DNA of 64,000 bases from Apoderus coryli (taxonomy: Eukaryota; Arthropoda; Insecta; Coleoptera; Attelabidae), in the NCBI GenBank assembly GCA_911728435.2, contig OU452205.1, forward strand, positions 5,028,260 through 5,092,259. The letters are read 5' to 3'. The position numbers and the translations under genes are program-made. The stretch's first letter is position 1; each line of letters starts with the position of its first letter. The notes beneath the pieces are model-generated. The model saw only the letters and a program-made list of their open reading frames with translations. It did no database searches and was not told the origin of the DNA. Below are positions 1 to 64,000 of the stretch, piece by piece.

Positions 1-41
1 TCTATGCACATTGCAATGTAGTTTTTCGTAATTGACTGCAT

Positions 42-84
42 TACCACTGATGATGGAGCTTGACGCTCCGAAACATGTTTGGTA
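42..84 (+). ncRNA. Hammerhead ribozyme (type I, Penelope-like)
   Basis: A complete hammerhead motif is readable. Stem I is TACCA (42-46) with TGGTA (80-84). The core CTGATGA is at 47-53. Stem II is GGAGC/GCTCC closed by a short loop. GAAA is at 70-73, followed by a minimal palindromic stem III (CATG) and the cleavage triplet GTT, so the predicted cut is after position 79. Very short self-complementary stem III is the form known from Penelope-like elements, where the ribozyme works best as a dimer. The element body would lie left of the window or has been lost. Self-cleavage is inferred, not shown. Confidence 0.8.
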
Positions 85-342
85 GCTTAGTAATATATTT
101 GTTTCGTTTCGTGGAGGATTGACTTTCATTCTCGGTTAAATAGATTTACTCCACTTCAGAATGGACTACTTTTTTAACACTTATAATATTTTACCATCTC
201 ACAATCAATAAATACAGGGTTGCCCACTGAAAATGAAACAAAAGCCTTTTCGAGTATTTTTTATCTACATTTTTGGAAAAATTCCTGTTCACGTCGGTTT
301 TGTTTGCGAGGAGAACAACAATATAATCAATATACCTTTAAA
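85..342. other. Probable pseudo-LTR tail, no gene
   Basis: AT-rich DNA downstream of the ribozyme. It contains TTTACTCCACTTCAG near 146-160, which resembles the GTCTACTCCAC motif seen at other foldback and repeat ends in this window. A short open frame at 233-418 has no recognisable domain and is ignored. Confidence 0.4.
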
Positions 343-1473
343 ATTGGACCGCGTTATGCATAACATGACCAAACACCATTTCGTTAATTTTGAGATAATA
401 TCGCCATCTAATGTCTAAAGGTGTAATCTAACTATACAAAATTAATGGGAATATAGAGACCTTTATTTTAAAAGAAATAATTAAAAACGCTAAACGCCAA
501 ATTATGCATTTACTTATTGTCATTACACATTATACGACCAAGTCCATGTTGTAAGAAAAGATTCAAAAATGTCAATACGAGAGTTTAGCAAAACATGACC
601 AACCGCCAATATAATTACAATATTTTTGATGAAAAGACAACCCATTGGCGTTACTATCTTGTATAAATTTCATTGTATCGTTGTTTGTTTTGAATTGAAA
701 TTTTCAAACGTAGAATAATAATAATTATTATTAACTATTATTATTATTCTACGTTTGAAAATTTCAATTCAAAACAAAAAAGACTATACAATGAAATTTA
801 TACAAGACAGTAACGCCAATGGGTTGTCTTGTTGTCTTTTCATCAAAAATATTGTAATTATTGTAATAAACTTACCTTTATAGATGATTATTATTAATTA
901 TTATTGATTTGTAAACCTTTGTAAAACACGTAATCGAACACAAACTAGACCTCTGTACAGGGTATCCAATGGAAATATTTCTATTACTTTGAAAGTACAC
1001 TTCCTCGCATACCCATCAATATTGTCTTTTATAAACGACAGGCTTGGCTTTATAATTTGTGCATCCACACTGCAAGCACACAAGGGTCATTGCTACCTAT
1101 GTTTGGAAGGTGAAGCTGGACGTGGAGCTCGCAGGAAGTTTGTTCATGCTTATAGAAGTATATTATGGAAAATCAGGATATGCAATCGTGTAAATATCTT
1201 ATTCCGATAGCTGTGGAGGCCAAACAGAAATATCAAGGTGGTTTTAATGTTAAAAGCTGTTTTGGAAGTACTTTTTTGTTCACAAAACCTATATTTTTTA
1301 TATTATCATGATAAAACTGCGAAACTAATTACTCTTTAGTACTTTTGATCTCCATATAAAATTTGAAGTCAATCTGATGGACAGTTTTTTTTTAGAAAGC
1401 TTAATAACTAGAAGTCATTTATCTATATTCGTTAAAATGGCGCTTGGCCATGTTATGCATAACGCGGTCCAAT
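343..1473. mobile_element. DNA-transposon-like element with ~40-bp terminal inverted repeats
   Basis: The left end (343 onward, starting ATTGGACCGCG) and the right end (reverse complement, finishing at 1473) are inverted copies of each other over about 35-40 bases, with a few mismatches. Both contain the 12-base palindrome GTTATGCATAAC followed by ATGACCA or ATGGCCA. A partial internal copy of the terminal motif (ACATGACCAACCGCCA) sits near 594-609. There is no convincing transposase frame inside, so this is probably a non-autonomous copy. The superfamily is not identified and target-site duplication is unclear. Confidence 0.6.
611..861. repeat. 250-bp foldback nested in the 343-1473 element
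   Basis: Positions 611 to about 732 are repeated in inverted orientation to 861. The arms match nearly base for base, including the CCCATTGGCGTTACT block near 641, and meet in an ATT/AAT-rich centre around 730-740. The transcript would form a long hairpin. This is MITE-like and has no coding capacity. Confidence 0.8.
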
Positions 1474-2555
1474 TATTATTAATCGATCGATATTACTTAA
1501 CATAGATACTTCTTTCATTTTTATTTTGGGGATGACACTCACCCCTCGAAGGCCATGTCCTCGATGTCCAATTTTGACAAAAAATGTTCAGTTATGTTTG
1601 AAATCGAAGTGTTCAAGAATGAAAAGACCCGTTTCGTTTTAATTTCTACAGTTTCCAAGATTCCAATGCTATCCCATTCTTATCTTGGACACAGTGTATA
1701 CACAGATTTAAAAATAAATAAAATAATCTAACATAGATTAACTTTATTTAGTAAGAAATGCTCAATGTCCATTTAATTTGCACGATTTAACATAAATTTA
1801 TGGCAATAAGGTAATTTTAAAACTTCATGATTCATGTGGCAACCGGCCAAATAAAGCGAAACTTTTTTTGTGTGTGTTGTTTCGTTCCTCAATTTGAGTG
1901 AAAAATCCTTTCCCAATAAAGCTTTTCTAGGCGTGGTCGCAATGCAGATAATATCATCAAATAATAGAAAATATCAAACAATACTCTTTATGATGACAAA
2001 AGAATTTTTTCTTTGGCTTTTCTTATTGTCAGTTTTACGTATTATAAAAGTTGTGCTTTATTTTGATTAAAACAAAACAGCATAATATAAAGCTTAGTTA
2101 TTATATATTATGTATAAAAGAAAAAAATGCTTTTAAATGAAATTAATAATGAAATAAAATAATAATAATAGAAAATGCAACGAACATAAAAAAGAAGTAA
2201 CACAAGAAGAAACGAACACAAAAATTAATTAAAAGTCAACAAAGCTGTAAACATTGATACTTACTGACAAATTGAACCCGTTTCGGTTGATTAGTACGAG
2301 GTTTTGCTTTAAGTTTAGTGATCGGAACTTGTCGTCTATGAACTAAAAACAACACTTTTTATAGGTAATCTTTTAGAGAATAGGACCATAATGTAAAATT
2401 ACGAGTTTTTTTTGTTATTTGTTAACAATTCTTTCTACAATTTCTTTAGTTTAATTTTGGTTCATAAAATCGACAAAAAATATATGAATAGGACCAGAAT
2501 TTTTAGAATATACGAGGGTGGTATGATAATTGATAAACCATTGTTTGTCATCATT
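1474..2555. other. AT-rich intergenic DNA, no gene seen
   Basis: No splice-consistent exon, transposase or RT motif was found. It contains short A/T and AAT tracts near 2145-2170. Confidence 0.5.
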
Positions 2556-2565
2556 TTATTTTTCA

Positions 2566-3250
2566 TCATAGTCCTCTTTTAGGGGGATACACTACTCCCA
2601 GCCCATCCGTGACGGCTATGAATTCCTCTGAAACGTTTAATGTCTGGAATTCTGGAAAAAAGTCGGACGGAGATGAATCTTCTTCGTCAAATGTGGACAA
2701 CAAATTATCACAAATACTGGGAATTCCGTGATGAAACTTTCCCGTTAATGTCTTCTTCGGAGCATTTCCGCCGAGAAAAGTCTGCTGCTTGGTATCTGGT
2801 GTGAAGCGGTGGACCCATGGTTCATTCACAGTTACGCAGCGCATGTAGAATTTCCTCAAATTGTGCTTCAACTGGGCGAAATACTATTCCGGAAGTGATC
2901 ACACGATTCCGCTCTTGTTGCCATCTATTCCATTGGGCCGACAGTTTTCTCATACCCAAATGTTTGTGGAGGATCTTTTTCACACATCCTAGTGACAAGC
3001 CACATGTTCCAACATCTCTCTCAACTTCAATCTTCGGTCTAAAGGCTACATATTACAGACTTTGTTGTGTAAGGATCTCATTTGTGTGCGTCCTTGACGG
3101 TCCTTATCAAGCACGGCCATTTTTGAACTTTTTGTCATCGCTTAATATAGTGGCATCCATAGACAGCATCCAACTCGTCTTGATATCCTCATTCTTCTTC
3201 TCTGTTAAAAACAGAAAGCGAAAAACCAAAACACACACTTCTCGCCGGAA
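2566..3250 (-). pseudogene. mariner-family transposase remnant, internally deleted
   Basis: On the minus strand the order is mariner-like: a degraded helix-turn-helix part, then KILHKHLGMRKLSAQW (around 2935-2985), then VNEPWVHRFTPDTKQQ (around 2775-2825), which corresponds to the family's DETWV block with D and T lost. It then passes directly into SPSDFFPEFQTLN (around 2625-2680), the equivalent of the third catalytic block. The central catalytic region is missing, frames change, and several core residues are mutated, so it is inactive. mariner transposases are normally about 345 aa. Confidence 0.75.
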
Positions 3251-3559
3251 TTGGTAGAATATTTTCAACTTCAATATCCCATGCTAACAACCAGAACTCT
3301 ATAATACGATGTAGGGTTGCCAGATGGGTTCAAGACTCACCAATTATCATAGCATCCTCGTAAAATACAAACAATTAAATTAATATGAATATTATGAGAG
3401 TCATGAATTTTATCATCAATTATCCACTAACTTAAAGACATATTCTAGTTTTGTGTATAGCCATATAGAACAATATCCAAAAAGGACTCATGCAGAAAAT
3501 GTTCCCTTAGGAAATCGATGCAGAAATTAGTTATATTAACACTTAGTGGCGTATAGACA

Positions 3560-4858
3560 AAACCATATCGAAAGCCACAGCGGCCATATGGACGTGTCAC
3601 AGGTAGGACTTGGGGGCGAAAGCCAAAGCTCACATACTTGGTGTACCAAACAGTCATTAAACTCATGGTTACATACGCCTCATCAGTATGGTGGCCAAAA
3701 GTTAATATTAAGCATACACAATGCCGTCTTCAAAAGTTGCAACGGCTTGCATGTTTAGGAAAAACAGGGGCAATGCGAACTTGCCCCACAGCAGCGATGG
3801 AAATGTTGCTGCATCTAATACCTTTGCCTGTCCTAGTCAAAAAAGATGCAGCAATTAGCGCTCTGAAACTGGCACAGGTAATGGAATACAAATCTGGCGA
3901 TCTAGGACACATGGGAATCCTGAATCTAATACCTTTGGATTCAGGAAGAAAACCGTCGGATGCTTTGCCACGCAAACATGATTTTGAAATTCCATTTGAG
4001 TGGTCATTGCAGAACGTCAAAATTGGCTAAATGAGGAACCACGATTCCCAGAAAACAGATCCGTCTGGTATACGGACGGTTCAAAAGGAATAGAAGGGAA
4101 CACAGGCATGGGAGTATACGGGCCAAAATGCAGGCTCTCTGAATTTCTCGGGGAAAGTCCCACTATATTCCAAGCAGAGATCAATCGTTGTGCTCAAGAA
4201 TGCCTGCAGAGAGGCATCCCGGAACGGCAGATCAATATTATGTCAGACGGTCAAGCTGCGTTAAAAGTACTGAGGTCTTACACCTTCACGTCAAAGGCAA
4301 CTGGCAGCTCAGGGGAAAAAGATTACTCTGACATGGGTGCCAGGACATGAAGGCATAGAGGGGAACGAAGCGGCGGACCAACTTGCAAAAAAGAGCGCAA
4401 ACGCTACGTTCTGCGGCCCGGAACCCATCTTTGGCCTTCCAAAAAGCCATATGATGGAAGAACTTCGGAGATGGGAAAAGGAACAACTTAAGGCCTACTG
4501 GAGAAATACTCCAGGCCTAAGACAATGAAAAAGGTTTCGCAAACCTTCCGAGGCCAACGCAGGGAAGCTTATCCAACTGGAGAGAAGCGACCTAAGGCGA
4601 ATTACAGGCCTTTTTACGGGACACCACCCAGTGAAGTACCATCTCAAAAAGATGGGCCTAACCGAGGACGACACTTGTCGGTTTTGCGAAGACGCAACAG
4701 AGACAACAGAACACGTGCTCTGTGAATGCATGGCACTTTTCTGCAAAAGGCTAAAACACCTTGGAGGGGTGACCTTAACACCCGACGAGGCAAGGAATTT
4801 AGCCCCCAGAGATATCATCAACTTTATGAAAAGTGTGGGACAGCTGGGCAGTTCATAG
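3560..4858 (+). pseudogene. Non-LTR retrotransposon fragment with RNase H (I/R1-like)
   Basis: The 3' part of a LINE ORF2. The RT thumb region (VTYASSVWWPKV..., 3660-4020) is followed by an RNase H domain: WYTDGSKG at about 4068-4090 (first catalytic Asp), FQAEI near 4170 (Glu), MSDGQAALK near 4240 (Asp) and WVPGHEGIEGNEAADQLA at 4334-4390 (final His/Asp). A C-terminal CRFCEDATETTEHVLCEC knuckle lies at about 4676-4730. At least three frameshifts separate the segments, so it is dead. A related fragment lies on the minus strand near 58.7-59.2 kb. Confidence 0.85.
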
Positions 4859-5862
4859 ATTAGAGTCATTCACAAAAGATCTTCTGCCGGTCGAAGTGAG
4901 GGGAGGCCAAACCGCCTAAACGACTCCGATAAAACAATCTACAATCTAGTGGCGTCAGGTCATGAACTAAGAAGGAATCTGCAGATAAAAAAGCAACTAT
5001 CATGTCGCCAGATAGAAAGAGTACAAAAACAGCAATAATGAAGCTGAGATCCACAGAACTTCCTAGCCTATTTGGAAGCTACAAAAAAATCTCTAACAAA
5101 AGACTCTGAAAGTTTGCTACTGCTAAAGTCGTGGATCTGAGGACGATAGACTGATTGGCACAGCGCGAGAGCAAAAGAAGAATAAAGAAAACACTCAACT
5201 AAACTCTATTTCTTGCTCTTTGCGCGCGCCCCTCACTAGTTTTGATAAAAATGCTCATAAGCAGTTCAGACTGCCAGAACTCCATTTAGGATTAAACAAG
5301 AAAGTAACGTCGCCATGAAGTTCTCAGCAACTTTGCATTCAAATGAAATTATTATGAAGACAATCTTGTTTTTGGGAATCCAATAAGGTTTCTGACTTAC
5401 CTCACTCTCCTCAAACGGTAAATCCAGCTACATATACCTAAATGTTTCACAAAAACTGCGTTTTATGAAAAGATGCAGATCTTCTGACAATAACCTTACT
5501 AAATCCATGAAAATTCATTCAATATTCTACATGGCTATATACAAAACTATAATAATTGTATATGTGAATCTATTCCTTATAGAAAAATTGTTGGTTAAAA
5601 AACTCTTAAGAACTACAAATTAAAACCTAATTTAAGCTCGCATATATCGATTTGTCACAGCTAATATCTTGTACATACAATAAAATAACATGTTTCTGAG
5701 CAAAAATATCCTTCAAGTTCAGAATGATAACTGGAAATAAGTATGTACTCATTTATAAACGCACACCCCATTTAACTTTATTGTTTCACCCCGTAGAAGA
5801 AAATTTTAAATACAAAAGTTTTAGGGCTTAATTTAACTATTTACAGCATATACTATCGTATA
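4859..5862. other. No gene seen
   Basis: The first ~250 bases are probably LINE 3' tail. The rest is unremarkable AT-rich sequence. Confidence 0.45.
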
Positions 5863-6038
5863 TACAGGGTGTCCCATTAACGCGTTAGAAATTACATTTA
5901 TTTTTTTTTCTGAAATAATCCATCTATCGAGGAGTGAATAGTATGATCTGAATAAAACGACGTCTACTCCACTTGTGGAGTAGACGTCGTTTTATTCAGA
6001 TCAATTACATTTATATTTTTAAATGGGACACCCTGTAT
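5863..6038. mobile_element. Short MITE with ATACAGGGTGTCCCATT ends
   Basis: The 17-base terminal inverted repeat at 5863 is mirrored by AATGGGACACCCTGTAT ending at 6038. Ends of the TACAGGGTGTCCC type are common on insect DNA transposons. The element is about 176 bp and non-coding. A third, isolated copy of the same end (GGACACCCTGTATAC) lies near 6189-6203. Confidence 0.7.
5944..6003. repeat. Near-perfect 60-bp palindrome
   Basis: Arms 5944-5972 and 5975-6003 are perfect reverse complements of 29 bases around a TT loop. The arm contains GAATAAAACGACGTCTACTC, shared in part with the ends of the 24.6-kb MITE and with 56.0 kb. It interrupts the MITE at 5863-6038. Confidence 0.9.
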
Positions 6039-6203
6039 ATTATATTTTATTATTAAAGATTTTTTTTCATCATTCCAAAAATACCACATTTGATGGGTCT
6101 ATCTTAAACGGTTTAACCGGAAGTGTCATGCAGTTGTAATTATGTTATATTTAAATTCTCTGAAATCTTCTAATGTGTCGTCACCATAGGACACCCTGTA
6201 TAC

Positions 6204-7015
6204 ATTAACTACTAATAGCAAAGCTTTGCTAAATGTAACATTAAAACAACAAACCGTAATGCAATATTTATGACACAACAATCATTTCCTTTCTAAGAGC
6301 ATCCTCCCTAGTAATCATTGTCTTCAAATTGGTATTGTCCCATTAATCTTCCAAATATATCAAGTTCATATCAATATAATATGGGAGTTGACAAGAAACA
6401 AAAAACATCCCCTTATATATAAAATAAATAAGAAAATAGATTGTATATATAAAAAGAAACCCCATCATATAGATTTTTCTCCAAATAATTTAACCACCCT
6501 ACAGTAAGACTGTCTAGTCCTTTACAATATTATAAACAGTGACATGAAGGGGTCTTTGGAAAGATGAGAAAGCAACACGCACACAGAGGCAGGAAATACT
6601 TAAAACCTTAAAATTTCATTTTAGACGATGTAAATTCACAAAAGTAGGCACTTAGGCAAAGCCAGAAAACATAAAAGTACCTATCAAACATAAAACCGCT
6701 AAAAGTGGCAAGATATTAGATGGCATATAGGTATAACTTCCATAGAATTTTAAAGACGATCGATCGCTTTGACGTCTTGTCCTTTTTCTCTTATTGCTTG
6801 AAGGATATTACCAATTTGAACAGAGGATCTATTGAAAGAAATGGTTCCCAGTTTGATAATATGGAATATAATACTTGAGCTGCGCAATAGTAAACACAGT
6901 GCGGCAGTACTTCATAAGCAAAGGTCATGGAGTCATGGTCAATATCTCTACAAAAAATTAACCTCCACCTAAATCTAAAGTAGTAGTAAAGTTTCTAGGA
7001 CAACTATCTCATCAA
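6204..7015. other. No gene seen
   Basis: AT-rich; no exon or transposon domain recognised. Confidence 0.45.
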
Positions 7016-7039
7016 GAATTGCTGTCGGCACATCAGTAG

Positions 7040-7150
7040 ACAATTTTTCATCAGCATGTAGAATTCAAACGTGGCCGGGTAAGTCTTAGCGACGATTCAA
7101 GTGTAATCCAGAAAAACGTCGATGATGTGAGCAAGATTATTATAACATAT
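7040..7150 (+). pseudogene. Possible mariner linker fragment
   Basis: The short stretch EFKRGRVSLSDD encoded near 7060-7095 looks like the mariner region between its two DNA-binding helices, which usually continues into a GRP motif. The following frame is open but not recognisable. Only this motif supports the call. Confidence 0.3.
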
Positions 7151-7435
7151 CGCGAGCGAAATTTCATTTTGTGTACCGCATCTGTTGACCGAAGAACAGA
7201 AAACATTGTCAAAAAACTTACGATCGCTCCAACGACGCAAGAAACTAGAAACATATCAGCGGTGATGAATAGTGGAGTTACTTCTGATACAGAAACCTTG
7301 TATCTGGCAAAATTCCTTCCATCAATTTAGAAGTTCTATTGTTCTATTCACTTATCATCTTCCAAAAGAAATCACCCTATTGGAAGATGCTCTCATTTTT
7401 GCAAATGGCCGCCAATGTCAAATCTGTTTTGACAT

Positions 7436-8502
7436 TTGTGGACTAGACAGATACAGAATACAAGTGCCATGGAGCGATACACTCCCCAAGAACGCGGAAT
7501 AATCGTGTCTATTTTTTTGCGTAACAATTCGCCTGTGGTGTTGACGCAGCGCGAATTCCGTTGCCGATTTCCCGGTCGTCAGACACCGACTGCGCAAACA
7601 CTGTGCCGTTTGGCCACCAACCTTGAAGAGTATGGGACCACACGAGACCTTGCCAAGAGTGGCCGGCCCCGGAGTGCCCATTCTGCCGAGAATATCGCCG
7701 CTGTTGCCGAGCATGTCGAGCTGTCGCCGGAAACATCTACCAGACGCCGTGCCACGCAATTAGCCATCAGCCGTACGTCCCTAATGTTCCCGTACAAAGT
7801 CCAGTCCGTGCATCAGCTGCTGCCTGCCGACCGACAAACGCGCGTAACCTACGCCCAAGCCATCCTGAATCTCGAGGAAGAAGTGGACGACCAAAATCAT
7901 AATGAGCGATGAGGCTCATTTCCACCTCAGCGGGTACGTGAACAAGCAAAACTATCGCTTCTGGAGCACCGAAAATCCACGAGTGATGCACGAGGAGCCA
8001 TTACACACTATCAAAATGACTGCATGGTGCGCTGTTCACGCTGAAGGAATCATCGGGCCATTTTTTTTCGAGAATGCCGCTGCCCAAACGAAAACGGTGG
8101 ACGGTGCGCGCTATAGGGCCATGTTGACCGCAATTGAACGAATTAGGACTGAGGGACATGTGATTCCAACAGGACGGAGCAATGGCACACATTGCGCGAG
8201 CCACAACCGATATTCTGAAGGCAGCGTTCCCGGATCGCCTCATCTCTCGTTTTGGCGATTTGCAGTGGCCCGCAAGATCGCCCGATTTAAGCGTTCCAGA
8301 CTTTTTTTTGTGGGGTTTTTTGTCCTGTGTTTACGTGAACAAGCCCGAGACTCTGGAAGCCCTCAAGGACAACAATCGACACGAGTGCGGGAATCTGTTG
8401 CCCGAAGTTCTCGGCGAAGTGATGAAAAATGCCATAAAACGAGCCCGTATGGCAATCAAGTGTGACGGCGCCCATTTGGCCGATATAATCTTCTCGACTT
8501 GA
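7436..8502 (+). pseudogene. Tc1/mariner-superfamily transposase (DUF4817 type), frameshifted
   Basis: The N-terminal helix-turn-helix (start ATG at 7469, MERYTPQERG...) reads to about 7890 and includes GRPRSAHSAENIAAVAEHV. The catalytic part resumes one frame away: MSDEAHFHLSGYVNKQNYRFW at 7902-7964 carries the first Asp; FQQDGAMAHIARATTDIL at about 8161-8220 carries the second; LQWPARSPDLSVPDFFLW at about 8262-8315 carries the third. Two frame changes (near 7885 and 8130) and a TGA where family members have Trp (about 8158) kill it. The sequence is more GC-rich than its surroundings, suggesting a relatively recent arrival. Clear terminal repeats were not found. Confidence 0.88.
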
Positions 8503-8605
8503 CCAATAAAATTGTAAAGGCTAAATTTGTATCAAAAATAGATAGCAACAGTTTATCTGTAAGATCAAAGTACAGTTACTGCAGCTGAGCTTCGAAAACC
8601 AACCT

Positions 8606-8670
8606 TTTACCATGTTCCTGCTTGGGAATATGTTCCCAATATCTGCTGCTCGCTTTTCGCTCAGCACCTA
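8606..8670 (-). repeat. Short scrap of the RNase H LINE seen at 58.9 kb
   Basis: CCATGTTCCTGCTTGGGAAT and the following ~40 bases closely match the LINE segment at about 58884-58940. Seen directly by comparison within the window. Confidence 0.7.
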
Positions 8671-8774
8671 GTGCTTCACTAAAAATGGACTACTTCGTCA
8701 GAATATTTAACTAAATGTTTTTCTTAAGTATTCCGAAAGTGTACCTTGTTGATCTTTTTGGGTATTAAAGGGAA

Positions 8775-9035
8775 GACGCGTGAGGAAATTAAAAACGAGT
8801 AGGATTTCCATTATTAAGTGGTGGTATAATGAGATCAAAAACGGCCGAATATCCGTGTTTGATGAGATCCGTCAAGGACGCCCAAATGACGTCGTCACGA
8901 AGTTAACCAAGTTGAGGAAAATAGCTGGACCATGTGAGTTATCCTGGAATGTGCAAAATATTATGCACGAACCTTTGGAAATGAGAAACCTGCATGCCCG
9001 ATGAGTACCGCGTTTGTTGACTGTGAATAACAGCG
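8775..9035 (+). pseudogene. mariner transposase N-terminal fragment
   Basis: The plus-strand reading IIKWWYNEIKNGRISVFDE followed by RQGRPNDVV matches the mariner inter-helix linker (GRP-type AT-hook region). ELSWNVQNIMHEPLEMRNLHAR then corresponds to the second helix-turn-helix before the WVPRLLT motif; here a TGA at about 9002 replaces Trp and VPRLLTVN follows. The catalytic domain is absent. Confidence 0.75.
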
Positions 9036-9389
9036 GAATTACTACTACCCGCTAGAGACTAAAAGGCAGTCAAAGTACTTAACGGTCCCAACGACAGTTC
9101 ATAGCAATCGTTTTAAGGAATTCACAAGGTCTAATATAGTGACTTATTGAAACTCCACATTCAACAAAGAAGATTCATCCTGAATCGCCCTGTCCTGGTC
9201 CAAATTTTTTCTTTTTGTTTTCGTTTTGTTCACAAACATGAAATCTTGGCTCGGGGGTAAGCGTTTCTAGTCGACTGAGGAAATCATAGTGGCCAGTATT
9301 TTCCAGGTTGTCCAACATCATATTTTTCTGAGGGATTGAAGAAATTTGAGACACGTTGGCACAAGTGTTAGGGGGTTTATTGAAAAATA

Positions 9390-9530
9390 GAATAAAAAAA
9401 CAATGCAGAACCCAGGACCTTCCTCATGAAAACGCACGCTCTGTCAATAACCCCCAAAAACGTTAAAAGTTGTAGGTTCCAATTACCTAACTGGTGAAAT
9501 TTCAAACGCAATTTTCTCGAGAATTATGTA
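9390..9530 (-). repeat. Degenerate copy of a tRNA-like SINE family
   Basis: The reverse complement shares two blocks with 45792-45980: the leader CTCGAGAAAATTGCGTTTGA... with CACCAGTTAGGTA, and a tRNA-like stretch (TTATTGACAGAGCGTGCG...GAGGAAGGTCCTGGGTTC). The B-box is decayed in this copy. Confidence 0.6.
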
Positions 9531-9599
9531 GGCAAGTATTAAAAGAAACCTATCGCTGTAAAAATAAAAAATGCTTTCAAATGATGTATCACTCGACCC

Positions 9600-10140
9600 C
9601 TACTGCTATTTGAAAACTTGAAAGTTGTCTCCACCTCTATGACAGGGCTAAACCGATTTCAACCAAAAACTAAAGGGTTCATCCTAGGATTAGCCCAAAC
9701 TCATATACCAAAATTTAGCCCAATTGGTTGGAGCTGTTCCATGTGGAAATGGTCTTAATCGTCCTAGGGGGACTTCTTTATCTCAATTTTTTTTTAGCGC
9801 GTTCACAATACTTTCCCTGAGCGGGAAAATAAAAAGGGTACAATTAGGATTACTGATGAGCTTATCAAGTTTTAATTATCTCCGCACACCTTTCAAAATT
9901 ATTGAGTATGCTAAAAATTACATTACATTTAGTTTCGACCGAGGCCAGAACAAAATTAAATTATACAGTATTGTATTAAGTACCCTACAATAATAAAACA
10001 ATTTAAAGGAAATGTTAATGATTATATCCAATTAGTAAATTAAAAGTACAAAGCGACAATATAACTTTCATTTTCAGAAAAGAAACACATTTAGTTGATT
10101 AAAGAAATCAAGCAAAAATGTCTTCTTAAGTAAAGCTATT
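9600..10140. other. No gene seen
   Basis: Repeat-derived looking sequence without a recognised domain. Confidence 0.4.
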
Positions 10141-10149
10141 TTTATACAC

Positions 10150-10500
10150 ATAAATAAATCTACCACCCCGAGCGCGACGCCCTTCAGGCCGACTCCCCAG
10201 CAACAGCTTTCCTACATGCCGGATGACTCACCCTACTATACACGATACTACTATACCCGTCACACATACAACCACCCCCTCGCTTACACATCAACCCCCC
10301 TGGTCTCCATTTACCCCACCGAAAACCCTCAATTTTCACAGTGTGGAATCATCGTCGGCGGCGGGGAATTCCGGGTTAGCCGGACTAAAATGTCTCCTCG
10401 ATATAACACATACATACCGTTATATATCTTTTATATAGAAACTTTCTTGGATGGACATGTACAATGTACAAGGCAATCGACTACGACTGTGTAGGTAGGT
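10150..10500 (+). other. Unidentified GC-richer, coding-like segment
   Basis: A compositionally distinct block in AT-rich DNA. One frame reads TPSATPFRPTPQQQLSYMPD and continues Tyr/Thr-rich. An overlapping frame (10223-10438) ends in a Ser/Gly-rich stretch (NFHSVESSSAAGNSGLAG). Either could be an exon or a frameshifted exon-derived fragment. No acceptor or donor clearly brackets it and I do not recognise the protein. Confidence 0.25.
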
Positions 10501-10777
10501 ATCTTTTATATTTGGATTTATTTATTTATACCATCTACACATGGCAGATGAAATAAAACTCACAGACAAGACTGGGTAAATCTTAAATTGGTTGAATAGC
10601 TGTTAGAAATTCACATTCTTTTAATATCTACTAGTTGTTGCTGTTTGTTCAATCCTGTGTAAACTGATCGAAAAAAGTTAAGGATATTGTGAAGAATGTT
10701 ATTTTTTCGACGATTGTCTTTAAATGCCTTTATTATATGTTCAATCATGATTTGAAAATGTTGTAATGCTGTTTTTC

Positions 10778-10855
10778 ATTTACCCGTGCACAATAAATAT
10801 TCCCCACTGCCTAGCAACTAGTGGGAAATTTTCATTACGCACGGGTAAATTTCCT
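10778..10855. repeat. Imperfect inverted repeat / hairpin
   Basis: TTTACCCGTGC on the left is mirrored by GCACGGGTAAA on the right, and TCCCCACT by AGTGGGAA nearer the centre. It is probably a small MITE remnant. Confidence 0.55.
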
Positions 10856-11027
10856 GGTAATGACAAAAGTAGCGTCGGCCATGAAAAATCACCATAGCAA
10901 CGTCGACAATACAAACACACCAAATTGACAGTTTAGGTATTTATAATTAATAATAATTATAATGAAGTATTTCGCTAATTTCAAAACACAAAAACAGTGT
11001 TAGTGAATATAGTTTAACACCACCTAG

Positions 11028-11360
11028 TCAATTTAATACTTCTAACTTATCGTATTTAGGCTTACGAACAGGGGTAGGTTTAATGTTTAATTGATGCAAT
11101 TCGTTGTTGTTTTTGTTCGAGTGTGAGCTCACGCGGCACCCACTTTGCACAGAGCTTTCGCATACCCAAATGTTCGTATAAAATGGTAAAACACTGCAAT
11201 ATGATATCTTTACAATGTCAGATAGCTCTTCCACCATCAATTTGCGATCGTTCATAACCAATTTGTGAATAACAGCCTCATTTGGGCGTCCACTGCGCTC
11301 TGCATCATTTGTGCTGGTACGACCACGTTTAGATTCAGCAATCCACTTCTCCACCATTTG
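11028..11360 (-). pseudogene. mariner transposase N-terminal fragment
   Basis: Minus-strand reading: VEKWIAESKRGRTSTNDAER followed by SGRPNEAV, then the second helix-turn-helix region (NDRKLMVEELSDIVKISYCSV) and a degraded continuation. This is the DNA-binding half of an irritans/mauritiana-like mariner. The catalytic domain is missing and the 3' part is frameshifted. Confidence 0.8.
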
Positions 11361-11696
11361 GTTGTGTTGAAGAATACGATTTGCAAAGTGTCAGATGGTT
11401 GCGGCTAAGACGCCTTGGAGAACGGTGAAGATGGCGTAAACCTACTATTATTCTACTCCAGATGCATATATGTAAGCTGAAGATAGTAAATGATCGGGCT
11501 GGCCTGGAGATGCTGAACAACTATATAATTACATCAGAAACCGAATATTATAAGAATCAATAAAAGAGAAATGGTCAGCTCATTCGAATTATTCCGAGAT
11601 TTGAAAATACTCTGAATTTTAGGACCCGTTATTATAAAATACAAACAAAGATATTCAACTAAGTTGACAGAGTATAGTATATCACCGATATACAAA

Positions 11697-11872
11697 GAAA
11701 ATGAAATAAACTAACTTGTACGAATTAAAAAAATCTCGTGACACAAGCTGGATTTGAACCAACATCTCCCAATTGGTTAAAACACCTGACCGGCAATTGG
11801 GAGATGTTGGTTCAAATCCAGCTTGTGTCACGAGATTTTTTTAATTCGTACAAGTTAGTTTATTTCATTTTC
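11697..11872. repeat. 79-bp-arm palindrome containing tRNA-like sequence
   Basis: Arms 11697-11775 and 11794-11872 appear to be exact reverse complements around an 18-nt loop (11776-11793). The right arm carries a perfect Pol III B-box (GGTTCAAATCC, 11809-11819) and, with the loop (GGTTAAAACACCTGACCGG), resembles the D-to-T-arm part of a tRNA. The uridine normally found before the anticodon is not seen, so this is tRNA-derived rather than a working tRNA. Confidence 0.85.
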
Positions 11873-13315
11873 ATTATAAAATACTTTATTAGACAGCCGT
11901 AGTAAGTACTCAGCAACAGATATTAACATAAAGAAGTAAAGTTATCAATGGCAGGTAGAAAAGTAGGCGAGCATCAAATTCCGGACAATCTACTAGAAGA
12001 CCCCCAAAAAAGAACACTCACAAATTGCCACATTCCTAGAGAATGTATATTAGTTTATACAATAATAATATTAGGAGATAACTATCTTTTCAAGAAGACC
12101 ATTAATGTATTGTGCTTATTTGGATTAATGTAAGAGCAAGTCCAGTTTAGAAGGCGAAAATTTGGGAGTTATAAGCCTTCTTACTGGTCGGATTCAACAA
12201 AAAAAGCTGAATTGTTTGGCTATCCCATGTGTGTTCCGTTTACTTTGTAGTAAATTAGGCCCAGAACAAAACGATTTGATTCATTTCAATAATCTCATTT
12301 GATGAATTGATTTCTTTTTGGGGCAAGATCTCAGTTTCCTTGTTCGGAGAGTTTAGAAGCTCCTTAACGAGTTTACAGCTTGTTGTCTCAACCAATCTTT
12401 GGCTTTTCTGATCAGATTTGCAAGAATCAAGCCAAATTTCTATCATAGTAAAGGAAACTGGTCGGCTTTTTGTTGTAATCAATGCGTGCATGCATTTTGA
12501 TCTAGGAGATACATGGCCTGGGCTGCATCCACTGAGAAGTTGAGGCAATTCAGTGCTAACCCAGCAGTATATTAATTTGAAATACTTAGATGACTAACAC
12601 TGGTTCATTGTCGAAGAGAATACAAATATACTTTCTAACATTGTCCATCACACAATTATTCTAAAGTACTAAAAAAAATATGTCAACATTATCTAACAAC
12701 TTCAACTTTTCTAAATGTATAACACAATGATCATTGCGTCCAGAATAATCCACTAAACCACCAGACTACTATTATATTCATATATTCAGTGGAATAAAAA
12801 CTGCTGAGGGCATACTTTTAAAAAATTCATTAAAAATTCTGGTAATTCCACGATATTAAACCAATTAAAGCTTTTTCACATGCTAAATATAGGCTAAACA
12901 GTTAACACCAAAGTCTGAATAGTGCTAATCTTTTGCCCCTTTTGTTGTACCAAAAATGTTTGTTGGATAAAATAATACAATGCGGTGTGAGAGAAAGAGC
13001 GAATGCTGGATTAAATGCCCGCTATAGTTGTGGCTGCTGCCTACGCCCTTTTATAATGCTGCCTGCCATTCCAAATAGTTTGGTGGAATTTACTCAGTGA
13101 ATTTGATAATGCATTGCTACACGTCAACACAGGACTGTATGGAATCTTGCTAATCCAGAATTATAATTGTTTCTGTTTAGTAGATACCTAAAGGGGGATA
13201 TTAGGCAAACATATAGCATATTTTGGAATTTTTATCGGCAACATGAAAAATTGTAGCTCGAGAACGGTGTTCATAGGAAAAAAGTCATGAGCATGATCAT
13301 CAGAATAGAAATATT
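11873..13315. other. No gene seen
   Basis: Several short open frames without family resemblance. No splice-consistent exon pattern recognised. Confidence 0.4.
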
Positions 13316-13329
13316 AATTAATAAGGTGC

Positions 13330-15060
13330 GATTGAGCAAATGGAACAGTTGCAAAGACAGAATGACGGCTTTAACTTACACAAAAAACTAAAAGAGACTG
13401 CCGGAATACATAAAGGCCGACGAAAACAATCAGATAATCACCGAAGACCGGGAAAAAATTGCAATCTGGGAAAGATATATTAAGGAACTTTTCTACCAGG
13501 ACAGACCTACAATTATGAACGAAGATAACGACCACTTGACAGGACCACCAATCACAAAAGCGGAGATAGAAAAAGCGATACATAACTCTAAAAACAATAA
13601 AGCAACTGGACCGGATGGGATCCCATCGGAAATATTGAAGATATTGGATGAAAGAGGCATTGAAGTTCTACACAAAATATTTAACATCGTATACGAAACA
13701 GGACAATACCCACAACAATGGCTAAGTTCAACATTCATTCCTCTACCTAAGAAAAATAATGCTAGAAAGTGTGGAGACCATCGACTGATTAGCCTGATGG
13801 GCCACACTTTGAAAGTATTTCTAAAAATAATTCATCAGAGGATCTATAAAAAATGCGTAAGAGATATCAGTAGCTCACAGTTTGGGGTTTAGACAAGGGA
13901 TGGGCACAAGAGAAGCGATAGTGGCCACGCAAGTCCTTGTACAGAACTGCCATGATGTGAGAAAAGACATATGCCTTTGCTTTGTTGATTACGAGAAAGC
14001 ATTTGACCGAGTTGAACATCCCAAACTAATGCAGCTCCTCAGGAATCTTGACATAGATCAAAAAGACATTAGATGTATAGAAAATCTATATTGGTACCAG
14101 ACTGCACAGATTAGGCTCAATAATGAGCTGTCTGATGATATAGAGATCCAGAGGGGCGTGCGACAGGGATGTGTCTTGTCCCCGCTTTTGTTCAACCTGT
14201 ACTCGGAGGGGGTCTTCCGGGAAGCATTGGAAGATGCGGAGATCGGTATTAAAGTCAACGGAGTGTGGATTAATAACATACGTTATGCTGATGACACAGT
14301 GCTCATCACTGATAACATGCAAGACTTACAAAGACTGATAAACACAGTCGGTCAACATAGCAGATTGATGGGTCTAAACATAAACACTAAAAAGACGAAG
14401 TTTATGATAATATCAAGGAACCTAAATGCGTTTGAAGACTCACAGTTAACATTCAACGCAATGCGCATAGACAGAGTGAACAAATGTAAATACTTGGGCA
14501 TGTGGTTATCTGAAGACTGGACCTCTGATATCGAGGTCAAAAGTCGCATCGAACAAGCCCGACAAGCATTCCTAAGACTGAGGAGAGTATTTAGTTGCTC
14601 GGACTTCGATATTGGTCTGAGGTTGAGATTCTTAAAGTGCTATGTGTGTCAGTACTTCTCTACGGGATGGAAGGTTGGACTTAAAGTCAACAACATTAAC
14701 AAATTGGAAGCGTTCGAGATATGGCTTTACCGCAGAATGCTCAAGATACCGTGGACTGCAAGAATAACAAACGTAGAAGTTCTGTCCAACATCAACAAAG
14801 AACGTGAACTGTTAACCACCATAAAAAAGAGAAAGACTTCATATCTGGGGCACGTCATGAGGAACAAGAAGTATGAGTAATTACAGTTGTTGATCGAGGG
14901 TAAGATAGAGGGCCGTAGAGGGATAGGAAGGAAGAAATTGTCATGGTTGCGGAAAATAAGACAGTGGACAGGAATAAATGACATACAGACCCTAATTCAC
15001 ACCGCAAGAAATAGAGAGGAGATGGAAAATGTGATCGCCAACATCCACATTAGTGGATAG
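13330..15060 (+). pseudogene. RTE-like LINE reverse transcriptase, near full 3' half
   Basis: ORF2 from just before the RT domain: NNKATGPDGIPSEILK (13590-13640, RT motif), then a one-base insertion near 13883 shifts frame. GFRQGMGTREA, FVDYEKAFDRVEHPKLMQLL (catalytic Asp), RRGVRQGCVLSPLLFNLYSE-type sequence (QRGVRQGCVLSP at about 14149-14185) and YADDTVLI (14284-14307, catalytic Asp pair) follow. The C-terminal SYLGHVMRN-KYE is cut by a TAA at 14878, after which the same frame continues to TAG at 15058. The 3' end runs into GAAGAAGAAG. Only two lesions are visible, so it is fairly young. The endonuclease domain is missing (5' truncation). Clade assignment is by similarity to insect RTE-like proteins and is not certain. 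Confidence 0.88.
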
Positions 15061-15077
15061 CATCCGAAGAAGAAGAT

Positions 15078-16005
15078 TGAGCAGAAAAACTATGTGTAGG
15101 TATGTAGGGTATAAATTATACAATTTGGTTCTGCCAAAATGAAGAGAGTAAATTCATATATATAATAGCAGTTTTAAATTGAAAATATCAGTTTGGCTTA
15201 AAAATAATTCTCCAAATATTTTAGATTAGCCCGGACAACAAAAATGATGAAAGCAACAGGTCGTAATTATCGGTTTAACCTCCTAAACTTGTTCTCTCAA
15301 CTACTGTCGAAGATAACATGGTCTTTCTTAGGGTTTTTTTAGACACACCGGCAAATTTAAAGGAACGCACATAAATTGGGTTGTTTTTTCAATTTTTTTC
15401 TACATAAACTTTTCTTCTCCTTACAAATTTGTACGGAATTTATTAAAAGGACTAGCTAGCTAATTGCAGTTTGTTTTGCAAAGCTTCATACCCATTTTGA
15501 AGCGTGTTTAAAAAGAGACGATAAAAATAGCGTTTTTTTAAGAAATTAATTGTACTTTTTAATTTGTTTTAAACATTTAAATATGAAGCAAAATTACAGG
15601 GATTATTTTTTTTAATAACGTGTGTTTCTCCCCCGAACCCTTATGACTGAAGTCATCCGGCATCCCATACTTTTAATGATGTTGTCAATCATTTCCTGAG
15701 GCAAATTTTCCCATACTTTGGACACCAAGACTTTTTGACCTCAGTCGTCTGCCAATTCATTGTCGATATCGCCACTTGATTTAACCAAATGTAAACAATT
15801 ACTTATGAAAAAATAACAAATTGTGATGTAGATATTTTTTTACTAAATATAGTACCAATCAAATTACTTAATTTTAAGTCATGTTTCAAATTTCAGCCAA
15901 TCACCTCTGGATTACAGCGATAATACCCTACATGTGGTGTTTTCAGTTTGGTGTTTTTTTTACTAAAAATTAATTAAACGTCAAACTGACAACTGGTTTA
16001 AAACT
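15078..16005. other. No gene seen
   Basis: AT-rich with poly-T runs; no domain recognised. Confidence 0.4.
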
Positions 16006-16011
16006 GTCGCG

Positions 16012-16705
16012 AAGATTTGGTATTGCATCTAACGATGCAATTAATGATATTATATCTATTAATATACCAAAAAATATAATCAAATCAAAAATATATGCAT
16101 GGAAAATATTTCTCGTGTTTTGTGCGACCAGAGAATACGAACTGACCACTGAAACGAATTTGCATAATTTGGCTCATATATTGAAAGATTATATATATGA
16201 GAAAAGCTGACGGAACTGAATATAAAGAAGCAACTGTAAAAACAATTTGGAATACTATGAGTAGGCTACTCCAGAAAAAATACTTCAATGACTTCAAAAT
16301 TGTATTCCAGTGTGATATTCAAAAATGCGCGAGATGCAAGAAATGCAAAACGTAAAAGATTACAGCAGGATCCAAAGAAACGAAAATGCAGTTCATCAAA
16401 TTTGAGTTCAAGTGATTTTGAAAATTTTTACCATATTGTAGCTGTTGAGTTAGCTTGGCGAGGTGGTGAACCAGCTGATTGCCTTATAGATTATTTCACG
16501 ATTGAGAAAAATAATTATGAACGCCAACCAACAGAATTGAATACAATCCAATATTCAGTAAAACATGCCAAGAAGGATCGAAAAGTTGTACAAATAATAG
16601 TAAGTGGCTTGTTCCAAATATTGCAAACGAAAGTGCATGCCCTGTTCGGTTATTCCATAAATTATTGTCCAAAAAGGGGAAAAATATTACTTTCACAACT
16701 GTAGT
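16012..16705 (+). pseudogene. Crypton-like tyrosine recombinase (DUF3504 / ZMYM-like) pseudogene
   Basis: Reading in order with frame changes: IPKNIIKSKIYAWKIFLVFC, ATREYELTTETNLHNLAHIL, a frameshift near 16205, then ADGTEYKEATVKTIWNTMSR, KNARDARNAKRKRLQQDPKK, VAVELAWRGGEPADCL, another frameshift near 16555-16590, and KWLVPNIANESACPVRLFHK. This order resembles the DUF3504 domain of ZMYM2/QRICH1-like insect proteins, which derive from Crypton tyrosine recombinases. I infer a decayed Crypton-related copy. The catalytic Tyr region would lie beyond 16705 and is not seen. Confidence 0.6.
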
Positions 16706-17360
16706 TTTAAATAAAAATTAATAATATTTGTTTGATTAAAACTAATACATTTTGTATTGAAAATTATTAAACGTCAGATTGACAGTCAAATTTTTGATAT
16801 CTACAAAGTAAAAAATTATGTTATCGAATACTCCTCGGGCCTTGATAAATACTCACAAATTTTTACTGGTCATAGGCGTACAAGAAGGATTCAAAAGTTA
16901 TAAAAAATTATGCATAAAATCGATATTAGGTACAGAAAGAGGATCATATTTTTCATTCTAATTTTTGTTTATCTCTTCTATCTTTAGCGTGACTATGAAG
17001 GTGGTATTATTTCAACTGCTTATCAAGAAACCATAAATAGCACAATTAAAGTGATATTAAGATAAATTATATTTTATTTTCTTTCATGTATATTATGTAC
17101 TCGTATTATAGCAAATTAAATTAAAAGAAATCGAAAACTGATGAGAAAGTAAATATAAGTATACTACAATATGTATAAATGATTCCATATTTGTAATTTC
17201 CATAAAAGTTAATTTTTCAGATTCACAAATAGGTACTTATTAAAAACTTCTGTTCTGTCCATATAGAATAATTTAAACGTTAAATGTATCATAATTAGCA
17301 GTATAAAAAATAATTAAAATATAAACACATTGTTCACTAGGTTTAATATTCAAGAATTCC
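16706..17360. other. No gene seen
   Basis: AT-rich; no domain recognised. Confidence 0.4.
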
Positions 17361-17365
17361 TAATA

Positions 17366-17408
17366 AAAGCGACATGTTTCGGATTTTTATACCCATCGTT
17401 AGCCTTAT
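17366..17408 (-). ncRNA. Decayed hammerhead ribozyme
   Basis: The minus-strand core reads CTAACGA in place of CTGANGA (a substitution at the invariant G), followed by a weak stem II (GGGT/ATCC), then GAAACATGTC with the same CATG stem III and GTC triplet as the 46-kb copy. Stem I is poorly paired. It is predicted to be inactive. Confidence 0.5.
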
Positions 17409-17994
17409 TAAAAATATTTTAATAACGCTAATGATAGAGTAGAACTCTCAAACATCATATGGATAAATTCTTTAAAAATAGCCTTCAGAACCTTCAATTT
17501 ACCGGATTTTTAGCATTTTGTCCCGAAATTATATTTAGATTTCGTCAAAGAAGCAATTATCTAGCAATATGCACCGTACACGTTTAAATTTAAATTGACA
17601 GAATCTAAGTATCAATGGTTTCCTTTTATACATATACAGGGTGTTCTGGAAGTTGTTGGCTTAAATCCGGGAGCGAATAAGGGAGCTCAAAATAACCATA
17701 GTTGTAAGTGGGGGTCCATGAAAATGTATCTGGCTTCGATAGTAAAGAACAAAAATGTTGGTTTGCTTTACCTATCAAAATCAAAATTTTCGTTGATTTT
17801 TGTCAGGAGAAAAATGGTTATATTGAGACTTTCAAAAAAAGCATTTAGAAACTTTAATATTCAAATTGTCAGATTTGTTGGCAGAAATTTTTAGGAGCCT
17901 GCAAATATATTGCAGGGGGTCCACCGAAACCAAGAAAATTTCGAAAGTGTGTAGTATATTATAATTTTCTCTTTTATTTGCGTTCATTAAAGTT

Positions 17995-18712
17995 TTTATT
18001 TTTTGTCGATGACATTTACAAGACGTCAAGATCCGTTTTTGCGAAACTACACCATCGATAATTCACATTTGGAACGACGCGCTTTAATCAAAGATCTTGG
18101 TGTATACTTGGATGGTGATTTATCTTTCAACTACCACATTGAGCAAGTTTCTGCTAATGCTTTGCGAATGTTAGGATTTATTTTTAGACAGACCAGAGAA
18201 TTCAACAACATGGACTGCCTGAAAACTCTCTATTTCGCCTTTGTTGTGTCTATTTTGGAATTCGCTACAATCATTTGGTCGCCCATTTACCGTGTTCATA
18301 TACAGAGATTGGAGAGTATCCAACGTAAGTTTTTAAAATATTTGTCATTTAAAATTGATGGATATTTTCCTCCTCGTAGGTGTGATCACGGCCTGTTACT
18401 GACAAGGTTCGGATTTCGGCTGTTAGTCGAGAGACGCATCCTCGCGTCTCAGATCTTTCTTTTTAAGTTGATTGTCCTCGGTTGCTTCAGCAGCTATGGT
18501 TTCGTGTCCCTAGGGTTCACTCTAGAAGCGCTAGTTTATTTTGGGTGCCACAGATTCATTCTAATTATGAATCTAAAGCACCGCTATTTCGGGTTCGTAA
18601 ATACAGCAGCCGATTAGTTAATGAAAACGTTGATTTTTTTAATGTATCGCTTGATTCTTTTAAGAAAAGTTTAGAGACATGTTTGCGGGCTACTGATTTG
18701 GATTTGTTTTGA
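17995..18712 (+). pseudogene. Jockey-like LINE RT C-terminal fragment
   Basis: It begins at a mutated YADD box (FVDDIYKTS near 17999), then DLGVYLDGDLSFNYHI, FRQTREFNNMDCLKTLYFAF, a LEFATIIWSP block and ESIQRKFLKYLSFKIDGYF. The final ~230 bases are in a different frame and end at the ORF2-type stop at 18710. It is truncated at the 5' end and frameshifted near 18470. It closely resembles the fragments at 41.0-41.9 and 48.6-49.5 kb. Confidence 0.85.
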
Positions 18713-19565
18713 TGAATTATGTGTTAATTATTTATTGTTATTATTAATTGTTCTTGTAATCCTCCCAATTTTCTTTCGTTTTGATGCGTGTATTTCCTTT
18801 TTTGTATTTTTCTATTTTTCAGTTAGTTCTAAGTTGGATATTTTTGTATGCTAATGCTAGGCAATTGTTTTTGTTTATGTAAGATTTTGTCTTGTTATTG
18901 GGTAGCAATTAGAGAGATTATTACAAATAGTTTTTATTGTAATGTTGTTGATTTTTGTTACACTAAAATTTAAATAATTTATGCGGATAATTTTTTCTGT
19001 GTTATCTATCCATTTTTACGACGAAGACACTTTCCATTTAATTTATTTTCAAGATCAAGTTATCTTTTATTCAAAAACGTTGGCAGAGTAACAAACTATT
19101 TTACACTAAACCCACGCCATCAATAATTTACTAATAATAAAATGAAGATGTTTCCTGTTGGTAGGTCCAGATTTAAATCTATAGGACTCCATTTAAATTA
19201 AAATATTTTAAGCACATTTCTAAAGAAAAACATATCATAACAAAATCGATATTGCATTACGGTCGTTTTACAACTTTTCCAATGTTAAAAAAAATCGCAA
19301 ATAGTATAAACCTATACCCAAATTTTTCAACGTTTCCACTTAAATTACCCACATCAGGTTCAACAAAAAAATATACACTTTTTCATTCAAAATGACAGCA
19401 TAAATTTGTTGATCCGATTGTTGCTTATTGCGACTATTCAAGAAAATTATCAAATTATATTAAACTGTAACAAACCAATATTGCGAGCTTAAATTAAATT
19501 TTCGATTCATTTAAATCATAAATTGGTTAAAAATTATCAATGAAAATAACTAATTTAACTGCGTT
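18713..19565. other. LINE 3' tail then unannotated AT-rich DNA
   Basis: Sequence just after 18712 is likely the LINE 3' UTR. The rest has no recognisable gene. Confidence 0.4.
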
Positions 19566-19574
19566 TATACTTAC

Positions 19575-19875
19575 CGGCCGGTGGAATCGGCGCCCGACAC
19601 GTGTGACAGAAACATTGCATTACCGATTCTCTTACTAGACCGATCAACATTTTGGCAGTGTTTAGTCACGTGAAAAATATAACGACAAAAAATGTTTAAT
19701 AGACAAACTATAGAAGAGGAAATATCACTGATATATTTACAATTAATTAGTTCAATTAACTTGTCGATACGCGACCACCGTCGCAATACAGAAGTGAATA
19801 CTATCTGGCGTTCGCCTCTAGTGACGAGAAGGCGTCGCGACGCAGGCACTCAAAGCTTCAGGTGTTGGACTATAA
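19575..19875 (-). other. Candidate first exon of a minus-strand gene
   Basis: On the minus strand a GC-richer stretch ends in CCACCGGCCG followed by the strong donor GTAAGT (19569-19574). An AT-rich TATA-like stretch lies upstream near 19900. No ATG-initiated long frame is evident, so it could be 5' UTR. The partner exon, to the left, was not found. It could also be chance. Confidence 0.3.
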
Positions 19876-20033
19876 TGCATTGTTGCCAAACGTCTTTTCC
19901 CATATATTTTTAACTAGTTCGGTATATTATTTGGCTTATTTCTTGACTAACGATCTAGGTATTGAAGTTTTGAGATGTTTTAGGATTGTCTTTATATATC
20001 CTGCATATATGTTGCTCAAAATTAGCATATAGG

Positions 20034-20276
20034 TTATGTGAAGGGTACATGATATTTTTCAGGGGTTGTGGCCATTTTTCTCCTTTGGACTTTTGTATTT
20101 TGTTCAGGATCTTTATTGTTTTCTAATGTTTTATTCTGTCTAGATGAGTTAACGTTTGTAAAGCGGTCAAGTAGGCTCTGATAATTTTGATAGCTTGCAT
20201 TTGAACTGGCGTCTGTTTCGCAAATTAATGGTACTTGATCATTGATTAGTTTCAAATATTCATAGACGTCTTGAAA
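20034..20276 (-). CDS. Terminal exon of an unrecognised minus-strand gene
   Basis: A minus-strand frame opens directly after a good acceptor (TTTTTATTTCAG, AG at 20277-20278) in phase 0 and runs 80 codons to TAA at 20036-20034. The peptide starts FQDVYEYLKLINDQVPLICE and ends in a charged, Lys/Gln/Asn-rich tail. It has neither transposon motifs nor low complexity. I do not recognise the family. The exon feeding it must lie to the right and was not identified, so it may be an isolated exon, a pseudogene piece or part of a larger minus-strand gene. Confidence 0.4.
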   Translation of the reverse strand, partial: FQDVYEYLKLINDQVPLICETDASSNASYQNYQSLLDRFTNVNSSRQNKTLENNKDPEQNTKVQRRKMATTPEKYHVPFT

Positions 20277-20294
20277 CTGAAATAAAAATACCAC

Positions 20295-21000
20295 TAATAC
20301 TGGCGGAGCATGTCCATATCCAGATACTAGTACTGGTCAGTCATCAAGTTACGGACGTAATTCTCTGCTCCACCCTTACCAGATTCAAAGGTTGCAAGCG
20401 TTCCTTCCTTGAGATTTACGTTTAAGGATTAATTTATACTAATGTTATCTTCATAGGCTGATTGTAAAACACTGTTTAGGGACCGACCATGCCAATTTTT
20501 CAAGCCACTCAATTAATACAAATTTTCATATAAATTGTGGAAATTCATTTTCAAAAGTACTGTGTGTATGGACTATTTGATTCGCTCGGCAGCAGATTTG
20601 TCTAATTTGACTCGTGAATATTGAAATGACGTTTATAAGAACAAGTGCATAGGATGTCGTGGACTTTAGATATGGCCTCCTAGGTCCACAGACATAAATA
20701 GTCTAGATACATTTGAAACCGTCGGAAATACTCCGACCTGATTCAACGGTGTGTACGGGCATCAAGGAGAAGAAGAGCAAAGGAAGTTTTTGATTTGTTA
20801 ATAAATCATCGCTTAAAAAAATATCTACGAATATTCAACAGTCAATAAAACAACGCATCTAAAAGACGGAACAGGTGACAGATCGTGAGAGTCTCCTAAC
20901 TTGTCAATTTTGAAAAAAAAAAGATATCGACAGCCAAAGGTTATTCACAAATAACATTCCATCCAAAGAACTCTAAGATGAGTAATAAAAAAGTGATCTG
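20295..21000. other. No gene seen
   Basis: No recognisable domain or splice pattern. Confidence 0.4.
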
Positions 21001-21004
21001 ACAA

Positions 21005-21285
21005 CGTTTTCGGGGCGGTTTTTCCTTTAATGCGCACCACGGTCGATACGATAATGATATTAACGGGGGGTGAGTGGAGGGTTAAGAAGGGGATGGGTGG
21101 TTGGTTTGTTGCGACGGCGGTAACGCGGCCACAAGGTGGCGGTGGCGCCAAGCAGACGCCGAAAGACGGCGGACGTCTTTTGAACGTATTTTCCCTATAT
21201 ACATGCTTTGCCTTGCGTGTACGAAACTCTAACTGGTCAAAGAGCAAGTACTCAAATTACACATCAGCGGCGGCAACTGTTTTTA
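21005..21285. other. GC-rich island
   Basis: A ~280-bp block with many CG dinucleotides (GCGACGGCGG, GACGGCGGACG) in otherwise AT-rich DNA. Open frames exist on both strands but none is recognisable. It could be promoter-like DNA or part of a young DNA element next to the transposase at 21.3-21.8 kb. Confidence 0.3.
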
Positions 21286-21310
21286 TAATAATTAAAGAAA
21301 AATATACATG

Positions 21311-21836
21311 AACTGTAACCTCAACTTGAAAGCAAATATCCAATCTATGGTTTTGCTTATTTGGAACTCCACTGGTTGAAAATGAGGATTCATCTGACCA
21401 CACAATTTTATGAAGAAACTGTGGATCTTGCCCCATTCTCTGCAGCATTTGCTGGCAAAATTGAACTCGTTGGCTGCGTTGTTCGCATTTTATAGAATGT
21501 TTTATGAGTTCCTTTCTAATACCTTTCCGAAAAAGCATCTATTTTTGAAGCCTCTTTGTCGTAAAGTTTGACTTTACGAATCGATGTTCGCGGGTTTTCT
21601 TCAAAATGAAGCAAAATGTTTAAATCCGTTTCTTCGTTTGCACGAACTGTTATCCTTTTTCTTTTCACACTTCAGGTTTCCCTAAATTTTCTGTACAAAC
21701 GTGTAATTGTCGGTCTAGACGGATACTGTCTTTCTGGATATTGTTGTCTATACTCCCGTACTGTAGAGGACGCGTTATAATTATTTTTTGCATACAATAA
21801 CAATATATTTTGCTGTTCTTCATTTGAAAAAATCAT
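21311..21836 (-). pseudogene. Tc1/mariner-superfamily transposase (DUF4817 type) fragment
   Basis: The minus strand starts MIFSNEEQQNILLLYAKNNY (from 21836) with a helix-turn-helix ending RPTITRLYRKFRET; then in other frames comes TSIRKV..., then the stretch from QRVQFCQQMLQRMGQDPQ to IVWSDESSFSTSG (about 21375-21470) with the first catalytic Asp in SDES. It stops in GVPNKQNHR. The rest of the catalytic domain is missing and there are multiple stops. Confidence 0.75.
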
Positions 21837-22180
21837 TTTTAAATAAACAGTCTTTACATATATTATTTACAAAATGACAGTTATTATTAATTTTAACTGA
21901 CATTACATTGCTATGTTTTTTACAGCATCATGGCACACTCTTTTTAGTTTTGGTTTTGTTTAAAATACATTTAATTTTTGAAAAAGCTTTGTTACTTTAC
22001 TGTTGTTATGTTATTATATATTTATTATATTATGTTAATTAATTTGTTTAATATTAGGTACTTGAAAACAGTCTAAATCTAGAGAGAAACTAACATTCTA
22101 GAAATAGTCCACATTTCATTAAAAAGATTGTCACGAACGTCTTAATTTAATTAAAAACAACACAAAATGCAACGACTATT
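21837..22180. other. No gene seen
   Basis: AT-rich flank of the foldback element. Confidence 0.4.
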
Positions 22181-23313
22181 TATACAGGCTGATCCACTAA
22201 GCGTGTCCAGCGGCTGTATCTCGGAAACTATTGGTCGTAGAACCTTGGGGAAAATTTGTTTTCAATGAAAGTGGTCATGAAAAAATTCTAGAAATTATTT
22301 TTAAACTCCGCTTTTCGCCACAAGGGGGCGTTATTTCATTTAAAAATTTAAAATGCTTAATTTCTCCGAAAATTTCCAAATATAGATACAAATGTGGTAA
22401 CATCATGAAAAAGCCTAGACAATTTTCCACCACAAGAGTGGGGGAAGCCGTTCAATGTGTAATTCTTTAAATAACTGTAACTTCTAAACGCCTTATTCGA
22501 TTTTGACAAACTTAAGAATGTTTAAAAGAGAAAACCAAGCATTTTTAACTGATACACAATAGTGTGTAATAAACTTGCCAGAGGGCGCAATTTGTAATCA
22601 TTAGAGCTTTTTCGATTTTTCTCCAAAAATTTAAATCGCACGGTATAACTAAAATCCCATAATCGCAAACTAGATTACATTTACAAGGAAAGTATAAAAA
22701 CCGCAGTTCGATATCTTTGTTCGTTTCAAAGTTATTACCAAAACAATAATCTGGGCATATCTAATGCGGCCTTCTAAATCTTGATTTATTTTTTAGAAGG
22801 CCCAGATTATTGTTTTGGCGATAACTTTGAAACGAACAAAGATATCGAACTGCGGTTTTCACATTTTTCTTGCAAAGATAATCAAGTTTGCGATTATGGG
22901 ATTGTAGTTATACCGTGCCATTTAAGTTTTTGGAGAAAAATCGAAAAATCTCTAATGATAACAAATTGCGCCCTCTGGCAAGTTTATTAGGAACTATTGT
23001 GTATTAGCGGATACTACAGTTAAAAATGCTTGGTTTTCTCTTCCAATCAATCTCAAGTCTGTCAAAATCGAATAAGTGGTTTAGAAGTTACAGCAATTTA
23101 AATAATTATACATTGAAGGGCTTCCGCACTCTTATTAAGGATCATACATCAATAAGCGTCAGACAAAAGTGATGTAAAGCTATCTAGGCTTTCTCATGAT
23201 GTTACCAAATTTTTGACTACATTTGAGAATTTTCGCAGAAATCAAGCATTTTAAAGTTTTAAATGAAAACGCCTCCTTGTGGCGAAATGCGGAACTTGAA
23301 AATAATTTCTAGA

Positions 23314-23842
23314 CATTTTATTTTTTTATTATTCTTGAACCGCTATTAAACAGCAAACGGGAAAAAAAAAACAATCAAAAATGCCTTCATATTTGAATTT
23401 GTGCTGTTGCTACTACTAATACTTTCAATACAACATATCGGGCAATAGTTCCATCTTTTTAAATAAATATGTATTTTATTATATTTGAATGTTTTAAATG
23501 TGTTTGTAAATATAATGAAAATTGTTTGTTCTTTTATTGACATTGACGTATTGGAATTTGTGTTAGGTAATAATAATCATAAGAAAGGGAATAATAATAA
23601 TAGATAGATATATTATGTATTATATGTAAAAATAGTTTTATAGAAAATAATGTTGTATGTAATTTCAGAAAGAAAAGGAAAAAAAAAATGTTTCAACCTG
23701 AGGAAGTTACTAATTAGTAACGAAACGTCGTTTGTTTTGATTTCTGTGTGATGGTGACGAAAATAAACATGAATATTTTTATGTAGAATAAAGAGGAATT
23801 TTTATAAGAACCGAACACCCCAAGAAAAAAGTAAACTGAAAA
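23314..23842 (+). mobile_element. Penelope-like insertion carrying a hammerhead, with target duplication
   Basis: This segment has no partner in the left arm of the foldback. The host sequence AAATAATTTCTAGA before it (about 23300-23313) recurs as AAATCATTTCTAGA after it (23843-23856), a 14-base target-site duplication with one mismatch. The insert ends A-rich and contains the hammerhead at 23694-23734. It is too short to encode RT, so it is probably a 5'-truncated Penelope-like copy or a non-autonomous retrozyme-like unit. Confidence 0.7.
23694..23734 (+). ncRNA. Minimal hammerhead ribozyme
   Basis: Core CTGAGGA at 23698-23704 (consistent with CTGANGA). Stem II is GTTAC (23706-23710) with GTAAC (23717-23721) and loop TAATTA. 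GAAA is at 23722-23725, then CG and the terminal UC of the cleavage triplet (cut after 23729). Stem III is reduced to A-U and C-G, which would need a dimer. Stem I has three clean pairs (AAC/GTT) plus a bulged C-G. Confidence 0.65.
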
Positions 23843-23962
23843 AAATCATTTCTAGAATTTGCTCATGATCACTTTAATTAAAAAAAAAAAATCCGCAAGG
23901 TTCTACGACCAATAATTTCCGAGATACAGCCGCTGGCCTCGCTTAGTGGATCAGCCTGTATA

Positions 23963-24605
23963 TAATAAAATAAAACAGCTATATAACTTTCTTAATACCA
24001 GTTTTCTTTACAGATTTTCTGAAGTAAAATATTAATATTCCTAGTGAGAGACAGTATTTTGAAAGTACTGACGATACCTTTCATAAGGTCAAAACATCTC
24101 TACTGGTCCAATGATTTCAGGATTTAATTGAAAACAATTAAATTGTGCAATACATACTACCAAACAGAGTAAGTATAACTAAAAGGAAGTAAAGTATTTT
24201 GCCTTGGTGCATATTAATTTCTCGCAGACGCAGACGGAAAAACAACTTAAGAAAAAAATAAATACATTAAGGAATTGCTGTTGATGTACATTTTCATGAT
24301 CGTACCTACCCAATAATGTGAACATGGCAAGGACGAAAAGGTCGTACATTATTAACTGTATTCGTTTATATCTCAGCAAATACCGACCAGTGCAGACTTG
24401 CGAGGAAGTATATTAAATGAATAAATAAGTACATGGCCTGTAACAACGTACCTATATACTAGTACAGAAAATACCTACACACTGTACCAAATAAGGTGAC
24501 TCATCACAACAGTTATGCTTTCTTTGGTACAAAAAAATATTGCATTGGAAGAGCTGAATGGGATTACACAGTGCGCAAAATTTGTTAAACAATAAAAACG
24601 GAGTT
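23963..24605. other. No gene seen
   Basis: AT-rich; no recognisable domain. Confidence 0.4.
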
Positions 24606-24611
24606 AGGTAG

Positions 24612-24910
24612 GAATAAAAGGCGTCTACTCCACAATACGTACTTCATATAATCAAATCATCAGAAAAACATGTTTCCACATTTAAAAATCTCATCACCAG
24701 TGGTGATATCACAACATAATATAACAAAATTTGTGTTGTTTTAAATTTTGTTATATGTTGAAATTGTTCCTTTTTTGTCCAATGATATGATTTATACTGT
24801 TGTTTTTGTTTGTATTCTAATTATACTAATATTATTTCCAGACTGATTGTGATACTGATGATCTCGATTTGAATATATGAAGTACGTATTGTGGAGACGC
24901 CTTTTTATTC
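24612..24910. mobile_element. ~300-bp MITE with ~40-bp inverted ends
   Basis: The left end GAATAAAAGGCGTCTACTCC... and the right end (reverse complement GAATAAAAAGGCGTCTCCAC...) match over about 40 bases including ACAATACGTACTTCATATA. The end motif is shared with the 5944-6003 palindrome and with 56.0 kb. The inside contains a decayed hammerhead-like stretch on the minus strand (GTGATGA ... GAAACATGTT, about 24677-24702), which hints at origin from a Penelope pseudo-LTR. Confidence 0.7.
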
Positions 24911-24914
24911 TTGT

Positions 24915-25479
24915 CATCTTCACTCCTAGATAATATGGATTATTTTGTAAAAAAAAAACAAAGTTAATAATTTTAAAAAAATTAACCAATACTTATAAAT
25001 ACTAATCCTAGCACCTACATAATAACGTTAATTATTATGCGGTTGTTTTAAAAAAATGCGGCCTTGGCAGGCACATAGTAGGCTTCCTCGCAGTTTACAT
25101 TTAATGGTCGCCCAATCACGAGAATCATTTGGCGCCAGCTTAGCGAAGAAGAAGAAGACAATACAATATTAAAAACTAACCTCAAATAAATTTCTCAAAT
25201 CTTAGTTTTTGTTTACAATTTAACATACTAGCTAAATCAAGACGGTATTATTAGTTTATTTGCTGTTAATTAATAATAATCCTCTATGTAGCGGTTAAAT
25301 TAAAAAGAACTCGGTGTTGAGATTACATTCAGTTTGTTGCAAAAGTGTTTCATGATAGATAAGTAACAGAAATATTTCTATCAAAGATATAATGAAAAGT
25401 TAATTATCTTTAAGTTCTAAAGCCTTTTCTTCCAACTTTAAATCTGTTGCCCAAGTACCTAAGTACGGTGGAAATCGCT
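24915..25479. promoter_or_regulatory. 5' flank of the P-like transposase gene
   Basis: It ends in GAAGAAGAAGAAGAC at about 25145-25160, which resembles a LINE 3' tail, then AT-rich DNA up to the ATG. It must hold the promoter, but no convincing TATA/initiator pair was picked out. No THAP-domain exon was found here. Confidence 0.35.
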
Positions 25480-28400
25480 ATGGCCAACCAAAAAGCAAGG
25501 GTTAAATCCTGCAATTTACCAAACAATTTTCAAGTTGAACAAACAAATATTCCTCATGTAAAGTAAGTAAAGTGTGATCAATACCAACGCAAGCATATTA
25601 TATTTAAATTTATTTATCTTTTAGTTCATCAAAGAAAATGCGCCAACCACAACCACCAATTGTCACGTAAGTTTTTTGCTATTATTAAGGACAAGAGTTT
25701 TTTGCGGTCTTAATCTGTAGGTACGATGCAAGACTGAGTTTTGAAAATATCTGTATAGTCTAGGAATAGGGATAATAAAAATAACAAATAATAATTTTTT
25801 CTTAGGTTCTTAGTTATGATGTTTAACTCAGAGTTGTGTACAGTACTTTATTATATCATCCACATTTATAAAACAATTGCAAGGTATTTTTCCAAGTAAA
25901 TTGTTTTACAATACATTTGCCATTATTTTCATAGGATTTGCTTAGATGACTTATCAACTGTAGAAGAATCGGAAGACACCAATCAAGATACCCCTATGGT
26001 TGATGAAATCACAATAACGAAATGTTGGTCACAGAGCGACTTTGACATTGATCAGAATGCCCTCACTCTCTTAGAGCAAAAAGCAAAACCCACAACCAAC
26101 AAAGTACAAACATTTTTCACTCTGTTAATTGACGAAGTTTCCATAAAGAATTCCGACGAACTTAATGTTTATGTCCAATCGTCAGCTTTGGTATTTATGG
26201 TAAGTATATGTTAAAATGTATTTCTTTTGTTCTATGCAGCTCTTTCTTCTGATAATACTCAGTACAAGTACAATATTAAAATAATTTCATTTATTTTTAG
26301 GTCAGATCAATCACAGACAAATGGAGTGTACCAATTGGACACCAACTCACTTTAGGGGATGAACTTACAGTTAGAAATTGGATACTTGATATATTACGTA
26401 AATTACATCAAATTGGAGTGAAAATTATCGCACTTACCACAAATGCAACTGTTCCATACTTAGGATTTTCACTAGGGAAAATGTTGGGCGTTGGTTTAGG
26501 TATTTTTTTTTTTTTATCTATTGTGATAGTAAATTTATAATGCTCGTAAAGTAATGCAACCGGCGCTCATTTTCAAAGAAAAAAAAATAACACGTCAGTT
26601 TTGTTGTTTAGCAATTTTGTAGCCTACGTAAGTATTTGCTCCGAAATCTGCCGGGGGGAATAGCGATCGTCTACAGATTTGATTTACCCTCCCCCAGTTC
26701 CAAACTATCAGTATGCCAGTGACGAAAATGATAAAAACTACTAGACACACCACAAGAATTATATTTAAACTCAACAATTTCAGATAATATCAATACGGAT
26801 TCTAATTTGACAACATGCTTTCCGCACCCAGTTGATGGAACGCCGATTAATATTGTCTACGATATTCGTATTCTATTAGATACAATTAATAACACTTGGA
26901 CAACATGTAACCTTCAATTAGATGATGGATTTGGACGAAAAATCAATTCTAAATATGCTAGTAGAGTTACAAATATTAAATGTCATGAAATGGAACAATT
27001 AGGTGAAGAGATATATTACGATTGGATGATTATCCAGAAACGAGTAAGTATGAATTATTGCTGTTTTTGTATATAATCCTTCCGACAAAATATTCGCTGA
27101 AATGCTGAGCTTGACCGGAACAATACGGTATTCCAGGAGTCCTATCAGTATCAGGAACAATACCCTTTGTTCTAGATTTCCTCAATCATCGTAGGCCAAA
27201 ATTTTAAATCCAACGCAAGTAAATAAATGGCTCTGTATTCATAAATAAATCATTTGATTTATTTCTAGTTAGACTACGACCCACGACCATTGTCGAAAGT
27301 AAGAGCGGATGCAATTGGATATCTCACAAGCATCTCCTACCCAAAATTTACCAAGACAAAAGGCACTCTAGTATTCATGTATGTCGTGGATTATATCTAT
27401 AATTTTTCAAAAATCAAAGATATTAGCGGTAAAGGAACGGAAGAACCATTAAGTGCAAGCAATGAGCTTTTATGGAAGAGACAATTGTTTGAATGTTGGG
27501 ACTATTTAAAACATGTAAAGGTGAGTCCCATATTACTATTTATATTTATTTATTTATTTATTTATTCACGGACAAAGTCCATTTATACAGCATACAATAT
27601 AATATAACAAATACAATTCCATGCTATACTACACAAATTCAACAATTTTACAAAACCTAAGAAACTTTAAATTACACAATAAGTAGACAATTTAAACATA
27701 ATTCAAGTTATACTAAAGCTATTCGCAAGACCCACGCCAGGAATAAAAGGAAAACCATGATTGTCAACGCAACAGGCATCGATCGACTTACGCAAAACTG
27801 CCGTCACGACGCTCACATTTCAAACGGCGAATAAATTCACCTATAGGCGCAAAGAAATCAACGCTTAAGCAAGAATTCGCCATCCTGGTTACTCTAGGGA
27901 CAAAATTATTTCCTCCGTAATTTGTACGGTGAAATTCCTCATGGAAAAGGTGAGAGTATCTGTTGTTCCTAGACGGTACATGAAAATGAATATTGGACAA
28001 CAAATAAGAAGACGATACCATATTGTTCAAAAGCTTATAAAGTATTAATAGATCTCTGACGACCCTGCGATCACTCAATGTCGTAAGCCCCAGCTCGCTC
28101 ATCATTGTTCCGTAATCGAACACAAAATCGATAGGACGCGGACGACCAAGCTTAAAGTGAACATACCTAAGGAAACGCCGCTGAACGCTCTCAACTCGAG
28201 CAGAATGGCAACCGTATGACGGGGTCCAAACCGCCGAGGCATACTCCAAATGTGGTCTGACAAGCGTCGTGAATAAAATTCTAATAATATTCACATTACT
28301 GAAATCAACCGAGCAACGCTTTATGAAGCCCAACACTTTCAGAGACCTGGAAGTCGAGTGCCTGATGTGATCCACAAAGCTCAAGGAAGTGTCCATGTAA

Positions 28401-31400
28401 ACTCCCAGATCCTTGACCGAAGATTTGTATTTTAGGACTGAATGGTCGACAAAATATTCATACAAAAGAGGTCTCCTGGTTCGATTGAAATTTACGCAAA
28501 AGCACTTAGAAACATTTAAAGTCATACCATGCAACTCACACCAATGCACAAATCTCACAACATCCTCCTGCAGAAGATAACAATCTGTGGGACCTCCGAT
28601 ACGCCGGTAACACTTCAGGTCGTCGGCGAAGAGCCTGAATTCACTATGAATGAAACACTGCTTGATATCGTTTATAAATATGTTAAACAACAATAATATC
28701 AGATTTGTTTTATTGTGTCCTTAGTATAAGTTATGCAATGAATTTATTTATTTTTGAAATTGAACTTTTCTTAAATTTAAAAAAAAAATTCATCCAAATA
28801 GTTATTTCTGATGTTATAAATTTTAACACAGATATCACACAATTTTTTTGTCTTCAAACGGCAATAATTTATCTGTTACGAATTAAAGTACCTACACAGA
28901 ATCATCATGTAACTAACAGCTAACTAAATCAACAATAACCACTTACCAAAAATAATTAAGACTTATTTATTAGTTGGGTATTTAGCCACTAACTAAAGTT
29001 AGAATAAAATACCTACACGCCAATCATTGAAATGCTATTTGGATTAATAGTAAAACTATCATTGGCTTTTCAGGTCTGACCATGAGAGCAGAATCAAAAA
29101 ATTTTAATATTTCTCAAAAGATAACGTTTTTATTTATAATAAGTTGTATGCCAAGTTTTATCTAACTTTATATACTTTAAAATCGATTCACAATTTTAAA
29201 TATTTACTTAGTGACTAAGAAGTTTATTTGTACTACTTATTTTTTCCTTTTAATTATATTTTACTAACGACATTATGCCCAAAAAAAAAAAAAAAAATCC
29301 TGACAACACGTATATTCTCAAAGCTCAGGATATGATTCAGCCTAATGCAGAATATATTATGGGTATGGGTTGGGCAGACAGATGACCTAATATCAAAATG
29401 CAATACCTGAAATGTAGACCCACAGTTCTTAAAAAAAAATCAACAAAGACATAAAAAGAATACATCCTTACAGTAGTAAACTATCATCCTCAGTAACTTA
29501 GTTACAGGTCAGTAATAAAGACAACACTAATGTTTCATTTGTCGACGTTTCGACATTTATAAGTTCATATTCAAGACAATTAAAGAACGATGATGGTATT
29601 ATATTATACACGTTGTTAATTATCTTTTTAGTATTGGTGTAACTGTAAGTTTAAATTCTTCAAGATGAATGAATTATGTTAGTGCAAGTGATAAATAAAC
29701 TTCAATAATTTATATTAGCCGTGGCATAGCTCTGTATATATCTTAGTTTTAATGTGTGCATCTTTTCTAGGCTTCGAATGAGCATCTTTCAAAAAACCAT
29801 CCATTACAAATCGCCATTGGAGGCTTGTTGATTACTATATCGTCAATTATACAAATTTACAGTAACACTGTACGTTTAGGTAAACATCTGGACTATCTTT
29901 TACCAAACAGATTTAGTCTAGATATTTTTGGAATGTTTAAACGGTAAGTAATTAAACACTTAAGAACTTCAGAATACATCAAGGCCAGTTGTTTCTTTTT
30001 TTTTTTAACTTTCCATTAGTTTGCAAAACATTTGCTTATTATAGACATTTAATGTAAACATGAATAATTAGTCATTCTTGAATAGGAATATGATATTGTG
30101 GAAAAGTTGCGTTTAAGCTCATTTATATATTTGCTAAAGATTACTAATTTTCGGCCTTGAGTTTTATTAGGGACTAAACTGACAATCGTTTTACCACTTC
30201 ACCAAAACACTTCTTTTAAATCTCGACGCGCGTTTCGCTAACAATGTTAGCATCCTCAGGAGAGAATTAAAACTTGTTTTAAATTAGTTTTAATTCTCTC
30301 CTGAGGATGCTAACATTGTTAGCGAAACGCGCGTCGAGATTTAAAAGAAGTGTTTTGGTGAAGTGGTAAAACGATTGTCAGTTTAGTGTTCTACGCCAAA
30401 GGTTCTACTCATAGATTATATTTTATTAGGGAAGCAATAGTAGGTGTCCAGAAAGGGTGGGGGTATTTGTATATACGCTGTCCATGTAACGGTGCGGCTG
30501 GGAGGGACCCGCGTAAGAATGGTCTTTTGCGCTGCTCTTTAGAGATTTAGTGACCATGGAAGCGTACCCGGGAGACCATCACGCTTTTTGCATACGCGCA
30601 TGCACAGAAGGAGGATACCATCGGAAAATGGATTTGAACGTTTGAGAATACCGCTCCGTGTGTAAAAATTCACAATCAAAGTCGCCCACGCTTTGTTCAA
30701 ACCCAACAACCGATTGAAGAAGAATTTTAGTGCGTCAAAATCAGTTTCAATCAGTTCGCAAACGCAGTCAAGGACTTAACATTCAAAAATCGTCGTTGCA
30801 CAAGTTTCTGAAGCAAGATTTACATCTTACAGTATACACAATTCAGCTCGTTCAAAAACTGAAAGTTACCGAATGAATTTTGCAAATGAAATGTTTCAAT
30901 GCTTCCCAACGTTTGAGAACATGACGTTTAGTGACGAAGCAAACTTTCACTTAAACGAGCAAAACACTGCCGCTGCCGGGCCAACGAAAATCCGAGAGAG
31001 AAACATGAACGACCACAAGATGGTCCAAAAGGTATTGCGTGAGCTGCCATGTCTGGTGAAGGCATCATTGGGTCTTAATTTTTTGATGACTGGCGAGGGC
31101 GAGCAGTTACAGTAAATGGTGAACGGTATTGCGATACGTTAAGGAACTCTTTGGCTCCCCAACTGCAGGAGTTTTAATGTGGACACATGGTATTAACAAG
31201 ATGGGACCACTTGCCACAACTCCAAACAACATCCGTACCGAAATGGCCGCCATTTCTAGAAAGATGTGTAGACGCGTTGCGGCTAATTTCCGCCAGCGCG
31301 ATGGTTAACATTTGAACTCTTAATTTTCCAAAACTAATATCCGAGAAATAAAAAAATTTCTATTACTTTTTTTTATTTAATTTATAAATACCCCCACCCT

Positions 31401-31706
31401 TTCTCGACACCTTGTACAACATTATTCTTGTCCGTTATTTCACTACTTAATATTTTGATGAAAAGTGAGTGCAATTTGAAAGAACAGTTGCATTACCTAG
31501 TCCAGTTTTACTCTAGATTTTGCTATAAGCTGCGAACTTGAATGTACCCAGTATATAAAATATGTGTATGAAATATTTTTAGTTTTACAAACCCATCTGG
31601 ACAAGCAGAATCGGAAACCAAACCTACTTTAATCCAATTGAAACAACTAATAAAACTGATTACTGACAACGTTGCAAATCCAGAAGCCTCTGCCATGACT
31701 CATTGA
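25480..31706 (+). CDS. P-element/THAP9-like transposase-derived gene, 8 exons
   Basis: Coding exons: 25480-25562, 25625-25666, 25935-26199, 26301-26499, 26784-27043, 27269-27520, 29771-29943, 31583-31706. All introns are GT-AG, phases agree, and the total is 465 codons plus stop. P-family landmarks in order: LLIDEVSIK (D108-E109, first catalytic-type Asp), SITDKWSVPIGHQL, ELTVRNWILDILRKLHQIGV, IIALTTNATVPYLGF (family: VTCDG; Asp replaced), CFPHPVDGTPINIVYDIRIL, and LPNRFSLDIFGMFKR (family: LSQDHLE; Glu replaced). The N-terminal THAP domain is absent. Two of three catalytic positions look lost, yet there are no stops or frameshifts, suggesting a host-adopted, DNA-cleavage-dead protein, or alternatively a decaying copy with intact frame. 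A polyadenylation signal AATAAA lies at 31773. Introns host a LINE, a hammerhead foldback and a Tc1/mariner element. Confidence 0.82.
27539..28700 (-). pseudogene. Jockey-like LINE RT fragment in intron 6 of the P-like gene
   Basis: The minus-strand frame 28693-27788 (301 aa) is uninterrupted: LFNIFINDIKQ, then FRLFADDLKCYR (catalytic Asp pair), [46 protein letters not shown] and ANSCLSVDFF near the C-terminus. The 3' end is followed by an AT-rich tail of repeated AAATA units at 27540-27565. It is 5'-truncated before the catalytic FxDxxKAFD motif but has no internal stop, so it is a recent dead-on-arrival insertion opposite to the host gene. Confidence 0.88.
29539..29579 (-). ncRNA. Decayed hammerhead ribozyme
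   Basis: Minus strand: stem I TTGTC/GACAA (5 bp, intact), core TTGAATA (two core changes from CTGANGA), short stem II, GAAAC then GTC. Inactive by sequence, but the stem I pairing shows it was once a hammerhead. Confidence 0.5.
30221..30263 (-). ncRNA. Hammerhead ribozyme, left arm
   Basis: The same motif as its mirror copy at 30297-30339, on the opposite strand: stem I TCTC/GAGA, core CTGAGGA, stem II GCTAAC/GTTAGC, then GAAA, palindromic stem III CGCGCG and a GTC cleavage triplet. Confidence 0.75.
30297..30339 (+). ncRNA. Hammerhead ribozyme, right arm
   Basis: Stem I TCTC (30297-30300) with GAGA (30336-30339). Core CTGAGGA at 30301-30307. Stem II is GCTAAC/GTTAGC with loop ATT. GAAA is at 30324-30327, then CGCGCG (self-complementary stem III) and the GTC triplet, with the cut after 30335. 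Confidence 0.75.
30440..31414 (+). mobile_element. Tc1/mariner-superfamily element with intact ends, internally decayed
   Basis: The left end (GGTGTCCAGAAAGGGTGGGG from about 30443) and right end (reverse complement GGTGTCGAGAAAGGGTGGGG) are inverted, and TA dinucleotides at 30438-30439 and 31415-31416 fit the superfamily's TA duplication. Inside are transposase remnants in mixed frames: LNIQKSSLHKFLKQDLHLTV (about 30777-30835), FSDEANFHLNEQN (first Asp, about 30925-30965) and degraded later blocks. At 975 bp it is shorter than the 1.2-1.4 kb expected. It sits in intron 7 of the P-like gene. Confidence 0.82.
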
Positions 31707-31772
31707 TTATTTTCGAGTATTATTATGATAAACGTCAGAAGTAAATCGAATTATTATTATTATTTTTTTATT

Positions 31773-31778
31773 AATAAA
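31773..31778 (+). terminator. Polyadenylation signal of the P-like gene
   Basis: AATAAA 67 bases after the stop codon at 31706. A downstream T/GT-rich stretch follows at 31790-31820. Confidence 0.5.
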
Positions 31779-31799
31779 CGCAAGTAACAACAAAATTGT

Positions 31800-32940
31800 A
31801 ATTTTGTAATTATTTATTATTAATGTGATTAACTTGAATTTCCTTAAAAGTTTTAACTTATCAACAATACAGTAAGGGCGATGAACGAAAGGTCGATCCA
31901 AGGAAAAAGATTTAAACTGGATTCAGCACCTTCCCATTGTGCATATAAAAATTCAGAAAGCTGGATTTGATTCAGTAACATTGAAACCAAGTCTCAATTC
32001 GAAAAGTACAAAGATGCCTGAGGACGATTTTTTGAAATATTTCCGAAACGAGTAAAGATGAATTAATCAAATGTAGCATATTTATTCACCTAGTTAAATG
32101 TCGTAAACTAACATGAAATAATAATAATAATAAAAAATGATAAACGGAGGGGACCCTTGCCTTAATTATAACCTAACTTTTTTTTCTTGTGACTTTTATT
32201 CCTTTTGTTTCAAAAATATGATAAAATAAAGTTTTCTACATAAAAACGACATACTTGTTTATTCTCGAAAAACTTAAATCTGAAAATTTTACGACAAAAC
32301 TGATCAATCTAAACGATTTTCTAAGCTAAAATATGTTTGTACTGTATAAACATCGGCGAACAATAATTTTGAAATCGCTGTATAGCTTCAAGTATCAACA
32401 ACCTTATTATTATTATTTACAAAAAGGAGATAAAAATATTTCACTTGCGAGATATGACAATGAATCACACACAAAGAAAGGAATCATTTAATTGTTTTGC
32501 ACTTGAACTTAATTTTGTAATTGGCATTATATTTCACACGACTTTGTTTACCTATTGCGCGTTCTTTCAATTGCGCTATATGGAAACTATACTTTGTTCA
32601 ATAATGAGAAGAGTATGTTGTATAAAACAACAAAAACCTAAAACAAACGAATTAACTAGAGATCAAAATAAATATTGTTTTGTAGCTTCATCTGTTAATA
32701 AAAATACCTTATAAACGTTTACCTCTTTTTCCATTTTTAAGCATAATATTTACGTGTAGCAATATGTTTACACATATGTTTGTGTAAATGTTTACGTTTA
32801 CGTAGTTGAGGTAAACCATTGCTCTATTAACTATCTCCTAATATATTGTGAAAAATAAAATTAACTTCCTTATTATATAAATGTATACATACAACAATTC
32901 AGTAGGTACTTAAAAATGTTAAGACAAATTGAAAAATAAA
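31800..32940. other. Intergenic or minus-strand intron, no clear gene
   Basis: It contains a decayed hammerhead-like stretch on the plus strand near 32010-32055 (CTGAGGA ... CCGAAACGAG) without stem I pairing. The open frame at 32445-32714 is not recognisable. Confidence 0.35.
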
Positions 32941-32946
32941 ACTTAC

Positions 32947-32994
32947 CATTTGGAGACATTGGTGGAGACATAGTTGTTTTTGCAGCCATTCTTT
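32947..32994 (-). CDS. Start-codon exon of an unidentified minus-strand gene
   Basis: The minus strand reads acceptor TTGATTTACAG, then AAAGA and ATG (32989-32987), encoding MAAKTTMSPPMSPNG with a phase-1 break at the strong donor GTAAGT (32941-32946). A splice-bracketed short first coding exon with a Ser/Pro-rich start is typical of insect genes. The downstream exons, to the left, were not identified; the terminal exon at 20034-20276 is in phase 0 and may or may not belong. Confidence 0.45.
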
Positions 32995-32999
32995 CTGTA

Positions 33000-33260
33000 A
33001 ATCAAAGAATTTTTTTTTATGAATTTTTAATCCCTAAATGTGAAAATGATGATAAAAAAGCACGTAAGATTTTTCATTTTTTCAACAAAAATTAACGAGT
33101 AGGTACTTTAACTAGGTACATTATTTTTAATATGTAATTTAAGTTGAAGTTGCCAAATTTACGTTTTCCCTTATATATGGAGATCGTGCACAATTTGGCA
33201 ACGCTGGAGGAGATCTCTATATGTCTTAAAAAACGGAAATACCCATTTAGCCCATATAAA
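33000..33260. other. No gene seen
   Basis: AT-rich, possibly intron of the minus-strand gene. Confidence 0.35.
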
Positions 33261-33330
33261 TCCCTACTTCACTCTTCCCCATAGTCCCTAATCGTCTCGA
33301 ATCGGACTGGTACCCGGTGAAATGGTTGAG

Positions 33331-33365
33331 TATAAAAGCAGCTGACCAGCCGTCGGTTCATCAGT
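33331..33365 (+). promoter_or_regulatory. Candidate orphan core promoter
   Basis: TATAAAAG at 33331-33338 is followed by TCAGT at 33361-33365, so the A of the initiator is 32 bases from the first T of the TATA box, the canonical insect spacing. No plus-strand gene follows; a mariner remnant does. It may be a captured promoter fragment or chance. Confidence 0.3.
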
Positions 33366-33389
33366 ATTGATGTAGCACGAATAATGGTC

Positions 33390-33522
33390 AGTATTAGAGA
33401 GCCCGCCGCGCCAATGGGACCCTTTTTGTCTCCTTCGGAGCTTTTCCGCTGGCAAAAATCCACTGCTTCGACTTTTCCTGGTTTAAGACCCAAGTTTCAT
33501 CTACGATTACGTATACATAGAT
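33390..33522 (-). pseudogene. mariner transposase, downstream half (split by a LINE)
   Basis: Minus strand: VIVDETWVLNQEKSKQWIFA followed by GKAPKETKRVPLA. DETWV carries the first catalytic Asp. It continues from the upstream half at 35165-35340. Confidence 0.75.
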
Positions 33523-35165
33523 AGATATATTTCATTCACCATCTTATGTTACAAAACATGTATAGTACGTCAAAAAAGAACAAAAATTAATCAATCAAAG
33601 TTACAGCAACAAAGAAAGGCTTACAAACAAATTAAAATAGCAACAACATAAAACAAACTAAAATCTAGAAAAATCTTACAATATCGCTTCTGAAATAGTC
33701 CTCAAAGATATAAAAAGCTTGAGATATCAAAAATGATTTAATACTTTTGTTAAACTGGACTTCACCAAGGTTCTTTATGTGAGACGGCAGCTTATTATAA
33801 AATTTAACACAATAATAGTCAGAACCTTTCCTAGTCCTCAATAGGCGGTGAAATTCAGGCAATATGTCATTTCGATTTCGCGTACCATAATTATACATAT
33901 CAGAGTGAAGAGTGAAATGCGAGGCATTGGTTCGAATATAGCCAATACAGTTTAAGATGTACAAGGAAGGCAAAGTAAGTAGTCCGTGTTCAACAAAATA
34001 CTTTTTACAGCAGTCACGCCAACCGAGCCCCAACATTGTACGTAAACATCTCTGTAGCTTGAATATTTTCATTGTATGGGAACTATGTCCCCAGTTCAAA
34101 ATACCATACGACATACGGGAAACAAAATAACCGTGATATACCGTCAACAGACTGGCGATTGAAACACTCTGCGCAAGCCTTCTGATCAGATAAATGACCC
34201 TGGACAGCGAGCACCCAAGCTCTCGAGCATGACTCTCCCAGGTTAATTTAGGATCAAGATGAACCCCAAGGAACTTCACGCGAACATCGCTCTGAAGATG
34301 GATAGGCGCAGAACGCAATGTAAAGTTCATGCTCTGAGTTTTAGCCTGATTCAAGCTCAGTTCATTTGCGAGAAACCAATTGCCTATGTCAGTCTCAACA
34401 GCATTAACCAACTCCTCTAAAGGGTCGTTTGGTCGATATCTAATCAGACTTGTTGTGTCGTCAGCAAAGAGGATTATATTTGAGTCCTCTTGAAATTTGT
34501 ATAAATCATTTACGTATATTAAAAACAGTAAAGGTCCCAAAACCGACCCCTGGGGCACACCCCGTCCAACCCTTCGTCTCTCAGAGTATCGTCCCCCATA
34601 GAAAACGTGCTGAAAACTATCGTTGAGATAAGAGCCAACCAAGGCAACACTGTCAACATCAAAGTTATAGTAAGAGAGTTTCTGAAGAAGTATCTCGTGT
34701 GAGACACAGTCAAAAGCCTTAGTGAGGTCATAAAAGGAAGCAAAGGTGTCACAGCCCTGCTCCATGCCATCCGAAACATATTCCAAAAGGTTATTAATTG
34801 CAAGAGTAGTAGATCTCTTATTACGAAAGCCATATTGACTTTGCATAAAGAGATTATTTGCTTCAAAATATTCAGTTATTTGATTTTTAATAATAGTCTC
34901 AAAGATTTTTGGAAAAAATTGGCAAGATCGATATTGGTCGATAGTTACTGGGTTCATCAACCGATCCTTTATTTTTGTAGATTGGAATAACCCTTGCCTC
35001 CTTCAAGACCGCCGGAAATACAGCGTCACCAATGCAATGGTTTATCAACTTAGTAAGCGGCACCACTAGCAGATTCTTTAAAGTCCCAATAATCCTAACA
35101 TTAAGCTCATAACAATCCGAGCTTTTTGTGTTTTTCATACCTGATAGTTTTTCACGTACTTCATA
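33523..35165 (-). pseudogene. CR1/jockey-like LINE inserted into a mariner
   Basis: The RT domain on the minus strand reads from VFPAVLKEARVIPIYKNKGS, across a one-base frame change near 34905-34930 (ILPIFSK/IFETIIKNQ), through FYDLTKAFDCVSHEILLQKL (catalytic Asp), GVPQGSVLGPLLFLIYVNDL and ILFADDTTSLI (catalytic Asp pair) to the C-terminus KSFLISQAFYIFEDYF, stop near 33665. 431 codons are open after the frameshift. It is 5'-truncated with no endonuclease. The 3' end is marked by a short ATAGATAGATAT tail near 33520. Being flanked on both sides by one mariner shows it is the younger insertion. Confidence 0.88.
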
Positions 35166-35340
35166 GCGCAACTTCAAGCTGCACTTCAACAAAGCAAAAC
35201 CCTTCTCGGAAGTGCTTGCAGTCAGTCAGCAAACGCAATACCCATCGGGATGACAGTTTTCGCACACGCAAATGTTCCATGACAAGCCACATGTCACAGA
35301 TATCTCCCTCAACTTTAATCTGAGGTCTTTCAGCAAGATA
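35165..35340 (-). pseudogene. mariner transposase, upstream half (split by a LINE)
   Basis: Minus strand: KVEGDICDMWLVMEHLRVRK followed by LSSRWVLRLLTD, the second helix-turn-helix and linker of mariner. Together with 33390-33522 this gives the expected order around DETWV. Confidence 0.72.
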
Positions 35341-35640
35341 CGCTCACCAATACTATCCTCATATTACATCAAAACATTTAAACGTTCACGGACAATATCT
35401 TGAATCGGCAAAAAAACCAGTAACTCCACCATATCACTCGACAATTTCTCGTTGAAACGAAGAATTCAAATGTGAACGGTTGAATCTTAGCAGCATTTTT
35501 GATGATTTCAAAAAATTTTGCATGAAGAATTGTGTGTAAAAGAAGAATCGTCAATTTACTGTTAAGAATCCGAACACTCAGTCGGCTGTTTGGGTACTCC
35601 AAAGTGAAAAAGAACCTGACAAAAGTCCCCAAAAAGATGT

Positions 35641-36410
35641 TCGCGATATTTGTTCCAATAAAGCAGCAAATGTAGCAACCATTCCTATGCTATTTTTTCA
35701 ACTTCAGAATAGATAGGAACTACACTCAAAAAACAAAATAGGTAACCTATTACAAAGCCTATAAATTTACAAAACTCTTTTAGCCAAAACTGGTTTTTAA
35801 ACTATTTTTAAAACTAGGTTCGTACTAAGTATGGCACATGAACAACAAATAAAATTATTACAAATTCAAAAATCCAATTTACAGTTTTAAGTACCTAACG
35901 TAGGTACGTACTTAAAACCCGCAGTCAACTCATAGGTATTGCATATACATATATCTTGAGGTACCTACAAATATCTCTGCTTATGGTAAATAGAATTTCT
36001 GGATGCAAACATCACATCTGTTTTTAAATGATATAAATACCGCAGATTTAGATAATTAAATATTTACTAAAATGAATACAGATGAAAATTAAAAGAAAAA
36101 AGAAGACACTCGTAAGAAACTAAAGAAGGATGTTAAGGATTTCTAGTAAACTATTACATTTTAATACCTTATGTCAAATTGATCCTTTTATAAATAAGCA
36201 CAAAGAACCCGTAAAAACTTTACTACTAGGTATTATAATTTTATATTTAGTAACACAAATCAAAATTTACATTGCGCTACCACGAATCATATGCTAATGT
36301 ACCTATACAAACTAATTTTTTTATAAAAAAACTTTTTTTTTTAAATTATAAAAACGTAACCTGTCAAAAATAAAGTCGTAAATTGGAGTAATTTCTAATT
36401 ATTGATAGTT
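35641..36410. other. No gene seen
   Basis: AT-rich; possibly intron of the minus-strand gene. Confidence 0.35.
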
Positions 36411-36416
36411 ACTTAC

Positions 36417-36545
36417 CACAAATATCAGATATATATCCCAATATTTTATTCCAACAACAGAGCACCAAAACTTTTACTATGTAATAATATCGGTATTCGA
36501 TATCCAACAATCACAATTAAAATGAAATCAACAAGATCAACGACA
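36417..36545 (-). other. Candidate 5' UTR exon of the minus-strand gene
   Basis: On the minus strand the sequence ends GATATTTGTG followed by donor GTAAGT (36411-36416). With the acceptor at 32995-33005 this gives a plausible leader exon spliced to the ATG exon at 32947-32994. The link is inferred only from strand, order and splice signals. Confidence 0.3.
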
Positions 36546-36665
36546 GTTCATTTATAAACAACTTGACAAGAAACAAAACGGCCGGTTCTACTCACGTGGG
36601 GGACTAACTGTTGCTTCTATTGGCTGCAGCTTGAGAAATGGACCAATAGCGTAGTGAAGTAAATA
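36546..36665 (-). promoter_or_regulatory. Candidate promoter with TATA-like, E-box and CCAAT elements
   Basis: Upstream of the proposed leader exon there are TTTATAAA (about 36550), CACGTG (about 36593), ATTGGCT and GACCAATAG (about 36618-36652). This clustering is seen directly; promoter function is inferred. Confidence 0.3.
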
Positions 36666-38185
36666 TAAACGTTCGTCCTAATTTAAAATCTTAACAATGG
36701 ATTTGAATTTAAGATTTTTTGTGAAATATTAAATAGGTAGGTACCTACTGCCGTTGTAATTGATAATTATACGATTGTTGGAAATATTATCATGATATCT
36801 GATGAAGTGATTATAAATATCGGCTATCTGTATCATATAGTGTTTATACTTGATGATTTTAGTAGTTAACTTTAAATGTTAATTATTTGTTAAAGCAATA
36901 ACAACAATAACTTCGAAAAATATTAATTATTCGTTCTCTTATTCGACTATTTGAATTTAACGGTTTAGCTATGCAGACAAATTCTTTTTTCACGAATTAT
37001 AATAATAAGTATACATCAACCCACTTATAGGGTAAACTAACTAGGTACACAATAACAATGACTATGTTAGTGTGGGCGAGATTATAAGAAATTCAAGTGG
37101 TCTTTACCATATAGGTAGCTATGTATAAATTATTTGCGTTTTTTGACCCGATGATCTTGTTATTTATTTATGGCAGTTGTTAATAAGTTAATTTGTTTTA
37201 TTTGTAACGGTTTTTTGATGCGATTATGATTTGACCGTTATTGAGATTAAATTATTATAAACTTCATATTCTCAATTTCAGATAAGTATAACTTTTACAT
37301 TGTCCTCTGTCTGGTTACTGAGAATTTTCAACCTTGATCTGTGGTAAGACAATGCTAGTACGTACCCACTAAAACCTCTTCGGTGAAAAAAGCTATGTAT
37401 TCCTCCGGGGCCTCTCGTTTCGAGTGCAAAAAGATTCAGGACTAAATCCCCTTGTCTTAGAATAACTTGATTTGGTCGTCATGTTAGTGTCTGCAGGATT
37501 TGTTGATATGTCATCCCTTTTCTTTGTTACTATTCTCTGTCTCGTTCAAGTTGACATCTTGGCCTATTGAATCTGCTGCTTCGTAGTCTACCACTGTTCT
37601 AACCAGCGGATTCACATGCATTTCCGCCTTTTCGAAGACCATGGTAGAACCCTTTGTACTTAGTGAGTGAGTTAAGACCCCGATCCTTTCGGATGCAGTT
37701 GTTTCTCTCATACCATGGAGCGTTGACGGCCATTCTAATGCATGACAGCATGACCCCATGCACTTGAGTCATAGCTCAAGCCAAGGTAGCCACCACAGCC
37801 ATATAATATACACCTGTGGAGTAAACCAATTATCTGTATAGTAGGCCGCAAAAGTGAGTTTCAAAATCAAATAAACTTCTTCTTTTTTTACGTAGGACAG
37901 TATAGTTGATGTGATATAATCACCTCCCACTCACTTACATAACTGTTGTAAACGGCTACTTTTGTAAAGGGACACCGCTGTAACATGACGCTAGTGAAAA
38001 CATCTGATATTTGATATGAAAAGATTTTTAGTTCATAAACATAGGTTAGTTTTCAGAATATTAAATACCTAGGTATTTGTTTATCAACAAAAAATGATGG
38101 CGTTCTATAAACCATACACATTAATATAAATTTGCAGGTATATTTTAAGTTCTATTGTTAATACGAACTCAATATCTTCAATATT
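36666..38185. other. 5' flank of the zinc finger gene, no clear gene
   Basis: A minus-strand open frame at 37511-37759 is not recognised and may be transposon-derived. No promoter motif was confidently assigned. Confidence 0.35.
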
Positions 38186-41100
38186 ATGGAATTGGATTTT
38201 ACGAAAATATGTAGAATTTGTATGAGCGAAGGTGTAATGATGTCAATTTTTAAAGTTAATATCTCCAAAAAACTGATGGCTTGTGCTTCCGTACAGGTGG
38301 GTAATGATCAACGATTTTATTCTTTAAAATATTTTAATGCGAATAAAAATCGTAAGACCATTAGACTAGGCATATTAGAGACATTTTAAATAAGAGACCT
38401 CTTTCTGTAAGAATCAGCTTACCTTCTGTATGGTTGTATTGGAAACTTTGCCGTTCTTAATCCAGTTAGTTCTTTCGCAGCACCAATCAAGTCACCAGTT
38501 AAAGAAAGAACAGATTGAGGGTAGTAATAATGTAGCCATGTAAATGTTTAAACTATCAACTACGCGAAGCCAGTCACTCATAAGCTGCGGTCTTGGATGT
38601 CCGCGCAATTTCAAACCAAAAGTGACATGTACGAGCGTTTCATCAAGCAATTTTCGTTCAAATTTGATCGTATTTATGCGAGATTTTTCGTCCTCACTGT
38701 ATTTATCATACATAGTTAAGACAGTCATAAAAAATCGACCTCACAATTCGTTCTTTTTACAGGTTTGGCAAAACGATGGACTACCAACTCAAATTTGCAA
38801 TAAATGTTCTGCCAAATTGCACATCTCCTTCCAATTCAAGAAGCAATGTGAAAAATCAGATGCCAGATTACGACTGTATTTATCAAAGTTAAAAGATAAT
38901 GAAATTTGTAATACAGAATTAGAACAAAATACCACGCAATTACACGAAGAATCAACAAATAATGACACGGCTCTCGGAAAAATTCATAATATCGATGTTA
39001 ATAATACAATAAGGCAACATGACAATTCACAAGCTACAAATAATTGTCTTTACATTGAATTACCGCCTACGGAACCGAACTACTTAGTTGCGCCGAATCA
39101 AGTACAAATTTCTCAATTCAATTATAATGATGCACATATACAAATTCACAATGTACATGGTGTTGGACAAACCTACACTGGATCTTATGCAATACCAATG
39201 CAACCTGCTGGTGGTATCTTACCTCCTGCCCAACTGGGTATACAACATACAAATGGTGTACATCAAACTGAAGTCGTTCAACCGGACGAGGAAAAAGAGA
39301 AGTCTGGAAGTAATAAGAAAATTAATAAAATCTCCAAGAATAGTAATAAAAGTGCTGATCCTAAACAATGTCAAACGTGTAGTAAAGTGTTTGGTACAGT
39401 TGCGAAGTTAAGTAGACATGTTAAGACCCATTCGTCGTATATGCCGTATAAGTGTAAAATTTGTAGTAAAGCGTTTTCCCATAGCGGTAATTACAAGATA
39501 CATTTGCGGATGCATACAGATGAAAGACCTTTTAAGTGTTCTATATGTAATAAGGGGTGTCGGCAGCTGCAGGACTTGGAAAAACATATGCGAACACATA
39601 CAGGTACTTAATAATAAAATAATAATAATCTTTATTCAGTAAGTAACCATATATCGCTCATACAATACTCAGTATAGCTAAACAATATACAATTACTCCT
39701 CGAAAAGGCAGAACTGCAACTGGCAAACTTGGTTTGCAAGTTGTTTTGAAAACGCAACCTTATACACAAAAAGACAACACACAGCTCTCTAATTACAAAA
39801 ATTCATAAGCAAATTATACAAAACAAACATTAAGTCAGACTACGCTTAAGGCGCTTCGAGAATGTAAAAATTTAACTAGATTTGCATTGAGGGGAGAGGG
39901 CATTATATAACCTTGCTATATCGAATGTAAAGCTTCTCTCAAATATACCAGCTCGATGAACAGGCGGTGTTAAGCTGCCTCTAAAACGCAAATTCAAGTT
40001 GTGGACATCTGTGCGAAACGTAATTCTTTTGTAAAGATATACAGGCGATCGTCCATGCTCTCGTCACACCTGCTAGTGTCGGAGACGGTACTAAGTAGTA
40101 GAAGTAAATAAATCCTAGACGTCAGAACCGAGAATGACTCATTTTGCATCCTTTTTGCTAAGTTATAAGCAATATTATGCCAGGATAGTTAAAACCACAA
40201 GGACCACAATGTGTCGTGGGTAAGATTATAAACTTTAACGATGTTCGATTTTTCTGTGTTGGTTTACCTCACCTCCAAAAAAAAACACTGTGTCTGAGGC
40301 GTACAGGCATATACGTCTCTTCATCGACCCTACTATTTTTTTCTTTTTGTACCCTGCAACGACCTCAGAAATCCTCCGAAAGTCTTAGAGAAGATCCTCA
40401 TACTTCGTCCGTGTCAAGAAGAACGACTTCGGGCCTATTTGGTGTTTCGGTTTCATTTGACGGAACCTCTGCGATCTGAGCGTATGACAAGCACCAAGGT
40501 TTTAACAATACTGTACGAGTTCTGTTGATGGAAATCTCTGGCGCGGAATGACAAGCCCTGCATTGAATTGTAGGGACCTCAAGACCCAAAATCTGAGAGC
40601 CAATAATATAGTGTCAGACTTTGGCACAATGGTGTTATGGAAGACATCGTGAAAGGCAGTCTTAAGCCTTCACAGCTCATTTGCTGCTGCATTCTCGTAG
40701 CATGTGAAGATACGGAACTGACCTTTCTGAAATATACTACTCTAGTTAGAATTCGCCTCATGACATGGAGTTCTCTAGATATCAAAAGACTTGACAACAA
40801 GGAGGAATGTAAGTAGCAACTAGTCCCTGATACTGCAGAAGATGTGCAATATTGGCTTTGATGAGGATCTCCTGGTGTTTTTTATACTTACCTAACTAAT
40901 CGTAAACAGTTCGTTGAATACAATGGACATAGGTCTGATTATTTCATACCCACCAGTGGTGCCCCACAGGGCAGTTCTGTTGCTCCCCTTATTTTCTCAA
41001 TTTTCATTAATGACATATCGGAGAGCTTTTTGAGCAGTTACTTGATTTTTGCAGATGACTTCAAGATTTACAGAGCTGTTCGATCTCTTGCTGATTGCGA

Positions 41101-44100
41101 ATTGTTGCAGGCTGATCTGTCGAGGCTCGAGCTGTGGTGCCATACTAACAAACTGCCTTTGAATGTGGGAAAATGCAAACTTGCTGTATTCTCCAGGTCG
41201 CAGAGCACACATATGTTTCCCTACCGGTTATGTAATACCATTCTTGACTCATGTGAGGTCGTCAGGGATTTGAGAGTCTATGTGGACACCAACTTACAAT
41301 TTACAACACATACACAGCACCTACTATGTGACTCTTTTCGTATGCTTGGTTTTTTGTTTCGAATAACTAAAGAATTTAACAACGTTGAGTGTCTGACCAA
41401 TTTGTTCAATGCGTTAATCAGATCTAAGCTTGAGTATGTTTCCAATATATGGTATATACATATAAGACAGGTTGAGAGTGTTCAGCGTAGATTTCTCAAG
41501 TACTTAGCGTTCAAAATTGATGGGCATTTTCCGTCGCGCGGATATGATCATCGCATGCTCCTTGACAGATTTACATGAGCTCCTTGGCTACACGTAGAGT
41601 ATATGCTGGACAGGTGTTCCTCTTTAAAATAATTAATGGTATGATTGACTGTCTTCAGCTGCTGGAGCGGATTGGTTTCAACATTCCACAGTTTTTTTCC
41701 AGAAACGCTAGGTTATTCCATATGCATACACTTCGTACCAACTATGAGTATAGGGCACCTTTGTTTAGAGCATTACAAGAGTGCAATGCACGAGGGATCA
41801 GCAGTGAGGTCGATTACTTTGACCAAACACTACTTGGGTTTAGGGCCCAGTTGTCTCGCCTCCTATATCGTTCCGAAGATTAGCTTACTGTGAGATCTTA
41901 TTTATTATATACACATATTCTTTTCCTAAATTAATTTCGATGTCATTAGTTTTAACTCAATAATGTTTATGTTTCCTATCTTAGTAACAATTTTTAGTGT
42001 TATTGTTTCTTAGATAATGTAAAGTAATTCCCTAAATATGTACAATAATTTTCAAGAGTTTGCCTTGTTAAACCTGTTAGGCAAGAAATGAATAAATAAA
42101 ATAAATAAACTAGTTCAGTCAAGCCTTTTGGTAGTCGATTCAGGCCAACGATATTTTGATTCAAGAGAAATGCGCAGATTCTTGCGTGATAGTAGCAACA
42201 AGCTAATCATAATCAATGGTACAGATTCCGTTTAACAGACAAATTATATTTTGTTAAAAAAGTTGTAATAATAAATAATTGATAACCATTTACATCACAA
42301 ATATTCACAGTTTCGTAAATGATGACCAGACCACAAAATCTTAATTACTGAACACAATTAGATTGCCTTAACGGTCTGAAAGTTCCTGCTTCTAGAATTT
42401 TAATTAAAAAAAAACACAAACATTATTATTAATAAATAGCTGTAATAGCACAAGCACTTTATTTCCAAATTTAAATTGAAACACAACAATCAACAATCCC
42501 TCTTTACATGGCTTAACCGCAAAAATACTTTCATGGTGGCATATGATTGGCCCGTTAAAACATTTATTATATACACATATTCTTTTCCTAAATTAATTTC
42601 GATGTCATTAGTTTTAACTCAATAATGTTTATGTTTCCTATCTTAGTATTGGTAACAATTTTTAGTGTTATTGTTGCTTAGATAATGGAAAGTAATTCCC
42701 TAAATATGTACAATAATTTTCAAGAGTTTGCCTTGTAATTGGTTGTTAAACCTGTTAGGCAAGAAATGAATAAATAAAATAAATAAACTAGTTCAGTCAA
42801 GCCTTTTGGTAGTCGATTCAGGCCAACGATATTTTGATTCAAGAGAAATGCGCAGATTCTTGCGTGATAGTAGCAACAAGCTAATCATAATCAATGGTAC
42901 AGATTCCGTTTAACAGACAAATTATATTTTGTTAAAAAAGTTGTAATAATAAATAATTGATAACCATTTACATCACAAATATTCACAGTTTCGTAAATGA
43001 TGACCAGACCACAAAATCTTAATTACTGAACACAATTAGATTGCCTTAACGGTCTGAAAGTTCCTGCTTCTAGAATTTTAATTAAAAAAAAACACAAACA
43101 TTATTATTAATAAATAGCTGTAATAGCACAAGCACTTTATTTCCAAATTTAAATTGAAACACAACAATCAACAATCCCTCTTTACATGGCTTAACCGCAA
43201 AAATACTTTCATGGTGGCATATGATTGGCCCGTTAAAACATTTATTATATACACATATTCTTTTCCTAAATTAATTTCGATGTCATTAGTTTTAACTCAA
43301 TAATGTTTATGTTTCCTATCTTAGTATTGGTAACAATTTTTAGTGTTATTGTTGCTTAGATAATGGAAAGTAATTCCCTAAATATGTACAATAATTTTCA
43401 AGAGTTTGCCTTGTAATTGGTTGTTAAACCTGTTAGGCAAGAAATGAATAAATAAAATAAATAAACTAGTTCAGTCAAGCCTTTTGGTAGTCGATTCAGG
43501 CCAACGATATTTTGATTCAAGAGAAATGCGCAGATTCTTGCGTGATAGTAGCAACAAGCTAATCATAATCAATGGTACAGATTCCGTTTAACAGACAAAT
43601 TATATTTTGTTAAAAAAGTTGTAATAATAAATAATTGATAACCATTTACATCACAAATATTCACAGTTTCGTAAATGATGACCAGACCACAAAATCTTAA
43701 TTACTGAACACAATTAGATTGCCTTAACGGTCTGAAAGTTCCTGCTTCTAGAATTTTAATTAAAAAAAAACACAAACATTATTATTAATAAATAGCGGTA
43801 ATAGCACAAGCACTTTATTTCCAAAATTAAATTGAAACACAACAATCAACAATCCCTCTTTACATCACTTAACCGCAAAAATACTTTCATGGTGGCATAT
43901 GATTGGCCCGTTAAAACATTTATTGACAGATCAAATTCTAATATATGACATTACCATTACTCTCAGCTCTCAGGCAAACGAGCACTTCAGTACTTTTACA
44001 ATGATAAATTATTTTAGGTGAGAGACCACACAAGTGCCAGATGTGTCCGAGAGCATTTTCAACTAGTTCAAATTTAATAGCACATGTAAGAATACATACT

Positions 44101-45328
44101 GGAGAACGTCCTTATGTATGTTGTGTATGTCAAAAAGCATTTTGTCAATCAAATGAACTAACAAAACACATGCGAACGCACACTGGAGAGAAATCGCATA
44201 TCTGTGATATTTGTAATAAAGGTAAGCATTAAGTATGATCATTTGCAGCATGCGCCGCAGGCAAGTGCTCGGAGCCACAATAATTGCAGTATCGTCAGCA
44301 AATATCAGGAATATCAAGGGGCCCAAACACTTCCCTGTGGAGTTCCCACATCCGAGGTGCACTCATCAGACACAGCCTCACCTACTCTAACCCTAAAGGA
44401 TCTATGCTTCAGAAAAGATGTAAACCAGCGGTTTATAGGACCACGGATTCCCAACGCGTCCAGCTTCTGAGCAACAAACTCAAGATCTACCAAATCAAAG
44501 GCCATGGTCAAATCAAAAACCAAGGCGATCACAAACTCATTCTGATCCAGCCTGTCATACACAAAGTTCATGAAATCGACAGTATTCGACTCCGTGGCAC
44601 GACCACCACGAAAGACTTGTCTTGTACCTAGAAACTCAGGCGAGGCCCGGCATCTCCACTCATCGCTATCATCACTGTTTCCCAGGCAGGTCCGATTGCT
44701 CTTCCTGCACTCCTCTACCAAGCAGCATTCAGTCATTGGTGCCTTCCAAAGTTTCATAGCTGTAAGACTATAGCAGTGTGTATTTGTGTCCTTATCCAAG
44801 TTACTCACTTATCTTTATTTGATAATCGAAAGAACCTTGTCTGCACAAGACAGAAAGACATCAAGCAATGCACCAAGGGCGTTTCCCAAACTTATTAATC
44901 TCTGATCAACTTTGGAACAATGATGATCACAAGACTATACTGAATAGTTTTGAGTTAAAATATATTTTACCACATTGATAATTGAAGGCCTGGCATAAGT
45001 TGACTCTAAAAGAATAAATAAATGAATTTTATATAAATGTTTTTTTTTTGTAGGATTCAATGGATCGAGTAGCCTCACAGTTCATCGACGATCACATACA
45101 GGAGAACGTCCATATGTATGCAGTACGTGTAACAAGGGTTTCTCACAAGCGCGTTGTTTAGCCGGACATATGAAACGACACACCAATACTGAGGAAAAAT
45201 CGTTTAATTGCACTCAGTGTTTAAGCTTATTTCCAACCTCAGACGACCTCGTAGCCCATCTTAAAACTCATGAAAGTATTGAAGTGATTAAAGATACTAA
45301 AACGGTTATAATTGATGAATATAAGTAG
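38186..45328 (+). CDS. ZAD-C2H2 zinc finger transcription factor, 4 exons
   Basis: Exons 38186-38296, 38763-39603, 44018-44221, 45054-45328; GT-AG introns, phases 0, 1 and 1, 476 aa. The N-terminal ZAD is formed by C9/C12 (exon 1, ICRICM) and C49/C52 (exon 2, ICNKCSAKL), a zinc-binding dimerisation domain typical of insect regulators. A 170-residue polar linker includes a Lys/Asn-rich stretch just before the fingers. Eight C2H2 fingers follow (about residues 240-458), joined by TGERP-like linkers (HTGERPYVC): three in exon 2, two and a half in exon 3, and the rest in exon 4, with finger 6 split across intron 3. The acidic-ended tail is IIDEYK. It is expected to be nuclear and sequence-specific DNA-binding. 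AATAAA lies at 45395. ZAD proteins diverge fast, so no orthologue is named. Confidence 0.94.
38492..38728 (-). other. Unidentified minus-strand open frame in intron 1
   Basis: 78 codons open opposite to the host gene, with a coding-like composition ([20 protein letters not shown]..., then [20 protein letters not shown]). I do not recognise it. It may be a transposon ORF fragment or an unlinked exon. Confidence 0.25.
39612..40130 (-). pseudogene. LINE 3'-end fragment in intron 2
   Basis: The minus strand reads [20 protein letters not shown] followed by [18 protein letters not shown], the C-terminal end of a jockey/CR1-like ORF2 (family pattern: FxRSFxxxAxxLWNxLP). It ends near the AATAATAATAAT stretch at 39613, probably its tail. 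Confidence 0.65.
40860..41883 (+). pseudogene. Jockey-like LINE RT fragment in intron 2
   Basis: Plus strand: [20 protein letters not shown] (about 40955-41015), [13 protein letters not shown] (catalytic Asp pair, about 41043), [20 protein letters not shown], then the C-terminal region [19 protein letters not shown]. There is one frame change/stop near 41575, after which [19 protein letters not shown] runs to the stop at 41883. The 3' UTR follows and seeds the tandem array. 5'-truncated. Confidence 0.88.
41901..43920. repeat. Tandem triplication, 678-bp unit, in intron 2
   Basis: Three head-to-tail copies: 41901-42562 (662 bp), 42563-43240 (678 bp), 43241-about 43920. Each starts TTTATTATATACACATATTC. 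The first copy lacks 6 and 10 bases present in the other two; copies 2 and 3 differ at only a few positions, all near the end of copy 3. The unit joins the 3' UTR of the LINE at 40.9-41.9 kb to single-copy intron DNA, so the array arose after that LINE inserted. Confidence 0.95.
44222..44810 (-). pseudogene. LINE RT fragment in intron 3
   Basis: Minus strand: [20 protein letters not shown] (catalytic Asp, about 44490-44550), [15 protein letters not shown] and, in a neighbouring frame, [12 protein letters not shown] (Asp pair, about 44270-44310). 5' and 3' truncated, with a frame change near 44315. CR1/jockey-like. Confidence 0.8.
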
Positions 45329-45394
45329 GTAATTTATTGTGGAGTGTTATAGTAAATTACATACAGGGTTAGTATAAAGAAAAGAGGAGCTCTG

Positions 45395-45400
45395 AATAAA
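45395..45400 (+). terminator. Polyadenylation signal of the zinc finger gene
   Basis: AATAAA 67 bases past the stop codon at 45328. Confidence 0.5.
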
Positions 45401-45791
45401 GAATGTTGGGAGCAGTGTTGTCATATTTTAATGTTTATCTTTTTATTCCTCAAGTCACTTTACCGCGCTGGTTCTTTCTTATAAACATTTTTGTTTTAGA
45501 TCATTTACACGTGTTATTTGACTTTTTCTTATTCAATTCGGTTATTCTGGACAAACAGGGAGCAAAAATCTGTAGACATTGTCAAAAATGGGCATGGCTT
45601 ACTAAAAATGAAATTATTTTGTATTCTGGAACATTTTCTCTCAAAAACGATAGAAAATATTGCTCACAGAAAACTGCAAAAAAAGCATGGAGCCAATAAA
45701 ATATTTTAACATCAAAAATTTGTGTTTTTTTTTACTATTATAAAGCATATTTTATCTGCTTTACGGCGATAGGTCACTTTTGATATCCATC

Positions 45792-45980
45792 CATAATTCT
45801 CGAGAAAATTGCGTTTCAAATTTCACCAGTTAGGTAGTTGGAACATATTATCTTATTACAATTAGAATACCTACAATATTTTCAAAGAGGATTTTGGGGC
45901 GTCATTGATAGAGCGTTCGCTTCCCATGCGGAAGGTTATGGGTTCGAATCCGAGCTCTAACAAAACTTTTTTTTTTTTAG
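45792..45980 (+). repeat. tRNA-like SINE copy
   Basis: A leader (ATAATTCTCGAGAAAATTGC...) shared with 9390-9530 precedes a tRNA-like part: an anticodon-arm-like hairpin with loop TTCCCAT (CCC, Gly-like) and a perfect B-box GGTTCGAATCC at about 45940-45950, then an A-run followed by T-run. Two copies with the same order in one window support a SINE family rather than a tRNA gene. Confidence 0.6.
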
Positions 45981-46015
45981 GAAATAGTCCATTACTATGA
46001 GTGGAGTTCAGTATA

Positions 46016-47384
46016 TTGTAAGTTGAAAAAAGAGTCACTCTCCACGATTAAACGATACTTTAATAAGGCATCAATACCATAAATTGTTAGTTAGACATGT
46101 TTCGGGATACCTGTTCCCATCATCAGTAACGTAATTATTACACAAGAGAGCTAATTCTTGAGTTAGAATAACATGATGTTTTTAATTTTATATTTAATGC
46201 GTCATTGAAGTCTGAAACCAAAGCGAATATGTAAATCATAAACAAATTTAAAAGGTTAGCTACTTACAATATTTAATGGAAAAATGTTTTTTGGTTTTTT
46301 GTGAGAATTTTTCTGTTACTTTTTTAACGTTTCTTCCACTATTTCTTTTTGTAAATCATAATTAAAATTATAGTTTGTGTTACGTTATTTTTATTAAATA
46401 AACGCAATAAAATGGCTGCTTTCGGAGATTGTTGTTAATAATAACATGGTTGGCGCCACCTATGGTTTCAGTTTCCAACAACAAACATCTTCCACAACTT
46501 ATCCTTCTACAGAGAGCTACTTTTTAATATTTTAAAGAGCATCAAAGGTGTTATACAGTGTTGGTATCTATACAAGTTTCACACAATAGAATGGTATATC
46601 TTTATACAAATTTTTAAAAAGAGGGCGTTGTGTGAGGGAGTATGTATGCTTATTAGTTAGGCAACTCAAATTACTTTTTTCAAAAATATTATGTAGATTA
46701 GGCCTGATTTCAACTTAGAGTTGGTGCAATTATTATTATTTTAATAATGTGGATTCAAGGCGGGGTGAGGAAGGTGAAGGAGTTGAAGAATTTGGTGCAT
46801 GTGAATTCGATTTGGTCGTTGAGACATGTGATATTAGGGTTGTTAACGATGGAGTTTATTTCTAGCATTTCGAGTGTGTTTAAGAGTGGACCTTTATTGC
46901 ACGCATGTAGAAGTTTGAAGTTTTTAGTGGGGTCAAAATTATGGTGCGAGTTATGTACGTGGTTTGCGAAGGATGATGCACTTTCGATAGTCACGTTGTT
47001 ATTAGTAGAGGCCTTCTCAATAATTTTAGTATGTTCTTTAATTCTAGTTTTTATGCTTCTTCCAGATTGTCCTACGTATTTTTGCTGGGCAATTTGGGTT
47101 GCCGCATTCTAAGAGATATACGCCTGATTTTTCGTTTAGTTCGGGTTTTTTTATGGTATTGATGCCTTATTAAAGTATCGTTTAATCGTGGAGAGTGACT
47201 CTTTTTTCAACTTACAAAACTTTTTTTCTTCTAATTTTTGAATAAAAAGAAATTTGAAGCAGAATTTATTCGAAGCATTGTTTCTTGTTTCTATAAGTTT
47301 AGTTGTCTTTGGAAGTTTTCTGTCTAAAACATGTAGGACAATGTTCATTAAATAAATACATTTGTGGGAGGTTTGACTTTGCAT
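46016..47384 (-). pseudogene. Penelope-like element with GIY-YIG endonuclease remnant
   Basis: Minus strand: SGVYLLECGNPNCPAK, then after a frame change near 47040-47055 YVGQSGRSIKTRIKEHTKII (YIG-type motif, Arg and Glu positions of a GIY-YIG nuclease) and FANHVHNSHHNFDPTKNFKL to the end near 46755. This is the C-terminal endonuclease of Penelope-like elements. A ~68-bp inverted repeat flanks the region (46019-46085 and 47151-47216, TTGAAAAAAGAGTCACTCTC...); on the right it overlaps a frame encoding KLEEKKFCKLKKESLSTIKR. The RT domain is absent. A hammerhead lies just downstream at 46090-46130. Confidence 0.8.
46090..46130 (-). ncRNA. Hammerhead ribozyme of the Penelope-like element
   Basis: Minus strand: stem I GTTA (46130-46127) with TAAC (46093-46090). 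Core CTGATGA (46126-46120). Stem II is GGGA/TCCC with a larger loop, then GAAA, palindromic CATG stem III and GTC, cut between 46094 and 46093. Same strand as the GIY-YIG remnant and inside the repeat-flanked element. Confidence 0.78.
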
Positions 47385-47759
47385 GTATTATACCTAACTA
47401 GAATTATTGTTAAAGCATGTCAAAATATTGCGGCGAAATTTTGAGCGCAGCCTTCTTGCGAAACAAAAAGAAAAAAATGTTTCGCATCTCTCTTGGGGAG
47501 TACTTTATATAACCATTGTTCTGCTGTACTGTAATTTTGTTATTGTATAACTTGTTTTATTATTTATTTATAAAAATGTTTCTTGTTTTAACTTGTTTTA
47601 ATGGCTGTTTGAAAAAATAAACTATTATTGACTTTCATTTATATGTGCGAGTGTGACAACTAATCCAAGAAACAATCTGAAATCAAGACTTGTTTAAAAC
47701 CAAAGATCAATTTTGACAGTTTTAGAACTTATAACCGTTTCGAAACAGTAGGTACTGAT

Positions 47760-49548
47760 TTAAACTAGCGAGATTAGACGTGTTCTAAAGAATCAAATTG
47801 CGGAGGCTTACAAGTCATATGTCCGACTGCGTGAAGATAACATAAATACGGATCCTAAAATGTTTTGGTCATATATTAACGCAAACAATCGTGATCTCGG
47901 ATACCTGGTGTAATGAACGATGGCAATCGGACTATTGATGACCCTCAACAAATCGTTGAGGCATTTGCCAGCTATTTTGAGAGCGTTTTTGTCGGATCGG
48001 AGGACAATTGTGCTGCGAGATCTGACTTGGTGGCAAATCGCGACTATCTCTTATATAACATTTCTGAGGAGGAGATTTTTTGGGCTGCCCGAAAATTCAA
48101 AAATAAGTTTACTTCCGGTCCGGATGAAATACCCTCTTTTTTTGTAAAGGATACAATTTTTACTTTGATTTGCAGGACTTGTGTTTTTCCACAGGATTGG
48201 AAGGTTGCGAAGGTGTGTCCGATTTTTAAGAGCGATGACAGGGCTTGTATTTGTAATTATAGACCTTTATCCATATTATCAAATTTCTCAAAGCTGTTTG
48301 AAATGATTTTATATCAGAGGATTTATAGAGTGACTAAGCCTAATTTATCAATAAATCAACACGGTTTTATCGGTGGCAGGTCCACGCTTACTGATGTGTC
48401 TGTGTTTACACAATCTACTTCAGAAACTGTTGATGGAGGAGGGCAGGTCGATGTGATTTACACGGACTTTGCCAAAGCATTTGACAGAATAAATCACGTT
48501 GTTCTGTTGAACAAGCTTACTGTGTTTTGGGCTTGGAGCTGGATCTGTTTCGCTAATCCATTCCTATATTACTAATAGATCCCAATATGTTCTCCATAAT
48601 GGATATAAATCGTCAAGATACCATATGTCATCTGGTGTTCCGCAAGGGTCGAATCTGGGCCCATTATTGTTTTTAATTTTTATAAATGACTTAGCCGGAC
48701 TACTGAATTGTCAGAGAATGCTCTTTGCGGACGATATGAAAATATTTAATTCCGTTAATAATCTTGACGATTGTAATCGTTTGCAGCGTGATATGGATTT
48801 GGTTCAATGCTGGTGTGAAGAAAACAAACTGAACTTGAACTCTTCCAAGTGTAAAGTTATGTCATATACCAGAAAAAAAATCAGCCATTCATTTCGATTA
48901 TACGATTGGTGAGACGATTTTAAATCGTCCTGAGTCCATTAAGGATCTTGGTGTGACCTTTGATAAGCTTCTTTCATTGGATATACATATAAATAACATA
49001 ATTCTGAGTGCATCTAGGTCTTATGGCTACATTGTGAGAAATTCCAGATCTTTTGAGAATATGGATACAATAAAAACCTTATACTATGCATATGTCAGGT
49101 GAAAGCTGGAATACTGCTCTTTAATATGGTTTCCAACTGTTACAATGTTTCTGTTGAGAGAGTTCAGCGTAAGTTCTTAAAATACTTATGTTTCAAAACT
49201 GATGGATCATATCCAGAAAGAGGAATAGTGTATGGCATCTTGTTAACAAGAAGTCAAATACAAAGTTTAGAATTAAGACGAAAAATGCATGCAGTAAAAT
49301 TCCTTTTTAATATATTGCATAGTAAGATTGATTGCGCTGAACTCTTGCAAAAGTTGTATTTTTTGGTACCAAGGCAAAATTCGAGATCTTCTAATTTATT
49401 TTATAACGACCGACCTAGGACCAATTTGTTGATGAAGTCGCCTGTCTACACAATTTGTCGGACATATAACTTTATAAGCGATGAGAGTGATATTTTTTTT
49501 GATCACTTAAGTACTGTTTTGGGTGTTTTGAATGAACATTTAAGTTGA
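47760..49548 (+). pseudogene. Jockey-like LINE, RT domain with frameshifts
   Basis: Plus strand from IDDPQQIVEAFASYFESVFV (47937), through FTSGPDEIPSFFVKD, VFPQDWKVAKVCPIFKS, NYRPLSILSNFSKLFE, DVIYTDFAKAFDRINHVVLL (catalytic Asp, about 48450-48510) and SSGVPQGSNLGPLLFLIFIN (48628) to FADDMKIFNSV (Asp pair, about 48726). The C-terminus continues in other frames to 49548 (ERVQRKFLKYLCFKTDGSYP). At least three lesions (near 48530, 48905, 49100). No endonuclease. It lies between the zinc finger and DPP4 genes. Confidence 0.88.
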
Positions 49549-50797
49549 ATGTATGGTGTTTCTTTCTTTCTGTTTCGGTTTATTTGTATTGTTATCATTA
49601 ATATTAAGTAATTTTGTAAGATTGTTCTGTAAATGGATTTTCTGTTGAGCCAGAACACCGAATCTGTAAATTTAAGCTGGGCACACTCCTGACAGTTCTT
49701 ATACGAACCCGAATAAAGTTCGGATTCCGTTGATTTATTATAAATTTTTTTCATTAATGGATTATTGAGAGTTTTCTTTTAAGAAGTGATCAAAAATAGG
49801 TAGGTATCTGTAAAAATCAGAAGAATATGTTAAAATTATCAGTCTATAAAGTTATGGTAAATTTAATTAAATTGTTTTGTCATTAATCTCGTTTATATAT
49901 TAATTATTAATTAATTTGTGAGTTAACAATTTTTACATACTAGAAAAATCAAAACGTAGGATGCCAAATAAAATTACAAAATATTTGTTTCTATGTCCTA
50001 GATTTTTACTTAGGAAATATCTTACACTATTTCATACAACTAGTCTCACCTTGTAAAAATATATATTGGTCAAGTATCCTTATTGTTATAAATATTTTTG
50101 CTATTACCAACTATAAAAATATTTATTCTAAACAACATTATCTTGAAGTTTTGAGAAATAGCTCATCCTGTGAATTATTCTCAAACGAGTAAAAATTTCA
50201 CCTGATGGATTTTAAAATGCAAATTGCAATAGTGAGGGTGGGATTGAAAAAATATCGAAAATAAGTATTTTATCTTAAAACGTGTTCAAAATGCATGTTT
50301 TGTTTGAGGGTAGGTAATATAGAAATATACATTTTGAGTAATAAATAAATAAATGCCTGACAAGGGAATCATTGGTCATATCGGTAGATTATGTAAGGAA
50401 AATAATAAATAAAACTTCAAGTCTCTGGTGTCCTGGATCATGTTGCACCACTTTGATAGTTGGATTTGCTTGTTTCATTTGATTAATTATTGAGTACACT
50501 GTGTATACATACAAAAATTTACCGAAATATTGTATTTCATAAATGCTTGTATTACTTAGTATTAATAATTTCAGTGATATAAAACCCAATAAATACAATC
50601 CGGCAGAGCTTATACAACATTTTAGATAAGTTGAGATAACTGGGATTTAAGACTTGATGTGACAATACTTAGTTAAGTACAATAAATTTTTCCAGTTTAT
50701 AACATTAGATAGGTAACAATATTCATTTAATATACAATATCGATTTAATTAGTTTTGTCTAAAAGTGCACGATCTTGGATTTTCCCATGTTATAGAA
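49549..50797. promoter_or_regulatory. LINE tail and 5' flank of the DPP4 gene
   Basis: The first ~200 bases include the LINE 3' UTR with a CCGAATAAAGTTCGG hairpin near 49710. The remainder is AT-rich. No clear TATA/initiator pair was found before the DPP4 start codon. Confidence 0.35.
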
Positions 50798-53700
50798 ATG
50801 TTATTCAAAAACTGGGTGAGTTGTGTTTGTTTTGTTAATCTGAATTACAGTTGAAACTTATTTAGGTAGTCAAAAGTGAGTATCTGTGTTTGTTGTTTTA
50901 GCTCGCATGATGTGTTAGTGAAAAGTGTGAAACGTGGGCAAGTTGATGTAGTTTTATTTATTAGTCATAGTCGATGATTGGCTGGGTTTTTGATAGTTTT
51001 ACTTATAGGGGTCATATAAACTATGTGCCTATTTCTTTTTGATAACTATGTAATACATATATCCTACTACTTACTTGTTTAGCTAGTGCGAAACAAGTTT
51101 TGCCTAAATACATTTTGATTTACGAGCCGGGCACATTAATGCGCATAATTTCCATGGGAAAAATCAGCTAATTATTAGTAATTTAAATAAATAATACCTA
51201 CATACGTCTGGACAATAATGGCTTATAGGGCCCAAATGGGGGATACACTCCATCTAGAATCATAAAAAATCCGCAAAGTGTAGACATTAAAAACAATTTT
51301 ACGAGGAGACCTATACCATAGAATAAATAAAGAGAATATGAACTCCCACCACTTTCTATTGTCCTGTGCGGTGCAGGTGGTAGCCATTTTTTAATATACA
51401 CGACAGATCCGTATTTAAGTTTTATTGAAATTACAGGATAGGTAAAGAACAGGGGAGTAATAGAACTATTTTATAATAGAATTACATCTTTATTAATTAT
51501 AAAAACAAACAAATACTTTTATTCCTGTTTCCATATAATCATTTTATTTTTATTTATATTTTTAAAATTTCTATTGATTAATTTTAATGTATAAAATATA
51601 ATTTGGTAACATATTTTTTTGGGAAATTAGAACATGGATGTTCAAAGGTTACACTTTGGTTTAAATTAATAAAATTATTAATAATATTTAACTTAATTAA
51701 ACAATTTTCAAAATTATTTTGAAATATATTTTCTAATTTGGAAATGTATTGTTCAGCTCTAAAGAAACAAAAAGTGTAATTGATTACGGGCAAATATAAA
51801 TTTATTAATTTTAGATAGAGTAAAATAAAATTGTTCTAATTTATACAATAGGTCTACCGATTTTCAATTCCTTAAGTATAATTGAGAATGTATTATATTT
51901 TACCTGTTTATGGCCTTCAGAAAAACAACGCAAGCACACATGTTGGGAATTTCCTACAAAACATGCTAAAATCACCCCCAATTAATGGGCAATAAAACCT
52001 GAGATGAGAATTTACTACCTGCTAATATCTATAATAGTTAAAATATGTAATTCAAATTTAATAACTACTGTCAGAATTTAATAGAATTTTTGCACTCATC
52101 TAGTAAGATTTTTAAGCTCTCTTTTTAGAATGCTTAATATGTATTGGACTTTTATGGGCAAATAGACTGAACGAAGTTATAAAAGATAAGGGCCACTGTG
52201 CTGCGAAATTAAGCGAAGTTATTAAATTTGTGTGATTTTTTTTAGCAAGTAAGCTCAATCTTTTAAACAGTTTGTTTAGAAACATTTGTTTTTCAAAATA
52301 ACAATTGGTAATTTGATTCAATGTACCTATGTGATATTATTTGATTCTAATTTTATACGCATCTAATTCAAATACTACATATCTTACCTTTTACTATATC
52401 CATCGGGAAACTAAAGAATGATAAATTGCAGTTATAATATTTATTCCTGCAATTCTTCGCAGCACAAATCATTCCGCCTCTGCTTTTTTGCATTTCAAAA
52501 TAAACAATATCACTCTCAAAAGTTTAGAAAACAAAAACACACAATACACAGTGCCGTAGTATTCTGTGTGTTATATAGTTATAACACACAGAATACTACG
52601 GCACTGGAAAACAAATCACTTGAAATGGCAAAGCACAAGTAAAATATCCCGACGACAATGAGTGTATAAGAAAACATGGCGAGCAAGATCACATTCTCTG
52701 TTTATTTATTCTATGCCTATACAGACACAAAGGCGGATCATTTTCAAAGCTTAAGAAGGTCTATATCCCTTATAGTTGTTTAGCAAATTAATGCTGTCGC
52801 ATGGATATGAGTTCATATTTAATTGTTTTCCAGAGTGTGTGTTAGAAAATATGTCATCGTCTGATAATGAATGTATTTTGCTTTTGACTACAGCATTTGT
52901 AGCATATAATAAAAAAGAAGAAACGTAAATTTTGCATACATCCTTTATTAACCGAAAAAAAAAACAGATTTGTTAATATTTCTGTAAATCAGTACATAAT
53001 AAGGTACTGGTTCCTCATAAACGAGCGACCCTTGAGAGATCCTGTTCATAAATTATTTTATATAATTTGTAGGCGTGATTGCCGTGAGGAGGTCCCTAGC
53101 AATCTATCAACTTAATATTATTTATTTTTGTGTTTGTATATTTAGGTATTTTTATCTCCAATGAAAAAATCCGCCCTGAAATAAATAAGTATGTCATGAT
53201 ATAAAATTTTCATCACATTTTTATTGCATTGTGGACACATACCTTAAGATTCAAGTATGATTGCATTATAGTGAATAATAAATTAATTTTAATTTTTTTT
53301 AATGACATCTTTTAGTGTTTAGTTTTCATACTGGGTACAATTCTTAGTTTATGTAAAGCGAGAGAAATATCGAGAGATAACAGTCTCAGGGATGTAGAAA
53401 CCAAGGAACCATTTGAATTAGATGAATTCTTCAATGGAACATTTTCGACGTCAGGATGGAATGGGACATGGTTGAGCGGTGAGTTAATCCTTCAACTGGT
53501 ACTTATATGCAATGAAATCGTATGAATCTGATTCCACTCTTTTGCTATACCGACTTGTATTTTGTCTTACTCGGAACTTACTTATCTGTCACATTTGGAA
53601 ACTGATTGGAATTTAAAAGTTGGCACACGTATCATGGTGACATGCAGGAGTTTTAATTGTCAAAACGGGAGCTAAAATATAAAAACAAAGACCTACTATA

Positions 53701-56700
53701 ATCAAAATAGTAATAAAATCATTGACCAAATTAAACTGGACTAAAATTATTTTAAAAAATGAATGATAATATTAGAAAGTTGAATTTTTGTATGGATAAC
53801 TATCTAGTTTATTCCGATTAATAGATGACAAAGCAACTATAATATTATATAGATTTTTTCGGGAGTAGTATCAAAACACTCCTTATAGTATAAAATCATA
53901 CTTTTCGTTCAATGTTTTACTGAAACTTTATCAAAAATATTTTAGATTCCACATTTACGTTCAGAAGTAGATCTGGTGATATTTTAAAATATAATATAAC
54001 AACACAATCGTCAGAGGAATTTTTGAACTCTACTGTTTTGGTAAGCTCTTGTATATTATTTTAAATTAGTTAATGAATATTGTTAAAAAATTTAGATATA
54101 GACAGTTACGAAGAGTTTTAAATAGGTAAACTGCTCAACAAAAAAATCGGTAAAACACTATATTTTGTCTATATTGATGATCTCTTTCATAGAAGAAGCA
54201 ACAAATAAAGTCTCGTAATTTTGCATTGGAATCAGTGTTCCCAACACTTGAGACCGAAAATATCCCTGAATGGGCATCAAATTACACCACTTTACACACA
54301 ACATTGTTGCCAATAGCTAATTAAAAAGATTCATGGAAAAGGCTAAAAATAACTAAAAAAAAAAACGCCGAAATTGTGGCTGTTTGGTTTTGCATTTTGC
54401 CTCTATAGTATAATAGCCAGTAGCAGGTAGCAGGTAGGAAGCAATACTAAAGAGTGGTCACAGGACTGGCGGTCATGTCATGTCATATCCCAAAAAAAAA
54501 AAGAGTAAAAAACAATTTGACAATTGAAATCACTATGTTTTTAACATAGTCGGCCAAATTTACCAATAAATTATCCCAAATAATTTGTTGTTAGAAAATT
54601 ACACACAGTGGCCTCAAAATATCCCAAAACGGTGTAATTACACCCGAATTGAGAACACTGATTGGAATATACATCGTGATTTATCAGGATTTGTAAAATT
54701 ACCAAAAGCTGTGTTGTGTAACATATTGACAAATATTTTTTGTGGCTACGACCAATCTCCCTTTTTATACTTATATGAACGTAATCTTGTGGACAATACC
54801 TCAATGTCATCAATATAATTGAAAACATTACCTCGCCATAGGAATTAAAGTATGTTTACTGCCATTATTTTTCCGTTATGCCGACGATACACAACTAGTG
54901 TTTATCTTTGACTATGATCTGACAAACGCAAACCTAAATAATGATCCAAATGAACAATTCCGTAATCGATCAAATGCCAGTGCTTAGACCGTGTCGTCTT
55001 AAACTTGTCTTTTTGTCTAAAAAGTGTCTTTGTAATGACAAGATCTTGTTCTGCGCATTTGGTTAGCAGCAATAGACCGTTGGAGTTACAATTTCCTACT
55101 CCTTCTTTGCCGATGGTATTAGGACAGAGAGCAGAGTCTCGACCAACTCGAACGTTGACGTCTCCTCGCAGGATGATCTTGTTGGAGTCAGGAATGTTGG
55201 TCAGCACTCTTACAAGCTGTGAGTAGAATTCCTCTTTTAATTCCTCGTCGCGGTGCGTACGCATTTATATTTGGGGCTGGTCAATCCCGGCTGAGTTTGA
55301 GCAGAAGGGTCATCATCCTCTCATTTATGCCAGATATCTAGTTCATCCAAATATCGAATTAGGTCGTTTTTAATGGCAAATCCGTCACCATCGATACGGG
55401 GTTGATTGTCGTTTTTTCCTTTCCAAAATAAAGTGTAGATACTACACAATGAACCTGGCTTCACTTAATGCAGCAATGTTAATGCTGAATCGTTTAAGTT
55501 CACGTCTATAATTGCCGTACGTCATTCTGGTTTCTTACATGAGTGTGTAGACGTTCCATGTCGCGAAGTTGCAATCCTGCTATCGTCATGACTGTCCGAT
55601 GGCGCAGAGCTTTTGATGGTGACGTTTGGACTTCTTCTTCGTTGGAATACGCCTGTGCGTGAAATTTTTTGACGTGATAATGTTGCTGCACATCAGCAAT
55701 CACACGACCCCTGACAGAAACTGAAGTCCTACTCAATGGCATAGTGTCTACGAAGATTGGAGACTCCATTGCAGTACAGCTGCAATCTGTTGCTGGTGTC
55801 TCAATAGTTCCATGAGTAAGATAGGCGTCGCTCAAGGGCATGGGATGGACGTCCTCTGTTGCGACGTATAACGAGATCAAAGTCGTCAACTTAGTTGTCG
55901 CACTGTTGCAGCTACAGGCAGCACGGCTCGTCAAGATTGCCGTAGCAGAGAAGTCATTCTCTGGCCTGACTCTGATGTGCGAATAAACGTGAATGCGTCT
56001 AAGGAAAAAGTATTGTGAATAAATCAAGTCTACTCCACAAAATTTAGTTCTATCATCATAATTAGTGGGGAGATTTGTACAAATGTTTCTAATATTTCCC
56101 GTAGTTTTTCCAGAAGTGTTGATTTTATAGTAAAATTTGTTTTCACTTCTTAATCTGCTATACAATTCCTAATGGATTTTGAAAACAACAACAAAAAAAT
56201 ATGTTCTGATTATTTTTAAATTTCTAATAAAAATTACTCCTACCGGTTTGTTTCTTGAGCAGTTGATGTCTATTTGTAATATTTACGAACATAATAAATT
56301 CATCATTATCAATTAATCTCTTAGGCAGGTTTTGTCAGTCCATCATTCACCTTATCGGCAGACCAAGCTTTCGTATTAATACGTTATAACGTTTCATCAG
56401 TAAGTATATTTTTGGAATAATTTATTTAATATTTAAAAAAATATATATTACTCATGCTTTTTTATTATTTAGGTATTTCGACATTCAACTACAGCTATTT
56501 ATTCAATATACGATATTGAAACTGGGTAAGAAGAAAATACAAATAACCTTTGAATAACCTATACAGGAAAATACTCGCTCTATTTCAAACGCTCCGACTG
56601 CGCCATCGAAAATCGCGTAGTTTTTATATCCACTTATACTTTAAAATTCTATTAAATCAATTAAAATAAATTAAATTAAACGAATGCCACTTTTATCGTG

Positions 56701-59700
56701 ACCTATTCGAACACTATCTGCAAAAGGTATGTTTTCATAGTGAACTGGTGTCTTAAAATATTTTTTAGTGCTTATTATCACATTAACAACCAAACAGAAG
56801 TACAATTGGCAAATTTTGCACCTTCTGGTCATGGGATTGTCTACGTATATGAGAACAATATTTACTATTTATCCAATTTCGCCGAGTCTGATAACAGCAT
56901 CCAAGTCACAACAGAAGGAGAAACTGGGGTGATCTATTGTGGAGTACCTGATTGGGTGTACGAAGGTAAGATGTTTCTTCTTTCAATCAGTTACTGTTCT
57001 GCTCTGTAGGTGTCCTATGCCAGGAGTTCCCAAACTTTTTCAGTTGATGGCGCCCTTCCAGGTTTAGTATTTATGATATTGGAAAAGGAATGAGAATCCC
57101 TCAAACTTTTGAACTTTATTCCAAATTCCAACAAATCGGAACACGCAAATTTTGCTTTAAGGCTGTTTAATGAGACTCTCTTCTTTTTACGTGTGAATTC
57201 TCCTGGAGCGTGAGAATGGAATAGATTTTGTATCCACGAATATCTCTCGATATTTTCTTCGGCAGTATTTTCAAAACCATGCAGGGACCTTCGAAAGGTG
57301 TTTTGTGTAAAGAGACAGACAGCAATTCTCAAGAGAGAACGAGCTCATTAGAGTGGCGTTTTTATGCAGTTCGGGGAAATAATCTTGACCGCCATCCTTA
57401 TTAACTTTTCCTATCCACAACTGCAATTTTCTCCAATAGTTTCAAGATTATGCATTTTAAGCCTGGCAGATACAGATTCAAGGCTAAGATTACCAAATAT
57501 ATCAAATAAGAAAAAGTCTAGTTCGACAAAGTATCTAGAGCTTGCATGACCTTTCTTATGCAGAAAAGTGTGAATTTCTTGATGTAGAGCAAATGCCCGA
57601 CGGGATAAGACATTTCCATGTAAAAGCTAAACGTCAAGGTGAACTGCATTAACATAGCAGGGCTCTGGCATGCCTATCCAAAGTTTTTTTAATAGTCTGC
57701 GGCTTACTACGTCTATGATACATTCCAATACCAAATTCAATTCACAGCTCATCGGCTTCGATTAGGTACTGGATGAACTCCAAATACGGAGTATTGTTTA
57801 GCACTTGGTTGATCAAAAATCAATCAGGAAAACAATGTTTTGCGCAATTACGTGAAAATTTGTTGTGGAATTTTCAATTAAATTTCCAAGTCAAGCCCTA
57901 TCTTTTTATTGCAACGTTATACTTTTTTCCCAGAAATGAAAATAGTGGAAAATTCTATATCCAGATATGATTGAAATTGAAATTCTTGCACGCGGATAGT
58001 TATCTGGGATTAAATTATACCTTACCAATAATAACCAACAATTATAAACTTCTCACTAATGACCATCACCAACGAAAGCGAAGGAGTTGGGAAGAGACGA
58101 GTGCTAATGCAAATGACGGAGTTGCCCAATTATTTGTTAAAATACTTAGATTGTCGATTAGGATGGCGTCAGAACTGCTTGAAATGGATAATCTTACAGT
58201 CATGAGAAAATTAAAACTTTTAAAATTGTACTCCTACAAAATGCATCTCCAATAGTGAGTGAGGATGATTTCGTCTGCCGTATGGCTGCGTATATGCTCG
58301 AACACCTACAGAAAAGATAATACATGCAAGCGATAATATTTATATTCGATTAACACATTGCCAAAGTGGCAATGGGTGGACATTCTGAACAGTTTTTCAA
58401 ATTCCATTGGCTGCGACTTATCCAACTCGCAATCAATCCAGCTTGCGATGGTTTGTTGGAATGTTTTCTGCTCGTTTTTCCGCTTCCCAGTAGTTTGACC
58501 TTGTATGGGACTCCCAAGCTTAAGGGGAACGTTTTTTTCCCGTAAGGGTCCGTTCGACATAAGTCCCCGGTTTCAATGCAGCCTAATGGGCTTATTGTGA
58601 AAAGTCCCCGTATTTTACGCCACCCAATCCAACAACCCTGTACCCTCCACTGGTTGTCAATGTCTGCTGGCGCAATCAGCGCATGCTTAACAATAGCGTA
58701 TCGCCTTCGTTGTAATGCTCCACACTCACATATCACATGGTAAGCTGCTTCAACTGCCCCATTACACAATCTACATTGCAGGTCCCCGTTATACATCTTC
58801 TTTAGATAGCTTCTCAGGAGGGCGCAATAACCAGTGAGGAGTTTTCCAGTACGTGTTGTTGCTGCACCAGGTATGAACTTCTTACCATGTTCCTGCTTGG
58901 GAATATGTTCCCAATATCTCTGGTGCTCGCTTTTGGCCCAGTACTTCAGGAGTTGTCGCGCCGTTCTTTTAGACAAGCCCAGCGCAGGTTCCGTGCCAGT
59001 TTCAGAGGCTTGTATAACCAGCCAGTCCGCTCTCTCGTTGCTTTCGATTCCCGAATGCCCCGGGACCCGCAATAGATTAACCCTATTGAGGTCCGCCAAG
59101 GTCCTAAGTTTAGTTGTAACCTTAGGTCTTTTCGGCGCCCTTAAGATCGCCTGGCTATCTGAACATAGATTGCTTCGCTTGTGCGTGTGTGTGCCCTCAA
59201 TCTGTTTAGTTTTGCACACTGTTAAGAGGCACCTTACTCTTACTCTTCGCTGGATGTAAATCTTTTCGCTATTTTCATTTCTGAAGTCAAAAATATAAAG
59301 TTTCATTTAAAAAACTTGACCTTCATATGGCACTGAACGCCAAGGGTCAAATTCAAGATTGGTACCTAATAGTTCAAGTAAACTCGCAGAACTTCGTATA
59401 ATCAGTTCAACATTTAAAATTCCCATGGTAATAATTGTAAGTTTTCAGTTTCATAAAACAAGAGTATTAGTATTGATTGTAAGATTAGTAAGTTTTATCA
59501 GTGAATTTATGATTTTATTTTTTATTTTATTTATTACAGGGTAATTGAGCGAAAGTCAGAAAAATAATCAATTTATGATCTTTCTCATTTGTACTAGTTT
59601 GCTATATGTATACAGAGTGTTTTATTATACATATGCCAAAAATTCAAAGGGTTAATTCCAGGTCTCTTCTAAAGGATACCTACTTAACAAAATAAAAATA

Positions 59701-61334
59701 TAGCTGAAATAAAATCTTGCATACTACATTGTAGTTATAGACTAACAGGTAGCCATTAACAGCAGCCAAGTGCAAACATTGATCATTTTTGGCATATTAT
59801 GATTAAAACGATTGTATAGGTACATATAATACAACAAATTTGTAATCAGAACGGCACCTCGCGGGTAGTTTTGATTTTCTCCATTCTTTATGTTTTTTGG
59901 AGTGCTGAATACAAATCTGAGGTTTGCTAACAAAATTTCGTTATGCAACATTGAAAAAAATGCAAAAAAAAACTTTTAAAAAGGTAAATTTGGCAGTTCT
60001 ACTCTACATTTTTCAGAAAAAACAATTTACTATGAACTACGATGCTAACTTTTGTTTGTAGGACGAACCGTTTGGGCTCGAGCCCTAGTTCTAAATAGTC
60101 ATATCTTATTGCTCTCCCTAAACACCCACATTTTCACTACAAAACACAATTTATTGATAATTTAAAGCTCCTCCTAGTTTTAAAGTACTAAATACAATGT
60201 AGACTACCATCTGCAGTTCTAAAAAACTGAATTCCAAAATAACATTTGATTTAAATTTTGGGCAAACATAATTCCGTCTTGCAGCCTTCATAAATAAAGG
60301 TACTATCATAAAAAAGCTAAAGAATGCTGTGATGAGGACGTGCAAGGCATAATCAAGTGTGTTATACCTGTATCAGACTTGGTGGCTTCTGAATGTCAGA
60401 ATCATAGTTTATGTATGAGAAAAATATACAATCGCTGAGACAAAAGACCTAGAGGTCATTCGCCAATAATGTTGACGCAGCAATGGAAGACAGATATCTT
60501 GAGAATAGTGATAGAGAGTCCCTGTTTTCGTTCGAAGAGTTGATTAACCAAATTAAAGGAGATTATACAGAGATTCAAACTACTGTATTGTAAGAATTGC
60601 TTGTTACATAAAGTAACAAGACTTTAAGTTATGTTAGAAAGTTTTTTCACACTACCATGCTTTCACCAGACGGCCGTTTCGTCGATCAACGACTCATCAG
60701 TGGTGATCGGCAGGCAGTGTGTATTGTGTTGAAAGTGAAAGCTTAAGGGCTTTATTTTTGTTTTTTGCATGTTATGAACTCAATATGTTCAAAAGCTAAA
60801 CAATGAACTAACCAATGAAAGAAATGTAATTCTTATAGAGGAAGTACTAGGAGGTGGTTCAGCGCTCTGGATTTCACCACTCGGTACTCAAATTGCATAC
60901 GCTACATTTAACGATACAAATGTGGAAGAATTTACTTACTATTTGTATGGAACGCCTGGATCTTTGGAGAGTCAGTATCCTACAAGTGCTACAATTAAAT
61001 ATCCTAAAGTAAGACCTTTAAATCCTATGTATTCCTAGTTAAAATAAGTCTTTTGTTGTTCAAAGAAAGGAATTTATCTGAAATGAAACTAAATATGTAA
61101 TAGGTTGGCACTTCGAATCCAGTGGTATCCACCTACGTCTATGACATATCTTCTGGTATAACTACAGAGTTTCAGCTGCCCTCTTCGATAAACAAAGATG
61201 AATTCAATAACGATTACGTATTGTATGATATGACATGGATTTCGGAAACGGAATTAGCTATGATTTCGACTAATCGCATTCAAAACGAATCTATTGTTGT
61301 AAGATGTGCAGTCAGTAGCGGGGTTTGTAGCGAG
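50798..61334 (+). CDS. Secreted dipeptidyl peptidase 4 (venom-DPP4-like), first 8 exons, incomplete
   Basis: Exons 50798-50815, 53316-53478, 53946-54040, 56325-56399, 56473-56525, 56769-56965, 60839-61008, 61104-61334; GT-AG introns and continuous phases give 334 residues, and the gene continues past the window. Exon 1 has only six codons; joined to exon 2 it makes the hydrophobic signal MLFKNWCLVFILGTILSLCK, with no obvious anchor, so the product is probably secreted. GTFSTSGWNGTWLS, YNITTQSSEEFL, DWVYEEEVLGGGSALWISPL and YPKVGTSNPVVS are S9B-family propeller motifs. E200-E202 match the Glu pair that holds the substrate N-terminus, implying an active enzyme. The Ser-Asp-His catalytic domain (family length about 770 aa) lies beyond 64000. 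Several N-x-S/T glycosylation sites. It would trim X-Pro or X-Ala dipeptides from extracellular peptides. Confidence 0.93.
51317..52715. mobile_element. Non-autonomous hAT-like element, copy 1 (DPP4 intron 1)
   Basis: Ends are inverted (CATAGAATAAATAAAGAGAA at left; mirrored ...TTTATTTATTCTATG at right). CCTATAC flanks both sides (51310-51316, 52716-52722). The interior is shared with 61498-62554 at high identity, plus an extra ~400 bp holding a hairpin at 52549-52606. No transposase is recognised. Confidence 0.82.
52549..52606. repeat. Perfect 27-bp-arm palindrome
   Basis: Arms 52549-52575 and 52580-52606 (starting CAGTGCCGTAGTATTCTGTG) are exact reverse complements around TAGT. It is present only in copy 1 of the hAT-like element. 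The CAGTGCC start resembles hAT termini, so this may be a tiny nested element. Confidence 0.9.
54902..56165 (-). pseudogene. RTE-like LINE 5' region with AP-type endonuclease (DPP4 intron 3)
   Basis: Minus strand: YGNYRRELKRFSINIAALSE near 55480, then EEFYSQLVRVLTNIPDSNKI, ILRGDVNVRVGRDSALCPNT (family GDFNARVG, catalytic Asp/Asn) and HWHLIDYGIVHL (family IDYV). This is the EEP endonuclease of RTE-like elements. The upstream 55506-56165 frame is probably the element's 5' region. RT is missing, and stops and frameshifts occur between blocks. Confidence 0.78.
57015..57640 (-). pseudogene. hAT transposase (ZBED/Charlie-like) C-terminal fragment (DPP4 intron 6)
   Basis: The left boundary shows a hAT-type end (CAGGAGTTCCCAAACTTTTT at about 57018, continuing toward GGCGCC). 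On the minus strand: LHQEIHTFLHKKGHASSRYF, DIFGNLSLESVSARLKMHN, ENIERYSWIQNLFHSH, LLEFGIKFKSLRDSH. This order matches the C-terminal part of ZBED5-like hAT transposases, before the dimerisation domain. Stops near 57350 and 57425 show decay. Confidence 0.7.
58640..59250 (-). pseudogene. LINE RNase H and C-terminal fragment (DPP4 intron 6)
   Basis: Minus strand: LCSDSQAILRA (RNase H Asp, about 59140-59170), NLLRVPGHSGIESNERADWL (His/Asp block, about 59015-59080), SKRTARQLLKYWAKSEHQRY, KLLTGYCALLRSYLKKMYNG and the knuckle CRLCNGAVEAAYHVICECGA. The same LINE type as 3560-4858 but a different subfamily. Uninterrupted from 59306, so fairly young. Confidence 0.85.
59600..60600. other. Intron 6, nothing assigned
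   Basis: Contains ATACAGAGTGTTTTATTATAC near 59609, reminiscent of transposon ends. No partner was found. Confidence 0.35.
60663..60706 (-). ncRNA. Hammerhead ribozyme (DPP4 intron 6)
   Basis: The best-formed copy. Minus strand: stem I TCACCA (60706-60701) with TGGTGA (60668-60663), 6 bp. Core CTGATGA (60700-60694). Stem II GTCG/CGAC with loop TTGAT. GAAA, self-complementary stem III CGGCCG, and the GTC triplet; cut between 60669 and 60668. It lies 133 bp before the acceptor of exon 7, antisense to the DPP4 transcript. Confidence 0.82.
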
Positions 61335-61497
61335 GTATGTTTGGAATTTGTAGATTTAAGAACTGAGTTATAAACTATTATGGAGTTTACACCTATATAT
61401 GCTCGTATACAAAATAAGTCCACTAACACGACATACACTATTGATATACTTTAGACATGACGTATCTTCATAAGAAGAAATGTTCTTTGGTTATAAC

Positions 61498-62554
61498 CAC
61501 AGAATAAATAAAGAGAATATGAACTCCCACCACTTTCTATTGTCGTGTGCGAGGCAGGTGGTAGCCATTTTTTAATATACACGACAGATCCGTATTTACG
61601 TGTTGAAATTACAGGATAGGTAAAGAACAGAGGAGTACTAGAATTATTTTATAATAGAATTACATCTTTATTAATTATAAAAACAAACAAATAATTTTTT
61701 ACTTTTATTCATGTTTCCATATAATCATTTTATTTTTATTTTTAAAATTTCTATTGATTAATTTTAATGTATAAAATTACCTTAACCTAAAATACTCGTA
61801 TAAATTGGTAACATATTTTTTTGGGAAATTAGAACATGGATGTTCAAACGTTACATTTTCGTTTAAATCAATAAAATTATTAATAATATTTAACTTAATT
61901 AAATAATTTTCAAAATTATTTTGAAATATATTTTCTAATTTGGAAATGTATTGTTCAGCTCTAAAGAAAAAAAAAAGTGTAATTGATTACGGGCGAATAT
62001 AAATTTATTAATTTTAGATAGAATAAAATAAAATTGTTCTAAGTTATACAATAGGTCTACTTATTTTCAATTCCTTAAGTATAATTGAAAATGTATTATA
62101 TTTTACCTGTTTATGGCCTTCAGAAAAACAACGCAAGCACACATGTTGGGAATTTCCCATTATATGCCTACAAAACATGCTAAAATCACCCCCAATAAAT
62201 GGGCAATAAAACCTGAGACGAGAATTTACTACCTGCTAATATCTATAATAGTTAAAATATGTAATTCAAATATAATAAACACTGTCAGAATTTAATAGAA
62301 TTTTTGCACTCATCTAGTAAGATTTTTGAGCTCTCTTTTTAGAATGCTTAAGATATATTGGACTTTTATGGGCAAATAGACTGAACAAAGTTATAAAAGA
62401 TATGGGCCACTGTGCGAAATTAAGCGAAGTTATTCATGTTTTTTAAAAAAATTGTGTGATTTTTTTAGGCAAGTAAGCGATTTTGAGTGCGCAATAATAT
62501 GCGCAATCTCTTCCCCCACCAGCAAGGTCACATTCTCTGTTTATTTATTCTATG
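61498..62554. mobile_element. Non-autonomous hAT-like element, copy 2 (DPP4 intron 8)
   Basis: Starts CACAGAATAAATAAAGAGAA and ends ...TTTATTTATTCTATG. It is flanked by the perfect 8-bp duplication GTTATAAC (61490-61497, 62555-62562), which fits the hAT preference nTnnnnAn. It is nearly colinear with copy 1 (51317-52715) but lacks its distal ~400 bp. Confidence 0.87.
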
Positions 62555-62569
62555 GTTATAACCTCGAAA

Positions 62570-63120
62570 GTTATGCAATTCAGGCATTCACATGACGTTT
62601 GAGCTTATTGTAACTGCACGATTGCTCTCGTCTTTGTAAAAGTACGGGTCAAGGCGACTTTAGACGAATGAATGAGATTTTCATGGTGACGTTTTGGAAT
62701 TTATGCACCCAATAACGAGAATTCAGTCTCGTCAGAAAACAAGATGTTATTTGTTGCAGCGCACTCAGTTACTTTGTTAACGAACTATGAAGCCTATGTT
62801 TGGTCTTCTAAGGCATTCTTGTACGAATTGGATTTTGTAATGGTGCAGTTTATGGTCTTTTTGCTGAAATCGGTACAATGATGATCTATAGGTACACATT
62901 TAGAAACTTGCACGTATCAAAATTTAAGAATGCAGACCGATTAGCACTCTATATAAGGATTTGTTTCATTCTTGATGACCTTGGTCGCCCGGATTTCGAA
63001 TTATCTAGTGTTGAACCGGTCTCGTCGAAATTTTGATCCATTTCCGGGAACTCTTTGAAAAGTCCTACAGGAGCAACAAAAATCCTTTTATTTACGAATC
63101 ACGCAGCATTTTTAAATTTC
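62570..63120 (-). pseudogene. Tc1/mariner-superfamily (DUF4817 type) remnant
   Basis: Minus strand: RNFDETGSTLDNSKSGRPRS (about 62965-63025) is the conserved linker of DUF4817-type transposases. HHYKIQFVQE (about 62830-62860) is its PYKIQLVQ block and SDETEFS-like sequence (about 62715-62740) the first catalytic block. Heavily frameshifted. Confidence 0.6.
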
Positions 63121-63589
63121 TAGGCATTAACAAAAAATTGTATTTGCGTCAAATAATAATAACGTATCAACAAAACAAGTAATTCACGATATTTGATGTC
63201 GAAGAAAGTGGAATGTCAGTTTAAGATATTGCTGCTGTTTAAGAAAGTCTTCAAAGCATTCTATCGAAGTCAATTCGACATCGTACTGAGGAATTTGGTT
63301 CAGAAACAATCAGGTTTTAGATTTAATTAACTGAAGAGCTTTTTGCGTCATCTCATTCGTGCCTTCCTACATGTCCCAAAAGGATTTTACATCTCAGCTA
63401 TCAAAAACTCATTTAAATGAATACGGAAATAAACAGAAACTGCAGTCGGATTTGCGCAATAGGAAATACAATTTTGGAAGTGACAGATGTTTATTCCATA
63501 AATAACAATAAGAGAATATTAAAATAAAACTATTCATCAACATTAGACTCTTTCTTTTTCATTTCACCAAACCCTCTATTTATAGGAAA

Positions 63590-64000
63590 CAAGCTTTAAT
63601 TATATGGTCTAGAAATTTGTACCAACAATTTTGAGACTTCATCAAAATCTATTTTGTCCCCCGTGTATTCGCGCTTTTCCAATCCTCGAAGCACTACTAA
63701 TAAGCCCTCCAGGTATGCTGTCTTTATCTCGTTGCAAAACGCCATCCTTTCAAGAGTCTTTTCAGTTCTGGGATCAGGGAAAAGTCGCAGGTGGGCAGGT
63801 CCGGTGAATATAGTGGTTGAGGCATGATGACGATGTTGTTTTTGGTCATAACTTCAAGGTAATATTCTTTATTCACCGTACGACGTTCTGGCAAGAAGAG
63901 TGAGAAAAAATGTTTGCGTGATTTTCCATAAATTATTTGGATCGAGGCGTGCCAGAGTGTAAATCTGGCAAAGATGTAATGAACAAGGTGCCCAATTTTG
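63590..64000 (-). pseudogene. mariner transposase C-terminal part, cut by window end
   Basis: Minus strand, mixed frames: ERRTVNKEYYLEVM (about 63850-63890), MPQPLYSPDLPTCDFSLIPE (third catalytic block, about 63765-63825; family YSPDLAPCDFFLFP), then RMAFCNEIKTAYLEGLLVVL. Lies downstream of DPP4 exon 8 in its intron. Frameshifts indicate decay. The N-terminal half would lie past 64000. Confidence 0.75.

Follow-up and report, generated by a model that had tools for sequence, protein, structure and literature searches.

Introduction

Retrozymes and the minimal hammerhead ribozymes of Penelope-like elements have been described (PMC7229834, PMC6155905), and in the available portions of these papers the former include non-LTR retrozymes of metazoans (PMC7229834). 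The endonuclease (EN)-containing Penelopes of the rotifer Adineta vaga have, according to the accessible part of their description, pLTRs in inverted position, with a 31-bp tail on just one of the arms, and 8-10 bp duplications, and self-priming, preferably on an antisense template, was proposed for them (PMC3846280). As described in the available sections of a study on PAc, a Penelope/Poseidon element of Anolis carolinensis, the protein of the element cuts both strands and extends them from two adjacent internal sites, ribozyme cutting is dispensable in vitro, and RNA ends were not found at the cut site (PMC11167929).

The insertion route of Penelope-like elements and the role of their ribozymes are open questions. 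We herein describe the hammerhead motifs of a 64-kb stretch of genomic DNA (the window) and their relatives across the genome, which make both questions testable with one element. We consider it likely, judging from the sequences, that the motifs are type I hammerheads of Penelope-class retroelements inserted by two-ended target-primed reverse transcription, the template being usually uncut and occasionally cut by its ribozyme.

Results and Discussion

Hammerhead motifs in the window

A structural scan of the window (CTGANGA core, at least 3 bp each in stems I and II, GAAA, a stem III complementary to itself, and UH) returned exactly six hammerhead motifs and no others, located on the plus strand at 42, 23694 and 30297 and on the minus strand at 30221, 46090 and 60663, against a mean of 0.02 motifs (maximum 1) in 200 dinucleotide shuffles of window length. 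All six had been named in the original prediction, and in each the conserved type I core joins three helices, of which helix I is open. The weakest was that at 23694, whose stem I has 3 bp. In five of the six, an unpaired U or A is inserted between A9 and stem II; a supernumerary nucleotide likewise separates A9 from helix II in the hammerhead of chrysanthemum chlorotic mottle viroid. The motifs at 30221-30263 and 30297-30339 belong to a single inverted repeat, of which each occupies one arm, so that the six motifs correspond to five insertions.

At the gathering threshold of Rfam, none of the six window motifs was called, and the best hammerhead score up to an E value of 10 was a single match at 60671-60713 (21.5 bits, E 6.1). 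As nothing attained the threshold, Rfam was dropped as the arbiter of the motifs, and its miRNA matches at 30191-30370 and elsewhere, all under gathering, were rejected as inverted repeats. Of the two checks proposed with the original prediction, covariance scoring thus remained at background level, whereas shuffled sequences yielded nowhere near as many hits. Single-strand folding supported two of the five distinct motif sequences (z = -4.2 and -2.7) and gave no support for the other three (z = -1.0, 0.6 and -0.2), and the minimum free energy of the monomer was below that of the hammerhead fold for all five. Rfam and single-strand folding lend little support to the hammerhead fold as a monomer. 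A double hammerhead was calculated to be energetically favoured for insertion 3 only (-28.5 vs 2 x -7.5), and to be slightly less stable than two monomers for the other four (-26.8/-29.0, -6.9/-13.4, -11.6/-13.8 and -34.5/-35.2).

Five insertions

As summarized in Table 1, short direct repeats of 8-14 nt flank all five window insertions, and on these sequence features we file all of them as putative Penelope-class elements, each presumably a separate retrotransposition. The shorter repeats of insertions 1, 2 and 5 (10, 9 and 8 nt) would be weak evidence when taken alone.

Table 1. Insertions and associated features in the window.
Feature	Position	Strand	Details
Insertion 1	1..193, begins ~57 nt before window	+	Hammerhead 41-85, then tail
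Direct repeat of insertion 1	-67 (left copy, in L093) / 184-193 (right copy)		TAATATTTTA, 10 nt
Large fold-back element	22177-23967		Encloses insertion 2
Insertion 2	23305..23856	+	Hammerhead 23695-23732; arm to ~23846
Outer-tail piece of insertion 2, opposite side	23317-23347		31 nt, by alignment to L094
Direct repeat of insertion 2	23305-23313 / 23848-23856		ATTTCTAGA, 9 nt
Insertion 3 (family A leader hairpin)	30162..30432	.	Two hammerhead arms, centre ~30280
Short arm of insertion 3	from 30173/30174	-	Hammerhead 30221-30263
Long arm of insertion 3	to ~30420	+	Hammerhead 30297-30339, then tail
Target duplication of insertion 3	30162-30173 / 30421-30432		TTTTATTAGGGA, 12 bp
Insertion 4 (Penelope remnant)	45960..47227	-	Hammerhead 46090-46130
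GIY-YIG-like 3' ORF of insertion 4	46755-47108	-
Inverted arms of insertion 4	46016-46083 / 47150-47217
Direct repeat of insertion 4	45960-45973 / 47214-47227		T-rich, 14 nt
Insertion 5 (family B)	60583..60727	-	Hammerhead 60663-60706; tail to ~60592; 5' end ~60721
Direct repeat of insertion 5	60584-60591 / 60720-60727		TGTATTGT, 8 nt

The tail of insertion 1 can be aligned to the RT-bearing element L017 (74%), and a search for its second arm found one arm only. The ORF of insertion 4 gave no Pfam match; it is 53% identical to the Pfam-recognised GIY-YIG ORF of L016 and 56% identical to the RT-bearing ORF of L017. Insertion 5 is one-armed and a single short copy in the window, with tandem relatives elsewhere, and its 5' end lies near the start expected, by eye, from TATAAGC in L097 and L100. 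The suggestions that most window copies are devoid of RT and that the motifs are minimal hammerheads of the kind known from Penelope-like elements were borne out. Elsewhere in the window, the ORF at 38544-39611 carries a zf-AD domain, which is typical of arthropods, and the genome is thus probably that of an arthropod.

Genome-wide abundance and helix constraint

Counts were taken over the 428-Mb genome (129 contigs) with reversed patterns as control. The pattern CTGATGAN{4,20}CGAAA (CTGATGA-type core) gave 17,835 matches (8904 + 8931) against 557 (265 + 292) for its reverse, and CTGAGGAN{6,24}CGAAACG (CTGAGGA-type core) gave 3,855 (1896 + 1959) against 12 (3 + 9). Not every core match is a ribozyme: about one third of the 100 CTGAGGA matches listed form, by eye, a family without a good stem II, and stem II among the first 100 CTGATGA matches listed had at least 4 bp in 70, 3 bp in 5 and fewer in 25. 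Based on this 70/100 share, structured motifs can be roughly estimated at 10,000-15,000 genome-wide. Five insertions per 64 kb is an ordinary to slightly high share for this genome, and the reading of the window as a local cluster was dropped; the density that the original prediction ascribed to one locus reflects core matches abundant throughout the genome.

Stem II of at least 4 bp was formed by 45 of 73 distinct CTGATGA sequences, compared with a mean of 3.1 (maximum 8) when the inner letters were shuffled. Where a nucleotide is added after A9 (35 distinct sequences; U in 33, A in 2), stem II opens with a G-C pair without exception, and its next three positions varied in pairs. Compensatory change across families was thus found as paired changes in stem II, with stem I changing in step by eye, and the expectation of several hammerhead families rather than one was upheld. 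Among 28 sequence types with a strict stem II of 4 bp or more, counted at loci other than L023-L092, a loopless palindrome followed stem II in 21 (ACATGT, ACGCGCGT, ACGGCCGT, ACGT, ATATGCGCATAT), a point variant of a palindrome in 4 and unrelated letters in 3, all judged by eye. Such a palindromic helix III would fit the formation of dimers.

Neighbours of the same stem family within 3 kb, assessed by eye, were arranged minus-then-plus in 7 cases, on the same strand in 1 and plus-then-minus in 0 among the first 100 CTGATGA places listed, and in 9, 0 and 3 cases, respectively, among the first 100 CTGAGGA places listed. The three plus-then-minus pairs belong to family CGATTTTTTTGAAATATTTTCG, which is devoid of a good stem II and may not be a hammerhead.

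Two-armed copies of family A

The family of insertion 3 (family A) yielded 1326 first-look candidates with a whole-element query, 1239 with a hammerhead-plus-tail query and 866 with a tail-only query, the best 40 being scored for each. The resulting sample comprised 70 distinct copies, namely the window's copy, L023-L042 minus L025 (a duplicate of L024), L043-L062 and L063-L092. The first 20 (L023-L042) were found with the hairpin query and are therefore biased; 40 copies come from the tail-only query, and 32 of these are two-armed.

Both arms lay within the fetched stretch in 57 of the 70 copies, and 54 of these 57 showed a target duplication of 11-15 bp, compared with 7 of 3192 cross-paired flanks; the remaining 3 two-armed copies showed no duplication. 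The long arm ended at leader position 133-136 in all 57 and the short arm at 95-105 in 53. At their 5' starts, both arms began at or before position 5 in 39 copies, both were truncated past 8 in 7, and one began past 8 in 10. Arms differed between copies by a mean of only 0.64 letters (20 copies), whereas the 33 copies in which both arms reach the leader start had 24 different centres, 3 to 20 letters in length. Because the outer ends are fixed and the centres vary, the join was made at each insertion. Most resolved copies carry the 3' tail of an element RNA on both sides as an inverted, tail-outward pair; each side starts at its own fixed point, the two points being separated by about 35 nt, and the copies meet head to head at a variable join. 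Family A, including the window insertion at 30 kb, thus combines pLTR-like repeats, a one-arm tail and target duplications, as in Penelope-like elements. From many young two-ended copies of this kind one can read the two start sites and the stagger, the switches of template where the RNA has its 5' end, and a small class that begins at the scissile bond.

Autonomous partner and template RNA

Six copies without a local second arm continue upstream into one sequence that is 96-100% identical between copies and that, in L044, ends a GIY-YIG-like frame. Three of the six (L101-L103), fetched further, proved to be two-armed, the short arm ending at 100 and the long arm at 133-135, with target duplications of 14, 12 and 12 bp; this brings the two-armed total to 60 of the 70, and the other 10 are without a resolved second arm. 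L101 carries both RVT_1 (7.1e-16) and GIY-YIG (1.3e-06). These data indicate that the insertion at 30 kb is not a ribozyme-only mobile unit and derives, by truncation, from a Penelope element that has RT and GIY-YIG; a short ribozyme-bearing hairpin is not necessarily an independent mobile unit.

In the longer copies, a TATA box (TATATAAG) is located, by eye, about 32 nt upstream of leader position 1, which is a usual spacing from a TATA box to the start, and position 1 is accordingly the presumed start of transcription. In the 40 tail-only copies, the 5' end of the long arm was at -4 to 5 in 25, scattered over 9-44 in 9, more than 50 nt upstream (beyond -50) in 4, at -10 after a poly(A) of other sequence in one (L050), and at 51 in one, so that 39 of the 40 read through the predicted cut. 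The template would thus usually be an uncut linear mRNA leader, since 25 of the 40 copies end about 32 nt after the TATA box, a position at which a circular template would give no end.

Insertions that start at the predicted cut

In L063, both arms begin at position 51, the first letter after the predicted cut, and a 14-bp duplication flanks the copy. A search with the L063 hairpin (791 first-look candidates) yielded L104 and L106, and a search with L104 (784 candidates) ranked the same three at the top; the class is therefore small. By eye, both arms of L104 begin at 51 and those of L106 at 51 and 52, so that five of the six arms of these three insertions start exactly at the predicted cut and one is off by one. 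The centre fillers are A, TAAA and GTGTGGT, and the duplications of L104 and L106 are 12 bp. The join lies inside the palindromic stem III in L105 and elsewhere in L107, and one arm of L084 starts, ambiguously, at 49-51. Of the 20 truncated arm ends in the tail-only 40, two are exactly at the cut, or three with L084 (binomial 0.019 or 0.0012), a result that is only suggestive because both exact ends come from one copy and ends are not independent. The stronger point is that both arms start at the scissile letter in independent insertions; of the 7 copies among the 57 with both arms truncated, the sole one with equal ends has them at 51. The three insertions are probable rare footprints of ribozyme cleavage in vivo, as far as sequence can tell.

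Family B and other families

Family B, to which insertion 5 belongs, gave 1423 first-look candidates. L096 contains an array with a spacing of 336, flanked by a 16-nt repeat, in which two units on one strand lie head to head with five on the opposite one. Five complete units of this array, drawn from both strands, are 100% identical to each other, 95.8% identical to a unit of L099 and 58% to one of L009. These short, non-coding 336-nt tandem units with type I hammerheads resemble metazoan retrozymes. Target duplications were not found in L097, L098 and L100.

The two-ended shape with duplications was encountered in further loci, namely L009 (two elements; 14 and 12), L013 (12), L017 (12), L019 (13) and L094 (12), whereas L010 and L011 had no convincing duplication and L016 only a 9-nt repeat. 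Pfam recognised RVT_1 in L017 and GIY-YIG in L016.

Proposed insertion mechanism

Reverse transcription from both sides of the break is deduced from the duplications, the fixed arm ends and the variable centre join. In the proposed route, the GIY-YIG enzyme would cut both target strands to leave a staggered break, and the RT would extend both broken ends, initiating within the part of the RNA tail that lies immediately 3' of the ribozyme. If the tail used were the one close to the 5' end of the mRNA, both cDNAs would run off at the transcription start and give a 240-bp leader hairpin, as at 30 kb; if it were a 3' copy of the tail, the body would be copied, giving the longer RT/EN-bearing copies. 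The ribozyme of the template would usually be uncut, and where it had been cut the arms would begin at the scissile site.

An inverted repeat would also arise by self-priming, in which a single cDNA, having looped back at its distal end, serves as its own template. This would account for the near identity of arms within a copy (0.2 mismatches vs 0.64 between copies), for the presence of two private variants (L036 and L042) in both arms, and for the leader letters repeated in some centre fillers; arm variants were, however, too few to discriminate one template from two, and this test was dropped. A folded-back cDNA should reach the outer end of the first, whereas the second arm ends at 95-105 instead of 133-136 in 53 of 57 copies, and several second arms lack the inner part and keep the outer end (with starts at, for example, 30, 40, 65 and 75-79), which renders self-priming rather improbable. 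Even less credible, to the point that we give it hardly any weight, is that the hairpins are DNA transposons (MITEs) mobile as fixed inverted-repeat units. Although their size of about 240 bp, inverted repeat, fixed outer ends and more than 1000 first-look candidates are reminiscent of MITEs, terminal inverted repeats of equal extent and duplications of constant length were not found in family A: the arm ends lie about 35 nt apart, duplications range from 11 to 15, centres vary between copies, and copies without a nearby second arm run on into a GIY-YIG/RT gene.

As for the template, the original prediction suggested that ribozyme-only units may spread as RNA circles or dimers. Family B accords with this part, its identical 336-nt arrays (L096, compared with 95.8% to L099) being what a circle or multimer would give, and metazoan retrozymes, as far as their accessible description goes, offer a precedent (PMC7229834). 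In family A, in contrast, 25 of the 40 copies end at the presumed transcription start, which fits a linear leader, and insertion 5 in the window is a single short copy, so that we regard such spread as a possibility that is nonetheless doubtful. Circles or multimers may serve as the family B template; the family is probably a tandem relative with non-coding units of 336 nt, mobilised in trans through that two-ended route as well. With regard to the starts at the cut in L063, L104 and L106, structured RNA halts RTs, the class is rare, and its statistical excess in the unbiased 40 rests on one copy and the ambiguous L084, all of which would suit pausing of the RT rather than cleavage. For a pause one would, however, expect a position near 55, where helix I has its 3' edge, and not one four letters inside the helix, and the precise agreement of five of six arms, together with the only equal-ended copy of the 7, makes pausing unlikely. 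We thus prefer two-ended target-primed reverse transcription of a usually uncut and occasionally cut template as the reaction that commonly takes place in this genome.

The ribozyme fold might double as a pairing handle, an idea that we put forward only as a long shot: the helix III palindrome would join two RNAs in a double hammerhead, to which a loopless palindrome is better suited than to one hairpin. Linked in this way, the two RNAs would present a template to either side of the staggered break, so that insertions would be two-ended and inverted; cutting would then release the pair, and RNAs cut beforehand would leave the rare scissile-bond starts.

Comparison with known systems

The element described here is of a known kind and very abundant, and the leader hairpins are its variant product. 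Our literature search, outside which most subscription papers lie, returned none on leader-only two-ended Penelope hairpins or on insertion starts at a hammerhead cut. Chrysanthemum chlorotic mottle viroid and the present motifs are alike in the extra core nucleotide, which is here mostly U (33 of 35 distinct sequences).

Like the Adineta vaga Penelopes, in the available account of them, family A has an inverted pLTR beside the element, a one-arm tail, a head-to-head layout and captured unrelated sequence (PMC3846280); it differs in the predominance of leader-only hairpins among the sampled copies, in duplications of mostly 12-14 bp, and in a copy number that allows end points to be counted. 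The word hammerhead is absent from the text of that paper. With metazoan retrozymes, as far as the accessible text describes them, family B shares tandem units of 333-336 nt, a type I hammerhead, a GC content of 0.44-0.45 and no long ORF seen (PMC7229834). Unlike them, family B has arrays in which units of opposite strands face each other head to head (2 + 5 units in L096); the word 'inverted' is absent from the text of the retrozyme paper (PMC7229834). PAc resembles the present elements, in the parts of its description available, in that the hammerhead adjoins the ORF start, two adjacent internal RT start sites are used, both strands of the target are cut and extended, targets are AT-rich and cutting is dispensable (PMC11167929). 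The two differ at the ribozyme itself, since RNA ends at the cut were not found in the study of PAc, whereas three insertions here start at the cut.

Repeats and hairpins around the hammerhead insertions

Further repeats and hairpins of the window are summarized in the table below.

Additional repeats and hairpins in the window
Feature	Window position	Details
Fold-back element, large	22177-23967	inverted arms nested; host of insertion 2 (hammerhead-bearing; 23305..23856, plus strand)
Inverted repeats, 33 nt	30442-31412	flank a decayed frame (30780-31115); adjoin the insertion-3 hairpin
Tandem array	41900-43720	3 copies, unit ~670 bp, identity 97-100%
Dispersed repeat	51315-52721; 61496-62563	2 copies, ~1.1-1.4 kb
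Near-perfect hairpins	634-830; 5944-6001; 11691-11878; 52550-52605	

The element with 33-nt inverted repeats, judged by eye from its sequence, looks like a mariner-type remnant. The two copies of the dispersed repeat were piecewise 83-98% identical to each other, and the downstream copy had short inverted ends. Several of the near-perfect hairpins matched miRNA families in Rfam below threshold, most likely owing to pairing alone.

Core-pattern matches and fused leaders elsewhere in the genome

The genome-wide counts of matches to the hammerhead core patterns were raised by family CTGAGGACGATTTTTTTGAAATATTTTCGAAACG, which occurs as plus-then-minus pairs without a good stem II (e.g., G000:C1:5725337 and 5725981) and may be no hammerhead.

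In L050 and the longer, two-armed L102, both copies of the Penelope-class family A to which the insertion-3 hairpin belongs, a poly(A) or poly(T) stretch plus other sequence abutted the family-A leader, and the non-leader sequence of L102 included a weak RVT_1 match. Going by their sequence, these joins look as if the reverse transcriptase had jumped from an RNA 5′ end to another polyadenylated RNA.
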